A stretch of 64,000 nucleotides of DNA, from positions 44,868,494 through 44,932,493 of the forward strand of contig NC_053045.1 in NCBI RefSeq assembly GCF_003473485.1, written 5' to 3'. The stretch is from Medicago truncatula. Its lineage: Eukaryota; Streptophyta; Magnoliopsida; Fabales; Fabaceae. The notes beneath the pieces were generated by a model. It was not told the origin of the DNA, ran no database searches, and saw only the letters and a list, made by a program, of their open reading frames with translations. The first letter of the stretch is position 1, and every line of letters begins with the position of its first letter. Below are positions 1 through 64,000 of this stretch, in pieces. A program made the translations under genes and the position numbers.

Positions 1-145
1 ATTACGAATCATAAACCTACAATACCAACAACATACGTTGTATTATTATTTTCTCGTTCACTCATGTTCGAAGGTAAGTTCTTTAACTACTTTAAATTTT
101 TAACTCTTAATTCAAATTAGTTGAACTGTCAACCAAGTATAGAAC

Positions 146-419
146 CAGGGGCGGAGCCAACCCCAGCTAGCTTAGGCACTAGCTCAAGCTCAGCTCCTAC
201 TTTCTTTGTAGCAAGTCCAGCAATCTCTCACTTTTTCTGCTGATTTACCTGCGGATTTTTGTATAAATTCTGCAGGAAACATATTTCCTGCGGATTTTGC
301 CAAGAATTTAGGTTCCCAGGTGTGGTAATACCTTAGGATTTTAGGATCCGCAGGAAGGAAATATTGTTTTGCGATAATTTTTTTGTCCAAGCTTTATAAA
401 ATTCCTAACTGCGCCACTG
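146..419. mobile_element. Non-autonomous hAT-type element
   Basis: The ends are imperfect inverted repeats (CAGGGGCGGAGC at the left, CAGTGGCGCAGT when the right end is reverse-complemented). A perfect 8-bp direct repeat, TATAGAAC, lies at 138-145 and 420-427. An 8-bp target duplication with CAGNGGCG-type ends is characteristic of hAT transposons. The 274-bp body contains only a short minus-strand open frame with no transposase motif, so I read it as a deletion derivative. Confidence 0.8.
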
Positions 420-427
420 TATAGAAC

Positions 428-852
428 CTTTCTTGTTTAAATGTTTAAAAAATATCACTATATATTTGCATATATAAACATCACAAGAAAAACATTACTA
501 CTATAAAATTATTTCAATAGAAATTCAAAGCTTATACGATAATATAATAACAATTCATTGACCTATTTCTTATTATAAACTTCATTGACTTCTATGGTGT
601 TATAGAAATTGAAGCAAATGAATTTTCGAAGCTTAGGTCATTTTTGCACGTATATAGATGGATTATTAGAAACAGAGGACTCATAAACGAATTGACCAAG
701 ACTAATTCAGAGGTAAATCCAAAGACTCATTCAACTACCTAACACATTAAGTAACCTTTACCCATCAATGACTATTACAACTACATGCAACCACTCCATG
801 CTCATTTTGTGTAATAATTCCATTATTTCCAAGCAATATCAAACTTGCAATT
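428..852. other. Upstream region of lectin receptor kinase 1
   Basis: AT-rich sequence without a convincing gene. The last ~70 bases before the ATG are clearly related to the sequence just upstream of the second kinase copy (about 10915-10981), so the duplicated block includes the proximal 5' leader. No TATA box at a convincing distance was seen. Confidence 0.5.
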
Positions 853-2904
853 ATGGCACCATCTTGCTACCATCACAAACCTCACCTTCTTGCTTTCTTT
901 CATGTAACATTAACATTCTTGCTTCTTGTAACATCTCGTGCAGCTCCATTATCATTCAACTATGAACAACTTGGTGGTGACAAAACAAATACCTTCAATA
1001 TTTCAGGTGATGTCTCTCAAGACAACCAAGTCCTCCAACTCACAAATTATGAGAAAGACAGTCTAGGCAGAGTCACATATTCAAAATTGTTTCATCTTTG
1101 GAACATTAACACAAGTGAAGTCACAGATTTCACTACTCGTTTCTCATTTTCTATCAACACCCCCAACAAAAGTTATCATGGAGATGGCATCACCTTCTAT
1201 TTGGCACGCCCCAATTTTCCTATGTCCCAAATAGATGGAAGTGGTATCGGTCTAGCGAGCCGTGTTCAATTGAGTAATCCAAATTACACAAAAGAAAATC
1301 CATTTGTAGCTGTGGAATTTGATACATTTGTTAATGACTGGGATCCTAAATATGATCATGTTGGGATTGATGTTAATTCTATCAGCACTAATCACACTAC
1401 ACAATGGTTCACTAGCATGGATGAAAGAGGATATGATGCTGAAGTGAGTTATGATTCAAGTTCAAACAATTTAACTGTCACATTCACAGGTTACCAAGAT
1501 AACAAAACAATCCAACAGCACCTGTTTTATGTTGTTAATCTACGAGATGTTCTACCGGATTGGGTTGAATTTGGATTCACTTCTGCAACAGGATTTTTCT
1601 GGGAGTATCATACTCTTAACTCATGGTCATTCAACTCAAGTCTAGATTTTGAAGCAAAAAAAGATGGAACAAAAACAGGACTTGTTATAGGACTCGGTGT
1701 TGGTGGAGCTGTTGCTTTGATTTGTGTTATTGGGCTGGTTTGTCTCTTGAAATGGAAGCTGAGGAATAAAGGCATGAAGGATGAATCACATTTTGATCTT
1801 GCAATGGATAGTGATTTTGAGAGAAGCTCTCTACCTAAGAAATTTACCTATGAAGAACTTGCTAGATCAACTAACAACTTTGCAAATGAACACAAAATTG
1901 GAGCTGGAGGTTTTGGAGCAGTGTACAAGGGATTTATAAGAGACTTGAAACATCATGTTGCAATTAAGAAGGTTTCTAAGGAATCAAATCAAGGAGTGAA
2001 GGAATATGCATCTGAAGTCAAAGTCATTAGCCAATTGAGGCATAAGAATTTGGTCCAACTCTATGGCTGGTGTCACAAGCAGAATGATCTGCTTTTAGTT
2101 TATGAGTTTGTGGAAAATGGAAGCTTAGATTCTTATATTTTCAAAGGAAAAGGTTTGCTGATATGGACAGTGAGATACAATATAGCTAGAGGTTTGGCCT
2201 CGGCATTATTGTACCTGCATGAAGAGTGTGAGCATTGTGTGCTACATAGAGACATAAAATCAAGCAATGTTATGTTGGATTCTAATTTCAATACAAAGCT
2301 TGGAGATTTCGGGCTGGCTAGACTAATGAACCATGAGACAGAATCAAAGACAACTGTTTTAGCAGGAACATATGGATATCTATCACCTGAAGCTGCTACA
2401 AGAGGAAAGGCTAGTAGAGAATCTGATGTATACAGTTTTGGAGTTGTTGCTTTGGAAATAGCTTGTGGTAGAAAGGCAATTGAACCAAGTCTTAGTGAAG
2501 AACATATTTACTTGGTGGATTGGGTTTGCGAACTATATGGTAATGGTGATCTTCTTAAAGCAGCTGATTCAAGATTATATGGTGAATTTAATGAGAAGGA
2601 AGTAGAGAGGTTAATGATAGTTGGACTTTGGTGTACTCATACAGATCATCTTCAGAGGCCTATGATTAGGCAAGTTGTTCAAGTGCTTAACTTTGATGCT
2701 CCATTACCTAATCTTCCATTACAGATGAATGCATCTACCTATAATACATCTTTCAATTCTGTGTATTCTAAATCTAAGATTTCTGGTTTTGAAAATAACC
2801 AAACTGGGACCTCAACTTCAAGTGATAGCACTATCACAGGGTCCTCACAATCAAGCACAGCCTTTGAAGTCATATCTCCATCGGCTGCACTGCTACATAA
2901 ATAA
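853..2904 (+). CDS. L-type lectin receptor-like kinase, copy 1
   Basis: A 683-residue single-exon plasma-membrane receptor kinase. Residues 1-30 form a signal peptide ending near TSRAA. A legume-lectin domain runs from about 33 to 265 and keeps the metal-site pattern (E155, D157, N161, D164, H169) and the loop-A aspartate D111. A transmembrane helix spans about 276-299. The Ser/Thr kinase domain (about 345-615) has a glycine loop GAGGFGAVYKG, lysine K372, HRDIKSSN at 465-472, DFG at 485-487 and a GTYGYLSPE activation segment, so it looks catalytically intact. The family (L-type LecRKs, subclass IX-like) senses extracellular ligands and acts in defence or symbiotic signalling; the ligand here is unknown. 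The tail is Ser/Thr-rich. The start is the first ATG and gives the signal peptide. Its kinase half is identical to copy 2. Confidence 0.95.
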   Translation: MAPSCYHHKPHLLAFFHVTLTFLLLVTSRAAPLSFNYEQLGGDKTNTFNISGDVSQDNQVLQLTNYEKDSLGRVTYSKLFHLWNINTSEVTDFTTRFSFSINTPNKSYHGDGITFYLARPNFPMSQIDGSGIGLASRVQLSNPNYTKENPFVAVEFDTFVNDWDPKYDHVGIDVNSISTNHTTQWFTSMDERGYDAEVSYDSSSNNLTVTFTGYQDNKTIQQHLFYVVNLRDVLPDWVEFGFTSATGFFWEYHTLNSWSFNSSLDFEAKKDGTKTGLVIGLGVGGAVALICVIGLVCLLKWKLRNKGMKDESHFDLAMDSDFERSSLPKKFTYEELARSTNNFANEHKIGAGGFGAVYKGFIRDLKHHVAIKKVSKESNQGVKEYASEVKVISQLRHKNLVQLYGWCHKQNDLLLVYEFVENGSLDSYIFKGKGLLIWTVRYNIARGLASALLYLHEECEHCVLHRDIKSSNVMLDSNFNTKLGDFGLARLMNHETESKTTVLAGTYGYLSPEAATRGKASRESDVYSFGVVALEIACGRKAIEPSLSEEHIYLVDWVCELYGNGDLLKAADSRLYGEFNEKEVERLMIVGLWCTHTDHLQRPMIRQVVQVLNFDAPLPNLPLQMNASTYNTSFNSVYSKSKISGFENNQTGTSTSSDSTITGSSQSSTAFEVISPSAALLHK

Positions 2905-3435
2905 TAGTTTGATTGAATTTTTTGAATCTGTATTTCTTTTTTTATATGCTTTATTTTCTGCTTGAATTGAGATTATACATTAGTGTTGCACATAAATTTT
3001 TGGGCTCTTTTTGTTGAATATTTTGCATTTACTTTTATTTATTAATAAAATATAAATGAAATATATAGTATTATATATTTAATATCATTGTACTTGTTAT
3101 TTATATTGGGTTTTGTGTGAATAGATAGACTCTCATGGGTTGGGTTGTTCTTATTAGCCAGTCTATTTGAGAGGTCATTGCCTCCACTAATGAATATAAA
3201 ATCTAACTATCTCATTAGGTTTGAGACACCGAAAATAAGAGAATGTGCCATCAGTAAGATGCAAAAGCATCTCTCAAAACACAACTCTCTGGTCTCTTTC
3301 AAATCTTAATGGATTCTTCAACTATAACATTAATAGTATTGTTTAATAATATGCTATATTTTCATATCTATGATTTTGTTATTCGGTTAAATATCTTTCA
3401 CTTTTATATTAGACAATACATTTTCTCCCTGCAAC
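2905..3435. other. 3' flank of kinase copy 1, no gene seen
   Basis: AT-rich sequence. The first ~60 bases match the 3' flank of copy 2 (13034 on), after which the two diverge. No coding region or structured element was recognised before the poly-T tract that marks the 3' end of the minus-strand LINE. Confidence 0.5.
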
Positions 3436-5519
3436 TTTTTTTTTTTTTTTTTGAAGAAACTAAGCAAAATATATTAAAGAAACGACCAGCCCCTCAAGCA
3501 CAAGGTATGCCTAAGAAAGCTGAAAAATGTTAATTACAAAAGAGACAGGCGATAGACAGCCAAAGAAACAGAAACAGACATTACAACATAGTCTGAATAC
3601 AAAGTAAAGGATTGTTCCTCCAAAATAGGTAGTCAAAATCGAACATAACGTAATTCGCTTTCAGCCACCAAAACGTTTGAAGTTTAATCCTTTCAAGAAG
3701 AGCTTCAAGATGATCAAAGTGATTCTGAAAAATTCTTCTGTTTCGATCTTTCCAAATGACGAATAAAACAGACATCCAGATAACTGTAAATCCTGTCCTA
3801 GATTTTTTTGAGAAACCTCCAAGAGCACAAAATTGAGTAGCATGAGAGTATAAATTACCATTCAGAGTTGTAACAAAACCAAGCCACTGAGAAATTAAAA
3901 GCCAAAGTCGCCCATAATGATCACAATTAAAAAACAAATGATCCCTTTCCTCTTCCTTACCACACAAAGTCGCGCAAGCCATAAGAGTGGGATCAAATAC
4001 ATTTCTTTTACGCAAATTATCTTTTGTAGCAAGTCTATTCAGAAAGAGACGCCATACAAAAATGTTAACCTTCAACGGAACCGCTTTCAACCATAAAAAT
4101 TGATTGAAATCTTCAACAATGTTAGAATCCACCTCCGTCAAATACGAATAAGCCGATTGCACCGAATAGCATTTTGTCGAGTGAAGTTTCCACACTCACC
4201 TATCAGGAACATCAACCTGCAAAGCAAAGTTAGCCAACCGCCCCACACACTCCCCCACCAAACCTTCCTCCCACGCAAATAATCTACGCCTCCACCGCCA
4301 CGCACCCCCTTCAGTCCCCCAACCTAACATAAACATCTCCCTCACCGTAGATAATTTAAAATTAGACAACTCAAAAAGCCTAGGAAAAGACACAGCTAAC
4401 GGAACATCATCCAACCACGTATCCTCCCAAAAAAGAGTGTGACACCCATCTCCCACCTTCCGCACAATATTGTCCACCAACCACCTAGAATCCATCAACC
4501 CCACACCTGATCGAATTTGGTTTAAATGACGCCACCAAATCGATCCCACCCCCTCATAAAACCGCACCCTCCCACCAACCTCTCCATACTTCGCACTTAA
4601 CACTGCCTTCCACAGACTCTCCCCATCCTCCAACACTCTCCACACCCATTTTCCCAATAAAGAAATATTAAATTCCTTCAACCATTTCACCCCCAAACCT
4701 CCATTCTCCCTTTTCAAACAAACAGTATCTCATTTGATCCGAGACAGTTTCATCACATCCTCACTACCACCCCAAAAGAAATTAATAAATAAAGAATCAA
4801 GAGTAGAAATGATACCTGAGGGAGCTTTGAAAAAGGAAAGAAAATAAACCGGAATGAACGATAGAACGGACTTAAGCAAAATCAACCGACCACCCATTGA
4901 TAAGTTTTTACATTTCCACCCAGATAAACGATTACGAATCCTCTCAACTAGGGGCTGCCAGAATTGAAGTTTCCGTGGATCACCACCAATAGGCAAACCT
5001 AAATAAAGAAACGGAATTCGTCCATGTTTACATTGCATAACCACGGCCGCCTCATGAAGCCAAGAATCATTTACATTCACGCCAAAAAGCATACTCTTAT
5101 GGAAATTAACCTTCAACCCGAAAATTGATTCAAATAATAACAGAACAGCCTTCAAAGCACGGACATTTGCCCAAGACTTAACTCCTACTAGTAAAGTATC
5201 ATCGGCAAACTGCAAGTGAGAAACCAGCACATTAACTTGCGCCCCGATAGCATATGGAGTGAACAACCCTCTCATTACCAACGCAGACATCACATTTAAA
5301 CTTTCTGCTGCTAAAAGGAACAAAAACAGAGAATGCGGATCCCCTTGACGGAGACCCTTTTCAAGATTAAACTCATCAGTCGGGCACCCATTAACTAACA
5401 CAGATGTCGTCGCCGTTGTAATACACTCCATAATCCAAGACCGCCAAACACACGGAAAATTCATCTTAATCATAACCTCATCAATGTAGCCCCAATCAAC
5501 AGAATTATACAGCGCACCT
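3436..5519 (-). mobile_element. 5'-truncated LINE (L1-like) retrotransposon
   Basis: Read on the minus strand, this is the 3' part of a non-LTR retrotransposon: reverse-transcriptase C-terminal half, connection region, zf-RVT region, short 3' UTR and a poly(A) tail (the T-run at 3436-3452). The 5' end stops abruptly near 5519 inside the RT fingers, the usual result of incomplete reverse transcription. It sits inside the 3' flank of kinase copy 1, because sequence resuming at about 5545 (AAAGATGCAAGT) matches the flank of copy 2 at about 13159. A clean target duplication was not found. Confidence 0.85.
3581..5515 (-). pseudogene. LINE ORF2 fragment (reverse transcriptase / zf-RVT)
   Basis: The reading frame continues through two in-frame TGA codons (4730-4732 and 4196-4198), each at a position where the family normally has tryptophan (IK-W-D and DR-W-VWKL). 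Visible motifs include LRQGDP, the catalytic FADD box, and the downstream zf-RVT region with LKVNIFVWRL and the Cys/His cluster CATLCGKEEERDHLFFNC. There is no start and the N-terminal half, including the endonuclease, is absent, so it is dead. Confidence 0.85.
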
Positions 5520-6332
5520 TGTCAATATGTTAAAATGTCTAATAAAAGATGCAAGTGAAATAAATCCTAATACATTAGTGCCACAAATAATTTCTTTTTT
5601 TTAACAATAAAAAATGGAATTTATATTAACAAAACACGGACACCTCTAAGTATAAGATATATCAAGGAAGCCCAAAGTATTTACAAATATACAAAGTTAA
5701 TCAAGACAAAAATTAACCAAGTCCCAAACAAACCAAAGTACTTAACCACCACAGTTGAGAACCAAAACCAAAAACAACATTATTAACTTTTAGCCATCAA
5801 AAAAAGTACCGTTTGACTTTGTCCATCAACTAATCAATAATTTCTAGTCTTGAATATGTATTGATCCCAATGATTTTTCTTTATCCTTCAACGTCAAATT
5901 TAAAACCTAAGGACGCAAGTGCTGAGAAGCAGGCCTCTTAACAAATCAATGTCTTTTGTGCAAATCTTTTTTAATTAAATGTTTTATTTGACTGGATTTC
6001 TTATTAAAGTGTATTGTTTATCAAATTGTCTTGTTTTCTAATTAAATAGTATTGTTTATCAAACATGCCATCCTAAATCGAAGTTTTTTTTTTTTTTTTT
6101 TTTTTTTTTGAGAAAGCTACTCGAAGTTTTTGACGAGTATGTATCAAAATATTTTCAGCTATACAATTCACTGTAAAGTTTTTTTTTTAGAGAATTCACC
6201 GGAAAGTTGGAATACTGGAATTATTCACATAAAATTCTCAAAAATTGCAAAACACATTACATGTTGTCATTTCCTTTATTTTATACACACAAAACACGTA
6301 TGCAAGCAAATAAAATTAGAGCTCGATTAGTA
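5520..6332. other. Displaced 3' flank of kinase copy 1; possible second LINE tail
   Basis: From about 5545 to 6075 this matches, with indels, the flank of kinase copy 2 at about 13157-13560. Shared landmarks are AGTGCCACAAATAATTT and GCTGAGAAGCAGGCCTCTT. Inside it, about 5589-5790 begins with a T-run and resembles the 3' end of a minus-strand LINE, which is weakly supported. A T-tract lies at about 6085-6109. No gene was seen. Confidence 0.5.
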
Positions 6333-6480
6333 TCAACCTGGGATATCAATGTTCTTCACTTCAGGCTTCTAAACCTCTTCTTTAGGAACAGTTACAGAGA
6401 ACACCATTCTCCATCAGTCCATTGCAGCTTTCACTTGATCCGTTTTAGCATTGTCAGGCAATCTAACATGTCCGTTTATC
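6333..6480 (-). pseudogene. Small heat-shock protein (HSP20) C-terminal relic
   Basis: Translated on the minus strand, this gives the C-terminal third of a class I cytosolic small heat-shock protein: an RLPDNAKTDQVKAAM-like block, an ENGVFSVTVPKEE-like block and a C-terminal KNIDIPG. An ~8-bp insertion between the blocks shifts the frame, and a TAG replaces a lysine in the EEVKKPE segment. No N-terminal half is present. A second HSP20 relic follows kinase copy 2, but on the opposite strand. Confidence 0.8.
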
Positions 6481-6488
6481 CGTTTTTC

Positions 6489-6493
<5 letters not shown>

Positions 6494-6536
<43 letters not shown>
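6494..6536. repeat. (AT)n microsatellite
   Basis: About 43 bases of uninterrupted TA dinucleotides just upstream, in its own orientation, of the HSP20 relic. Confidence 0.95.
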
Positions 6537-6538
<2 letters not shown>

Positions 6539-6822
6539 ATTTTAAAATATGACTAAATATTTTTAGCAAATAAGATTGAAATAAACCCTTTTTATAGTGC
6601 AAAGGCTGCTTCTGTTGTGGTAGAATAATAGTTCCTATTTTAATGGGTTATGTAGCTAATTTTTAAATTAATAACTTAAATAATATAATAAAAAAGATAA
6701 AATAGTAAATAAAAAAGGTAAAAATAGAAGAAAAAATATAACACAAAATTATCCATTTCTTTTTTTTTTTTTGGTACAAATTATCCATTCCTTTTATACG
6801 TTGATATAGATAAAAAAAATAT

Positions 6823-6961
6823 ATTCCCGTGAGCATAGCTCAAGTTGGCAGGGACAATGCATTATTATATGCAGGGGTCGGGGTTCGAACCCCGGACACC
6901 CCATTTATTCACTTTAAAAGTGAATTTCTAGCTACTAGGCTACCTGACAAAAAAAAAAAAA
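6823..6961 (+). mobile_element. tRNA-derived SINE with intact target duplication
   Basis: The 5' part resembles a tRNA gene with a box A-like segment (AGCATAGCTCAAGTTGG) and a box B (GGTTCGAACCC). A short tRNA-unrelated region ending CTAGGCTACCTGAC and a poly(A) tail follow. A perfect 17-bp direct repeat (ATAGATA, eight A, TAT) flanks it at 6806-6822 and 6962-6978. A related copy lies at 45753-45893. The intact duplication suggests a fairly recent insertion. Confidence 0.88.
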
Positions 6962-6978
6962 ATAGATAAAAAAAATAT

Positions 6979-7472
6979 CTTTCCGTAAGAAATTTGAAAA
7001 TGTATCAATTATATTATGTATTAAAATTGAAATTTATCATTTTTAGAAAATAATAGAAAACATCGCTATACTATGAATGAATGGAAAAGATAAACATACT
7101 TTTATTGTATACAAATTGTTTTATTCATTTTAATTTCACTTGTTTTAGTTTTATAATTTCTATATTATTTATCTCATCTAACTCTCAGTTTCATATTGTA
7201 TGTTATGAAATTTAGATTGAATTGGGAAAAAAATATCAAACTAAAAACAAGATTTGTATTTGTAACCCCTAAGATAAAACTAGTACAAGCTATCATCTTA
7301 GATGACAACCAAATGTGACCTTGAGAGCTTGTTATATTAAAGATGATAGTTTGTACTAGTTTTATTAGCTCATCTAAAAGATGGCTTCGAGTTGATGGTT
7401 TGTTAGATCTCCGTAAAAAATTAGTTTAAAATTTAAATTTTAGATCCAAATTTTTATTACTTTTATTTTGAA
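6979..7472. other. AT-rich intergenic DNA
   Basis: No gene recognised. A short inverted pair around 7270-7375 (an ACTAGTACAAGCTATCATCTTAGATG-type arm cut here to its core, ACAAGCTATCATC, against GATGATAGTTTGT) suggests a small fold-back element, but its ends are unclear. Confidence 0.4.
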
Positions 7473-7480
7473 ATCACGAC

Positions 7481-7863
7481 CAGTGGCGGAGCTAGAAAAA
7501 AATGTTAGGATGGGCCACTAATATTAACTATTGAAAAATTGTTTAAATTCTCGCAAATTAGACTCATAATTGAATTATTTAAATTTTTCGGGTGGGCCAC
7601 TACACCAATTTGCGGGGATTTGGATCAACCGAAACGTAAAATCGACATAAAATTGTATAAAATCTCGCAAAATAGACCTATAATTGAATTATTTAAATTT
7701 TCGGGTGGGCCACTACACCACTTTGCAAGAATTTGGATCAACCAAAACATAAAACCAACACAAAATTGCATAAAATCTCGCAAAATAGACCTATAATCGT
7801 TGATTTTTTAATTTTTTGGGATGGGTCACGGCCCACCCCAGCCCATGAAGGGCTCCGCCACTG
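7481..7863. mobile_element. Non-autonomous hAT element with internal tandem repeats
   Basis: The inverted ends are CAGTGGCGGAGC and GCTCCGCCACTG, a perfect 12-bp pair. They are flanked by an 8-bp duplication with one mismatch (ATCACGAC at 7473-7480, ATCACAAC at 7864-7871). The interior is two to three copies of a ~100-bp unit containing TCGGGTGGGCCACTACACCA and a TCTCGCAAAATAGACC-like block. The open frame across it is a by-product of these repeats. Confidence 0.85.
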
Positions 7864-8015
7864 ATCACAACATTTAAGAAAAATTCATATTTAATTTATT
7901 ACATATTAAAAATAGTATAATTTTTATAAAAGATCTTATTACAATGTACGTACATGTAATGTAAAATAATCATTAAAGAATTTATAAGTTTAAGAATAAT
8001 CAAGCAAAATTTAAT

Positions 8016-8300
8016 GGGATTTGCTAGAACACATTCACTAGTTTTTATATGGGAGTGTTTTAGCAAACTACAACGGTGTAATTTAACTACTTTTTAGTTA
8101 TAACTTGCTAAAACACACATTATAAAAAATAAGTGAGTGTATTCTAGCAAATGCCTATATGAGTTGCTAACATACACCACTTATTTTTTAGTATAAGTGT
8201 TTTAGCAACATTCACCTTAAAGTATATTTAACAATTTTTTAGTTATATCTTTGCTAAAACACACCTTAATGAAAACTAGTGGGTGTTCCTAGCAAACCCC
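8016..8300. mobile_element. Mutator-type MITE
   Basis: The terminal inverted repeats are about 28-30 bp (left begins GGGATTTGCTAGAACAC, right reverse-complemented begins GGGGTTTGCTAGGAACAC). They are flanked by a perfect 9-bp duplication AAATTTAAT at 8007-8015 and 8301-8309. A 9-bp target duplication is typical of Mutator-like elements. The interior contains several further inverted copies of the TTTTAGCAA motif and no coding capacity. Confidence 0.85.
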
Positions 8301-9251
8301 AAATTTAATTTATCATGGACTAAAAATATGCGCTGAAATTTTTTATAGCACCAAAACAAGTCACATTTTTTTTTAGGACTAAAAACAAAATTCATTATAT
8401 TTATAGCGAACAAAAACTTATTTATCTTTATATTTTATGCATACTTAACTATATTGTTTGTGGCCTAAAACCTTTGAAAAAATTTATAATTTTTTGGGGT
8501 GACCCTGCATTAAACTATTTAGCATAGATCCAACAACAAAAAAGTATTCCTCAAAAAAAGAAAAAGAAAAACTAGAAAATTGTGTATGTTGAGCTTTTTT
8601 ATTTGTCAAGTAATTCATTTGTTAAAAGTTCACCCTTAAAATGAATAAATGATAGATTTATAGTTTAAATCCCAACTCTCATATACTGTAATGTTTTTTT
8701 GCTAATTGAGTTACGCTCAAACGTAGATTTGGATGTTGAGCATTAATAGTAAATTTTGTGAATTTCATGATCCAAACTTCTAGAAAATTTCTCTTCTCCC
8801 AACCAAAAACGCTCACTCCTAACCAAACTGTTCAATATATTCTGGCGTGAGTTAACTCACGCATGTGTATAACACAGCGTAACTTAAGTTACGTTGAAAA
8901 TACAATCTATACGACTTAAGTCACGTTCCGAACACCAGCGTAAATTAACTCTCGTTTGTGTCAATGTCAAAGGCATTCTTTTTATTTTTCCCAATGCTAT
9001 TAATTTATCAAGAGTAATATTCTGATCAAATCATGTTTCAGTGTTTTAATACTTTTGGTTGAACATTCAAACCGGGTTAGATATATGCATAATTTAATGC
9101 ACCGTGTGATAGCTATTGCACTGACAAATTGTTTGAAAACTTGTAACATAACAACCAGTCAAACTCATGAAAACATTAAAAATTACCATAACAAGGTTGT
9201 TGTAGAAGAGGAAAAAAAAAAACCATTATTACACTTTCTTTGTGGGTGAAT

Positions 9252-9481
9252 TTAACCAGTTGTCTTTGACACTTAACTCACGTTGATATTTAAAACGTGA
9301 TTGAATGTAATTTAAGTCATGTAAGTTGTATTACAACATGACTTAAATCATGTTGTCTTTGACACTTAACTTAACCAATTGTCTTTGACACTTAACTTAA
9401 CTCACGTTGGTATTTGAAACGTGACTGAATGTAATTTAAGTAATGTAAATTGTATTACAACATAATTTAAATTATGTTGGG
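9252..9481. repeat. Two-copy tandem repeat (~115 bp)
   Basis: Two adjacent diverged copies (about 9255-9358 and 9372-9481). Each has TTGTCTTTGACACTTAACT, an ACTCACGTTG block, GAATGTAATTTAAG and an inverted ATTACAACAT segment. The same AC(G)TTAAGT-type half-sites occur upstream at 8870-8925. Confidence 0.7.
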
Positions 9482-9668
9482 TATAACACCTATGTGAATT
9501 AACTTATACATATACATGGCTATTTTGATCAATTTGATTGGAAGTGAACTTTTTTTGTTGAGAGAATAGCAATTTTCAAACTACTATTGAACTAGTTCAA
9601 CTCCGTCTTGCATATCAACATCACTGCAACTTCTTTCATGTTTCTAATGGTACGGTCCAAGTCTCCAA

Positions 9669-9746
9669 GTATCATTGTTCCCATTTGTGGAAAAATAAAA
9701 ATATCATTGTTCCCATTTGTGGAAAAAAAAAATATCATTGTTGGTG
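9669..9746. repeat. Short tandem repeat (~33 bp)
   Basis: Two full copies and one partial copy of an A-rich spacer plus TATCATTGTTCCCATTTGTG. Confidence 0.7.
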
Positions 9747-10981
9747 TCGTTTAGCTTGGGAAAGGTTAATTTTTCTCACCATAAAAAAGCTCTTTTCTGA
9801 CCAATAGATCTAATAAAGAACAGATCTTTATTATGAACTCTCAATATCAAATCTCCCTCACTTTCTCTCTCCACCTCCTCCCATCTCTCCTCCCAACAAC
9901 AAACTTCCTTCCACACCATCGCTGGCACCTACTCTTCCACCACCACCACCCCCTTCCCCACCCTCCTCCCACAATACCACTGCCATCCAAAATCAAATAC
10001 ACATATTTTTGAAAATGTATTGTTGATGATAATAAGAAAGTGTTGTATTAGATTTACTTGAAAATGGGTTGATGATTATGAGAAGCTTTATGGATTGCGT
10101 GGCTACCGCTTAAAATGAAACCAACACCCTTTGTTTCTAAGAACCCCGTGTCTCCTATTTCTGTGTTCTTCACCCTAAAGCAACTAACTATATTAAAATA
10201 TGCTAGTTCATTTTTTTTTTTTTTTTTGATCTCAATTTCTGGAAACTGACACCTATCCATTGAAACTGGACTTTCCCATGGTGGGAAAAAACATCCCTAT
10301 CCCAGGCTAAACGCCACCTTTGAACAGCTATCAGACAATAGTTTGAAAAAAATTCAAATAGCATAAAAAAAAAAGTTTTGACGTTTTGTTAAATATGTTT
10401 TGCTCTTCCTCAAATTTGCCTTTGACTTTTAGGCTATGTTTGGATGGTGAGAGGAAAGAAAGTAAAATGAAAGAATAATTAAGGAATGAAAGTGAAAGGA
10501 AAGTAAGATGATTATTAGGTTGTTTGGAATAAGTGAAAAAGTGAGTTTAAAATTTGCCTTTGACTTTTAGGCTACACGTTAGTTGATTTAAAATAGGGAC
10601 CATAGCGGTGGTTGAAGATTTTAGATGGACTAAAAATGGTTGAAATTTTTTAAAAGAATTAAAACGAAAAATTAAATACATTTAGAGAGACGAAAACATA
10701 TTTAACTCTTGTATAATTGTGTGGCAAACTAGCGTATAATATACTATGAGACTCATTCCTTTGTTTTCATTCTAGAAAACTTGGGTGTTTTTCTTAAGTG
10801 GCAATAAAGTGAACATTTATAAAAGACTAAGAACCGAAAGACTGGTTCGTAAACAATGACCGATCTCTAAAAAAAAACAATGACTGCCTAAGAAACTTAT
10901 TAAGTAGTTTGAAAAATCCCATTATTTCCATGCTCATTTTGTATAATTCCATTATTTCCACCCAATATCAAATTTACAATT

Positions 10982-13033
10982 ATGGCATCATCTTGCTACA
11001 ATCACAAACCTCATCTTCTTGCTTTCTTTCATGTTACATTAACATTCTTGCTTCTTGTAACATCTCGTGCAGCTCCATTATCATTCAACTATGAACAACT
11101 TGGTGGTGACAAAACAAATACCTTCAATATTTCAGGTGATGTCTCTCAAGACAACCAAGTCCTCCAACTCACAAAGTATAAGGAACACAGTCTAGGCAGA
11201 GTCACATATTCAAAATTGTTTCATCTTTGGGACATAAAAACAAGCGAAGTCACAGATTTCAATACTCGTTTCTCATTTACTATCAACACCCCCAACAAAA
11301 CCCATCATGCAGATGGCATGACCTTCTATTTGGCACACCCCAATTTTCCCATGTCCCAAATATATGGAGGCGGAATCGGTCTTGCGAGCCTTGTTCAATT
11401 GAGTAATCCAGATTACACAAAAGAAAATCCATTTGTAGCTGTGGAATTTGATACATTTGTTAATGAATGGGATCCTAACTATGATCATGTTGGGATTGAT
11501 GTTAATTCTATCAGCACTAATCACGCTACACAATGGTTCACTAGCATGGATGAAAGAGGATATGATGCTGAAGTCAGTTACGATTCAAGTTCAAACAATT
11601 TAACTGTCACATTTACAGGTTACCAACATAATAACACAATTCAACAACACCTGTTTTATGTTGTTAACCTGAGAGATGTTTTGCCTGATTGGGTTGAATT
11701 TGGATTCACTTCAGCAACAGGAACTTTTTGGGAGTATCATACTCTTAGCTCATGGTCATTCAACTCAAGTTTAGATTTTGAAGCAAAAGAAGATGGAACA
11801 AAAACAGGACTAGTTATAGGACTCGGTGTTGGTGGAGCTGTTGCTTTGATTTGTGTTATTGGGCTGGTTTGTCTTGTGAAATGGAAGCTGAAGAAGAAAG
11901 GCATGAAGGATGCTTTGCATTTTGATCTTGCAATGGATAGTGATTTTGAAAGAATCTCTCTACCTAAGAAATTTATATATGAAGAACTTGCTAGATCAAC
12001 TAACAACTTTGCAAATGAACACAAAATTGGAGCTGGAGGTTTTGGAGCAGTGTACAAGGGATTTATAAGAGACTTGAAACATCATGTTGCAATTAAGAAG
12101 GTTTCTAAGGAATCAAATCAAGGAGTGAAGGAATATGCATCTGAAGTCAAAGTCATTAGCCAATTGAGGCATAAGAATTTGGTCCAACTCTATGGCTGGT
12201 GTCACAAGCAGAATGATCTGCTTTTAGTTTATGAGTTTGTGGAAAATGGAAGCTTAGATTCTTATATTTTCAAAGGAAAAGGTTTGCTGATATGGACAGT
12301 GAGATACAATATAGCTAGAGGTTTGGCCTCGGCATTATTGTACCTGCATGAAGAGTGTGAGCATTGTGTGCTACATAGAGACATAAAATCAAGCAATGTT
12401 ATGTTGGATTCTAATTTCAATACAAAGCTTGGAGATTTCGGGCTGGCTAGACTAATGAACCATGAGACAGAATCAAAGACAACTGTTTTAGCAGGAACAT
12501 ATGGATATCTATCACCTGAAGCTGCTACAAGAGGAAAGGCTAGTAGAGAATCTGATGTATACAGTTTTGGAGTTGTTGCTTTGGAAATAGCTTGTGGTAG
12601 AAAGGCAATTGAACCAAGTCTTAGTGAAGAACATATTTACTTGGTGGATTGGGTTTGCGAACTATATGGTAATGGTGATCTTCTTAAAGCAGCTGATTCA
12701 AGATTATATGGTGAATTTAATGAGAAGGAAGTAGAGAGGTTAATGATAGTTGGACTTTGGTGTACTCATACAGATCATCTTCAGAGGCCTATGATTAGGC
12801 AAGTTGTTCAAGTGCTTAACTTTGATGCTCCATTACCTAATCTTCCATTACAGATGAATGCATCTACCTATAATACATCTTTCAATTCTGTGTATTCTAA
12901 ATCTAAGATTTCTGGTTTTGAAAATAACCAAACTGGGACCTCAACTTCAAGTGATAGCACTATCACAGGGTCCTCACAATCAAGCACAGCCTTTGAAGTC
13001 GTATCTCCATCCGCTGCACTTCTACATAAATAA
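10982..13033 (+). CDS. L-type lectin receptor-like kinase, copy 2
   Basis: A 683-residue single-exon paralogue of copy 1 in the same orientation, with the same architecture: signal peptide (1-30), legume lectin domain with metal-site residues retained (VEFDTF, N161, D164, H169), transmembrane helix (about 276-299) and a complete kinase domain (GAGGFGAVYKG, HRDIKSSN, DFG). The lengths match without an indel. By eye, residues 1-332 differ from copy 1 at about 34 positions, clustered around sugar-binding loops (107-113, 128-137). Residues 333-683 differ at one. The shared 5' leader and 3' flank show a tandem segmental duplication. It probably acts at the plasma membrane with copy 1's kinase output but altered ligand preference; that last point is inference. 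Confidence 0.95.
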   Translation: MASSCYNHKPHLLAFFHVTLTFLLLVTSRAAPLSFNYEQLGGDKTNTFNISGDVSQDNQVLQLTKYKEHSLGRVTYSKLFHLWDIKTSEVTDFNTRFSFTINTPNKTHHADGMTFYLAHPNFPMSQIYGGGIGLASLVQLSNPDYTKENPFVAVEFDTFVNEWDPNYDHVGIDVNSISTNHATQWFTSMDERGYDAEVSYDSSSNNLTVTFTGYQHNNTIQQHLFYVVNLRDVLPDWVEFGFTSATGTFWEYHTLSSWSFNSSLDFEAKEDGTKTGLVIGLGVGGAVALICVIGLVCLVKWKLKKKGMKDALHFDLAMDSDFERISLPKKFIYEELARSTNNFANEHKIGAGGFGAVYKGFIRDLKHHVAIKKVSKESNQGVKEYASEVKVISQLRHKNLVQLYGWCHKQNDLLLVYEFVENGSLDSYIFKGKGLLIWTVRYNIARGLASALLYLHEECEHCVLHRDIKSSNVMLDSNFNTKLGDFGLARLMNHETESKTTVLAGTYGYLSPEAATRGKASRESDVYSFGVVALEIACGRKAIEPSLSEEHIYLVDWVCELYGNGDLLKAADSRLYGEFNEKEVERLMIVGLWCTHTDHLQRPMIRQVVQVLNFDAPLPNLPLQMNASTYNTSFNSVYSKSKISGFENNQTGTSTSSDSTITGSSQSSTAFEVVSPSAALLHK

Positions 13034-13105
13034 TAGTTTGATTGAATTTTTTTAATCTGTATTTTTTCCTTTCTTTTGGAAGCTTTATTTTCTGCTTTGA
13101 ATTGA

Positions 13106-13179
13106 GATTTATTTCACTTGCATCTTTCATTACAGATGCTTTAGCAATAATCTATTGAAAGATGCAAGTAAAATAAATC
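13106..13179. other. Stem-loop in kinase copy 2 3' flank
   Basis: A 24-bp stem with a single mismatch (left arm from GATTTATTTCACTTGC, right arm ending AAGTAAAATAAATC) and a 26-base loop, starting ~70 bp past the stop codon. It could fold in the 3' UTR. Only the right arm is recognisable beside copy 1 (about 5547), beyond the LINE insertion. Confidence 0.6.
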
Positions 13180-13618
13180 ATCATAATACATCAGTGCCAC
13201 AAATAATTTTAAGTCTTTAATATGTATTCCTCTAAAAAAAAGTCTTCAATATGTATTGATCCAATGCTTTTTTCTTTTACCTTCAACATCAAATGTAAAA
13301 ACTAAGGGCGCAACACAAGTGCTGAGAAGCAGGCCTCTTGACAAATCAATGTCTCTTTTGTGTGAATCTTTTCTAATTAATTAAATGTTCTATTTGACTG
13401 TTTTCTAATTTTCTAATCAAATGTTTTATTTGACTGGTTTTCTAATTAAACAGTATTGTACTGTTGTTTATCCTTATAGCATCTTGGAACGAACTAAAAA
13501 CCTATATGTAAATCTTCCTTTTCAAACACGCCATCCTTATTTCTTAAATAAATATTTTAGAAAAATCCTATTTTTGTTTTCATAAGTTTCAACTCTCTTA
13601 ATTTTAATATACAAATAT

Positions 13619-13765
13619 AGCATCAAATTTTGACAATGAATACGAGTATTACAATGCGGTGTCGCAGCTCATAAACTAAACACATCATCAAATTTTGACA
13701 ACTTGTGTATGGTTAATGAATACGAGTATTACAACGCAGTGTCGCAGCTCATTAACTAAACATAT
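13619..13765. repeat. Two-copy tandem repeat
   Basis: Two copies of a 60-75-bp unit containing CATCAAATTTTGACAA, GAATACGAGTATTACAA and GTGTCGCAGCTCAT. The second copy has an extra ~14 bp. Confidence 0.75.
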
Positions 13766-13886
13766 TTAACCACAGTTTTGGACAATTCTCAAGTGATAAT
13801 AATAAGAGTGTGTTTGGATGGAGAAATATTATTGTTTGAGCAACTTTTCTAAATATTAATTTGAAAAATGAAAATATTAACTTTCC

Positions 13887-14244
13887 TTGCCGCGATTCAC
13901 TTTCCCCACAAATTCAGCATTCCTGAGCACACGTGTGGATTGGAAGGAGACTCGAGAAGCGCACGTGTTCAAGGCGGATCTTCCGGGAATGAAGAAGGTA
14001 GAGATTGAAGTTGATAGGGTTCTTCAGATCAGCGGAGAGAGAAGCGTTGAGAAAGAAGATAAGAACAATGAATGGCATTGCGTGGAGCTTAGCAGTGGGA
14101 AATTCATGAGGAAGTTTAGATTGGCAGAGAATGCTAAGATGGATCAGGTGAATGCAAACATGGGAGAATGGTGTTCTCACTGTAACTATTCCTAAGGAAG
14201 AAGTGAAAAAACCTGGAGTTAAGACCATTGATATCTCTGATTAA
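13887..14244 (+). pseudogene. Class I small heat-shock protein (HSP20) pseudogene
   Basis: Contains most of an alpha-crystallin domain: an STRVDWKET block, [41 protein letters not shown] and an AKMDQV segment. The ~25-30 N-terminal residues and ATG of a normal 17-18-kDa protein are missing. A few codons are deleted between the KK and RVLQ strands. One extra G after AACATG (about 14160) shifts the frame, so the [22 protein letters not shown] tail is read in another frame before TAA. It is therefore not functional as a chaperone. It lies downstream of kinase copy 2, on the same strand. Confidence 0.85.
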
Positions 14245-14810
14245 ATATAGATGGAGTATTTAGTTTTCTTTCTCTGTTTTCGGTTTACAATGGTGTTCTC
14301 CTTCTTCTTCTAATGCTTATATTTTTGTAATTTAGAGAATTCGTGTGATTAAACTCCGGTTTGTGAATACAATATTCAATTTTCCAGTTAATCGTTAATT
14401 GAAATATTTTCTTTGACAAAAACACACCGAACTTTGATTATTGCATTGGCTGGCAAATATTCAACAGAATTCTTTTGTGTGCCTCTGATCGTTTTAATGT
14501 CTAGGATCTTCTTGGTAACAACCATTAGAGTTATAATTAATAAAGAACTAACTTCAATTCAACGGCACAAGGTATGCATAAAGAGGTCAAGTAAAAAGTT
14601 TCATTCAGTACCACTACTATAGCTAGTACCTACCAGCTTAGGAAACATACTTGATAAAGCCACAAATATAGCCAGAATTTTGCAACTCATGCAATGGATG
14701 AGAAGGACCCGTTTTACCAATGTTATAATCTTAGTAAAGGATTGATTATTTCTGAGACCACCTATAATCAATTTGAGCTGACATCGGCATTTGGTTATAT
14801 GATAAAGAAA

Positions 14811-14905
14811 TTAGTTGGAATGATATGATCACGATTTTAACTTGTTAATGTCTAGAAATTAGTTGGAATGATATGATCAGGAATTTAACTTGTTAATGTC
14901 TTATT
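14811..14905. repeat. Two-copy tandem repeat (~48 bp)
   Basis: Two near-identical copies of a unit containing ATTAGTTGGAATGATATGAT and TTAACTTGTTAATGTCT. Confidence 0.8.
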
Positions 14906-15829
14906 GTTTTCTGAAAATTTCTATTCAATATGTATTATTTTTATCGGTAAACTTTATTAGTAAACCGATTTAGAAATTACAAACAAAGACCCCATATAAA
15001 GGCAGAACATCCACAATAAACACTTCTTAATTATGACCTATCTTCAACACCCATATTATCACCATCTAAATCAAACTTCATCGCAAAAACAACCTTTGAA
15101 AAAACAAAATCCATAAACACTCGTCACCCGCTACTTACACTAAAACACCTTTGAAAGTCACCCAACCCAAAGAAAATATCCCTCCAAACCAAACTTCAAC
15201 TTTTCATCTCCATAGCCGAGCCCAATTTGGCATCCATTAAATGTCCTTTCCCAACGCTTTTTCGGATTGCACCACCTCTCTACTTCGGGTTCACCGAAGA
15301 AAACCCATAAAACCCAAATCCAACTTGAGTCAAAGACTGACTCCTGATCTCGAATCAAAAGTAATCGGCCCACCAGACTCCAAAACCAAATCAGTAAGGT
15401 ACCCCTCATCTTCTATATGTATTGTTAGTGTGTAAATGATTATCTTAATCAATAGCACTGTCTGTCTTTTCGGTATTTTTATTTCGCTAACTTTTGAAAA
15501 TTATTAACGGTTTTTTTTATGAAATTTTGATGTGGATTAAAACTAAAAATATAGATGTTTGTTGCGTTCAAGTTATAACAAATCAAACTAATCGTGATTA
15601 TTTATTTCAAATTTTTTTTGAAGGAATGATTATTTATTTCAACGACACAGACAATATAACAAAACAAAAAGTTATATTTAATGACACCAATAACGATCAT
15701 TATTATACAAAAAGTTGTTTAAATGTATAATTGGGATAATAAAAAAGTAAGTATAAATATTTTTTTGAAAGGAAGTAAGTATAAATATATTCATCTAGTT
15801 TATTACATTTTTTAAATAAAGGAAAAAAA

Positions 15830-15830
15830 A

Positions 15831-15881
<51 letters not shown>
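15830..15881. repeat. Compound (CA)n(TA)n microsatellite
   Basis: About nine CA dinucleotides run directly into about 16 TA dinucleotides. Confidence 0.95.
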
Positions 15882-15883
<2 letters not shown>

Positions 15884-16841
15884 ATATCGTGTTTATTACA
15901 TTTTTTTAATATTTAAATTTATTCTTATATATTTGTTACTTGTATTCAAAATTGAAGACATTTAAAAAGAAAGAAAAAAAGTCAACCCAAAAAAGTTGAA
16001 AGGGGTTATTTTCTCTATATATATAGTATAGATTACGAGGATCATCTTCAAGAAGAATAAATATTAAAATAATATGTTTAAATTATTGAAAAGGTTAAAA
16101 AATTCATAATGTAAATCAAAGTATAAAATTTAATATGATAATAATTGCAATAAAAAATAGTATTTGTATTTATTGAAATATGTCTCCAATCAAGTATAAA
16201 GAACTATTTTTTATCGAAGATGATATGATCTATTTAGTTAAATAGACTTATAAAATAATATTTGTCTTTTTCTTCAAATAAAAATAACCTTGGTCAAAAT
16301 TTAAAAAAGTTATAGTTAAGTTTAATATAAATTAAATGGCAAATCATTATAGACCGATCTAACTTATCCACATCCTTAATCATAACCATATTTTGACCTA
16401 CATTTATTTATGTTGGACATCATTTAATATACTTTTTATAGAGGATTAAATATACTATTTTTTGTTGAATAAAATTATATATTTTCTTGTGTAAAAAAGA
16501 GTAGACACCAAAACAGAGTAGAATCTCTGAAATGGTCTAATTTCACCATAACAACCGAACCCTCTATTTGTCCGCATCCACCATCATTTTCATCTCCTTT
16601 TTCTGTTTTCCCAACACTCACCGTCGTCACTGTTGCTTCCCTTTACACTCTCAAACCCAATGATATACACCGTCACCAACGGCTTCTCATCATCATCTTC
16701 TTCTTCATACCCCCCATTTCACACATTTCCCCTCCCTTTCAAAACAACCTCATTCTTCTTCCATTCTTTTCCCTTTTCACGCTAAGATCCGCCTCAGATG
16801 CAGACTCTCCCTCCTTTCTCTTGCATCAGAGGCTTCCTCTC

Positions 16842-17666
16842 ATGAATCTCGCTCTTCCTCTCAATTTTCTCACCCAATTCGGATGTAGCTTCGTTCTCCT
16901 CTCTTGTCTCTCTCGCCTCCTCAACTTTCTCGGCATGTTTTTGATGTTAGGCTTTTGTTTCAAGATTCTTCACTTCGGTTGGCATTTCAAGGGTGCCCTA
17001 CGTTTTCTCTGTGATTTTGGACGCATGCCCACAATTCGTTTATGTTTGGAAAACATTGTTTTGGAAGTTTCTAAGAAAAAAATTCCATCTTTGGAAAATG
17101 GGTCTGACCCTAATACCAATTCTTCGACTCAGAAGAGGTCTAATGTTGCCGGAGAGAGATTGAATGGTCGTTTGGAAGATCGGTCGGAAAGGAAAGATGA
17201 TAGTGAAATGCAGGTTCCTGATGTGGATGAGGTGTTTGATGCAATGACTCTGAGAAAGTTGATAAAGATTGAGCGCAGGAAAGCTAATGCGGCGTTTGCG
17301 GAGCTTGATAAGGAACGGATAGCGGCTTCTTCATCTGCGGAAGAGGCAATGGCGATGATTCTCAGGCTTCAGAGTGAGAAGAGCTCGGCTGAAATTCAAG
17401 CGAATCAATTCCGCAGAATGGCTGAACAGAAGTTAGAGTATGATGATGAAGTGATTGAATCTTTGGAATGGACGATCACGAGGCATGAATCTCATAGGAG
17501 TGTGTTGGAAGAGCAGTTGAGGGTTTATAGAGAAGAACTCAAGCAATATCTTGGGGAGGATGGGATAAACCAACTTGAAGCTGATGTTAGTAGAGATAGG
17601 AGTTTTGAGAATGAAGCAGTTGATTCTGTAGTTAGCTCTTCTGAAAACGGATCACCGACCTTGTAA
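16842..17666 (+). CDS. FLOURY1-like GTD-binding (zein-binding, DUF593) protein
   Basis: A 274-residue single-exon protein starting at the first in-frame ATG (16842). Residues ~10-60 are hydrophobic, with one or two membrane segments (FVLLSCLSRLLNFLGMFLML). A polar linker follows, then a coiled-coil GTD-binding domain at about 130-236 (VDEVFDAMTLRKLIKIERRKAN..., AEQKLEYDDEVIESLEW, LEEQLRVYREEL). This order and length match maize FLOURY1 and short plant DUF593 proteins. Those are ER-membrane or myosin-receptor-type proteins: FLOURY1 organises zein packing in ER protein bodies, and relatives bind myosin XI tails on vesicles. In a legume without zeins, a generic ER or vesicle adaptor role is more likely (inference). 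The ~250 bp upstream is pyrimidine-rich and looks like a 5' leader. Confidence 0.88.
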   Translation: MNLALPLNFLTQFGCSFVLLSCLSRLLNFLGMFLMLGFCFKILHFGWHFKGALRFLCDFGRMPTIRLCLENIVLEVSKKKIPSLENGSDPNTNSSTQKRSNVAGERLNGRLEDRSERKDDSEMQVPDVDEVFDAMTLRKLIKIERRKANAAFAELDKERIAASSSAEEAMAMILRLQSEKSSAEIQANQFRRMAEQKLEYDDEVIESLEWTITRHESHRSVLEEQLRVYREELKQYLGEDGINQLEADVSRDRSFENEAVDSVVSSSENGSPTL

Positions 17667-20600
17667 GTTTCCAAGGTTGTGTTATATACAAACAAATGCT
17701 TTTACTTGAGTTTTCTTCTGACCTGTTTTGGTTTAGTGTAAATTGTAGTAATCCATAACTTTAGTTTTAATAATGTTGAGCGTAAATGTATATATATATA
17801 TATATATACATATTCATTGATTGATATTAATTTTTTGGAATGTTAGATTAGACTCCACTTTTAAGTTTATTAGTGCAACTTTGTGAATGCATTTAATGGA
17901 ACGGTTCAACGGGTGTAGGTTGGTACTAAGTTTTACCATTTGTTAGGAAATCAGGTGAATATAGTGGGTTAGGGTTAGTCTCTTAACTTTCAGATTTATT
18001 TGCTGTGTTTGGTTTGGCAGTGACACACATTTTCTTGTGTCCGAATGTAAATGCACGGTAAAAATTAGGATGCTCCAAATTGTAGCGACAATTAGATGCA
18101 CATCCGTTCACTTAGTGTAGTTTTGTTGATTGAATTATGTTGAAGCAATTGCAGTCACAAAGATCCAATTCTGAAGCCTGCAATCTGGGATATGCAGTTG
18201 TAAATACTTAATAACGTACATGTGTTTAGCCTCAAGGATTGGGTTTGCTTGTAAATAACTTGGTTGAATGAAATGCATCCAGATACACATATTAGAAGGA
18301 TTATTAACAGTAGGCATATTAAGTTAGCCTTAACTTTCAGGTTTACTGGTGTAATTTTATAATAAATTTCACTGAAACAGATAGATAAAAATGTGTTGGA
18401 TAATACTTAATATAAAACCTCAGTCATTTTATTCTGTTTAGTTTGTTGGTTATATATAGAGTTCTAGTAGGTCAAGTGGTTGAACTCAAATGGTTAATAA
18501 ACAACAGTTTATGGTTATAAATAGAGTTCGAGCTCTGACCGTTACAATTTTTTTACCGGACTTTACTTACCTCCTTGACTAATGACTGAACTCCATATTA
18601 ACATGGTCCCTTTCTCCCGGAAACCGGAGGATTAACCCCAAAAAAAATATAATTCTAGTGGTTAATTGGTTGAGTGGGAGTTATTTTATGTTATTACTAT
18701 CTTTCTCTTCTTGGTTGTCGCTAATCTTGTTTTATAACACACTATTTGATCAATAGGTTGAGTTCAAATTTTGGTTGAAACGTATAAGAATAGTAATATG
18801 GTGTCAGAGGACATTCTTCCCAGTGATGTCAATGGATATCCACGAGCACAAATAGTAGTTATATGCTACCTGCCCCTTTGGATGAAAATACTATCTGTGC
18901 GGATATCTGCCAACGGGTATTTAGCATAATTTACAACATTTGCAGGTATCAACATATATCCATGGGTTGGTATAACGCATCCCTAAATTTCTTCCTTTGT
19001 CTCTCCTGCCTTTCTTTCACAAAAAACAGAACTATATCCATATTGACCTTTCTATTGGGATCAACTGTGTCATTTTCATACTCTTCCCACTTGCACTTAT
19101 CCTACAAAGTGTTACAGTAATACTTACTGTGTCAAGAAAATGATTGTGCTCTTTGTTTTCCATGAAGATTAAATGAAATTATGGTAAAAAATCCACTTCT
19201 GAGACAAAATCTTCTCAATGATCATTCAACAAGAGTGCCAACAAAATGCTGGTTTTGTGTTAGATCCACAATTCTGGCCTTTCAAAGTCTGTTTCTGCTT
19301 CTAATCCCCAAGGTCAAGGTCTCTCCTTTAACAAACCTTTAACTGGTAAACAAGTTGCCCCAAAACAATGCACTCGTTGTTGTTGAAGTAATAGTATAGG
19401 TGACACTTGGATTCTTCAAGCATGGCTTGCCCTTCCACTAGGATAGAAGTCTAAAAGTAACCAATAGTCTCTGACAATACTTGCACATGAGGCTACGTTA
19501 AATCGTAAATTCCATAATCCCCTTTGTTTGGGTGTGACTGGAGGGCAAGTACAGGGTCTCTTGCATTTTTCTGATATGTTCATCCCGGATGATCCTGTTG
19601 GGTGAATATTGTACCATGGATCAATATGAATAACATTCCTCAAATGCAAATCCTCTTCCTCCCAGCCAAACTAATCTCAATACTCAATGCTCATTCCTAC
19701 AGCACTCACAATAACTTCTGTAAAAAAAGATATTACATGGTGGAATTGTTTTAATTGAGATCTATCAAGTGAACCATTTAGGAATAGTTTGTCTACATGA
19801 GAGCTTCATCAAGTGCCAAAAGCCTGCTCATGAGAACATGATAAAACTTGCTGAAAAATATAGCAGGAAATATGCTATTTAGTTAGAAACTCTGGTGTAC
19901 AGAGAATTTTAGTAGGGGAGCTGATCATAAATTTTTTCAAATACACGTTAGTAAAACTCAATCACTAGTTTTTTTAGTTTAAAAATCAACTTATAAAATT
20001 CTTCAATAATTGTTCTCGCACGTAAAATGGTCACTAAATGATACTTTAAAGAAGGAATCAATTGCAAATGAAATACTATTTTAATTCACGACAGACACGT
20101 CGAGACTGCTAATCTTTAAAAAAAAATCTAAATTGAGAATCAAGATATATAATCTTTAACCTCTCATTTTGTCGACAAAAAAAAAACTTTAACCTCTCAT
20201 TGATGATCACTGTTTCGACACATCTGTGTCTAAAATAATGCCTACAGGTCTCATCTCCATTCTCGCTCACTGCTGATTCTCTGAGTCCCTACACTGCATC
20301 ATTTTTGGCTCATTTTAGTTGCCACTGACATGACTCCAAATATTGACAAAGTAGTATCAAATACTGACAACTTCATTTCAAAAAATTAAATATCGAATTT
20401 ATATTTTAGTAAGTTTGATTGTTATACAGGTATTAGTAAAAACAAATGGGTATGAGTAAAAAGTTTTACACGTATGACAATCACAAACGATTTTACGCAA
20501 GCCCTAATTTAAATGATGATTTTTCTTACGCAAGCCCTAATTTAAATGATGATTTTTCTTACCAATATTTTTAAATGATGGTTTTTACCAACTTTTATTG

Positions 20601-21030
20601 AAGAGTTTTAACCAATAGTTTTTAATGATATAATACTATTATATTATATTATACATGCAATACAAATACGTATACTATAATTTTTTTCAAAGGTATGCTA
20701 TAAATATAAATCTCCTTTCAAAAATATATATATATAAATTTCCTTCCAAAAAAAAAATATATAAATCTATACGGATATATAATATGTTATGAAATTCTTT
20801 ATGCGTGCGTCCTAGATGGAACATAAAAAAGGTTCTTATCCTCTACCAATTTTTAATAAGATTCTCATCTATCATTTCATACGCGTACCGTGTACGTGTT
20901 ACTTGAGATATAGGCTTGTCGTTCGTTCTATTAAGTGTGACTGGAGGAGCAAAATCACGGTGACACTAATTTGGTTAGGGTTTATCTAACATGTGCAATA
21001 TTACACATGTTAAAGTAACTAAAAGTAGTA
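17667..21030. other. Intergenic region, no confident gene
   Basis: AT-rich with a (TA)n run at about 17788-17810. About 18464-18560 has a tRNA-like box A (GGTCAAGTGGTTGAACTC) and box B (GAGTTCGAGCTCT) and may be an old SINE. About 19230-19680 is less AT-rich and looks like decayed coding or retroelement sequence with no recognisable family. A 35-bp unit with ACGCAAGCCCTAATTTAAAT is tandemly doubled at about 20494-20563. Confidence 0.4.
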
Positions 21031-24010
21031 CTTCCTTCATTTTTTTTTTTTTGATGTTTTAGAACTTCAACTATATTCCAAAACTTTTGATGTTTTAGGC
21101 TTTGTTTGGGAGTTGGGTTTTGGAGGGGAGGGGAAGGGAAGGAAAGGCTTATTGAATGGTAAACCATTGTTTGCGAGTTTTAAAAAAACATGGGAAAGGT
21201 TTTTGGGGGCTTTGAAGGGCTTCGTTTGTCCAATTTTAAAGTTTCCCCAAATTGGGGGGTTAAACATACAAATTGACAATTTTGTCCTCTTAATAATTCA
21301 AAATTCCAATTTTAGACATTACTAAAATTATTACAATCTTTTTTTAAAACAACTTATTCAAAACAACTTATTTATACAAAACAATTTATTACGACCTCAT
21401 TTTCAAAAACTGCTTATTCAAAACAACTTATTTATATAAAACAGCTTATTACGACCTCATTTTCAAAAACCGCTTATTCAAAACAACTTATTTATACAAA
21501 ACACCTTATTACGACCTCATTTTCAAAAACAGCTTATTCGAAACAACTTATTTATGCAAAACAGCTTAATACGATCTATTTTTCAAAAACAGCTTATTCA
21601 AAGCAGCTTATTTATACAAATTACGACCTCATTTTCAAAAACCGCTTATTCAAAACAACTTATTTATACAAAACAGCTTATTACGACCTCATTTTCAAAA
21701 ATCGCTTATTCAAAACAACTTATTTAAACAAAACAGCTTAATACGATCTCTTTTTCTAAAACAGCTTATTCAAAGCAGCTTATTTATACAAATTACGACC
21801 TCATTTTCAAAAACCGCTTATTCAAAACAACTTATTTATACAAAACAGCTTATTACGACCTCATTTTCAAAAATCGCTTATTCAAAACAACTTATTTAAA
21901 CAAAACAGCTTAATACGATCTCTTTTTCTAAAACAGCTTATTCAAAGCAGCTTATTTATACAAATTACGACCTCATTTTCAAAAACCGCTTATTCAAAAC
22001 AACTTATTTATACAAAACAGCTTAATACGACCTCATTTTCTAAAACCGCTTATTCAAAACAGCTTATTTATGCAAAACAGCTTAATACGATCTCTTTTTC
22101 AAAAACAGCTTATTTATATAAATCAGCTTATTACGACCTCATTTTTAAAAATCGCTTATTCAAAACAACTTATTTATACAAAACAGCTTATTATGACCTC
22201 ATTTTCAAAAATAGCTTATTCAAAACAACTTATTTATGCAAAACAACTTAATACGATATCTTTTTCAAAAACAACTTATTTATATAAAAAAAAAAAAACT
22301 TATTACGATCTCATTTTCAAAAACCACTTATTCAAAACAAATTATTTATACAAAATAGCTTATTACGACCTCCTTTTGAAAAAATCGCTTATTTAAAACA
22401 ACTTATTTAAACAAAACTGCTTATTACGACCTCATTTTCAAAAACCGCTTAGTCAAAAATCGCTTAATACAATCTATTTTTCAAAAACAACTTATTCAAA
22501 ACAGCTTATTTATCCAAAACAGCTTATTCTCACCTCTTTTCAAAAAACATCTTATTCAATACAGTTTATTTATGCAAAACAACTTATTACGACTTCTTTT
22601 AAAAAAAAAAACTTATTCAAAAGAACTTATTTATATCCAAAGATAAATAAGTTGTTTTGAATAAGTTTTTTTTTAAAAGAGGTCATATTAAGTTGTTTTG
22701 AATAAGTTATTTTTAAAAAAGAGATCGTAATAAGCGGTTTTGCATAAATAAGCTGTTTTGAATAAGTTATTTTTTGAAAAGAGGACATAGTAAGTTGTTT
22801 TGCATAAATAAGTTGTTTTGAATAAGCGGTTTTAGAAAATGAGGTCGTATTAAGCTGTTTTGTATAAATAAGCTGTTTTGAATAAACTGTTTTTGAAAAA
22901 GAGATCGTATTAAGCTGTTTTGCATGAATAAGCTGTTTTGAATAAGCTCTTTTTGAAAAAGACGTAATAAGCTGTTTTGCATAAATAAGCTGTTTTGAAT
23001 AAGCAGTTTTAGAAAATGAGGTTGTATTAAGTTGTTTTGTATAAATAAGCTGTTTTGAATAAGCTGTTTTTGAAAAAGAGATTGTATTAAGCTGTTTTGC
23101 ATAAATAAGCTGTTTTGAATAAGCTCTTTTTGAAAAAGAGGTCGTAATAAGCTGTTTTGTATAAATAAGCTGTTTTGAATAAGCGGTTTTAGAAAATGAG
23201 GTCGTATTAAGCTGTTTTGCATAACTAAGCTGTTTTGAATAAGCTATTTTTGAAAAAGAGGTCGTAATAAGCTGTTTTGTGTAAATAAGCTATTTTGAAT
23301 AAGCGGTTTTAGAAAATGAGGTTGTATTAAGTTGTTTTGTATAAACAAGTTGTTTTGAATAAGCTGTTTTTTAAAAAAAAAAGATCGTAATAATTTGTTT
23401 TTCATAAGATAAGTTGTTTTTTAAAAAGAGGCTGTAATAAGTTGTTTTGTATAAATAAGTTGTTTTTAAAAAGTGATTGTAATAAGTTTTTTTTTTATAT
23501 ATATAAATAAGTTGTTTTGAATAAGTTGATTTTTAAAAATAGATCGTAATAATTTGTTTTTCATGAGATAAGTTGTTTTGAATAAATTAGAAGTTAAATT
23601 ATGAAGTATAACAATGTATTGATTTTAAGAGGAAAAAGGGTAAAATAGTAAAATTATAACATAAGCACTCTATCTCCTTACCTTATTGGCTTTTTAGCTC
23701 CCAAACAAGGGAAAAGTTTTCCCTCCTTTCTCCCTTCCCTCCCTTTCCTTCCCTTCCCCTCCTTAGCCTTTCATTTCCTTCCCATCAAAACTCGCAAACA
23801 AAGCCTTAGTGAATTTATTATTGTTTTCTGAAGTTTACCTTGTTGGAAAACACAATAAACTATTAAAATAGTTGTGACCTTTGGTTTATCACATGTGAAT
23901 TTAATGATAAATAAGGATATTTAAGTAAAAAACACACAAATGTTTATATACTTTAATTACTTCTTAAAACTTGTGTCAAAAGCTAAAACATCAAAAGAAA
24001 ATGAATGGAG
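21031..24010. mobile_element. Stowaway-like MITE split by a nested element
   Basis: Outer inverted ends CTTCCTTCATTTT (21031 on) and, reverse-complemented from 24010, CTCCATTCATTTTC, both followed by TTTGATGTTTTAG. They are flanked by TA at 21029-21030 and 24011-24012. Removing the 21098-23805 insertion leaves a short element of about 270 bp, a typical Stowaway size. The inner half-matches are T-rich and diverged, so this is less secure than the inner element. Confidence 0.6.
21098..23805. mobile_element. PIF/Harbinger-type element with giant internal hairpin
   Basis: Inverted termini GGCTTTGTTTGGGAG and, reverse-complemented, GGCTTTGTTTGCGAG, flanked by TTA at 21095-21097 and 23806-23808. 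TIRs of the form GGN-CTTTGTTTG with a TTA duplication fit PIF/Harbinger (Tourist-like) elements. Subterminal AAGGGAAGGAAAGGC-type blocks are also inverted. The interior is ~20 tandem copies of a ~60-bp unit (AACAGCTTATTCAAAACAAC, TTACGACCTCATTTTCAAAA) from about 21345 to 22635. The array then runs in the opposite orientation to about 23585. The switch point is near 22640 (CTTATTTAT-ATCCAAAG-ATAAATAAG). No transposase was seen. Open frames in it are products of the repeat period being a multiple of three. Confidence 0.82.
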
Positions 24011-24012
24011 TA

Positions 24013-25744
24013 GTTTTTTTTTATTGAAAAACAACAAAAATTTATTTAAAGGCTACATATTTAATATAAAATGAACAAGTTTCAAGATAAAGTTACTATT
24101 TTAAATTTCTTAACATGCGTAAATTTGCACTTGATAGAAAAACTCATTTTGTTATAGTTTTTTTTAGGGATAATTTTGTTCTATTTATAAATTGTAATTT
24201 TTGTCAAAATTATGCTGACTTAGGATGATTATGTGGGATTGAATTCTCTCAAATGTGATTTTTGCATGATAGAAGATAGTAAAGTGTAATATCTCATCGT
24301 TCATATTTACATCTAATTTTTTTATGTATTTCTTTCTTTTTTAAATGGCGAGAGATCATATTTTAATATTTCATATGAAAAGCAGTGATTCATGTGCATG
24401 ATTTTACTGGTCTAAACTCTCAACGTCAAACCAAATTAATAAGAAGAATGAGAACTCTATGAATTTGACCCTAATTTAAATAATAAATCATACGAAGGGT
24501 TAAAACAAAAATTTATATTAAAAACACAAAATGTCTAGTAATTTGTTGAACTGGCAATTTATTTGCTAATGTAACAATGGAGCTGTTTATGTGGCCTAAT
24601 TTATCCAACAAAGGTTTTGTTTGATAAAAACTTTTGGATAAGTCGGATGAGTTCTTAGTTGATAACATATAAGTTAATCGATAGTTGTTAGCGGATAAAC
24701 CATCTTATATTGAATTTGTCATATTTGACAAAATTAACGTCAAATTAAAAGATATAAATAACATAAAAATTAGTTTAAATCTTTTTTCCAATTAAGATAA
24801 TAAAGTTAAAATTGCCAAAAAAATTATGATCTATAACTAAATAAGTTTAAACATTACTTGAAGTAGTGTACAAAAAAAAGTGTGTTTTATACTAAATAAA
24901 TAAATAAATGTTATAGCTATAAGCCAATAAAAAAGTAACATAAACTTGTGAGAGAAAATCATTAAAAACAACTCTCTCTTGGTCTTATAAACTAAGTTAG
25001 TATATATATATATATATATATTTTGTAAAAATAATAATTAAATCGGTTTAAGTTATTCGTTATAAGCCGAAAATTAAACTTAACAAACGAGAGCCAAAGA
25101 GAGAAATGTCACCATTTTCTTTTTTCATATCTTTTTCAAGATGAGACTTAAATTTTCCAAAATAATATAATTTCAACAAGGGTTTTGCTAACAAAATTAC
25201 TATATGTTTCTTAAAAAAATTACTATATGTAATATATAAATTATATATTAAAAATGACGATTTTTATATTAGGATTATGCTAACTTGTGTCATAAGAACA
25301 CATGTTAAAAAAATTCTAAAGCAAAAATATTCCCTCAATTTTTATGCATTGTATTTATTATAAGTTCAAAATTAAATTTAATAAACACATTTTAAAAAAA
25401 AATTACTATGTTTGATTAATTAATTTTGAATCAAAGACGCAAGTTAATTTTTGTCTTTACTATTTAAGAATACCACTTTGAAATAGAATGATTACATGTA
25501 GTTCTGTTTTTTTTTTTTTTTTTTGAAGGATTTACATGTAGTTCTTAAAAGGAACATATTATCATTTTCCATAAACAAATTTTTTTCAAGAATTAAAGGG
25601 GCGATCAGTTAATTATTGGTTCTTAATGCACTTTATTAAAAAGAAAAAATGGAATTAAATAGTAGGTGGTTGAATTTGATACGAAAGGAGTTGGTAAAAT
25701 CTCACAATTCATTCCCCCTGTCAATAATTTATTCGTCCTTAAAC
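24013..25744. other. AT-rich intergenic DNA upstream of the dehydrogenase
   Basis: No gene. About 24613-25096 may be a degenerate fold-back element (GGTTTTGTTTGATAAAAAC at one end, reverse-complement GGCTCTCGTTTGTTAAG at the other). A (TA)n tract lies at about 25003-25021. A short piece at about 25273-25312 resembles the fold-back repeat at 42516. Confidence 0.4.
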
Positions 25745-25754
25745 TATATAAATA
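25745..25754 (+). promoter_or_regulatory. Probable TATA box of the dehydrogenase gene
   Basis: TATATAAATA lies 133 bp before the ATG. With a start ~30 bp downstream it would give a ~100-base leader, normal for a plant housekeeping gene. Position and consensus are the only evidence. Confidence 0.5.
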
Positions 25755-25886
25755 AACTGAAATAGCTACAGTGAGAGTGTGCTGACTCAGCTTCTCGTTT
25801 CGTGTCTGGTTCCAAACTGTATCATCCTTAATTTCTTCAAAACCCATTATTTTCCTTTCCTAGCAGCACAACACAACCAAACGAGG

Positions 25887-28800
25887 ATGTCGCAGCTTTC
25901 TATTCAACGAGGTAACTCTACAAATCAATACTTAGTACTCTTTTTCTTTATGCCCAGATACACGATCATCAATCACTACTTTCAATTTCAATTGTTTTTG
26001 CAGCAAAGAAGTTAAAGTTTTTGATGCCTCAGATCTCTGCTTTCGGAAGCTCCCATTTCTCAACATCGCCTCAACCATCTTCTTCTGATCACAATAAGAG
26101 GGTTCCCAATCTTATTGGGGGAAGGTTTCTTGACTCTAAATCATCAAATTTCATAGATGTTTTAAACCCTGTAAGTGTTTTTTCCTTACATACCGAATTT
26201 ACAGTTTTTTTTTTTTTTTTTTAGAAATGCATGCAGACTTCTATTCTAATATTTGTCTGATCTAATCATAGGCGACACAAGAAGTTGTTTCACAAGTTCC
26301 ATTGACTACTGATGAAGAGTTTAAAGCTGCTGTATCTGCAGCTAAGAAGGCATTTCCATCATGGCGTAACACTCCGGTTACGACGCGCCAACGTGTTATG
26401 TTGAAGCTCCAGGAGCTCATTCGCAGAGATATGGTGAGCATTTCACAACATTCCAGAAGATGCGTTACATACTCGCAATCTTTTGCACACTTAGACATCC
26501 ATGCCGTCATGCTTACTGTGAAAGTTTTCATTATATTTCGCCTTTGTTTTTAGGATAAACTTGCTCTTAATATAACCACCGAACAAGGAAAGACACTGAA
26601 GGATGCACAAGGAGATGTGTTTCGTGGTTTAGGTTGGTCATTGCTATATAACATTCTGCAGTGAGATCATAGTTATGCTCATAATTTTTGGCAATGTGAT
26701 TATTGAATACTTTTAATTTATATCATTTAGAGGTGGTGGAACATGCTTGTGGAATGGGAACTCTACAAATGGGGGAGTATGTTTCAAATGTTTCACATGG
26801 AGTTGACACATACAGTGTCAGAGAACCAATTGGTGTTTGTGCTGGGATTTGTCCTTTCAACTTTCCTGCAATGATTCCATTGTGGATGTTTCCCGTGGCT
26901 GTTACCTGTGGCAATACATTTGTTCTAAAACCATCAGAGAAAGACCCAGGTGATGTTGGCTTTCTATCAATAACCTTGTATTATTTTCTCAATCTGGAGC
27001 ATAGTGTAACATTATAATGGAAAAAGGGCCTCTAACATCGTTTTTCATTCGGAGCAAGCTTAACGCATTTTAAACAAACTTTGCTGTAGTTGGGTGCTAT
27101 ATCTTTACGCTAAACCACCTAGTGGGATGAGGCTTGGTTGTAATTTGATATTTGTTGTTTGTTCCAGGTGCTTCTATGATGCTTGCAGAATTGGCACTGG
27201 AAGCTGGTTTGCCTGAGGGTGTATTAAATGTTGTTCATGGAACCCATGTATGCCATCAACTCTTTATATTAAGCTTTTTTATTCACCTGTTTCTTTTGAC
27301 ACTCACTAATTAAATGTGAAAGTTGTTCAAAGGGCAACAACTTATCAATTTATGATGTGTTAAGAATGAAATAATTGTGCTTTGTTTTTCTCACGGATTG
27401 ATATCCTTGATTATTGGTGACAGGATGTTGTGAATGCCATTTGTGACGATGACGATATCAAAGCCATATCATTTGTTGGTTCCAATGTTGTAAGTTGTCT
27501 TATAATTGTTTGTTTTTTTCACTTCTTTGATTTCATTGATTCCTCTTTTGTGACCTTAAACGCAATCTTGTCAGAAAATTGAATGATTTTTTCCATTTGA
27601 ATGTGCTTAGATAGAAAGATATATAGAAGACGGCAAATGATTAACATGCCAAAATTTTGCAAACTATTACCCCCCTTTATGTTGTATTTTTAGTATAAAC
27701 TTATCTGAAGTCCTTATTTGTATTAAAGGCTGGAATGCACATATATTCAAGAGCAGCAGCTAAAGGGAAGCGTGTTCAGGTAGGTGCAGTTCATTTTTCT
27801 TCCTCTCTGTGAAATTGGTTAATATAAACATGTAATGATATGAAGTTGGCCAATTAATAAAATTTGGTGTGCAGTCTAATATGGGGGCCAAAAATCATGC
27901 AATCGTCATGCCAGACGCAAATGTTGATGCTACTGTAAATGCTTTAGTTGCTGCTGGTTTTGGAGCTGCTGGGCAAAGGTGCATGGCTCTCAGCACAGTT
28001 GTTTTCGTGGGAGGTTCACAAGCATGGTATCGTACTCCATTCTGCTTCGACTGATTTCCGTTTACCACGATTTCCGTGTTGGCTTTTTTTACTTGGAGCA
28101 ATTTGAAGCTTCTGCTCTAGTTTGTTGTCCGAAATTGATCTAGATTTATTAAATGTGGAGAGTTTTTTCATTCTGCATAATCATATAGGGTGGATATTTT
28201 ATCATAATTCCAATATTGGTATAATCAGTAAATTATGTCCTTCCATTTAAAAAAAACAAAAGATTGTCTAGAGAAAATACCTTGTGACGAAGGTGTATGG
28301 ATTCATTTTTATTTTTTATTTTTTTTATCTTTTGGCCTTGGAAAATTGATTTTGATTATGAAAATTTAAATATTGTATCCTCCACAATATTTGTGCAGGG
28401 CAACTAAAATCATAGAGCGTGCCAAAGCTCTTAAAGTAAACGCTGGAACGGAACCTGATGCAGATCTTGGTCCAGTTATCAGCAAACAGGTTTGTTTACT
28501 CTCTCTGGTGTATCATTCAAAATTATTTCTACGGCTATTCATTGAAGCACATTGAGTATATTTTAGCTATTTATGTTATTTAAAATTCTTACCGGCTTCG
28601 CAGGCAAAGGAGCGAGTGCACAGATTAGTTCAATCCGGGGTCGAAAGTGGTGCCAGACTACTGCTTGATGGAAGAAATATAGTGGTAGCTATTATACCCT
28701 TAATTTCCCTTTTTAACCGAGTTATCGTATTTTTTTGAAGAAAAAAGACAAACATATAGTGAGATAATCAAGCATTTTATTGCGTATAATTTGATTCACC

Positions 28801-30307
28801 AGGTAAAGAAGCTCAACTGAAAAATAGCATATATGAATGAAAAATGCCCCAATGCATTAGATACATAGTTTAGCATAGCTTTGAGATCCTTGTTTTCATT
28901 CCTTTGATTATGTGTCTGTCAGGATAAGATAAAATAAAATCAATCATGCTAAACAGGAAAGTAAAATAGAAAATAGTCCTTGAGTAGGCCTTTGTTTTCC
29001 CATATAATGGTAGATTATTTTGATTTGTGTTATTTTTCCCCCATTTGTTCTGCCCAATTTTAAGGATTGCTTATCAGTTCATACGTGCATGACAAATAGG
29101 TCCCAGGATATGAATCTGGCAATTTTGTTGGCCCCACTATCTTATCAAATATCACTGCCGACATGGAGTGCTACAAGGTATTTTCTTACCAATTTCAAAT
29201 CTCAAGGTTTCTACTAAAAGAACTCCTTCAGAATAGAGAGTTGATGTTTATGTATATTAAACTTGACTGTCTTTAACATGATACACACAGGAGGAAATTT
29301 TTGGCCCAGTTCTTCTTTTCATGGAGGTATGTCTTTTTATTTCATCCTTAGAATCTTATTTGTTTTCACCAGATGAGACAGACATTTGTGTTGGATGCTG
29401 AAATGTGTTTTTCTGTTTTGTTTTTATCTTCAGGCTGATAGCTTGGAAGATGCCATAAGCATTATCAACAAAAACAAGTATTTATCAAACACACGGCTAT
29501 TGTCATCGCCTTATATTAAACAGCTATATAATTATTTCTTACTCTATCATTTCCAACAGGTATGGAAACGGCGCTTCTATATTTACTACTTCTGGTGTTG
29601 CTGCCAGGAAATTTCAGACTGAGATTGAGGCTGGGCAGGTAAATATTTACTAATTCTTGGAAGGACATTGATGAATGATAATGCTGATAAATTTCAACTA
29701 GTTTATGCATTAGGATTAGATTCTCTCTACCACAAATATAATAATGTATTGTAGTGATATTGATATACTCATTTTGGATCTTGGACCAGGTTGGCATCAA
29801 TGTTCCTATTCCAGTTCCTTTGCCATTTTTCTCATTTACAGGCAACAAGGCGTCATTTGCTGGTGATCTCAATTTCTACGGTAGAGTGACTTCTCCAAAA
29901 TCTGGCTTGTCTGCAATCATTTAGTATTTATTTATTTGTTTAAATACATCTGAAAGGGGGGAATTGTTAATAGTAAAATCAGCTTTAATGATCATTTTAC
30001 AACCGTCGGTGAAGGGATTTGAACTTTGTTCCTTAAAGTTACAAGTCAAACTCTTACCACTACGCTGACACATCATGGACATCAATCAATCACATGTTAT
30101 TGTACAATCATTTATCAATTACATTCTTTAAGAGTTCATTTTTCTTATGATATACTGTAGGCGATAGTGTTTGATTTGAATTATTGAATTGCAGGCAAAG
30201 CAGGGGTTAACTTTTATACACAGATCAAAACAATAACTCAGCAGTGGAAGGATTCAGTTGGTGGTAGCAAGATTAACATGGCAATGCCAACCTCTCAAAA
30301 ATCTTGA
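25887..30307 (+). CDS. ALDH6B2: Methylmalonate-semialdehyde dehydrogenase (ALDH6), 17 exons
   Basis: Mitochondrial NAD- and CoA-dependent oxidation of methylmalonate semialdehyde to propionyl-CoA (valine and thymine catabolism). I traced 17 GT-AG exons: 25887-25911, 26004-26170, 26272-26433, 26554-26632, 26731-26949, 27168-27247, 27424-27489, 27729-27779, 27875-28026, 28399-28489, 28604-28684, 29100-29177, 29291-29326, 29434-29477, 29560-29638, 29790-29880 and 30195-30307. They join without a frame break into 537 residues, the usual size. Residues 1-40 are basic and Ser-rich, fitting a mitochondrial presequence. Family marks are [52 protein letters not shown] with catalytic Cys near 319, and [12 protein letters not shown]. 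The C-terminus [17 protein letters not shown] and YTQIKT is typical. No lesion seen. Confidence 0.96.
29960..30075 (-). mobile_element. tRNA-related SINE-like insert in last intron of ALDH6
   Basis: On the minus strand a box A-like GCGTAGTGGTAAGAG and a box B-like GTTCAAATCCC lie ~40 bp apart, as in a tRNA-derived SINE. It lies in intron 16, so the coding sequence is untouched. Ends and target duplication were not resolved. Confidence 0.45.
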
Positions 30308-31303
30308 TCACCAGAAAGTCATGTGTATAATTTTTTCTATTTTGGAAACTTTGTACACTTTAATAAAATGTCATAGGCCCTTCTCGTTGTACATTTTCCA
30401 TTTTTTCCCTGCTTTTAATCCCCAATTCCTTCTCCTATATTATATTTTCCAAAATGAGGGTTTATATTTTAGGAGCCGAATCCATGAATAATACATCCAT
30501 CCACGTATAACTGTACTATAAATTGCTTCAGGTTTATCTCGAAAGCTAATACAGAAATAACTAAATTTCAAAAGTTAAGGGTTTAAAATACATTTAGACC
30601 ATTAATAGAATATTAGGATTCTTGATATGGGTTATTAGCTTTAAAAAGCTTGTTACACTTATTAAGCATTTGAAAAGAATATAACGACTTTCCAACTGTA
30701 AAATTGAAACAACCTACAAGAGATTACATTTTCTAAACTCACTTTAAAATATTATTATAAAAAATGACTCAACTTTTTAACCTCGCTCTTTCAAATTAAT
30801 TTTTTTAGGGGGATTTAAAATTAATTATGTGTCAATTGTATCAAAATTAATTTTCAAAACTTAAGAGAAACGGACAACTAATAGCAGCGACTGTCATCCT
30901 TTTGCTAGTTTTATTTATTTTATTTTTATATAAGTCCACCTCAGGTAACATATTTAAGATTGGACACCACTATTTGGTACAGAATATTTCATACTAACCC
31001 CAAGGGTGCAAAAAATATACTTGAAAAGTCTTTCCTTTCTCAGACTGAAATACCATAATCTCTTAATTTTTCATCTATAACAAATAATTGTACAGAAGCT
31101 ACAGAAAAGAGCAACGACCACGGACCGGATGACCAAACTATTAGTATTAAATTTCAATAAAAAAAGGGTTTCATGCAAATGCTTTCAAAACTGTTAGTAT
31201 TAAGCATTTCCATTTAAGAGTTATCTGCAGCAATGTAATGTACACCTGGTATATCAACATGAGTCAAGTAGGCTTGCTACCCCGACTCCCTTTCAATTTA
31301 ACT
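30308..31303. other. Intergenic, convergent 3' ends
   Basis: AT-rich spacer between the plus-strand dehydrogenase and the minus-strand HVA22-zinc-finger cluster. No gene or element recognised. Confidence 0.5.
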
Positions 31304-34300
31304 TCAAGCAATGCCAATGTCCTTAAATTTAGCCAAATGCTTCTTCCCATTCATGTGAGAGACCACATTGGCCTCACTAAGAAGGACAACATCACAGACT
31401 CTACATATTGATTTTGAATTATGCGTCCTAACAGGCTCAGCCTGGTTCTTTTGCACCTTATCATCCATCACTACTGTTCCCTTTAATCCTTTCTTAAGAA
31501 TATTATCTCCACTCTTAACATTGGAATTGAACTTATTGCTAACATCCTTCTGTTTCACCTCCTCTTTGGACTGATAGATGTTCAGCTTCTGCAGAGCAGC
31601 TTGCTTCTTTGCTTTCAAAGCAGCTTCACAACTAGCCCTGTGTTTCCTCCCATTAAGATGGGAATTCAAGGTTATCTTGCTCGATGTTGTTACCGAGCAC
31701 AAAGCGCAAGGCCACTCTTCCTGCAGTTCCTTCTGCGTAGAACTCTTGAGATACTCTTCACCAGCTTTGTCACTCTTTGCTGTTCCTTTAGTTTCTACTG
31801 TGGCTGATGATGCATTTTGACTTGACGCAATTTTAGGCATGACAGGATTATCCTGCAAATGGTAAAAATAGGATCAATATATACACATAAATACAGGAAG
31901 TGTGTGTAAAAATAGTAAGTCATATATGTGATTGGATAAAATTTCAAAGAAACTCTTCACGCTGATTCATGCAAATGCTGTCAAAACTAATAGGAGAATG
32001 GTGTTTATAATGAAGAACAATTACACGTGTTAATACAAACACGCATGATTGGTCTATACCTCGGTGTTTTCTGCAAAATAGCAAATCAAGAGTTTGTTGA
32101 CTCCTTAAAACATTTACACGGAGTGATTCTTGCCTTGTGTTATAATTATTTGTCATACCAAATAGCAATACTTAAACTAATAAAGCATTTTCCATTTAAG
32201 AATTGGCAATGTTTTGGTACACTTAATAATATCAGTCAAGAAGCTTGCTACCCCAATTTGCTTTTCAACTTTCAAGCAAAATGTCCCTACGCTATGGTTA
32301 TCAAAACTATCAACTTTGAATTTTAGACAAGTGCTTCCATCCATTTACGTGAGATGCCATATACTCCTCACTTGGAAGCATAACATTACAGACTTTACAT
32401 ATTAATTTGGAATTAATCATCCTAAAGGGTTCTGAAGGGTTCTTCTGCGGAGCAGGTTGCTTCTTTGCTTTCAAAGCTGCTTCACAAGCAGCTCTGTGTT
32501 TCCTCCCATTAATATGAGAATTCAAGGTTATCTGGCTCGAAGTTGTTACCAAACATAAAGCACAAGTCCACTCTTTCGGCACTTCCTTCTGTGTAGCAGT
32601 AGAACTCGGAGGAACCTCTCCACCAGCTGGGTCACTGCCATCTATTCCTTTGGTTTCTACTATGGTTGATGATGCCTTTTGACTTACAAAAATATTAGCA
32701 TACATTCTATAGCACCAACAACAATGCAACAAAATTCATGACCACATCCATACAATTTACACACACATGCGCACGCGCGCACTTGTAAGCCTAAAACTTT
32801 CACAAATGACCTTTTAGCATGCCTCAACTCAGGTCTAAAATTTTAATTTGTCCTTGGAAGATTTCTATTTTAAATGAATATATGAATTAATCCTTACTTG
32901 CTTGGTTACAGAAATTTCTTTTTTATCAATAGCCTCCAAATACTTGATGTTCTTTTTCTCTGTTTGGAATCTTTCTCCATTTTTCTGCACAAGAAGCTCC
33001 CTCATTAAGTAGTCTAAATGTCACCATGAGATGGGACATGTAGAATTGGACTCATACAAGAACTTGTAGCAAGAAATATATATTAATTTCAGAACACTTC
33101 ACATCAAAACTTTACCTTGGGTATTTTTTTATTATCAGTAGCTATGGTTTTATTTGTTGTCGCTTCTGCACCCTTTTGCTTCTGCCGGGTAGGTTGCTTC
33201 TTTGATATTAAAGCTTCACTAGTATCCCTGTGTTTCCTTCCATTAAGGTGGGAAATCAAGTCTTTCTCACGCGATGTTGTTACCAAACATATAGCACAAG
33301 TCCACTCTCTCTGCACTTCCTTCTGTGTAGAACTCCGAGGAACTTCTCCACCAGCCCTTTCACTCTCTGCTGTTCCTTTGGTTTCCACTGTGACTGATGA
33401 TGCATTTTGACTTGGCCTAATTTTTAGCATGACAGGAATATCCTGCAACATCCAAATATAAGCATAGAGACCAAGTACTTCATACAAGCAACCCAATATA
33501 ATTGGAACAATAAACATTTTCGAACATTTTCAACATATATCTAAGGTTATTATTACTCATGCATACAAAGGGAGAAAATAATTCAATCTGAAGATCTATA
33601 CTTCAAACAAGTGTGATATCATTAACTAACTGTTCTTGAAGGCCTAAACATTTCACAAATGACGTCTTAGCATGTCACAAGTCTAAAATTTTAATTGGTC
33701 CTGGGGGGATTTCTATTTTGAGTGAATATATGAATGAGGCCTTACTTGCTTGGTTGCAGGAATTTCTTTTTTCTCAATAGCTTCCAAACCTTGGATATCT
33801 TTTTGCTCTGTTTGGAGCCTTTCTCCATTTGTCTGCAGAAAGACCCTCTCTCATTAGTACTCTAAATGTCACCATGAGACTAAGACAGGTAGAATTGACT
33901 CATAGAAGAACTAGTGGCAAGAACTATATTAATTTCACAAATGACTTAGCATCAAAACTTTACCTTTAACATTTCTTTATCATCGGTAGCTGAAATTTCA
34001 TTTGTCGCTTCTGCATCAGGCCTACACATTGTGTTCTACAATATGATATATTAGCTAAAATTTTCAACTGCTTTGCAGATGTAAAAACATCCACATAATA
34101 CATGTCAAACTACTACAACTCTAGAAAAATTACCCTATGTTGGTTTGTACTCCAATTTTTTATACAACATAACTGTTTACCTTGCTAGCAATGAGTTTCT
34201 CTAAGGCTTCAGTTCCATTCTCTTTCATATATATCTCTGCATGCATTAAAAAGTTATCTTTCTCAAAAAACCACTTCTTCCAGGAGTTATTTAACCCCCA

Positions 34301-35588
34301 TGTGACTATGTGCGGTTTCAGAAAGCGACTGAGTTTATTATAAACATAAGAAGCTCGTCCAAAGTCTGGTATGATGAGCCAGAAGATGATCATTAGCTTA
34401 GTGTAGGGCCAGAGCTGAAACCTGATGTCAAACATGGTAATGAGGTAGTTAAAAACTTTTGATTTGATCAAAATCAAAAGGGAGTCATTTGCAACAATTC
34501 TTTTCATTGAATAAAATAGCAAGGTTTATTTTCTTATAGAGCAAAAGACATCCTATAAGGAATTTCATGCCTTAATTTCCACTAAAAATTTGGCACATTA
34601 AATGTGCATTGATTAATATCAAGTTCAATCAGATACTCATTCTCACTGAAAAAAAAAACCAACTTGGTCGATTCTTAGAAAGATTGCCGGTGAATTTGGC
34701 GAAATAACATTATGTCACCATGGCTTTAGCAAAAACTAAACTTTAGTTTAATAAAATCGAGTTCAGATTTGCTCCATTTATCTATCTTCCTCCATTAATT
34801 ATGAGAGAGATAGCCACAAGTGATAGATTAGTGTGACCAATTTTAATAAGTGGACCCCACAAATTCGCCAAACATACCACCAATACATGCATGCACTATT
34901 ATACTTTGATAGAAACCAGTACCAAACATAGAAATGGAATAGAAATAACCTATTTTATTAATAATAGAATATATATTTTTTACGTTAATAATATAAATAG
35001 ATTCCCAAGGAATTCTAGAGTCTTGGATCTCTCCCTCCAAGAATTCGAGAGCGTCTTTCCAACCAAAAACCAGTCCCCAGTAACTTATTCTCTAGTAACT
35101 GCCTAAAACATAATTTTCCTAATAATAATAATAGATCTATCATACTTATCGTTGTGAAAACAAAAAAATTACCATAGAAGAAGGTTCATAAAAGCATATT
35201 CAAAGAGGTAAATTAAGGAGAGAAGTATCCAATATGAGATCAAATCCTTAGTTTCTGCATAGGAGTCAGTTTCAATTGCTTGTACGGAAGCACACCTGTC
35301 AAAAACAGTAATCACATAAAAACGAAAAAAGAGCATAACAAAAATGTAAAAGGTAACAACTATTTCAATAGACCAAACAGCCTGCCAGAGCAAGAACTTA
35401 CATAGGATACACCAGAGCAACAAGAGGCCTAGAAAAGAGAGGGAAATAAAAGAAGGGTACTATTGATCAGCATCCAACTAATTAATAATGTGAAAAAAAT
35501 AAAGGAGGGATATACGTAATGCATTTTCATACCATGCAAAATGATAAAGGCATTTGAAAGTTAGTTTGAGAAACCATGAAGAAGCCAT
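31304..35588 (-). CDS. HVA22/REEP-domain U1-type zinc-finger protein, copy A
   Basis: Predicted exons: 35588-35533, 35428-35402, 35295-35173, 34421-34181, 34035-33964, 33832-33746, 33442-33116, 32984-32898, then 31852-31304; about 522 residues. Exons 1-4 encode a TB2/DP1/HVA22 domain: MASSWFLKL start, PLVALVYPM, QAIETDS, then SYWILLSLIYLFEYAF and LWPYTKLMIIFWLIIPDFGRA. These hairpin membrane segments shape ER tubules in the REEP/Yop1/HVA22 family. Exon 5 and two 29-codon linker exons are charged and helical. Fingers are C-x2-C-x12-H-x5-H (CAICLVTTS...HLNGRKH in exon 7, two more in the last exon), the U1 type associated with RNA binding. The terminal exon by homology to copies C and D (32310-32690) has a broken acceptor, so I chose the downstream exon, which splices in frame. 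A membrane-tethered RNA-binding role is inference. Confidence 0.75.
32310..32690 (-). pseudogene. Relic terminal exon of copy A (two zinc fingers)
   Basis: Homologous to the last exons of copies C and D: a SQKASSTIVETKG block, a CALCLVTTS finger, a second CKVCNVMLPSEEY finger, KHLSKIQS and stop. Where C and D have GTGCTAG followed by an in-frame codon, this copy reads GTGCTATAG. The original AG is gone and the next AG puts the sequence out of frame with an early stop (AAT GTA TGC TAA). The coding sequence itself is otherwise open. Confidence 0.65.
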
Positions 35589-36683
35589 TTACTACCAAAC
35601 TGAAGCTCTGAATGGAAAATGGAAAATGAAAAGTCAGTCTTCGTGAGTAAGTAAAATAATAAAGTAGGTAGGTTGCAAGTGGGAGGACGAAAATAAGATA
35701 TACGTACCGACACGGAGCAAAATGTCATTGGTCCCTCGTTCGCATCTTAAATACTACATACTTCAAGTAGGTCCCTCTCTTGTTTTTTATGCTTCTCATC
35801 CCCAAATCCTACAACCTGAATTGAATAATAAATCCGTACTCTTGAATGGGACCATTTTGCATTTTTTTTTTAACTCTTTTGGGGGCCAATTTGCAATTTT
35901 TGATTTTTTTTTTTTTTTGGTAAATTTATAACTTTTTAATAAATATATTGCCCATTTTTAAACTTTAGAAACATATGGGAGAAAGGAATTTCAAATCCCA
36001 AGGGTGCGCTTATTTAATAATTTTAAATTTATTTTCGAAATTAGGGAATCAAATTTTCAGATAGTGATGTAAATAAATATCTATGAATACAAATACTATG
36101 ATATATGTGCTCTATCCGTTATATAATTACGATATCCGTGTCTGCTTTGTATATGTGCATGTATCTATTGTTGCAAGGATCAAAATAATATGTTTCTTTA
36201 TTTGTAAGGACTAAAAATAAGAACTATTTTTTACAATAGACTAAATGTAAAATGTTGTATATTATCAGGGACAAAAATCATATTTATCTATGTTTGTGTT
36301 TATTCTTGGAAATAAAAAGTTCACACCCTCTTAACATGAGAATAAAATTTGAGATGTGTAAATTTTATTTCTGAAAATAAATAATACTTAAAAATATTTT
36401 TTATAAATTTGTACTAAACAATATAAATGTCAAATTCCTAACCTCACATTTTTAAGAATGTTTGTGTTAACCTTACTAAAAAAAAAAAAAGAATGTTTGT
36501 GTACACACCTTGCCTAAAATCCTCTAAGGATGCATATAGTAGTAAGTTAGACCATTGTTACGGTTATCATCAAAATCAACAAGTGGCTTTTACATCATCA
36601 TATGATCATAACCAAAATACAAAAATGATCGTAACCAAGAATGATCACAAAAAAAAAGTATAAGATCAGCATACAATAAAGAT
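35589..36683. other. Spacer between copies A and B
   Basis: Includes the 5' leader and promoter region of copy A, then AT-rich DNA with poly-T tracts at about 35858 and 35907. No gene recognised. Confidence 0.5.
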
Positions 36684-36960
36684 TCAACGACTGTTTGGTT
36701 CCAGAGGTGGCAACCTAGGAGGAGTTGGAATGAAATACGTGAACTCTGGTTGACGTGCCCATGATCCATCTGATCCATGATATGAAAATGGAACTCTTAT
36801 TGGAGGTGGCGTTGGTCCTCCAAAAGGCGCCGGTCCTCTGAAAGGTGTTGGTCCTCTATGATATGAAAATGGAACTCTTATTGGGGATGATGTTGGTCCA
36901 CCGAAAGGTGTTGGTCCACTGAGAGCTTGTGGAGAAGGTGTGGGTCCTATGAAATGGAGC
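36684..36960 (-). other. Proline/glycine-rich tail of copy B
   Basis: The last ~90 codons encode repeated GPTPF/GPAPF and GGPTSSPIRVPFSYH-type blocks (the PIRVPFSYH unit twice), ending PTPPRLPPLEPNSR. No other copy has it. Whether it is translated depends on splicing past two damaged sites. Confidence 0.6.
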
Positions 36961-39900
36961 TTTTGCATCCTTACTGGTCCCTTCAACCTGTTGTTAACAA
37001 TACCACCTCCATTCTCAACATCAGAATTTAACTTATTGCTAAAATTCTCCTGTTTCACCTCCTCTTTGGCCTTGTAGATTTTTAGCTTCTTTGCTTTCAA
37101 AGCTGCTTCACAAGCAGCTCTGTGTTTCCTCCCATTAAGATGGGAATTCAATGTTTTTTCACATGGAACTGTTACCAAACATAAAGCACATGCCCACTCT
37201 TTCTGCACTTCCTTTTGCGCAATAGTAGAACTCTGTGGAACCTCTACACCAACTGTGTCACTCTGCTGTTCCATTGGTTTCCACTGTGGCTGACGATGCA
37301 TTTGACTTGGCCAAATTTTAGGCATGAGGATATCCTGCCACCTCCAAATATTAGCATAGAGACTAAATACTTCATGCAAGCCAACCCGATATAATTGGAA
37401 GAATACACATTTTTTGAACATTTTCAACATAAAACTATGGTTGAAAAAAAGAAAAAAAAAACTTTGGGTCAATAGCCTACAAATTTTGAGTGAATATATG
37501 AATGAAGCGTTACTTGTTTGGTTGCAGGAATCTCTTTTTCCTCAATAGCCTCCAAATCTTTGATGTCTTTGTGTTCTGTTTGGAGTCTATCTCCATTTGT
37601 CCCCTTGAGATTGGGAGATGTAAAATTTACTCAAACAAGAACTTGTAATAAGAACTATATTAATTTCACAACACTTAACATCGAAACTTTACCTTTAGTA
37701 TTTCTTTATTATCAGTAGTTGTGATTTCATTTATCGCTTCTGCATCCTTTTGCTTCTGCAGAGCAGCACTGTGTTTCCTTCCACTGAAGCGGGCATTCAA
37801 GATTTCCTCTGCTGTTGTCAAACATAAATCACAAGTCCGGTCTTTCTGCAAATCCATCTGCATAGAAGAACTCTGAGGAACCTCTCCACCAGCCCTGTCC
37901 CCCTCTACTGTTCCTTTGGTTTCCACTGAGGCTGATGATTCATTTTGACTTGGCCCAATTTTAGGTATGACAGGAATATCCTGCAACATCCAAATAATAG
38001 CATAGAGACTAAGTACTTCATGTAAACCTACCCGGTATAATTGGAAGAATACACATTTTTTATCACATTTTCAACACACACACACACACACAATGTACTT
38101 GAAGGCTTAAACCTTTGGGGGCTTCATATTTTGAGTGAATGTGGATGAAGCCTTACCTGCTTGGTTTCATGAATTTCTTTTTTCTCAACAGCATCGAGAT
38201 CTTTGATAATTTTGTGTTCTGTTAGGATCCTTTCTCCATTTGTCTGCACAAGAAGCTCCCTCATTACGTACTCATGCTTTGTCTGTGAGTTGGATTTTAG
38301 AGGGGAGGGGAAGACCTCTTTTAAGTAAAATATTATTAAAAATGAATTAAGTTTGATTGAAGTACTCACTACGTCTCAAAATAATTGTCTCTAACATTTT
38401 TTCTCAGTCTCAAAATAATTGTCAGTTTAGAATATCAATGAAGCATTTACTGTTTTTTTCCACCATTATACCCTTATTTATTGAATTTCATCCAACTTAA
38501 TTATTCTACTAACTACAATTAATACGGGTATTTTAGTAAATGATACTAATTTTACCATTGAAATCAACACAATTAATCATTTCCTGAAAAATCGTATAAA
38601 AATCTTAAACGAGTATTATTTTGAGACGGAGGGAGTACTATATAATCATGTATCACGTTCATTTAGTTTTTTTTTAAAATATCAAATATAGATCAAAATA
38701 TAGACTTAGCTCTCCAAAATCCAACTCGCAGACAAAATTTAAATGCCTCGATGAGATTGGGACATGTAAAATTGACTCATACAAGAACTTGTAACAAAAA
38801 CTAATTGATTTCACAACACTTAACATCAAAACTTTATCTTTAGTATTTCTTTATTTTCAGTAGCTATGATTTCATTTTTCACCTCTGCATCCTTTTGCCT
38901 CTGAAGAGCAGCTCTGTGTTTCTTTCCACTCAGGTGGGAATTCAAGATTTTCTCACTCGTTGTTGTTACCAAACATAAAGCACAAGTCCACTCTTTCTGC
39001 ACTTCCTTCTGTGTAGAAGTAGAACTCTGAGGAACCTCTCCACCAGCGCTGTTTCTTTCTGCTGTTACATTGGTTTCCACTGTGGCTAATGATGCATTTT
39101 GACTTGGCCCAATTTTCGGCAAGACAGGAATATCCTGCAACATCCAAGTATTAGCATAGAGACCAAGTACTTCCTGCAAGCCAACCAATATAATCGGAGG
39201 AATACTCACACTGTTTTTGAACATTTTCAACATATATTTATGGCTATTACTCATGCATACAAGGGAGAAGATAATTCAATCTGAAGACATATACTTTAGA
39301 GTAGGGTGGTATCATTAAGTTTCTTACTCACAGGTAGAAAATAAAATATGTTCTTTTCATTTCCTACAAATAGCAAACTTTAGAATTTCTGAGCCATTTT
39401 TCGTCGCTCACATTTGTCACCCTTTGTTTCACACATTGTATCATGTTTCCTAGCTATCAAAAGTGAAGAATTAACTAAAGAAAACTGTAGTAAAATATCC
39501 ACTATTAGGAACAAACAATTACAATCATTGTAGAATTAATGAAAACATAGAAAAGTACAAGAAAAAACAAAAGATGATAAAAACTAGTACACAGTTCAAA
39601 GATTGTCATATGAGTGATATACAACCACTATGACAGTCATTTAAATGGGAGATTGTGACTATATTTTAGTTATAGATGAAAATGCAGAAACGCCTCAAAT
39701 AAAAGTACAGTTGGTCTAGAATCACCGAACAACAATCACAACAAAAATCGTGATCACATCCACACATTTCATATGTACTTGTAAGCCTAAATCTTTCACA
39801 AATGACCTCTTAGAATGCCTCAAGTCTAAAATTTATTTGTCTCTGGGAGATTTCTATTTGGAGCGAATATGAATGAAGTCTTACTTGCTTGAAAGCAGGA

Positions 39901-42069
39901 AGTACTTTTTTCTCAACAGCGTCCGAGTCTTTGATGTCTTTGTGCTCAATTTGGAGTCTTTCTGCATTTGACTGCACAAGATCAAGCTTCCTCATTAAGT
40001 ACTCCATACAAGAACTATATTAATGTCACAACTGACTTAATATTAAAACTTCACCTTTAGCATTTCTTTATTATCAGTAGCTATGATTTCATTTGTCACT
40101 TCAGGCCTACACATTGTGTTCTACAATAGGAAAAAACAAGAAAAGTTAGCTAAAGATTTCAATTCTATGCAGATTATGTAGAGACATATCACATACATGC
40201 TTCCCTATATAGTTCTAGAGTATAGTATTTAGACATTTTTAGCCTATGTTGGGTTTGTTCTCCATATTATTTATACACCATACACCATAGTCCATAGGGC
40301 CACATAGCTGTAATTACCTTGCTAGCAATGAGTTTCTCTAAGGCTTCAGTTCCGTTCTCTTGCATATATCTCTCTGCATGCATTAAAAAGTCATCTTTCT
40401 CAACAAAACACTTCCTCCAGTAGTTATTTAACCTCCATGAGACTATTTGCAGTTTCATGGGGCGAATGAGGTTATTATAAACATATGAAGCTCGTCCAAA
40501 GTCTGGTATGATGAGACAGAAGATGATCATTAGCTTAATGTACGGCCAGAGGTGAAACCTGATATCAAACATAGGAATGAAAGTAGTTACACAACTCCAT
40601 GAATTGGTTTAAGAAAACCAAAAGGGAGTCATTTGCCACATTTATTTTCATGGACTAAAATAGAAACAGTTTTTGAAGCAACATTCCTTTTCTTATAGAG
40701 AAAAAGACAGTCTAGAAGGAATTTCATCCCCTGATCTTGATCACAAATTTGGCACATAGAAAGTGCATTGACTAATCTTTAAGTTCAATCAGGTACTGAT
40801 TCTTAATGAGAAAAAAATGAGCTTTGGTCAACTCTCAGTAGATGTTTGGAGTTTTGATTAATTGTGAGTTTGGCAGAATCATGGTATGCCAAACTTATCG
40901 TCAATTAGAGGTGGAAATAAGTTGGGCCGATCAAATAGGCCTACAACCTATCCTACGTCAAACCCAGACCAGACTACAAGCCACTAAAAAACCCTTTTAG
41001 GCCACAAATAGTAGCTCTCAAGAAATTTTTTAGATGTTTATTTAGCTTAAAAAGTCAGGCTACAAGCCACAACAAACCTTTCACGCCTACCGAGTCAGCC
41101 TACTTAAGTAAATATGAATAATATATTTTTATTTAAATCATTACTTATATTATACTTTGCATAAATTATAAATTTGCTAACCTATTTAGAAATTTAAGCA
41201 TATTAGCCAACATTAATGTTTATACATATTTACACGTATTATTTAAAATAGAATAGAAATATGATATTATTTAAAGTCAAATGTTGTAAAATATCATGTT
41301 AAACATCAAAATGGAGCTTAATCTCAATGGTCTATTAGTTCCTTAGTCTATTTAGAGATATGTCAGATTACTTATTTAAAGACCTTAATATGAAATAACT
41401 CTTTAAGCACGCTAATTGATCAAACCAGACTTTCAAGAGAGCCAAACTCATACCTAAAAATAAGCCTATGACATATGGCAAACAAGACTTAGACCTTGAA
41501 CTTTTTGATCACGTCAGTCTTAAGTCTAGCTCGACCGGTCTTATTCCCACCCCTACCGACAATACATACATATGCTAAACTTATTATTGTAAGGGTTAAA
41601 TATGTATAGAATTTTATATTTTGAGGGAAAAGAATTTACCATAGAAGAAGGCTCATAAAAGCATACTCAAATAGGTAAATTAATGAAAGAAGTATCCAAT
41701 ATGAGATTATATTCTTAATTTCTGCATCAGAATCGGTCTCGATAGCTTGTATGGAAGCACACCTGTAAAAAAAAAAAAAAAATATCACAAAAGACCAAAA
41801 AAGAGCACAAGAAACCAAAATGTCAAAACAATAATCTAAAAGGTAGCAACTTTTTGCAATACACAAAACAGCAAGATCAAGAACTTACATAGGATACACC
41901 AGAGCAAGAAGAGGCCTAGGAAAGTAAAGGATATCAAGAAGAACAAACCATTATACTACTTTATGCATGAAGCTAATAATGTGAAGCAGAGAAAGGAGGA
42001 AAATTTTGCATACCATGCGAAGTGATGAAGGGATTTGAAAACGAGTTTGAGCAAGAATGAAGAAGCCAT
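36684..42069 (-). CDS. HVA22/REEP-domain U1-type zinc-finger protein, copy B (splice-damaged)
   Basis: Exon-equivalents: 42069-42014, 41915-41889, 41762-41640, 40558-40318, 40120-40055, 39971-39885, 39134-38838, 38243-38157, 37980-37693, 37600-37514 and 37334-36684. The HVA22 domain is intact (MASSFLLKL, ASIQAIETDS, LWPYIKLMIIFCLIIPDFGRA). Exon 7 carries a normal U1 finger, but its donor is AT instead of GT. Read-through adds three residues and a stop, giving a ~302-residue HVA22 plus one-finger protein. Downstream modules persist: a second linker, a finger exon whose first finger His is lost (LNARFSGRKH) and which is 13 codons shorter, a third linker whose acceptor AG is GG, and a last exon with one finger and a Pro/Gly-rich tail. 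The last exon has a short frameshifted stretch that restores itself. It may be expressed as the short form or be a decaying gene. Confidence 0.6.
38078..38092. repeat. (CA)n microsatellite
   Basis: About eight CA dinucleotides in an intron of copy B. Confidence 0.7.
38365..38635. mobile_element. Stowaway-type MITE in intron of copy B
   Basis: Ends CTCACTACGTCTCAAAATAA and, reverse-complemented, CTCCCTCCGTCTCAAAATAA, flanked by TA at 38363-38364 and 38636-38637. 271 bp, no coding. It lies in the intron between the first finger exon and the second linker exon. Confidence 0.85.
40906..41555. mobile_element. Old hAT element in intron 3 of copy B
   Basis: Ends TAGAGGTGGAAATAAG and, reverse-complemented, TAGGGGTGGGAATAAG, with an imperfect 8-bp duplication (TCGTCAAT at 40898-40905, CCGACAAT at 41556-41563). 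The interior has the GGCCTA/TAGGCC-rich repeats seen in the younger relative at 63325-63827. Fragments of the same interior recur at about 46545-46670 and 51885-52070. Confidence 0.7.
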
Positions 42070-43033
42070 GTGAGTCAAAATCAAATTCAATTCAAGCTAG
42101 TACCGATGGCTGTTGCAAAAGTATGAGAACCGAGGCCAGATAGGAAAAATAAACGAAACGATCATGTAAAAGGAAAATCGAAAGTCGGTTGCTGGGACTA
42201 AATAAAATAATCAAGATGAAGCAACTTGAGATGGAAGTTGGGACCAACAGACATGTACCTGGGGACTATTATATGTCAAACTTAGGTCAAACCAGAATTT
42301 TCTTTTCTCTTTGTAATTGTAAGTAAGTAAAAGTAGGGATGAGTAAAAGCAGTTTTCCTCACAAGGATTTTTATTTTATCTTTTTCTATACTTTTGATAT
42401 TCTGGTTGGCCAATGTCACATGACATTTGACGTTTTAATGTTACCCAAATGCTATCTGTAAAAGTTTGGATGACAAAGCGAGTCGGCCCGATCCATTTTT
42501 AATGTTTAAAATAATATGCAAATGTTAACTTGTGTCCTCAAGGGCACATATTAAGAAACTCATTATAAAAATATACATATTAAAAGTCGTGCATTCAACT
42601 TCTTAAAAGTTCAAAATATTATGTTTTCCAATGCAAAGTTGCACTTTTTAGATTCCTTAACATGTCCTTAGGACACAGGTTAACAAGACCCAAAACAATA
42701 TGATATGGGACAATTTAGGGGTTGTTTGTTATGGATTAGAATAAAAGTGACTTCATTTTTGGATAAACTGAGTACCCTTTCCGCGTAACTGCGAATACTA
42801 ATTCCTCGAGCATTGTGGGATTCAAATGGACGGCAAACTTTCCCCAAGAGTTTTAATGCTCAAGGCAGGATTCAAACTCAGGACCTTAGAATAAAAATGA
42901 TTTTGACATTGAATAATTTAAAGATTAATTTTTTATAGATTTTATAAAATAAAAAAAAATCAGAATCTAATCACACACAAGCACATAAAAATACATATTA
43001 AAACAATTAAAATTATTCTAGCGAAAATCAGAC
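42070..43033. other. Spacer upstream of copy B, with fold-back repeat
   Basis: Holds the copy B 5' region. A fold-back element spans about 42516-42690: TGTTAACTTGTGTCCTCAAG at one end and, reverse-complemented, TGTTAACCTGTGTCCTAAGG at the other. No clear target duplication. About 42735-42895 is less AT-rich but unrecognised. Confidence 0.5.
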
Positions 43034-43243
43034 TGTTACATTTGCTTTGACTGTGGACGTACCTTTCCAAGTGTCAATGTTTTGAATGTCCATCGAAGGA
43101 TACGATGTGTTCGTTGTGGATGTACTCAATCATGTCATTTGCGGGGTGATGCTTGTCAAATAATACTTGTTTATGTGTGTAATGTTTGTTCAAGGGTGTT
43201 TTTTAGTAGAGAAGAATGTGACAATCACATAGCTGATCATTAA
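43034..43243 (+). pseudogene. Small Cys-rich zinc-finger gene, unit 1 (start codon lost)
   Basis: The frame is open for 69 codons to TAA and encodes the whole family pattern (CFDCGRTFPS...VHRR, CVRCGC, CNVCSRVF...CDNHIADH). The region aligning with the ATG of units 3 and 4 reads ACTGTTACAT, so the initiator is gone and no in-frame ATG precedes the first CxxC. All finger Cys and His are intact, so either a recent loss or an upstream exon is possible. Confidence 0.65.
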
Positions 43244-43604
43244 AAATTCTCCGAGAAGATATATATGGGAAGACGGTCTACGCATGCACGTTTTATATGT
43301 TTTTAATAATTATTTTATCATTTTTATTTATTATAGTTTTGGATTCTTTCATATTTTTAGGAGTTTTTATATTATTTATATGATTTAGTTGTTTCATCAA
43401 TTAAATAATCTTAGGTTTCATTATTATTATTAAAGGTGCATGTTGGATAAATCTAATAAATTATTATTCATGAATTTTGTGTGAATTCTATTGTCTTCAT
43501 GTTTCAAAATATAATTTCGGGTCTTCTTTTTTGTGTTATGTTCCATATTTTAAATTTAATTTCGTTCTTCGACAGCATAAAATTAAAAGCAGACAAAAAA
43601 ATTA

Positions 43605-43899
43605 CTACCTCCGTCTCTAATTATAAGACCTTTTTGAGAATTTTTTTTGTCCCTTTTTATAAGACCCCTTTGTTATTTCCAACTACATTAATTATTTCTT
43701 TACATACATGCCCCTATTTATCATACATTTTTTTCTTCAATTAGCAATAAATAACATGTTCAAAACATAAACCAACTCTCTCTCTTAAAGGATAAAATTG
43801 TAAAAATAATAGTAATTACAAACATATTTAATACAAATATTCACTATCTTAATTCCCGTTATTTTTTCAGAAGGGTCCTATAATTAGGGACGGAGGTAG
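43605..43899. mobile_element. Stowaway-type MITE
   Basis: Ends CTACCTCCGTCTCTAATTAT and, reverse-complemented, CTACCTCCGTCCCTAATTAT, flanked by TA at 43603-43604 and 43900-43901. 295 bp. It interrupts the tail of unit 1; units at 59.9 and 62.6 kb lack it. Confidence 0.88.
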
Positions 43900-44227
43900 T
43901 AGTTGTTTTCTTAAGAAAATAAGTGGCTTTATTACAACTTATGATACAACTTACGATTTACACCGTGCAAGTCAAAATATTGGAAATTTAAATCACTGAA
44001 ATTAATTGTAACATTTAGAGTTACAGTAAAGAAGATTTGTCGAGCCAAAATAGAGTGGGAGATCTCCAAGTCTACTTTAATTAGCTACCAAGTTGGTGGA
44101 TATTGGGAGCCAAATTTTTTTGACGTTAAAGGACACTTTAATTCAATATATTGCTAATAACTCTAATGATGTAATGAGTGTTCCCTACTTCGCTTATGTT
44201 TCTATTGAAATAAACCAAAACTGGGTT

Positions 44228-44625
44228 TTGTAAAATTTAAAAGCGATGGATCGGTTGCAAATAATTGAACTTTATCTTTGTGTGGAGGTGTGATTTGCAA
44301 TGTTGATGGGAGATTCATAATTGTATTTGTGATGAATTTAGGTGATTGCACTATTAATATGGCTAAGCTTTTACCATTTATGAATGAGCTTAAAGTGTTA
44401 AAGGACCGTGATTTTTAAGGGACTACCATTGTCACAATTTGGTTAAACAAATTAATTATTTATTAAGACTATTATCCTTTTATACTTTAACTGAGGTGCA
44501 TCCTAAAGAAAACCAAGATTACGATGGTCTTGCCAAACTTGAACTTAGTTTGTCTCTCAAAATTAGAAATTTATATGTGGCTCAGTTTTATTTCTCTTGC
44601 TTTATGTGCATATTGTAGAGTTGTA
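44228..44625 (+). pseudogene. Decayed RNase H-like segment, unit 1
   Basis: A conceptual translation broken by stops reads LVKFKSDGSV, then CGGVICNVDGRFI, MNLGDCTIN and EVHPKENQDYDGLAKL. This is the order of the LINE/RVT_3-type RNase H domain (first Asp in SDGS, GGVI strand, and a terminal E-NQ-x-DGLAKL in place of REANQVADGLAK). A closely related copy lies at 60365-60770. Several stops and frameshifts; not functional. Confidence 0.6.
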
Positions 44626-45470
44626 TCCTTCCCCAAAGGTTTTTAGTGTTTTTTTTTTCTTTCTTCATGTTGGGTCAAGTCCCTTTTTCGACACAAAAAA
44701 AAAAGTATAAGGTGGATAGATATTTTAGGAAAACATGTTAGAAAGGCTAAGAAAGTCACAAGACTATAGCTTTCACGAACACAAATAAAATGGGGGAGAC
44801 TATTAGGTGCAACTCACTTGTTTTCATTTTAACTAGATGCTAAAAAGTTAGTGTATGTGTGTTGTGTAGATCAATTGACATTATGGTGTCAAATTAAACA
44901 ATACAACACCTTCCATAAGTATTTACCATATAGATCTATATTATCACATAGAGCATGTCTACAAAATATCACATTAACCATATCTCATTTTGTACGTTAA
45001 CAAGATACGTAAAAATTAACGTGTTTGATAAAAGTTCATCGACATAACTTACATGCAGCTCATTGGCATATCAATCGATATTCGATTATTGTTAAATTTT
45101 GTTTACATAATGTATGTGGTAATAGCTTTTAATGCAACATTTATAATACGGTTATGTGGTAAAGAGTTACGACGTGTCATACATTATTTTGCCGCCAAAT
45201 ATTAATCTTTGATTTATTTTAAGACAAATGCATACATGTGCAATAAGTGCACAAGTTAACAAACAAAAATAATATTGAAATCGTCAATTCTAAATTTGAA
45301 ATTTAAAAATTTTATCTTTTATATGTAAATTTGTTTAGAATTTAGATATTATCTCATAATATATTATGATAATTTACTTTTTTTTAATCATAAAATATTA
45401 TGAAAATTACTTTTATTTTATATATAAAAACCATATATTACTTTTTTCAATCTTGATCCTTTCGCAAATA

Positions 45471-45473
<3 letters not shown>
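44626..45473. other. Conserved AT-rich tail of repeat unit
   Basis: About 44790-45180 matches 60955-61400 (GGTGCAACTCACTT, TGTGTAGATCAATTGACAT, TTATGTGGTAAAGAGTTAC). No gene seen. Confidence 0.55.

Positions 45474-45538
<65 letters not shown>
45474..45538. repeat. (TA)n microsatellite
   Basis: About 65 bases of TA dinucleotides. TA arrays occur at the same relative position in the repeat units near 55.6, 59.5 and 61.7 kb. Confidence 0.95.
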
Positions 45539-45539
<1 letters not shown>

Positions 45540-45752
45540 CGATGATAATATTTTAAATTAAATCGACAAAAATTAATATTATATTATAATATGTATAATA
45601 TTTTTTGTGAGTACTTTTAAAATTAATTTTGTTACTTCGATATATTGTTTAGAAATATAACCTCTTATTTTATGCAATATAAATTTGTGACTTACCTCAA
45701 ACTTCAATTCACTACGTACACTTTGTTTGTCAATAACTTTTGATACTTTGTC

Positions 45753-45893
45753 GTTCCCATGAGCTTAGCTCATTTGATAAGGGATAATGCACAATATGTG
45801 AAGGGGTTGGGGTTTGAACCCCGGACACCCCAATTATTCATCTTTAAGGTGAATTTCTCTAGCCACTAGGCTACCTGACAAAAAAAAAAAAAA
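45753..45893 (+). mobile_element. tRNA-derived SINE, second copy
   Basis: Same family as 6823-6961 (CATGAGCTTAGCTCATTTG box A region, GGTTTGAACCC box B, GGCTACCTGAC, poly(A)). It is flanked by a perfect 18-bp duplication AACTTTTGATACTTTGTC at 45735-45752 and 45894-45911. It landed 26 bp upstream of the ATG of the unit 2 zinc-finger pseudogene. Confidence 0.88.
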
Positions 45894-45918
45894 AACTTTT
45901 GATACTTTGTCATTAACA

Positions 45919-46103
45919 ATGTTCCATGTTTGCTTTGAATGTCCATCGAAGGGTGCAGTGTGTGGTGTGTTCGTTGTGGATGTACTCAATCATATCATTT
46001 GCAGGGTGATGTTTGTCAAATAATACTTGTTTATGTGTGTAATGTTTGTTGAAGGGTGTTATTTAGTGGAGAAGAATGTGACAGCCACATAGTTGATCAT
46101 TAA
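45919..46103 (+). pseudogene. Small Cys-rich zinc-finger gene, unit 2 (deleted)
   Basis: ATG and the first residues (MFHVCFE) are present. About 35 bp that encode the rest of the first finger are missing, apparently through recombination between TTTGA repeats, and this shifts the frame. Downstream the family sequence continues (GTTCGTTGTGGATGTACTCA), with a TGA replacing the Ser codon in the last finger (TGTTGAAGG). Confidence 0.8.
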
Positions 46104-46759
46104 AAATTCTCCGAGAAGATATATATGAGAAGACCGTCTATGCATGCACGTTTTATATGTTTTAATAATTATTTTATCATTTTTATTTATTATAGTTTAG
46201 GATTCTTTCATATTTTTAGGAGTTTTTATATTATTTATATGATTTAGTTGTTTCATCAATTAAATATTCTTAGGTTTCATTATTATCTTATTATTATTAT
46301 TATTATTAAAGGTGCATTTATGGATAAATCTAATAAATTATTATTCATGAATTCTGTGTGAATTCCATGGTCTTCATGTTTCAAAATATAATTTCGGATC
46401 TTCTTTTTTGGGTTGTGTTCCATAATTTTAATTTATTTTTCGTTCTTCGACAACATAAAATTAAAAGAGACGAAAAAATTATGTTAACTTTTACTTATAA
46501 ATAAGGTCAGAGCAAGTGGTTATATAGAATGTCATATAAATTAAGATAAAGATCATGTTAGATCCTTAAATAAAACTTAATTTCATTGGCCTTTTGGCTC
46601 AGTAGTTTATTTAAAGATATGACGTTAATATGAATAGACATTTAAATAGATTAACTCATGTCAAAATTTTAATAAATTACTCTCTACGATTATTATTATA
46701 ATCAAAATTCATTTTTCAAATTTAATGAATAACTCTTTCTAGTCTATTACAGACCAAAT
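46104..46759. other. Unit 2 tail and hAT fragment
   Basis: About 46155-46480 is the conserved tail shared with the other units (TATTATTTATATGATTTAGT, GTGTGAATTCCATGGTCTTC). About 46545-46670 resembles the interior of the hAT element at 40906. Confidence 0.55.
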
Positions 46760-47560
46760 ACATTAGTTATCCAATGCATCTGCCTGAGCGCATTCAATGA
46801 CCCCCTAGAGTGCATTCATCATGTGCTCCATTGTAGTCCATAATATATATATATACTATTGCAATATGCCTCAAAATTATGCTTGTGTGAAAGTGCCAAA
46901 ACGTGACATGATTTGGGTAACGTGTCATGATTTTGGCATGTCGTGAGCATGTTTTCTGAGTGTCCAATCGTGACACAATTTTTGGAAAACGTGTCACAAT
47001 TTTCGGCTTGCTAGGCACGTTTTCTAGATAAGGTTGATCGTACCTTAGGTCGTACGCACCAACCGTGTCACGATTTGGCAAAACAATGTTCTTTGCAGAT
47101 TTTGAAGGAGAGGTTGAAGAGAGAGAAACTTGGAAAATCAAAGGAGGTAACTTTTGGTTGAGGGTCTTTGATTAGAGTTCTCTTGATTTGGCAAACATTG
47201 TAAACACCTTGGGTGAGTGAAAATCATTGAGTGTCTTGTTCATTGGTGAGATTGGGAAAATGGGTAGAAATTAAGGTTGTTCTTTGTGAGCTTGTTGAAG
47301 CTAATTTCTTGTAACCCATTTGTATCCCTTTGTAAGAACTCATTGATAGTGGATTGGAGAGATCAATCTCTCCCCCATATTAGATCAAGTTGGACCGAAC
47401 TGGGTCAACAATTTTGGCGTGTTTGTTTCTCTTCTCTCTTTATCTTTTGCTTGTGGTTTTGAGTTTTTCACTTTGATTACTAGATTAGATCTAGGTGTTG
47501 TTATTATTGTTGTTGCTTGTGTTTACTTTGAAATTGATTACTATATAGGTTGGCCTGCTA
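46760..47560. mobile_element. Possible Copia-type LTR fragment
   Basis: The block is clearly less AT-rich than its surroundings. Its downstream half reads like the transcribed part of a Ty1/Copia LTR (GTAACCCATTTGTATCCC, GAGATCAATCTCTCCCCC, a TTCTCTTCTCTC tract). No primer-binding site, internal region or target duplication was found. The upstream half has repeated CGTGTCA(T/C)GATTTT motifs. It may be a solo LTR or a fragment. Confidence 0.35.
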
Positions 47561-47651
47561 TGCTTAAGCCACATCATAGTTTGTATTGGTGTGAGTTTTG
47601 AGTCAGAATTCACAACATATAGGTTGGCCTGCTATGCTTAAGCCACATATG
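47545..47651. repeat. Direct repeat (~30 bp, two copies)
   Basis: The unit TAGGTTGGCCTGCTATGCTT followed by AAGCCACAT occurs at about 47546 and 47620, ~74 bp apart. Confidence 0.8.
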
Positions 47652-48246
47652 CTCAGAGTCTTCACCTTCCTAGATTTATCATAGTGGATTAAACAATTGT
47701 CAATGAAAGCATCTAGCAGAGGTGTTTGAATGTGGCCCCAATGCTTATGCAGAGTGGACTTGAGAAGTAGTATGGTCCTTTGCCATATTCTGCATCGTGA
47801 ACAGAAGACAAGAAAACTGAAGGAATAGATACGGATGGTGTGGGTCTAATGTGGAGTACAGGATTGCTAATATTCAGTAAAAGAAAGTTTCACAAAAGGA
47901 TCATGAATGCAAAAGGATCAGGAAAAGATTAAAACTTAGATTACTTAAGAAGATAACTAATATTTGGTGCAAAAAATTTCTTACAAAATCTGCTATGTCA
48001 AAGTAGGATCAACAGACAACATATACACACACTAGAAACGTGGGTAAAAATAGTATGTCAAATGTGTGATTAGATAAATTTCGAAGAAACTTTTCATGCA
48101 AATGCTGTCAAAAATAATAAGCATTTTCCATTTTAGAATCAGCAATGTTATGGTACAGCTATTATCAGTGGAGAAGGCTTGCTACACCAATTTTCTTTTC
48201 AACTTTCAAGCAAATATCCTTCTAACATGGTTATCTCAAGTAACTA

Positions 48247-51082
48247 TCAACTTTTAACATTAGACAAGTGCTTCCACCCTTTTATGTGAGAGGCCACGTA
48301 GTCCTCACTTGGAAGCATAATATTACAGACTTTACATATTATTTTGGAATTAATCATCCTAATAGGTTCTGATAGGTTCTTTTGCAGGGTAGGTTGCTTC
48401 TTTGCTTTCAACACTTCCATAGTTTCCCTGTGTCTCCTTCCCCTGAGGTGGGAAATCAAGGTTTTCTCACACGTAACCGTTACCAAACATAAAGCACAAG
48501 TCCACTCTTTCTGCACTGCCTTCTGTGTAGAACTCTGAGGAACCTCTCCACAAGCTGTGACACTCTCTGCTGTTCCTTTGGTTTCTATTATGGCTGATGA
48601 TGCCGTTTGACTTGCCACAATATTAGCATAGGTTCTCTAGCACCAACAACAATGACAACAAAAATCATGACCACATTCACACAATTCATATATATAATTG
48701 TAACTTTGTAAGCCTAAACTTTCACAAATGACCTCTAAGCATGCCTTAACTCTACAATTTTAATTTGTTTTAAGGAGATTAAGATTTAGTGAATATATGT
48801 ATGAAGCCTTACTTTCTCGGTTGAAGGAAATTCCTTTTTCTCAATAGCCTCCAAATCCTTGATGTCTTTGTTCTCTGTTTCGAGTCTTTCTCCATTTGCC
48901 TGCACAAGAAGAAACTCATCAATCACTTGAAATATGTCACCATGAGACTCGGAAAGGTAGAATAGACTCATACAAGAACTATATTTAATGTCACAACTGA
49001 CTTAACATCAAAACTTTACCTTCAGTATTTCTTTATTATCAGTAGCCATGATTTCATTTGTCCCTTCTGCATCCTTTTGCTTCTGCAGGGTAGGTTGCTT
49101 GTTTGCTATCGATAAAGCTTCAATAGTATCTCTGTGTTTCCTCCCAGTGAGGTGCGAATTCAAGTCTTTATTGCTTGTAGTTGTTACCAAACATAAAGCA
49201 CAAGTCCACTTTTTCTGCATTTCCTTCTGTGTACAATCCTTTGGAAACTCTCCACCAGCTCTGTCACTCTCTGCTGTTCCTTTAGTTTCCACTGTGACTG
49301 ATGATGCATTTTGACTTGGCCCAATTTCAGGAATGACAGGAATATCCTGAAACATCCAAATATTTGCATCAAGGCCGAATATTTCATGCAACTTGCAAGC
49401 CGACCCGATATAATTGGAAGAATACACATTTCTTAAACATTTTAACGTATAACTGTGGTTATTACTTATTAGTATTACTCGTGCATACAAGGGAAAGGTT
49501 AATTCAATCTGAAGATGTATACATCACAGAAGTGCGATATCAATATCATTAAATGTACTTCAAGGCCTAATCCTTTCATAGATAACCTCTTAACATGCCA
49601 AAAGTCGAAATTTTAATTTGCGTTTGGGAAATTTCTATTTGAGTGAATGTGAATGAAGCCTTACTTGTTTGGTTGCAGGAATTTCTTTTTTCTCAATAGC
49701 TTCCAAATCTCTGATGTATTTGTTCTCTGTTTCGTGTCTTTCATCATTTGTCTGCACAAGATGTTCGGTCCTTAAGTACTCTAAATGCCACCATGACATT
49801 GGTATAGTTAGAATTAACTCATACAAAAACTTGTAACATCAAAACTTTACCATTAGCATATCTTTATCATCAGTAGCTATGATTTCATTTCTCACTTCTG
49901 CATCAGGGCTACACGTTTTGTTCTTCAATAGGATAAAAGAAAAGTAAGCTAAAATTTTCAATTGCTAATGCAGATATAGAGACATATCAGATACACAAAA
50001 ATGCTGCCCTATATAATTCTTCTAGAGTTTTAGTATTTGGCATTTTTTCGCAATAAATCTTGTAATTACCTTGTTGGCAATGAGTTTCTCTAAGGCTTCG
50101 GTTCCATTTTCTTTCATATGTCTCTCTGCATGCATTAAAAAGTTGTCTTTCTCAACAGAACATTTCGTCCGGTAGTCATTTAACCACCATGTGACGATGT
50201 GGGGTTTCATGGTGAGAATAAGTTTATTATAAACATAAGAAGCTCGTCCAAAGTCCGGTATGATGAGGAAGAAGATGGCCATTAGCTTAATGTACAGCCA
50301 GAGGTGAAACCTGATATGGAACATGGGAATGAAGTAGTTAAACAACTGCATGAATTGGTTTCTAAAAAAATAAAAAAGAAGTCATTTGCAACATTTCTCT
50401 TCATTGAATAAAATAGCCATATTTCTTTTCTTATACAGCAAAAGATCGGCATCCAGGAAGGAATTTCATGCCCTAATAGTCTCTATTAAGAATTTGGCAC
50501 ATTAAAAGTATCAAAAGTTCAATCAGGTACTAATTCTCAGTGGAAAAAAATTAACTTGCTCATTCATAGAGGCAAAGATCATTTTGCCAAACTGACTATC
50601 ATGCATACTACTTGTGGCAAAAAAACAAGGCTGTTACCGTATTTGAGGGAAAAGAATTTACCATTGAAGAAGCCTCATAAAAGCATACTCAAAGAGGTAA
50701 ATTAATGAAAGAAGTATCCAATATGAGATCAAATCCGTAGTTTCTGCATAGGAATCAGTCTCGATTGCTAGTACAGAAGCAAACCTGTCCGAAAACCGTA
50801 ATCATATAAAAAAAAAGAGGAGCATTATACAAAACAATAATGTAAAAGGTAGTAACTTTTTCAATACACCAAACACCCCAGATCGATGAAGAACTTACAT
50901 AGGATACACCAGAGCAACAAGTGGCCTATAAAATAGAAGGAAATAAAAGAAGGGTAACGTTGATTAGCATGCAGCTCATAATGTGAAGGAAGATGAAGCA
51001 AGAAAAAGGGAAATGCATTTGCATACCATGCAAAATGATGAATGCATTTGAAAGCAAGTTTGAGAAGCCATGAAGAAGCCAT
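48247..51082 (-). CDS. HVA22/REEP-domain U1-type zinc-finger protein, copy C
   Basis: The cleanest copy. Exons: 51082-51027, 50925-50899, 50784-50662, 50310-50070, 49922-49851, 49751-49665, 49346-49020, 48899-48813 and 48636-48247; 469 residues, all splice sites GT-AG and no frame break. Residues 1-149 form the HVA22 domain (MASSWLLKLAFK, SYWILLSLIYLFEYAF, LIIPDFGRASYVYNKL). Exon 5 and two 29-codon linkers (NDERHETENKYIRDLEAIEKK and relatives) are charged helices. Three U1-type fingers start near Cys251, Cys387 and Cys441, each C-x2-C-x12-H-x5-H. HVA22 proteins are ER-tubule and ABA/stress-linked. U1 fingers commonly bind RNA. The combined role is unknown. The last exon begins after GTGCTAG with an in-frame codon, which defines the ancestral acceptor. 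Confidence 0.85.
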
Positions 51083-52966
51083 ATCCCTGACTAGGAATCA
51101 GTTTGAATTCAAGCTCCTAATGGATATTGCTTCAGCATAAGTACCGAGGCCTTCCAGATAAAGAGGAAGAAGTAATGGTAGCATGTAAAGAGAAGAGCAA
51201 AAGTCGGTCTTAGTAAATAATCAAGTCAAATTCTAATTAGTGGTGAGTGGAAAATGGGAAGATGAAACAGTACACGACCTTTGCCCTTTACTAAGTTTTA
51301 AACTATTAACTGATCCACCAATTTTTTCTTTTTTCTTTTACTATTTACTTAAATTAGTATTTTATAATATAATTTTACTTTTTTTTAAGGAATTTATATA
51401 ATTTTACTTTTTTATTCCATACAAAAAATACTAAGGAATATATATGGTCTATGCAATTTCAAAGACGAGTACATCTAAACCCTATTAAGCTCTTTCAACT
51501 TACGGTAAAATTTATTTAGGTAACATAAAAATACAGAAGGCTTGCATGGTAGCTCCCGACAATCAAGTTACTCTCTCAATATCCAAAATATGTCACACCA
51601 TCGTCATTCGACCTTGTTTGCATCCAACCAGATCTTAATTCAGTCATTGTATTCTATTTTCTAGGTCCCTTCACAACCAATTTTTTTTTTTTCACTATCC
51701 CACATTTCTATCGTAGTTTATGGAGAGAATCGAACATTTTATTATTTTCTATTTTTTACTTTATTTTTAGTGAACATTTTTTTTAACATTCACTTTGATG
51801 ATGACAACTCTGAAATAGTAGAAAAAAAACACATGTGTATACAATTAGATGTCATGCAATTTAAAATTCTCCAAAAAGGTCGTGCTAGATTTTAATCTGA
51901 TTGGTCTATATAGTCTATTTAAAAAATATGTTAGATTATTTATTTTAAGACATTATGAAATAAATTAGTAAGTAGGCTAACTTATACCAAACTTTTACTA
52001 TAAAGCCGACTTTGACTTTGAATTTTTTCATCATTGAGGAGGCCTTGCAAAGAGTAGTCAATATCCACTCCTAAAAGCAACACAAATGTGAAATGTACAA
52101 TGTCTTTTTTTTTGGACCAAAAAATGTACAGTTTTAAAAACACAATTTAGTTAAAAAGTGGTGCAAGTGAGAATAGAAAACATGACACAATTGATGCAAG
52201 AGGGCATCACCTAACTCAATCCATGTTTTGAAGAAGAAATTTTTGGAGGTACCACGTTTACCCAGAGTTACTCTACCTGCACGGCTAGGCAACCTTTCCA
52301 CCCAAGAAGCCGATAATTGATCCTGTCCATTAGCAAGTCACCTGGGTCCTGGCTCATATTTTGGTAGAGCACTAATATTTGGTAGAAAATATTTCGTACA
52401 AAAACAGCTATGTAAATATAGCTAGTCACATAAGAGACTGGATAAAATTTCAAAAAATACTTTTCGTGCTGATTCGTGCAAATGCCGTCGAAACTAATAG
52501 GAAAATGATGTTTGGGGGGTAGTCCATATTGTAAGCTAGTCTTTATTTTGACTTTAATTGGGCTCACTAGTGGACGGTGGAATTGGTCCCTAATATTAAT
52601 CAATCATTGGATCTCAAATACCAAGTTAAAAAGCAAATAGGAGGACGATGTTTGTATTACAAATAACAATTACACGAATAATATGAACTCAAGGGATTGG
52701 TCTATACCTCTATGTTTTCCGCCAAACAGCAGATTAAGAGTTTGTTGACTTCTTAAAACATTCTCACGAAATGATACGTGCCTTTCGTTATAATTGTTTG
52801 TTTGTCGTATCAAAAATAACAATACTCAAACTAATGATCATTTTCCATTTGAAAATCAGCAAAGTTTTGGTACAGCTGTTATAAGTGAAGAAGGCTTGCT
52901 ACACCAATTTCCTTTTCAACTTTCAAGCAAAATGTATCCCTGTGGTAAGGTTATCTACAGCAACTT
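51083..52966. other. Spacer between copies C and D
   Basis: Upstream of copy C, AT-rich. About 51885-52070 is a fragment of the hAT family at 40906. About 52370-52966 is the 3' flank shared by copies A, C and D (GCAAATGC(T/C)GTC(A/G)AAACTAATA, ACTTTCAAGCAAA). In D it is interrupted by ~130 bp (about 52515-52645) bracketed by GATGTTTG. Confidence 0.55.
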
Positions 52967-55309
52967 TCAAGTTTGAATTTTAGACAAGTGCTTTTTCCCT
53001 ATTAAGTGAGAGGCCATGTATTCTTCACTTGAAATCAAAACATTGCAGACTATACATATTATTTTGGAATTAATCCTCCTAAAGGGTTCTTCATGCAGGT
53101 TTATCGCTTTCAAAGCTAATTCACAATTAGCCTTGTGTTTCCTCCCATTGAGGTGGGAATTCAAAGTTTTCTCGCTCGATGTTGTTACAATACATAAAGC
53201 ACAAGTCCACTTCTTCGGCACTTCCTTCTGTGTAGCAGAACTCTGAGGTAGCTCCCCACTAGCAGTGTCACTCTCCGCTGTTCCTTTTGTTTCTTCTATG
53301 GATGATGATGATTTTTGACTTGCCACAATATCAGCATAGGTTGTCTAGCACCAACAATGGCAACAAAAATCATGACCTCTTAGCATTGCTCAAGTCTAAA
53401 ATATTTGTCCTTGGGAGAATTCTATTTGCAGTGAATATGAATGAATCCTTACTTGCTTGGTTGGGGGAAAATCTATTTTCTCAGTAGCCTCCAAATCCTT
53501 GATGTCCTTGTATTCTATTTGGAGTCTTTCTCCATTTCTCTGCACAAGTTCAAGCTCCATCATTAAGTACTCTAAACGTCACCATGAGACTAAGACAAGT
53601 AGAATCGACTCATACAAGAACTTGTAACAAAAACTATATTAATGTCACAACTGACTTTACACCAAAAACTTTACCTTTAATATTTCTTCACTATTAGTAT
53701 CTATGGTTTCATTTGTCACTTCTGCATCAGGCATACACATTGTGTTCTTCAATACCAAAAAATAAAAAAACAGAATTAGCTAAAACTTTCAATTGCCAAT
53801 GCAGATATAGAGTTATCATATACAAATAAATGCTTCCCTATATAATTCTTCTAGAGTTATAGTAATTTGATATTTTTAGCTGTAATTACCTTGCTAGAAA
53901 TGAGTTTCTGTAAGGTTTCAGTTCCATTCTCTTTCATATATCTCTCTGCATGCAGTAAAAAGTTATCTTTCTCAGCAAAACAATCTCTCCAGTAGCTATT
54001 TAACCTCCATGTGACTATTTGCGGTATTGTGGAGCGAATAAGGTTATTATAAACATAAGTAGTTCGTCCAAAATCCGGTATGATGAGCCATAAGACGATC
54101 ATTAGCTTAATGTACGGCCAGAGCTGAAACCTGATGTCAGACATGATAATCAAGTAGTTAAAAACTACTTGAATATTGGTTTGAAAATAACATCGAAAGG
54201 GTGTCATTTGCAACATTTCTTTTATGGGGAAAAAGACATCCCAGAAGGAATTTCATGCCGTAATAATCTCAATTAAAAATTTGGCACATTAAACATGCAT
54301 TGATTAATCTCAAGTTCAAATCAGGTACTCATTTTGAGTGAAAATAATGGACTTGGTCTCTTAGTACATATTTGAATTGCCGGTGAATTTGGGAGAATCG
54401 AGGTACGTCATTGTAATTTTGGCAAAAGCTAAACTATCAAGATTCAACAAAACTAGTGTCCGTGATTTCACCAAATTCACTGTCAACCCAGATGTGTTAT
54501 ACTTATGGTGATAATATAATACCAAGATTGTTTCCATATTTGAGGGAAGACAATTTACCACAGAAGAAAATCCATAAAAGCATACTCAAAGAGGTAAATT
54601 AAGGAAAGAAGCATCCAATATGAGATCAAATCCTTAGTTTTCGCACTGGAATCAGTCTCGATTGCTTGTATGGAAGCACACCTGTCCAAAAACAGTAGTC
54701 ACAAAAAACAAGAAAGAGAGAACAACAAAACAAAATGTCAGAACAACAATCTAAAGGTGGAAAAAATTTCAATACACCAAACACTAAGAGCAAGAACTTA
54801 CATAGGATACACCAGAGCAAGAAGAGGCCTAGAAAGAAATGAAGGAAATAAAAGAAGGGTAGTGTTGATTAGCATGCAATGAAACGGAGATGAAAAGGAT
54901 CAAGAAGAACAAACCATTATACTACTGGGTTAAGATCCTCTCCATTTATAAATTTCTCCATTTATTGCAATTTGGAAAGAGATAGACACAAAAAATAAGT
55001 GGTGGATCCTATTACTAAGTGGGTCCCACCATCATTAATTATTTTTTACTTTTTATGTGTCTTTATCTCTCTAAATGGAACAAATGGAGAAATTTATAAA
55101 TGGAGAGGATATTGACCCTATACTACTTTGTAGTTTATACATGAAACTGATAATGTGAAGATATATGAGAAAACATAAGTGTATTTATTTTTTCAAGAAA
55201 AAAGAATAATAAAAATGAGAAAGATGAAGCAAAGAAAGGAGGGATATACATACCATGCAAAATGATGAAGCCATTTGAAAGCCAGTTTAAGAAACCATGA
55301 AGAAGCCAT
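52967..55309 (-). CDS. HVA22/REEP-domain U1-type zinc-finger protein, copy D (short form)
   Basis: Exons: 55309-55254, 54828-54802, 54681-54559, 54130-53890, 53746-53675, 53539-53453 and 53344-52967; 327 residues with clean GT-AG sites and frame. It has the complete HVA22 domain (MASSWFLKLAFKWLHHFAW, SYWILLSL, LWPYIKLMIVLWLIIPDFGRT), exon 5, one linker exon (RNGERLQIEYKDIKDLEATEK) and a terminal exon with two U1 fingers (CALCIVTTS...HLNGRKH and CIVCNVLIS...HLIGKKH). It lacks the extra finger-linker pair of A and C. This is either the ancestral short form or an exon loss. Intron 1 holds a Mutator-type MITE. Confidence 0.85.
54927..55118. mobile_element. Mutator-type MITE in intron 1 of copy D
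   Basis: Long inverted ends: GGGTTAAGATCCTCTCCATT and, reverse-complemented, GGGTCAATATCCTCTCCATT, each continuing TATAAATTTCTCCATTT. They are flanked by a perfect 9-bp duplication TATACTACT at 54918-54926 and 55119-55127. 192 bp, no coding. Confidence 0.9.
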
Positions 55310-55424
55310 GTGATAGAGAAGAGGAATCAAATTTATTTCAAACATTCAATGGCTGTTGTATTAGAATAAGTAGCCAGATATAAAGAGGAAGAAGAGAAGA
55401 CAAAGAAGTAATAAGTCTTCAATA

Positions 55425-55602
55425 AGTGGGAAAATGAAGCAGCACAGACATATCTACACGTTTTTAGAAATACTCATTATAGAGATTATCTCATAAAATA
55501 TTATGATAAATTTTTTTTAATACAGATATCATATGTTACTTTTTTTAATCTTGATCCTGTTTATAAATATAACTATATATATTCATATTTTAATAATTTG
55601 CT

Positions 55603-55615
<13 letters not shown>
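55425..55615. repeat. Direct repeat, left copy (right copy at ~57152-57370)
   Basis: GTGGGAAAATGAAGCAGCA, ATTATAGAGATTATCTCATA, ATCTTGATCCTGTTTA and AACTATATATATTCATATTT occur in the same order in both places. The left copy adjoins the promoter side of copy D. The right copy leads into the unit 3 zinc-finger gene. Confidence 0.75.

Positions 55616-55655
<40 letters not shown>
55603..55655. repeat. (TA)n microsatellite
   Basis: Long uninterrupted TA run. Another at about 56919-56956. Confidence 0.95.
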
Positions 55656-55657
<2 letters not shown>

Positions 55658-56912
55658 GTGGGGATATTTTGACACCAAGAGTAAGTATAATATCTTACTC
55701 TAAATCTTGACCTTTAATTCCAATTTTGGTTAATGACTTAGATTAATTAATTGATATGGTAGGTTTTAATTCTATTTTCTATTGTAATTAACACTTATCA
55801 CCACAAAATAATAAAACAATAAATGACTTCTAATTAATTGATTGATTTTCTAAAAGAATTTTTATTTTGGATTTTATGCTCTTGTTATGTTATGTTATGT
55901 TGGATTCACATGTTTTTTTTATTTTATGTTTAATTCTTGAGCTCTTTCTCAAATAACATCATTTATGTATGTCCATGACAACAAAAACTAATTACGATGG
56001 AGATGATTATTACATGGAGTGACTAAATATATAATGAAATAAAAGTGACTAAATACTTCTATTTGTTATTACTAGTTTCGAATATGTGCATAATAATGAC
56101 AGTGCATAATATGCTATATGTGTTGATATGCATAGTAACTCATTACTGAATAAGTTCAAGGGGGTTTTGACCATTACTGAATAACTACAGGGGGGTTTTG
56201 ACATAATATTTTTGTGTACCTGCAATCTATTTTAAATTTTTGTTTTGGTTGTGCACAGGGACTTATACCTGCTGTTCAGGAAGTGATGCACATAGGTATT
56301 GTGCTATGCACTTGTGGAAAAACTTTACAAAGAACTAGAAAGATAAGGAGTTAAGAGGTGTGGTTTGGGATTGTGCTAAGTCAACTACTGTGTCTCATCT
56401 CAATAGGCATATGGATAGATTTAAAGGCTGAACGGGATTATTTAAACAAGTGGCCAAAAGAAGTTTGGACAAGGGCATACTTCAAAGAAAACTTAAAGGA
56501 TTGTGGTTCAAACTTATTTTGGAAGTTATAATATTTGGTGATGTATTGGGTACTTTATGACCTGATGGTTAACTCTTATATTTTGAAATTTATCATGTAT
56601 CGAGTAGTTATGAACTCATGGTTTATAGTTATATTTTGTAAGTTATCATGTATTAAGTACTTTAACAACTTATGGTTTATGAGCTTCAATAGAAGTTTTA
56701 TTATATAAGTTAAATATTCCAATGCACCGATAAACTTCATGTGTCAATTTGATTATAAGTTAATTACTGAAAAACTACAGGAGGCTTTTGACCATTATTG
56801 ATAAACTACAGGGGGTCTTTTGATCGTTACTGATAAACTACAGGGGGGTTTTTGATAGAAAGTTAATTATTTTTTCTTTTCAAAAGTTAATTATGAAAAG
56901 AAAAAAAATCAG

Positions 56913-56959
<47 letters not shown>

Positions 56960-57151
56960 AATTACCTCCTATGACGTGGCATGACCTTTCTGACCATGTG
57001 GCAGTTAACGGACACATCAGCATGTTGGATGTAGGAAATTAACAGAGGAGGGCAATTGACAGACGCTAGACAATTTCAGAGAGGTTTTTGACGTTTTGTA
57101 AAATTCAGGAGGATTTTTGACCAAACCTGCAATTTCGGGGATAATTGTTCA
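55656..57151. other. MULE-derived region with GGGGTTTTGAC repeats
   Basis: Several copies of a motif of the form AACTACAGGGGGGTTTTGAC occur at about 56140-56200 and 56774-56855, with diverged forms at 57085-57140 (AGGAGGATTTTTGACC). They bracket the transposase fragment at 56255-56540. This looks like one degenerate element, but its ends were not fixed. Confidence 0.5.
56255..56540 (+). pseudogene. Mutator-like transposase fragment
   Basis: Translation with frameshifts reads GLIPAVQEVM, then a broken HRYC-type segment, WDCAKSTTVSH, NRHMDRFK and DYLNKWPKEVWTRAYFKENLK. This is the order of the post-catalytic part of plant MULE (MuDR) transposases. Frames are interrupted by stops and small indels; not functional. 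Confidence 0.8.
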
Positions 57152-57668
57152 AAAAGTGGGAAAATGAAGCAGCATAGAATCTACACGGCCTTTACCAAGT
57201 CCAACTCCAAGTTTTTATTTTTTAGAATACTCATTATAGAGATTATCTCATAAAATATTATGATAATTTTTTTTAATATAGATATCATATGTTACTTTTT
57301 TTAATCTTGATCCTGTTTACAAATATAACTATATATATTCATATTTTAATAATTTGTTCAAAAAACTATATTTCTATTTTCTTTTTTTTTGTGAAATCAA
57401 AAATATATATTTATATTTTAAAAGTACACACAATATATAATATGATGATAATAATTTTTAATTAAATCGACAGAAATATTATATATATATTGTGTACTTT
57501 TAAAATTAATTTTGTCTTGTACACTTGGATATATTGTTTAGAAATATAACCTCTTATTTTATGCAATATAAATTTGTGACTTACCTCACTTCAATTCACT
57601 ACAGACACTTTATTTGGAAACAACTTTTGGTATTTTCTTCTTTATTTTTTGTTTAAGAATCATTAACA
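57152..57668. other. Upstream region of small zinc-finger unit 3
   Basis: Right copy of the direct repeat, then ATATTGTTTAGAAATATAAC, CAATATAAATTTGTGACTTA and ACTTTGTTTG-like blocks that precede the small zinc-finger genes of units 2, 3 and 4. They are candidates for a shared promoter and leader. The sequence CAATATAAAT at about 57559 could serve as a TATA box ~110 bp before the ATG. Confidence 0.5.
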
Positions 57669-57881
57669 ATGTTTCATGTTTGTTTTGATTGTGGACGTAG
57701 CTTCCCAAGTATTAATGTTTTGAATATCCATAAAAGGCAACGATGTGTTCGTTGTGGATGTGCTCGATCATGTGCTTGGCGGCTTGGTCGTGTTTGTCGA
57801 AGAATGGTTGCTTATGAGTGTTATATTTGTTTAGATGTGTTTTTTAGTAGAGAAGCACTTGACAACCACATGCATGGCTAA
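57669..57881 (+). CDS. Small Cys-rich zinc-finger protein, unit 3
   Basis: A 70-residue protein with nine Cys. N-terminal finger C5-x2-C8-x12-H21-x4-C26, a central CxxCxC plus C35 and C43, and a C-terminal half-finger C51-x2-C54-x12-H67. The first ATG and the upstream block match unit 4. Relative to unit 4, a 4-bp insertion in the last codons (ATGCATGG for ATGG) replaces the terminal His with HMHG and stop, so the second finger has an altered last ligand. No signal peptide. I do not recognise a named family. Metal binding is likely; the target is unknown. Confidence 0.65.
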   Translation: MFHVCFDCGRSFPSINVLNIHKRQRCVRCGCARSCAWRLGRVCRRMVAYECYICLDVFFSREALDNHMHG

Positions 57882-57960
57882 TCATTAAAAATTCTACAAG
57901 AAGATGTTTTTTAGTAGAGAAGATGTGACAACCAAATAGCTAATCATTAAAAAGTTATCC
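57882..57960 (+). repeat. Partial tandem duplication of the gene's 3' end
   Basis: After the stop, TTTTTTAGTAGAGAAG, ATGTGACAACCA and GCTAATCATTAAAAA repeat the last ~50 bp of the gene. A similar second partial copy follows unit 4 at about 62200-62255. Confidence 0.75.
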
Positions 57961-58225
57961 GAGAAGATATACAGGAAGACGGTCTACGCATGCACGTGTT
58001 ATAGTTTTTTACTAATTATTTGATCAAATTTATTTATTATAATTTAGGATTCTATCTTATTTCTAGGAGTTTTTATATTATTTATATGATTTAGTTTTTT
58101 CATCAATTAATTAGATTTCATTATTATTAATGGTGCATGTATGGATAAATCTATTAAATTATAATTCATAAATCTTGTGTGATTTCATGGTTTTCGTGTT
58201 ACAAAATGTAATTTCGGGTCTTTTT

Positions 58226-58285
58226 TTGTGGTGATCGGGATTCGAACCCTGAACCTTACATATATTATGCATTGTTCATATATTT
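58226..58285 (-). mobile_element. SINE fragment
   Basis: The reverse complement contains AATGCATAATATATGTAAGG and GGGTTCGAATCCCG, matching the middle and box B of the tRNA-derived SINE family seen at 6823 and 45753. Only ~60 bp remain, inserted in the unit 3 tail. Confidence 0.55.
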
Positions 58286-58384
58286 TTAATTTATTTTTGT
58301 TCTTATACAACATAAAATTAACAGCGGCCGAATAAATTTGTTTTTGTTTTTAATCTTGTCCATATATCACACCCGGTTCGTATT

Positions 58385-58625
58385 TAAGAAGAGTACTAAT
58401 ATTTCGTACATTTAAAGATAGGATCAATATATACACACCGGAATTGTGGATAAAATTTCAAGGAAACTTTTCTTGCTGGTTCGTGCAAATGCTGTCAAAA
58501 AACTAATAAGCATTTCCCAATTTCCTTTCAACCTTCAAGCAAAATGTCCCTAATGGTATGGTGATCTAAAGTAACTACCAATTTTCAATTTTGGACAAGT
58601 GCTTCTTTCCTAGGAGAGAGGACAT
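58385..58625 (-). pseudogene. 3' remnant of a fifth HVA22-zinc-finger copy
   Basis: Matches the 3' flank of copies A, C and D (GAGTACTAATATTT, GGATCAATATATACACAC, GTTCGTGCAAATGCTGTC, CTTCAAGCAAAATGTCCCT). It ends in the last codons of the terminal exon (minus-strand KKHLSKIEN-like). The rest of the gene is absent. LINE-derived sequence abuts it. Confidence 0.65.
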
Positions 58626-58626
58626 G

Positions 58627-59000
58627 CATCAAGAGGAAGCACCGACATCCCAATTAGGTTGGCACCCCGGAGAACCTCTATCCTATCCTATGCCGCCAAA
58701 CTCAATATATTATTAAAAAAAGGGAGAAAAATTGTACAAGAGGGGGGACTATGCCAAGACCCTTGAAACAAAACCAGAAAGAAATAAAAACAACAGATTA
58801 AGGGAATCTGTAATAAGGCAGACCAACCCTGTCCCTAAAAAAAAAAAAAAAAAACACTCAAAACTAGGGGTAAAGTCGTTAACGAAACAGTGTCGTGAAC
58901 ATGAACCATGGCAGCCAACTTGTCAGCACAACAATTACCTTCTCTCTAAATGTGAGATATGACTTGGACACCATGATGGAGAGCGTTATGCCATCTCTAA
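58627..59000 (-). mobile_element. LINE 3' end with RNase H remnant
   Basis: On the minus strand an RNase H C-terminal motif, REGNCCADKLAAM, is visible downstream of a VQVISHI-like segment. It is followed by a 3' UTR with GGGGTGCCAACCTAATTGGG and GGTGCTTCC blocks typical of plant L1-type elements. There is an A-run on the plus strand at about 58837. Fragmentary. Confidence 0.6.
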
Positions 59001-59099
59001 AATAAAATTTGAGATTTTTATTTAATTTTCGATTCATTGGTTACCAAAGGTTTGACATCTCTTCCAATTTGTTGAAAATTTAATTTAAAATAATATTTT

Positions 59100-59299
59100 A
59101 GTCATATTACTTGTTCATTAGTTATATATATTGCGCACAATATGAGGGTATATTTTTAAACAATATATTCAAGTGTACAAAACAAATTTAGATTTTTTTA
59201 AGGATAACCAATATTAAATTTAAAAGTACACATGAAAAATCTATGTATAATATATATTTTTGTCGATTTAATTAAATAATTCATCGTCATAGTACATAG

Positions 59300-59335
<36 letters not shown>

Positions 59336-59487
59336 AATTAGATTAAAATATAAATATACATAGTAATATTTTTAAACACGATCGAGATTGAAAAAGTAGC
59401 ATATAATCTCTATATTAAAAAAAAAGTAAATTATCAACATATTTTATGAGATAATCTCTAAAACTGTGTATTCTAAAAAATTTAATA

Positions 59488-59535
<48 letters not shown>

Positions 59536-59660
59536 AAATTTTTGAAATTTTAAATTTAGAATTTACGATTTCAATTTTTTTTTTCTTTACTTATGCAATT
59601 ATTGCACAAGTATGCATTTTTCTTAAAATAAATCAGTGATTAATATTTAATTGTAAAATA
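59100..59660 (-). repeat. Inverted copy of the unit upstream region
   Basis: Reverse complement of about 61430-61860: GTCGATTTAATTAAATAATTC, ATTTTATGAGATAATCTCTA, GCACAAGTATGCATTTTTC and TAAAATAAATCA occur here in inverted order. It contains (TA)n runs at about 59305-59331 and 59492-59532. Together the two copies form a ~450-bp inverted repeat around ~1.8 kb. Confidence 0.7.
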
Positions 59661-60364
59661 AAATTTGATCATTTTTATTTATTATAGTTTAGGATTCTAT
59701 TTTATTTCTTGGAGTTTTTATATTATTTATATGATTTAGTTTTTTCTTCGATTAAATATTCTTAGGTTTCATTGTTATATTGTTATTATTATTATTAATG
59801 GTGCATGTATAGATAAATCTAAATATTATTACTATTCATAAGTTTTGTGTGAATTCCATGGTCTTCATGTTTCAAAATAGAATTTTGGGTCTTCTTTATC
59901 GTGTTTTGTTCCATATTTTTATTAATTTACTTTCGTTGTTCAACAACATAAAAATAAAATTAACAGCAACGGAAAAAATTAGTGGTTTTGTAACGTCAAT
60001 AAGTGGCTTTGTTACAACTTACTATTGACACCCTGAAATTCAAAATCTTAGAAATTTAAACCATTGAAACATGAAAACAAAGGCACGATGCGTCATTACC
60101 ACTAGAGATGTTTAAATTCAAACCGATCCAAAATAATACCACAACCGAATAAAAAAAATGCTAAAACTAAAACATTTTGAGTTACAATAATGGAGAATCG
60201 TCGAGTCAAAAAGGAGTTGGTATTCTCCAAGTCTACTTTGTTAGCTACAAAGTAGGCAGATCTTGCGAGCCAATTTTTTTAATGTTAAATGACACTTTAA
60301 TTCAACATATTTCTAATAACTCTAATGATGTTTTGAGTGTTTCCATTGAAATAAACAAAACCAG
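59661..60364. other. Conserved tail and lead-in of RNase H-like segment
   Basis: About 59665-59970 is the unit tail in plus orientation. About 60177-60300 matches 44035-44160 (GAGTCAAAA/GAGCCAAAA, CTCCAAGTCTACTTT, TTAGCTAC). No intact gene. Confidence 0.5.
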
Positions 60365-60770
60365 GTTTTGTGAAATTTAAAAGCGATGAATCAGTTGCAA
60401 ATAATTGAATTTTATCTTTGTGTGGAGATGTGATTTGCAATGTTGATAGGAAATTCATAATTATATTTGTCATGAATTTAGGTGATTGCACTATCACCAT
60501 GGCTGAGATTTTGCCATTTGTGAATGAGTTTAAAGTGTTAAAGGACTACGATTTATTAGGACTACCATTACCACAATTGGGGTAGACATATCAACTGTTT
60601 ATTGGGATTAATTTTCTCTTATACTTTAACAGAGGTGCATCCTGAAGCAAACCAAGTATACGATGGTCTTGCCAAACTTGGGCTTAGTTTGTCTCCCATA
60701 ATTAGAATTTTATATGTGGCTCCAGGTTTCATTTCTCTTGCTCTATGTGCATATTGTAGAGTTATAGCCT
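60365..60770 (+). pseudogene. Decayed RNase H-like segment, second copy
   Basis: Broken translation reads FVKFKSDESV, CGDVICNVDRKFI, MNLGDCTITMAE and LTEVHPEANQVYDGLAKLGL. The end is better preserved than in the 44-kb copy and supports the RNase H/RVT_3 assignment. Stops and frameshifts remain. Confidence 0.6.
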
Positions 60771-61966
60771 TCTTGAGAGGCTTTTATTGTTTTCTTCTTC
60801 TTCTTATTATTATTATTATTATTATTATTGGGGCAAGTCTAATTTTTCCAAAAAAAAAAATGTACAAGATGGATAGATATTTTAGGGAAAACGTGAGAAA
60901 GGTTAAGAAAGCCAGATGACTATGATTATAGCTTTCACGAACACAAATAAAATGGGAGAGACTATTAGGTGCAACTCACTTAAACTTTTGTTTTAATCCT
61001 AATCATTCGTTTTAATATAAATGATCAAATGTGAGTGTATGTGCGTGTGTAGATCAATTGACATCATGTGTCAAATTAAACAATATATCACATTCAGTAA
61101 TTCTTTACCGTATAGATTAAAATCAACTGTTAGTTTGAAATCTATAATCACATAGCTCATGTCTACAAAATTTCACATTAACATATATCACTTCTTATGT
61201 TTACAAGATACATAAAAATTAACATGTTTAATAAAATTTCAGAAGACATTAATTTACATGCAACTCATTGGTTATCACATGCTATTCAATTCTTTTTAAA
61301 TTTTGTTTTAATGATCTATGTGATGATAGGTTTCAATCCAACGATAAATTTTATAGTACGATTATGTGAAAAAGAGTTACCAGACATCAAATTTTATTTT
61401 ACAATTAAATATTAATCGTTGATTTATTTTAGGAAAAATGCATACTTGTGCAATAAGCGCACAAGTAAAGAAACAAAAAAAAATTTAAACCGTAAATTCT
61501 AAATTTAAAATTTATGTTATATATATTATTGATATATTAATTTTTTTATAATACTCATTTTTAGAGATTATCTCATAAAATATGATGATAATTTACTTTT
61601 TTTTAATATAGAGATTATATTCTACTTTTTCAATCTCGATTCTGTTTAGAAATATTACTAATATATTTATATTTTAATCTTAATTAATAATATCTATATA
61701 TATATATATATATATATATAATGACGATGAATTATTTAATTAAATCGACAAAAATATATATTATATATACATTTTTCGTGCGTACTTTTAAAATTAATAT
61801 TGGTTTTCCTTAAAAAAAAAAAAAAAAATTGTACACTTTGATATATTGTTTAAAAATATAACCTCTTATTGTGTGCAATATAAATTTGTGACTTACCTCA
61901 ATTCATCACATACACTTTGTTTGCCAAAATTTTTGGTTTTTTTTTTTTGTTTAAAAATCATTAACC
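60771..61966. other. Unit tail and upstream region of unit 4
   Basis: A (TTA)n run at about 60805-60830. About 60955-61400 matches 44790-45180. About 61430-61960 matches the upstream regions of units 2 and 3 and is inverted at 59100-59660. (TA)n at about 61694-61720. Confidence 0.5.
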
Positions 61967-62179
61967 ATGTTCCATGTTTGCTTTGAGTGTAATCGTACCT
62001 TCCCAAGTGTCATCGCTTTCAATGACCATCAGAGGGCACGATGTGTTATTTGTGGATGTACTCAATCATGTGCTTGGCGTGGTGATGTTTGTCAAAAATT
62101 AGTTTTTTATGCGTGTTATATTTGTTCAAGCGTGTTTTGTAGTAGAGAAGTATGTGACAACCACATGGCTAATCATTAA
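61967..62179 (+). CDS. Small Cys-rich zinc-finger protein, unit 4
   Basis: A 70-residue protein with 11 Cys and the most complete family pattern: C5-x2-C8-x12-H21-x4-C26, a central C29, C31, C35 and C42, and a canonical C-terminal C2H2 finger C50-x2-C53-x12-H66-x3-H70 ending MANH. Preceded by the same CACTTTGTTTG and CATTAACCATG context as units 2 and 3. No signal peptide or membrane segment. It lacks the QALGGH motif of the common plant C2H2 class. Function unknown; conservation of every ligand across units suggests past selection on the protein. Confidence 0.68.
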   Translation: MFHVCFECNRTFPSVIAFNDHQRARCVICGCTQSCAWRGDVCQKLVFYACYICSSVFCSREVCDNHMANH

Positions 62180-63324
62180 ACATTCTCCAAGAAGATATGT
62201 TTTTTAGTAGAGAAGTACGTGACAACCGCATTGCTAATCATGCAAAATTCTCCAAAAAGATTTACAGAAAGATGAGTCTACGTACACATGCACATGTTAT
62301 ATTTTTTTTAACAATTATTTGATCATTTTTATTTATTATAGTTTAGGATTCTATTTTATTTCTTGGAGTTTTTATATTATTTATATGATTTAGTTTTGTC
62401 TTCGATTAAATATTCTTAGGTTTCATTATTATATTGTTATTATTATTATTATTAATGGTGCATGTATGGATAAATCTAATAAATTATTATTCATAAATTT
62501 TGTGTGAATTCCATGGTATTCATGTTTCAAAATAAATTTTTGGGTCTTTTTTGTCGTGTTATGTTCCATATTTTCAATTTATTTTCGTTGTTCAAAGCAT
62601 AAAAATAAAATTAACAGCAGCAGAAAAAATTAATTTTGTTACGAAAATAAGTGGCTTTGTTACAACTTACTATTGACACCGTGCTAATCAAAATATTGGA
62701 AACTTAAATTAGTGAAACATGAAACCAAAGGCACGATGCGTACCACTAAAGATGTTCAAATTCAAACTGATCCAAAAAAAAACTGCAACCGAATAAAAAA
62801 AAATATAAAATGCTAAAATTGAAACATTTGGAGTTATAATAATGGATAATTGTCGAGTCAAAAAAGAGTTTGTGTTCTTTAGGTCTACTTTGTTAGCTAC
62901 CAAGTTGGTGGAACTTGTGAGTTGTGAGCCAAAATTTTGTAAGTTTTTTTTTATAAGCCAAGAGGAAAATGACATAAAAAAGATCAGTGCTCAACTATGT
63001 AGGTACACTACTCTAATATGTTGTCAATTGCTCATATATATTATTAATAAAAGGGAAAAATTACATAAAAATATTGGGGGGACAAAAACTTGACAACCTT
63101 AACGGGAAAAATATAAATAAAAATCCACAAATTAGATCCATCCCTAGACAATTCTAACAAACGATTATTACCAAGTGGGTCTAAAGTTTGGCGAATGAAT
63201 CGATCGTCAACACGAAATCGAATCACGCACCATCAACTCTTTGCAACAACGAAAAAAGCATTAACGACTCTTTCGAATTCATACAGTCCCATTCAATCAA
63301 CAGGATACATAACTACATACAGAT
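62180..63324. other. Unit 4 tail, truncated RNase H lead-in, and spacer
   Basis: About 62320-62620 is the conserved tail. About 62630-62950 matches 59990-60260 (GTGGCTTTGTTACAACTTAC, TGTCGAGTCAAAAAAGAG) and stops before the RNase H-like part. The rest is AT-rich with no gene seen. Confidence 0.5.
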
Positions 63325-63827
63325 TAGGGTTGGGAATAGGCCAGGCCGGCCTACAGGGGCCTATGGCCTGGCCTGTTTAAGCCTGGCCTGGCCTGGCCTA
63401 TTTATTAAAAAGGCTAGGCTTAGGCTTTTTAAAAAGCCTATTTAAGTAAATAGGTCAGGCTTAGGCTATAAAAAAATCCTATGAATCCTAATAGGCCGAC
63501 CTGTTTATGCATGTTAGGCTTCATAGTGGACTTTTTAAATAGGCTTTAAAGCTTTATAGTGAAATATGTTTTTAAGGCCTTATAGTGATAGACAAATCTT
63601 ACACTGGAATAGGCTTTGAAGCCTATTAAGCCTATTTAAAAGTAGATAAAATGGAATGTTTAGTGACTTTAATAGTAAGTAGGCCTGTAAATAGGCTTTC
63701 AGGCCAGGCCAGGCCAAAATAATAGGCCTATGAAAGGCCATAGGCCAGGCTCAGGCCTGCAAATTTTTTCGTAGGCCAGGCTCAGGCCTATCAAAGTCTG
63801 GCCTGGCCTAGCCTATTCCCAACCCTA
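63325..63827. mobile_element. Non-autonomous hAT element
   Basis: Ends TAGGGTTGGGAATAGGC and, reverse-complemented, TAGGGTTGGGAATAGGC, a perfect 17-bp pair. They are flanked by a perfect 8-bp duplication ATACAGAT at 63317-63324 and 63828-63835. The interior is packed with GGCCTA/TAGGCC and GGCCTGGCCTGG repeats in both orientations and would fold extensively. No transposase. Young relative of the degenerate element at 40906-41555. Confidence 0.9.
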
Positions 63828-63835
63828 ATACAGAT

Positions 63836-64000
63836 GCTTGAAAGTGGGGAGTGAATTTGACCGTTAACACAATAATTAGCAAATCCACCTGCACCAACTG
63901 TTTACTACGATGATCAAAACAATATTAATCAGCCATTTTTAGCCCACAAAAAGCGATCACACAAGCACAACATAGGCACAAGTCTAAAATCCAACCTTTA
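63836..64000. other. Window end, no feature seen
   Basis: AT-moderate sequence without recognisable coding or repeat structure. Confidence 0.4.

Follow-up and report, generated by a model that had tools for sequence, protein, structure and literature searches.

Four tandem genes joining an HVA22 domain to zinc fingers

In the 64,000-nucleotide stretch of Medicago truncatula DNA analysed here (the window), four tandem genes, A to D, lie on the minus strand within 31304-55309, with the copy D ATG beginning at 55309 and the copy A stop codon ending at 31304. Each encodes, in modelled splicing, an HVA22/REEP domain and zinc fingers, and in all four copies the modelled frame runs from the HVA22/REEP domain through charged linker exons to zf-met-type fingers. 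The genes and their exons are:

31304-35588, minus strand, gene A: 9 exons, 522 aa, HVA22 domain and 3 fingers
36684-42069, minus strand, gene B: open HVA22 exons and the exon 7 finger; short form 302 aa, 1 finger
48247-51082, minus strand, gene C: 9 exons, 469 aa, HVA22 domain and 3 fingers; clean
52967-55309, minus strand, gene D: 7 exons, 327 aa, HVA22 domain, 1 linker exon and a 2-finger terminal exon; the simplest layout
34181-35588, minus strand, A exons 1-4, HVA22 part (35533-35588, 35402-35428, 35173-35295, 34181-34421)
40318-42069, minus strand, B exons 1-4, HVA22 part (42014-42069, 41889-41915, 41640-41762, 40318-40558)
50070-51082, minus strand, C exons 1-4, HVA22 part (51027-51082, 50899-50925, 50662-50784, 50070-50310)
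53890-55309, minus strand, D exons 1-4, HVA22 part (55254-55309, 54802-54828, 54559-54681, 53890-54130)
33746-33832 (A exon 6, 87 nt) and 32898-32984, minus strand, linker exons of A
39885-39971, 38157-38243 and 37514-37603 (the last 90 nt), minus strand, linker exons of B
49665-49751 and 48813-48899, minus strand, linker exons of C
53453-53539, minus strand, linker exon of D
33116-33442, minus strand, A exon 7, internal finger exon
32310-32675, minus strand, terminal exon of the alternative form of gene A (461 aa, 3 fingers): 2 intact fingers, modelled acceptor further in than the C and D site
31304-31852, minus strand, A terminal exon: AG acceptor, 2 fingers and a long charged spacer
38826-39134, minus strand, exon 7 of B, with one finger: the GT donor has become AT, and the frame runs on to a stop
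37693-37980, minus strand, B finger exon: degenerate finger, first His lost
36684-37334, minus strand, B terminal exon: a single intact finger followed by a tail of proline-rich repeats; second finger absent
49020-49346, minus strand, C exon 7, internal finger exon: tail homologous to exon 5 of A, B and C
48247-48636, minus strand, C terminal exon: 2 fingers
52967-53344, minus strand, D terminal exon: 2 fingers (modelled with AlphaFold2)

An earlier note on this DNA had described four minus-strand HVA22-finger copies in frame through GT-AG introns, and the modelled splicing agrees in every copy: the four base models have 28 introns (8 in the long form of A, 6 in the short form of B, 8 in C and 6 in D), all of them GT-AG and with matching phases. 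The same note had called C and D fully clean, which the models of both bear out. Exons 1, 3 and 4 were each found four times, and the linker exon and the first finger came up eight and nine times; exon 2 (9 codons) fell below the size used in the recurrence search and was placed by eye. Because these exons recur in constant order and strand, chance is no serious alternative. Chance placement of a finger gene next to an HVA22 gene is likewise ruled out by the exon order common to the four copies and by an intron 4 of 143-197 bp in each. Searches of the window with Rfam (at gathering scores) and ARAGORN gave no matches.

An HMM search for TB2_DP1_HVA22 and zf-met in one protein, the check proposed with the earlier note, placed both above their cut-offs in all four modelled chains. 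In Pfam, the TB2_DP1_HVA22 domain (PF03134) was complete in each spliced model at 57.0-66.3 bits (cut-off 27.2), and zf-met (PF12874) scored 36.9-84.3 bits (cut-off 21.2). Thus, as far as modelled splicing goes, the HVA22-finger fusion at this locus is real, and the four copies would belong, as tandem paralogues, to an HVA22-zf-met subfamily of plants, with both domains in one modelled spliced gene in each case. The hydropathy of copy D, taken as 19-residue means, is positive over residues 1-43 and 37-97, with a maximum of 1.69 at residues 67-85. The HVA22 part is moderately constrained, with pairwise dN/dS of 0.37-0.78 and a bootstrap upper limit below 1 in four of the six pairs. A sequence search of the PDB with the HVA22 part of B at E values up to 10 gave no match.

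Finger type, constraint and damage in copies A and B

The fingers had been labelled U1-type in the earlier note. The finger pattern itself holds, since exon translations and a motif scan showed C-x2-C-x12-H-x5-H with all four zinc ligands kept in 12 of the 13 finger units. The family label is loose, zf-met being the better fit. With zf-U1 (PF06220), C reaches 22.0 bits, equal to the cut-off of 22, A falls below it at 17.1, and B and D are unlisted at E values up to 0.01. The dsRNA-binding family zf-C2H2_jaz (PF12171) scored above its cut-off of 22.6 in A (45.0) and D (35.6) and below it in C (21.6), with B unlisted at E values up to 0.01. An NCBIfam search of D returned no matches. In the long form of A, the short form of B, C and D, residues 151-243 are net acidic (-2 to -10), and all nine finger regions are net basic (+2 to +5).

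Constraint on the finger exons is weak. Over 36 pairs, dN/dS ranged from 0.35 to 1.15, and the bootstrap upper limit was below 1 in two of the nine pairs bootstrapped, namely the alternative A terminal exon against the D terminal exon (0.75) and the long-form A terminal exon against the D terminal exon (0.91). Values at or over 1 were obtained for A exon 7 with B exon 7 (1.02), B exon 7 with B exon 9 (1.04) and three further pairs with B exon 9 (above 1.09).

Two of the copies carry splice-site damage. In A, the terminal-exon acceptor used by C and D reads AT, not AG, by eye, so exon 32310-32675 requires another acceptor; gene A may instead continue to 31304-31852. B has AT in place of GT at the donor of exon 7, and the protein therefore stops after one finger unless exon 7 is skipped. 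The B finger exons downstream of exon 7 were reached in the models only by such skipping (571 or 542 aa).

Relatives in Medicago and in the literature

A search of the Medicago genome with PF03134 gave 17 matches, which included exons of C and D and missed A and B; further HVA22-finger pairs may therefore have been overlooked. In the same search, which missed A and B, a finger match beside the other genomic HVA22 matches occurred only at 29.49 Mb of chromosome 5. A finger search gave a weak match (E 0.0013) at 7.75 Mb of chromosome 3. A relative on chromosome 5 combines HVA22-like exons with a downstream zf-met finger and RNase H-like (RVT_3) domain. An HVA22-domain tree was built from 11 rows, some of them partial, for copies A to D and seven further loci, with the stop-containing copy at 17.31 Mb of chromosome 5 excluded. 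Copies A to D group together (95/95), and the fused chromosome-5 relative sits on a very long branch. The membrane domain of the window copies is shared with those REEP/Yop1/HVA22 proteins that lack fingers.

The earlier note implied that such a fusion is rare, which papers on tomato, Solanaceae and Medicago do not support (PMC9602767, PMC9933743, PMC7460785); the HVA22-zinc-finger fusion is already in print for plants. Twelve Solanaceae HVA22 proteins with Zf-met are reported, including SpiHVA22m, SpHVA22j and CaHVA22i, which carry TB2/DP1 and Zf-met in one protein as in the window genes, and RNA binding is mentioned for the domain (PMC9933743). SpiHVA22m, SpHVA22j, SlydHVA22k and SlydHVA22b have 8 exons, compared with 7-9 in the window genes. 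The available part of that paper describes neither a tandem array of four copies nor an internal module of linker and finger exons (PMC9933743). In tomato, an HVA22 domain occurs with ZnF_U1, ZnF_C2H2 or RVT_3 in two genes, SlHVA22f and SlHVA22k, as against four copies here (PMC9602767). A GFP fusion of SlHVA22f, whose extra domain is fingers or RVT_3, localised mainly to the ER in rice protoplasts; SlHVA22f is predicted to have no transmembrane domains and is down under cold, heat and drought; SlHVA22k is up under heat, drought, salt and ABA and down under cold (PMC9602767). The S. pimpinellifolium namesake of SlHVA22f is of the RVT-3 type, and WoLF PSORT placed SpiHVA22f (RVT-3), SpiHVA22m and SpiHVA22b (both Zf-met) in the nucleus (PMC9933743). 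A survey of Medicago C2H2 genes lists a chromosome-4 tandem pair similar to HVA22, MtrunA17_Chr4g0049671 and MtrunA17_Chr4g0049701 (PMC7460785); these are probably genes of the window, although the available text gives two genes and the window holds four copies. New in detail are the module history and the chromosome-5 relative with HVA22-like exons, zf-met and RVT_3.

A putative ER-anchored RNA-binding adaptor

A profile of eight finger exons of the window matched eight PDB sequences at E values up to 1, which were STPAP/TUT1 (two), SCAPER, dsRNA-binding ZFa, SF3A2 (two), SCNM1 and ZNF346. Several of these proteins have RNA roles, and all eight matches suggest that the fingers resemble those of RNA-linked proteins. 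Fingers of the zf-met type are able to bind proteins or DNA too. For the D terminal exon, AlphaFold2 gave a model with a mean pLDDT of 68.7 and a pTM of 0.33, with residues 1-39 below 50 and block means of about 67-89 in the rest. Foldseek with this model ranked three human Bact/pre-Bact spliceosome chains and ZFa at 1-4, at weak E values of 0.024 or worse; none of its 247 PDB matches reached 0.001 or better, the long top alignments had an rmsd of 11-18, and DNA-bound CTCF arrays were also listed at lower probability. A similar finger (profile E 0.00089; phmmer E 0.0091 with finger 2 of D) occurs in a protein that is recruited to ribosomes when tubulin mRNA is degraded (PMC10403363, available text), with the likeness confined to one finger of about 34 residues and hence an analogy only.

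We propose, with a probability of about 0.5, that the genes encode an ER-anchored RNA-binding adaptor whose finger number was varied by duplication of a two-exon module. What the sequence shows directly is splice-compatible open frames, the domain identities, module homology and the splice-site damage in A and B. If the exons are joined in vivo as modelled, the HVA22/REEP hairpins (about residues 27-103) would be seated in the ER membrane, and the C-terminal part, an acidic linker with one to three basic zf-met fingers, would face the cytosol. The fingers would most likely bind structured RNA or an RNA-protein particle, and the protein could serve as an RNA adaptor at the ER, perhaps in stress. 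Finger number would have been varied through the duplicated module, an 87-nt linker exon plus a finger exon. The tail of D exon 5 resembles the internal finger-exon tails of C and B, and the module may stem from unequal crossing-over between a terminal finger exon and exon 5. In favour of this proposal count the two domains sharing one modelled frame in every copy, the constrained HVA22 part, the zinc ligands kept in 12 of 13 units, the basic fingers and the acidic stretch at residues 151-243, the RNA-linked PDB matches, the weak top ranks of Foldseek, the RNase H-like domain of the chromosome-5 relative, the fusion in Solanaceae, the ER signal of SlHVA22f-GFP, the rise of SlHVA22k under heat, drought, salt and ABA, and the D exon 5 tail. 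The weak finger-exon constraint, the ability of zf-met fingers to bind proteins or DNA, the CTCF arrays listed by Foldseek, the damage in A and B, the nuclear predictions in S. pimpinellifolium, the lack of predicted transmembrane domains in SlHVA22f, its RVT-3-type namesake, and the down-regulation of SlHVA22f and, under cold, of SlHVA22k count against it. The earlier note had inferred a tether of RNA-binding fingers to the ER; a single modelled product with both parts and fingers like those of RNA-linked proteins agree with it in part, and the open-access literature searched contained neither a test of RNA binding or ER-RNA tethering nor a functional study of any HVA22-finger protein.

The fingers of an ER-anchored protein could instead bind a protein partner, with the HVA22 part acting in ER shaping or vesicle traffic. 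HVA22/REEP relatives have partners that include the Sey1/RHD3 homologue and seipin (review PMC9437294, available part), and the weak constraint and variable number of fingers would suit such an adaptor; we nevertheless consider it unlikely, if worth keeping in view, given that the eight solved structures hit by the finger profile all come from RNA-linked proteins and that the related locus adds an RNase H-like domain. Rather improbable, in our view, is that the tandem array is in decay, its HVA22 part still of consequence and its fingers carried along and drifting. The donor and finger ligand lost from B, the acceptor lost from A and the dN/dS values at or over 1 speak for decay, but C and D are clean, the zinc ligands are kept in all but one unit, both terminal-exon comparisons with D have upper limits below 1, and the fusion persists in Solanaceae (PMC9933743). 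About equally doubtful is a membrane-held regulator whose finger part, released from the ER by cleavage or translated from a short transcript, would act on RNA or DNA in the nucleus: three S. pimpinellifolium Zf-met/RVT-3 HVA22 proteins are predicted to be nuclear (PMC9933743) and the Foldseek list includes DNA-bound zinc-finger arrays, yet SlHVA22f-GFP is mainly at the ER (PMC9602767) and the closest solved sequences are RNA-linked. As an extension of the RNA-adaptor proposal, the array could be an evolvable RNA-capture device on the ER surface, in which repeated unequal crossing-over sets the number of fingers per hairpin protein, a sister gene brings an RNase H-like nuclease domain to that membrane, and particular RNAs (viral or stress-related?) are sorted or destroyed on ER tubules; we regard this as highly improbable.

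Regardless, the locus gives the published fusion a clear tandem example with a history of module duplication. If the RNA-adaptor proposal is true, the copies with one, two and three fingers would form a natural test series, and if RNA is held at the ER, each of these proteins would by itself connect ER shape with the handling of RNA in plants.

Four tandem genes with an HVA22 part and zinc fingers

Sequence reading and modelled splicing, with conserved exon edges as the guide, placed four tandem genes (A to D) with identical exon order on the minus strand of the window:

31304-35588, minus: gene A, 9 exons, 522 aa
36684-42069, minus: gene B, 302 aa in the simplest reading
48247-51082, minus: gene C, 9 exons, 469 aa
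52967-55309, minus: gene D, 7 exons, 327 aa

All 28 introns of the four models have GT-AG borders and matching phases. The HVA22 part comes from exons 1-4 and the charged linkers from exons 5 and 6 (exon 6 has 87 nt); all later exons encode fingers. The tandem HVA22-finger array claimed in the earlier note, with its coordinates, was correct and exactly placed by modelled splicing and Pfam. The HMM search for both domains in one protein found TB2_DP1_HVA22 (57.0-66.3 bits, cut-off 27.2) together with zf-met (36.9-84.3 bits, cut-off 21.2) in each of the four modelled proteins. Among these proteins, JAZ-type fingers passed the cut-off only in A and D, and the zf-U1 score in C exactly equalled its cut-off. 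The label ‘U1-type’ used before is thus fair as a nickname but does not name the best family. The C-x2-C-x12-H-x5-H pattern is intact in 12 of the 13 finger units in the exon translations and models.

Damage was found in A and B. Read by eye, the terminal exon of A at 32310-32675 has lost the acceptor used by C and D; in the models this exon is joined through a different acceptor, giving 461 aa, or the gene runs on to a further terminal exon, 31304-31852, giving 522 aa. In B, exon 7 has AT at its donor site, so the frame meets a stop after one finger, and only models that leave exon 7 out (571 or 542 aa) reach the exons beyond. Among the fingers of these downstream exons, one has lost the first histidine; the last of the exons closes with a proline-rich repeat tail (36684-36960, minus strand) and has no second finger.

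Other features were recorded in the window:

772-2904 and 10913-13033, plus: pair of closely similar genes for legume-lectin receptor kinases, at a spacing of about 10.1 kb
3581-5521, minus: interrupted reverse-transcriptase pieces (RVT_1 and zf-RVT) between the two kinase genes, probably a non-LTR element
16473-17666, plus: ORF with a Zein-binding domain (PF04576)
21293-23502: large array of imperfect repeats with a 60-bp period in both orientations, in inverted pairs with 85-94% complementarity among the matches listed
43022-43243, 45853-46023 and 57657-57881, plus: short C2H2-like ORFs of a second repeated family with duplicated flanks, spaced by about 2.9 kb and 16.1 kb; repeats reach 62585

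Zein-binding domains are present in plant myosin-binding proteins. Among the three C2H2-like ORFs, only the one at 57657 scored above the Pfam cut-off for zf-C2H2_6, and the one at 45853 had no Pfam match.

Resemblance and constraint of the fingers

With E up to 1 allowed, a profile built from eight window finger exons matched eight PDB sequences: STPAP/TUT1 (two sequences, 4.9e-6 and 1.3e-5), SCAPER (0.00089), the dsRNA-binding ZFa (0.0026), SF3A2 (two sequences, 0.028 and 0.12), SCNM1 (0.054) and ZNF346 (0.31). These proteins process RNA, bind RNA or associate with ribosomes. In the AlphaFold2 model of the D terminal exon, both fingers have strands and helices. With this model Foldseek gave no match that reached E 0.001. 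Its four top-ranked hits, all short of that value, were ZFa and three chains of the human spliceosome, followed at lower probability by DNA-bound CTCF arrays. Because of the RNA-linked PDB matches, the top Foldseek ranks and the net basic charge of the finger regions of A-D, these fingers likely bind RNA.

Exons 1-4 gave dN/dS of 0.37-0.78 in the six pairs among A-D, with the bootstrap upper limit below 1 in four. The finger exons gave 0.35-1.15 (36 pairs, nine exons), with the upper limit below 1 in two of nine bootstrapped pairs. These ratios point fairly clearly to constraint on the membrane part and weakly to constraint on the fingers.

Growth of the array and relatives in the genome

When single exons were used as tblastn queries across the window, exons 1, 3 and 4 were found in four copies each, the linker exon in eight and the first finger in nine. 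By the exon lists, D has no extra module (linker exon plus finger exon), C has one, A has one and a second terminal exon, and B has two. The tail of D exon 5 resembles internal finger-exon tails at three places in C and B (E 0.001-0.023). The internal finger exon of C has a tail that resembles exon 5 in each of A, B and C (E 0.0004-0.023). These tblastn matches are short and weak, and mutually consistent. The exon 5 tails lie at:

33964-34035
40055-40120
49851-49922
53675-53746

This likeness suggests how the finger module arose, and the simplest account would be unequal crossing-over between the terminal finger exon and exon 5, yielding the linker-plus-finger module.

Genome-wide searches covered 429.9 Mb in 42 contigs (window at C4:44868494-44932493). 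The HVA22 search gave 17 matches and was non-exhaustive, because in the window it detected C and D and missed A and B. When the terminal exons of D and A served as finger queries, and within that non-exhaustive HVA22 search, the only finger adjoining an HVA22 match outside the window was at 29.49 Mb on contig C5:

L026 (C5:29484500-29494400), about 3594-6336, plus: HVA22-like exons, then an ORF with zf-met and RNase H-like RVT_3 (genome search and Pfam, unspliced)

The first HVA22-like stretch scored 28.1 bits, above the cut-off, and probably extends into an intron, since its reading crosses two stops; the second exon scored 18.4 bits, below the cut-off. The following open frame contains one zf-met finger (32.9 bits) and RVT_3 (103.4 bits, cut-off 21.6). 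The HVA22 part of this locus is diverged. In the HVA22 tree, A-D cluster together; the branch of the C5 locus is very long, so the tree neither supports nor rejects a single origin of the two fusions.

Finger-matching ORFs at C3:17.77, C4:62.23 and C4:62.64 Mb (L020, L021 and L023) have two finger-like motifs each by eye, with no HVA22 match nearby in the non-exhaustive search; the fingers may have come from this family. More HVA22 copies, one with in-frame stops, lie at L028 and L029 (C5:17306000-17321000), where no fingers were detected.

Published HVA22-finger proteins

The combination of HVA22 and fingers is already known and is not new. Among 15 tomato HVA22 proteins, ZnF_U1, ZnF_C2H2 or RVT_3 domains occur only on SlHVA22f and SlHVA22k (PMC9602767). 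In rice protoplasts, SlHVA22f-GFP localised mainly to the ER, despite a prediction without transmembrane domains; SlHVA22f was up with salt and ABA and down with cold, heat and drought, and SlHVA22k was up with heat, drought, salt and ABA and down with cold (PMC9602767). A Solanaceae survey names 12 HVA22 proteins with Zf-met and six with RVT-3, ties Zf-met to RNA binding in its discussion, and gives a WoLF PSORT prediction of nucleus for three S. pimpinellifolium proteins of the Zf-met/RVT-3 group (PMC9933743). The idea in the earlier note that the product could be an ER-held, RNA-binding protein is reasonable, and published work partly hints at it. A Medicago C2H2 survey lists a tandem pair on chromosome 4 similar to HVA22 (PMC7460785), which probably comes from the window. 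The term ‘zinc finger’ is absent from a cotton HVA22 survey save in the reference list (PMC10025482), and ‘zinc’ is absent from a passion-fruit survey (PMC10835403).

The array retains interest since we found no test of the HVA22-finger combination in the open-access papers searched, a clear module varies the finger number, and one relative also encodes an RNase H-like domain.
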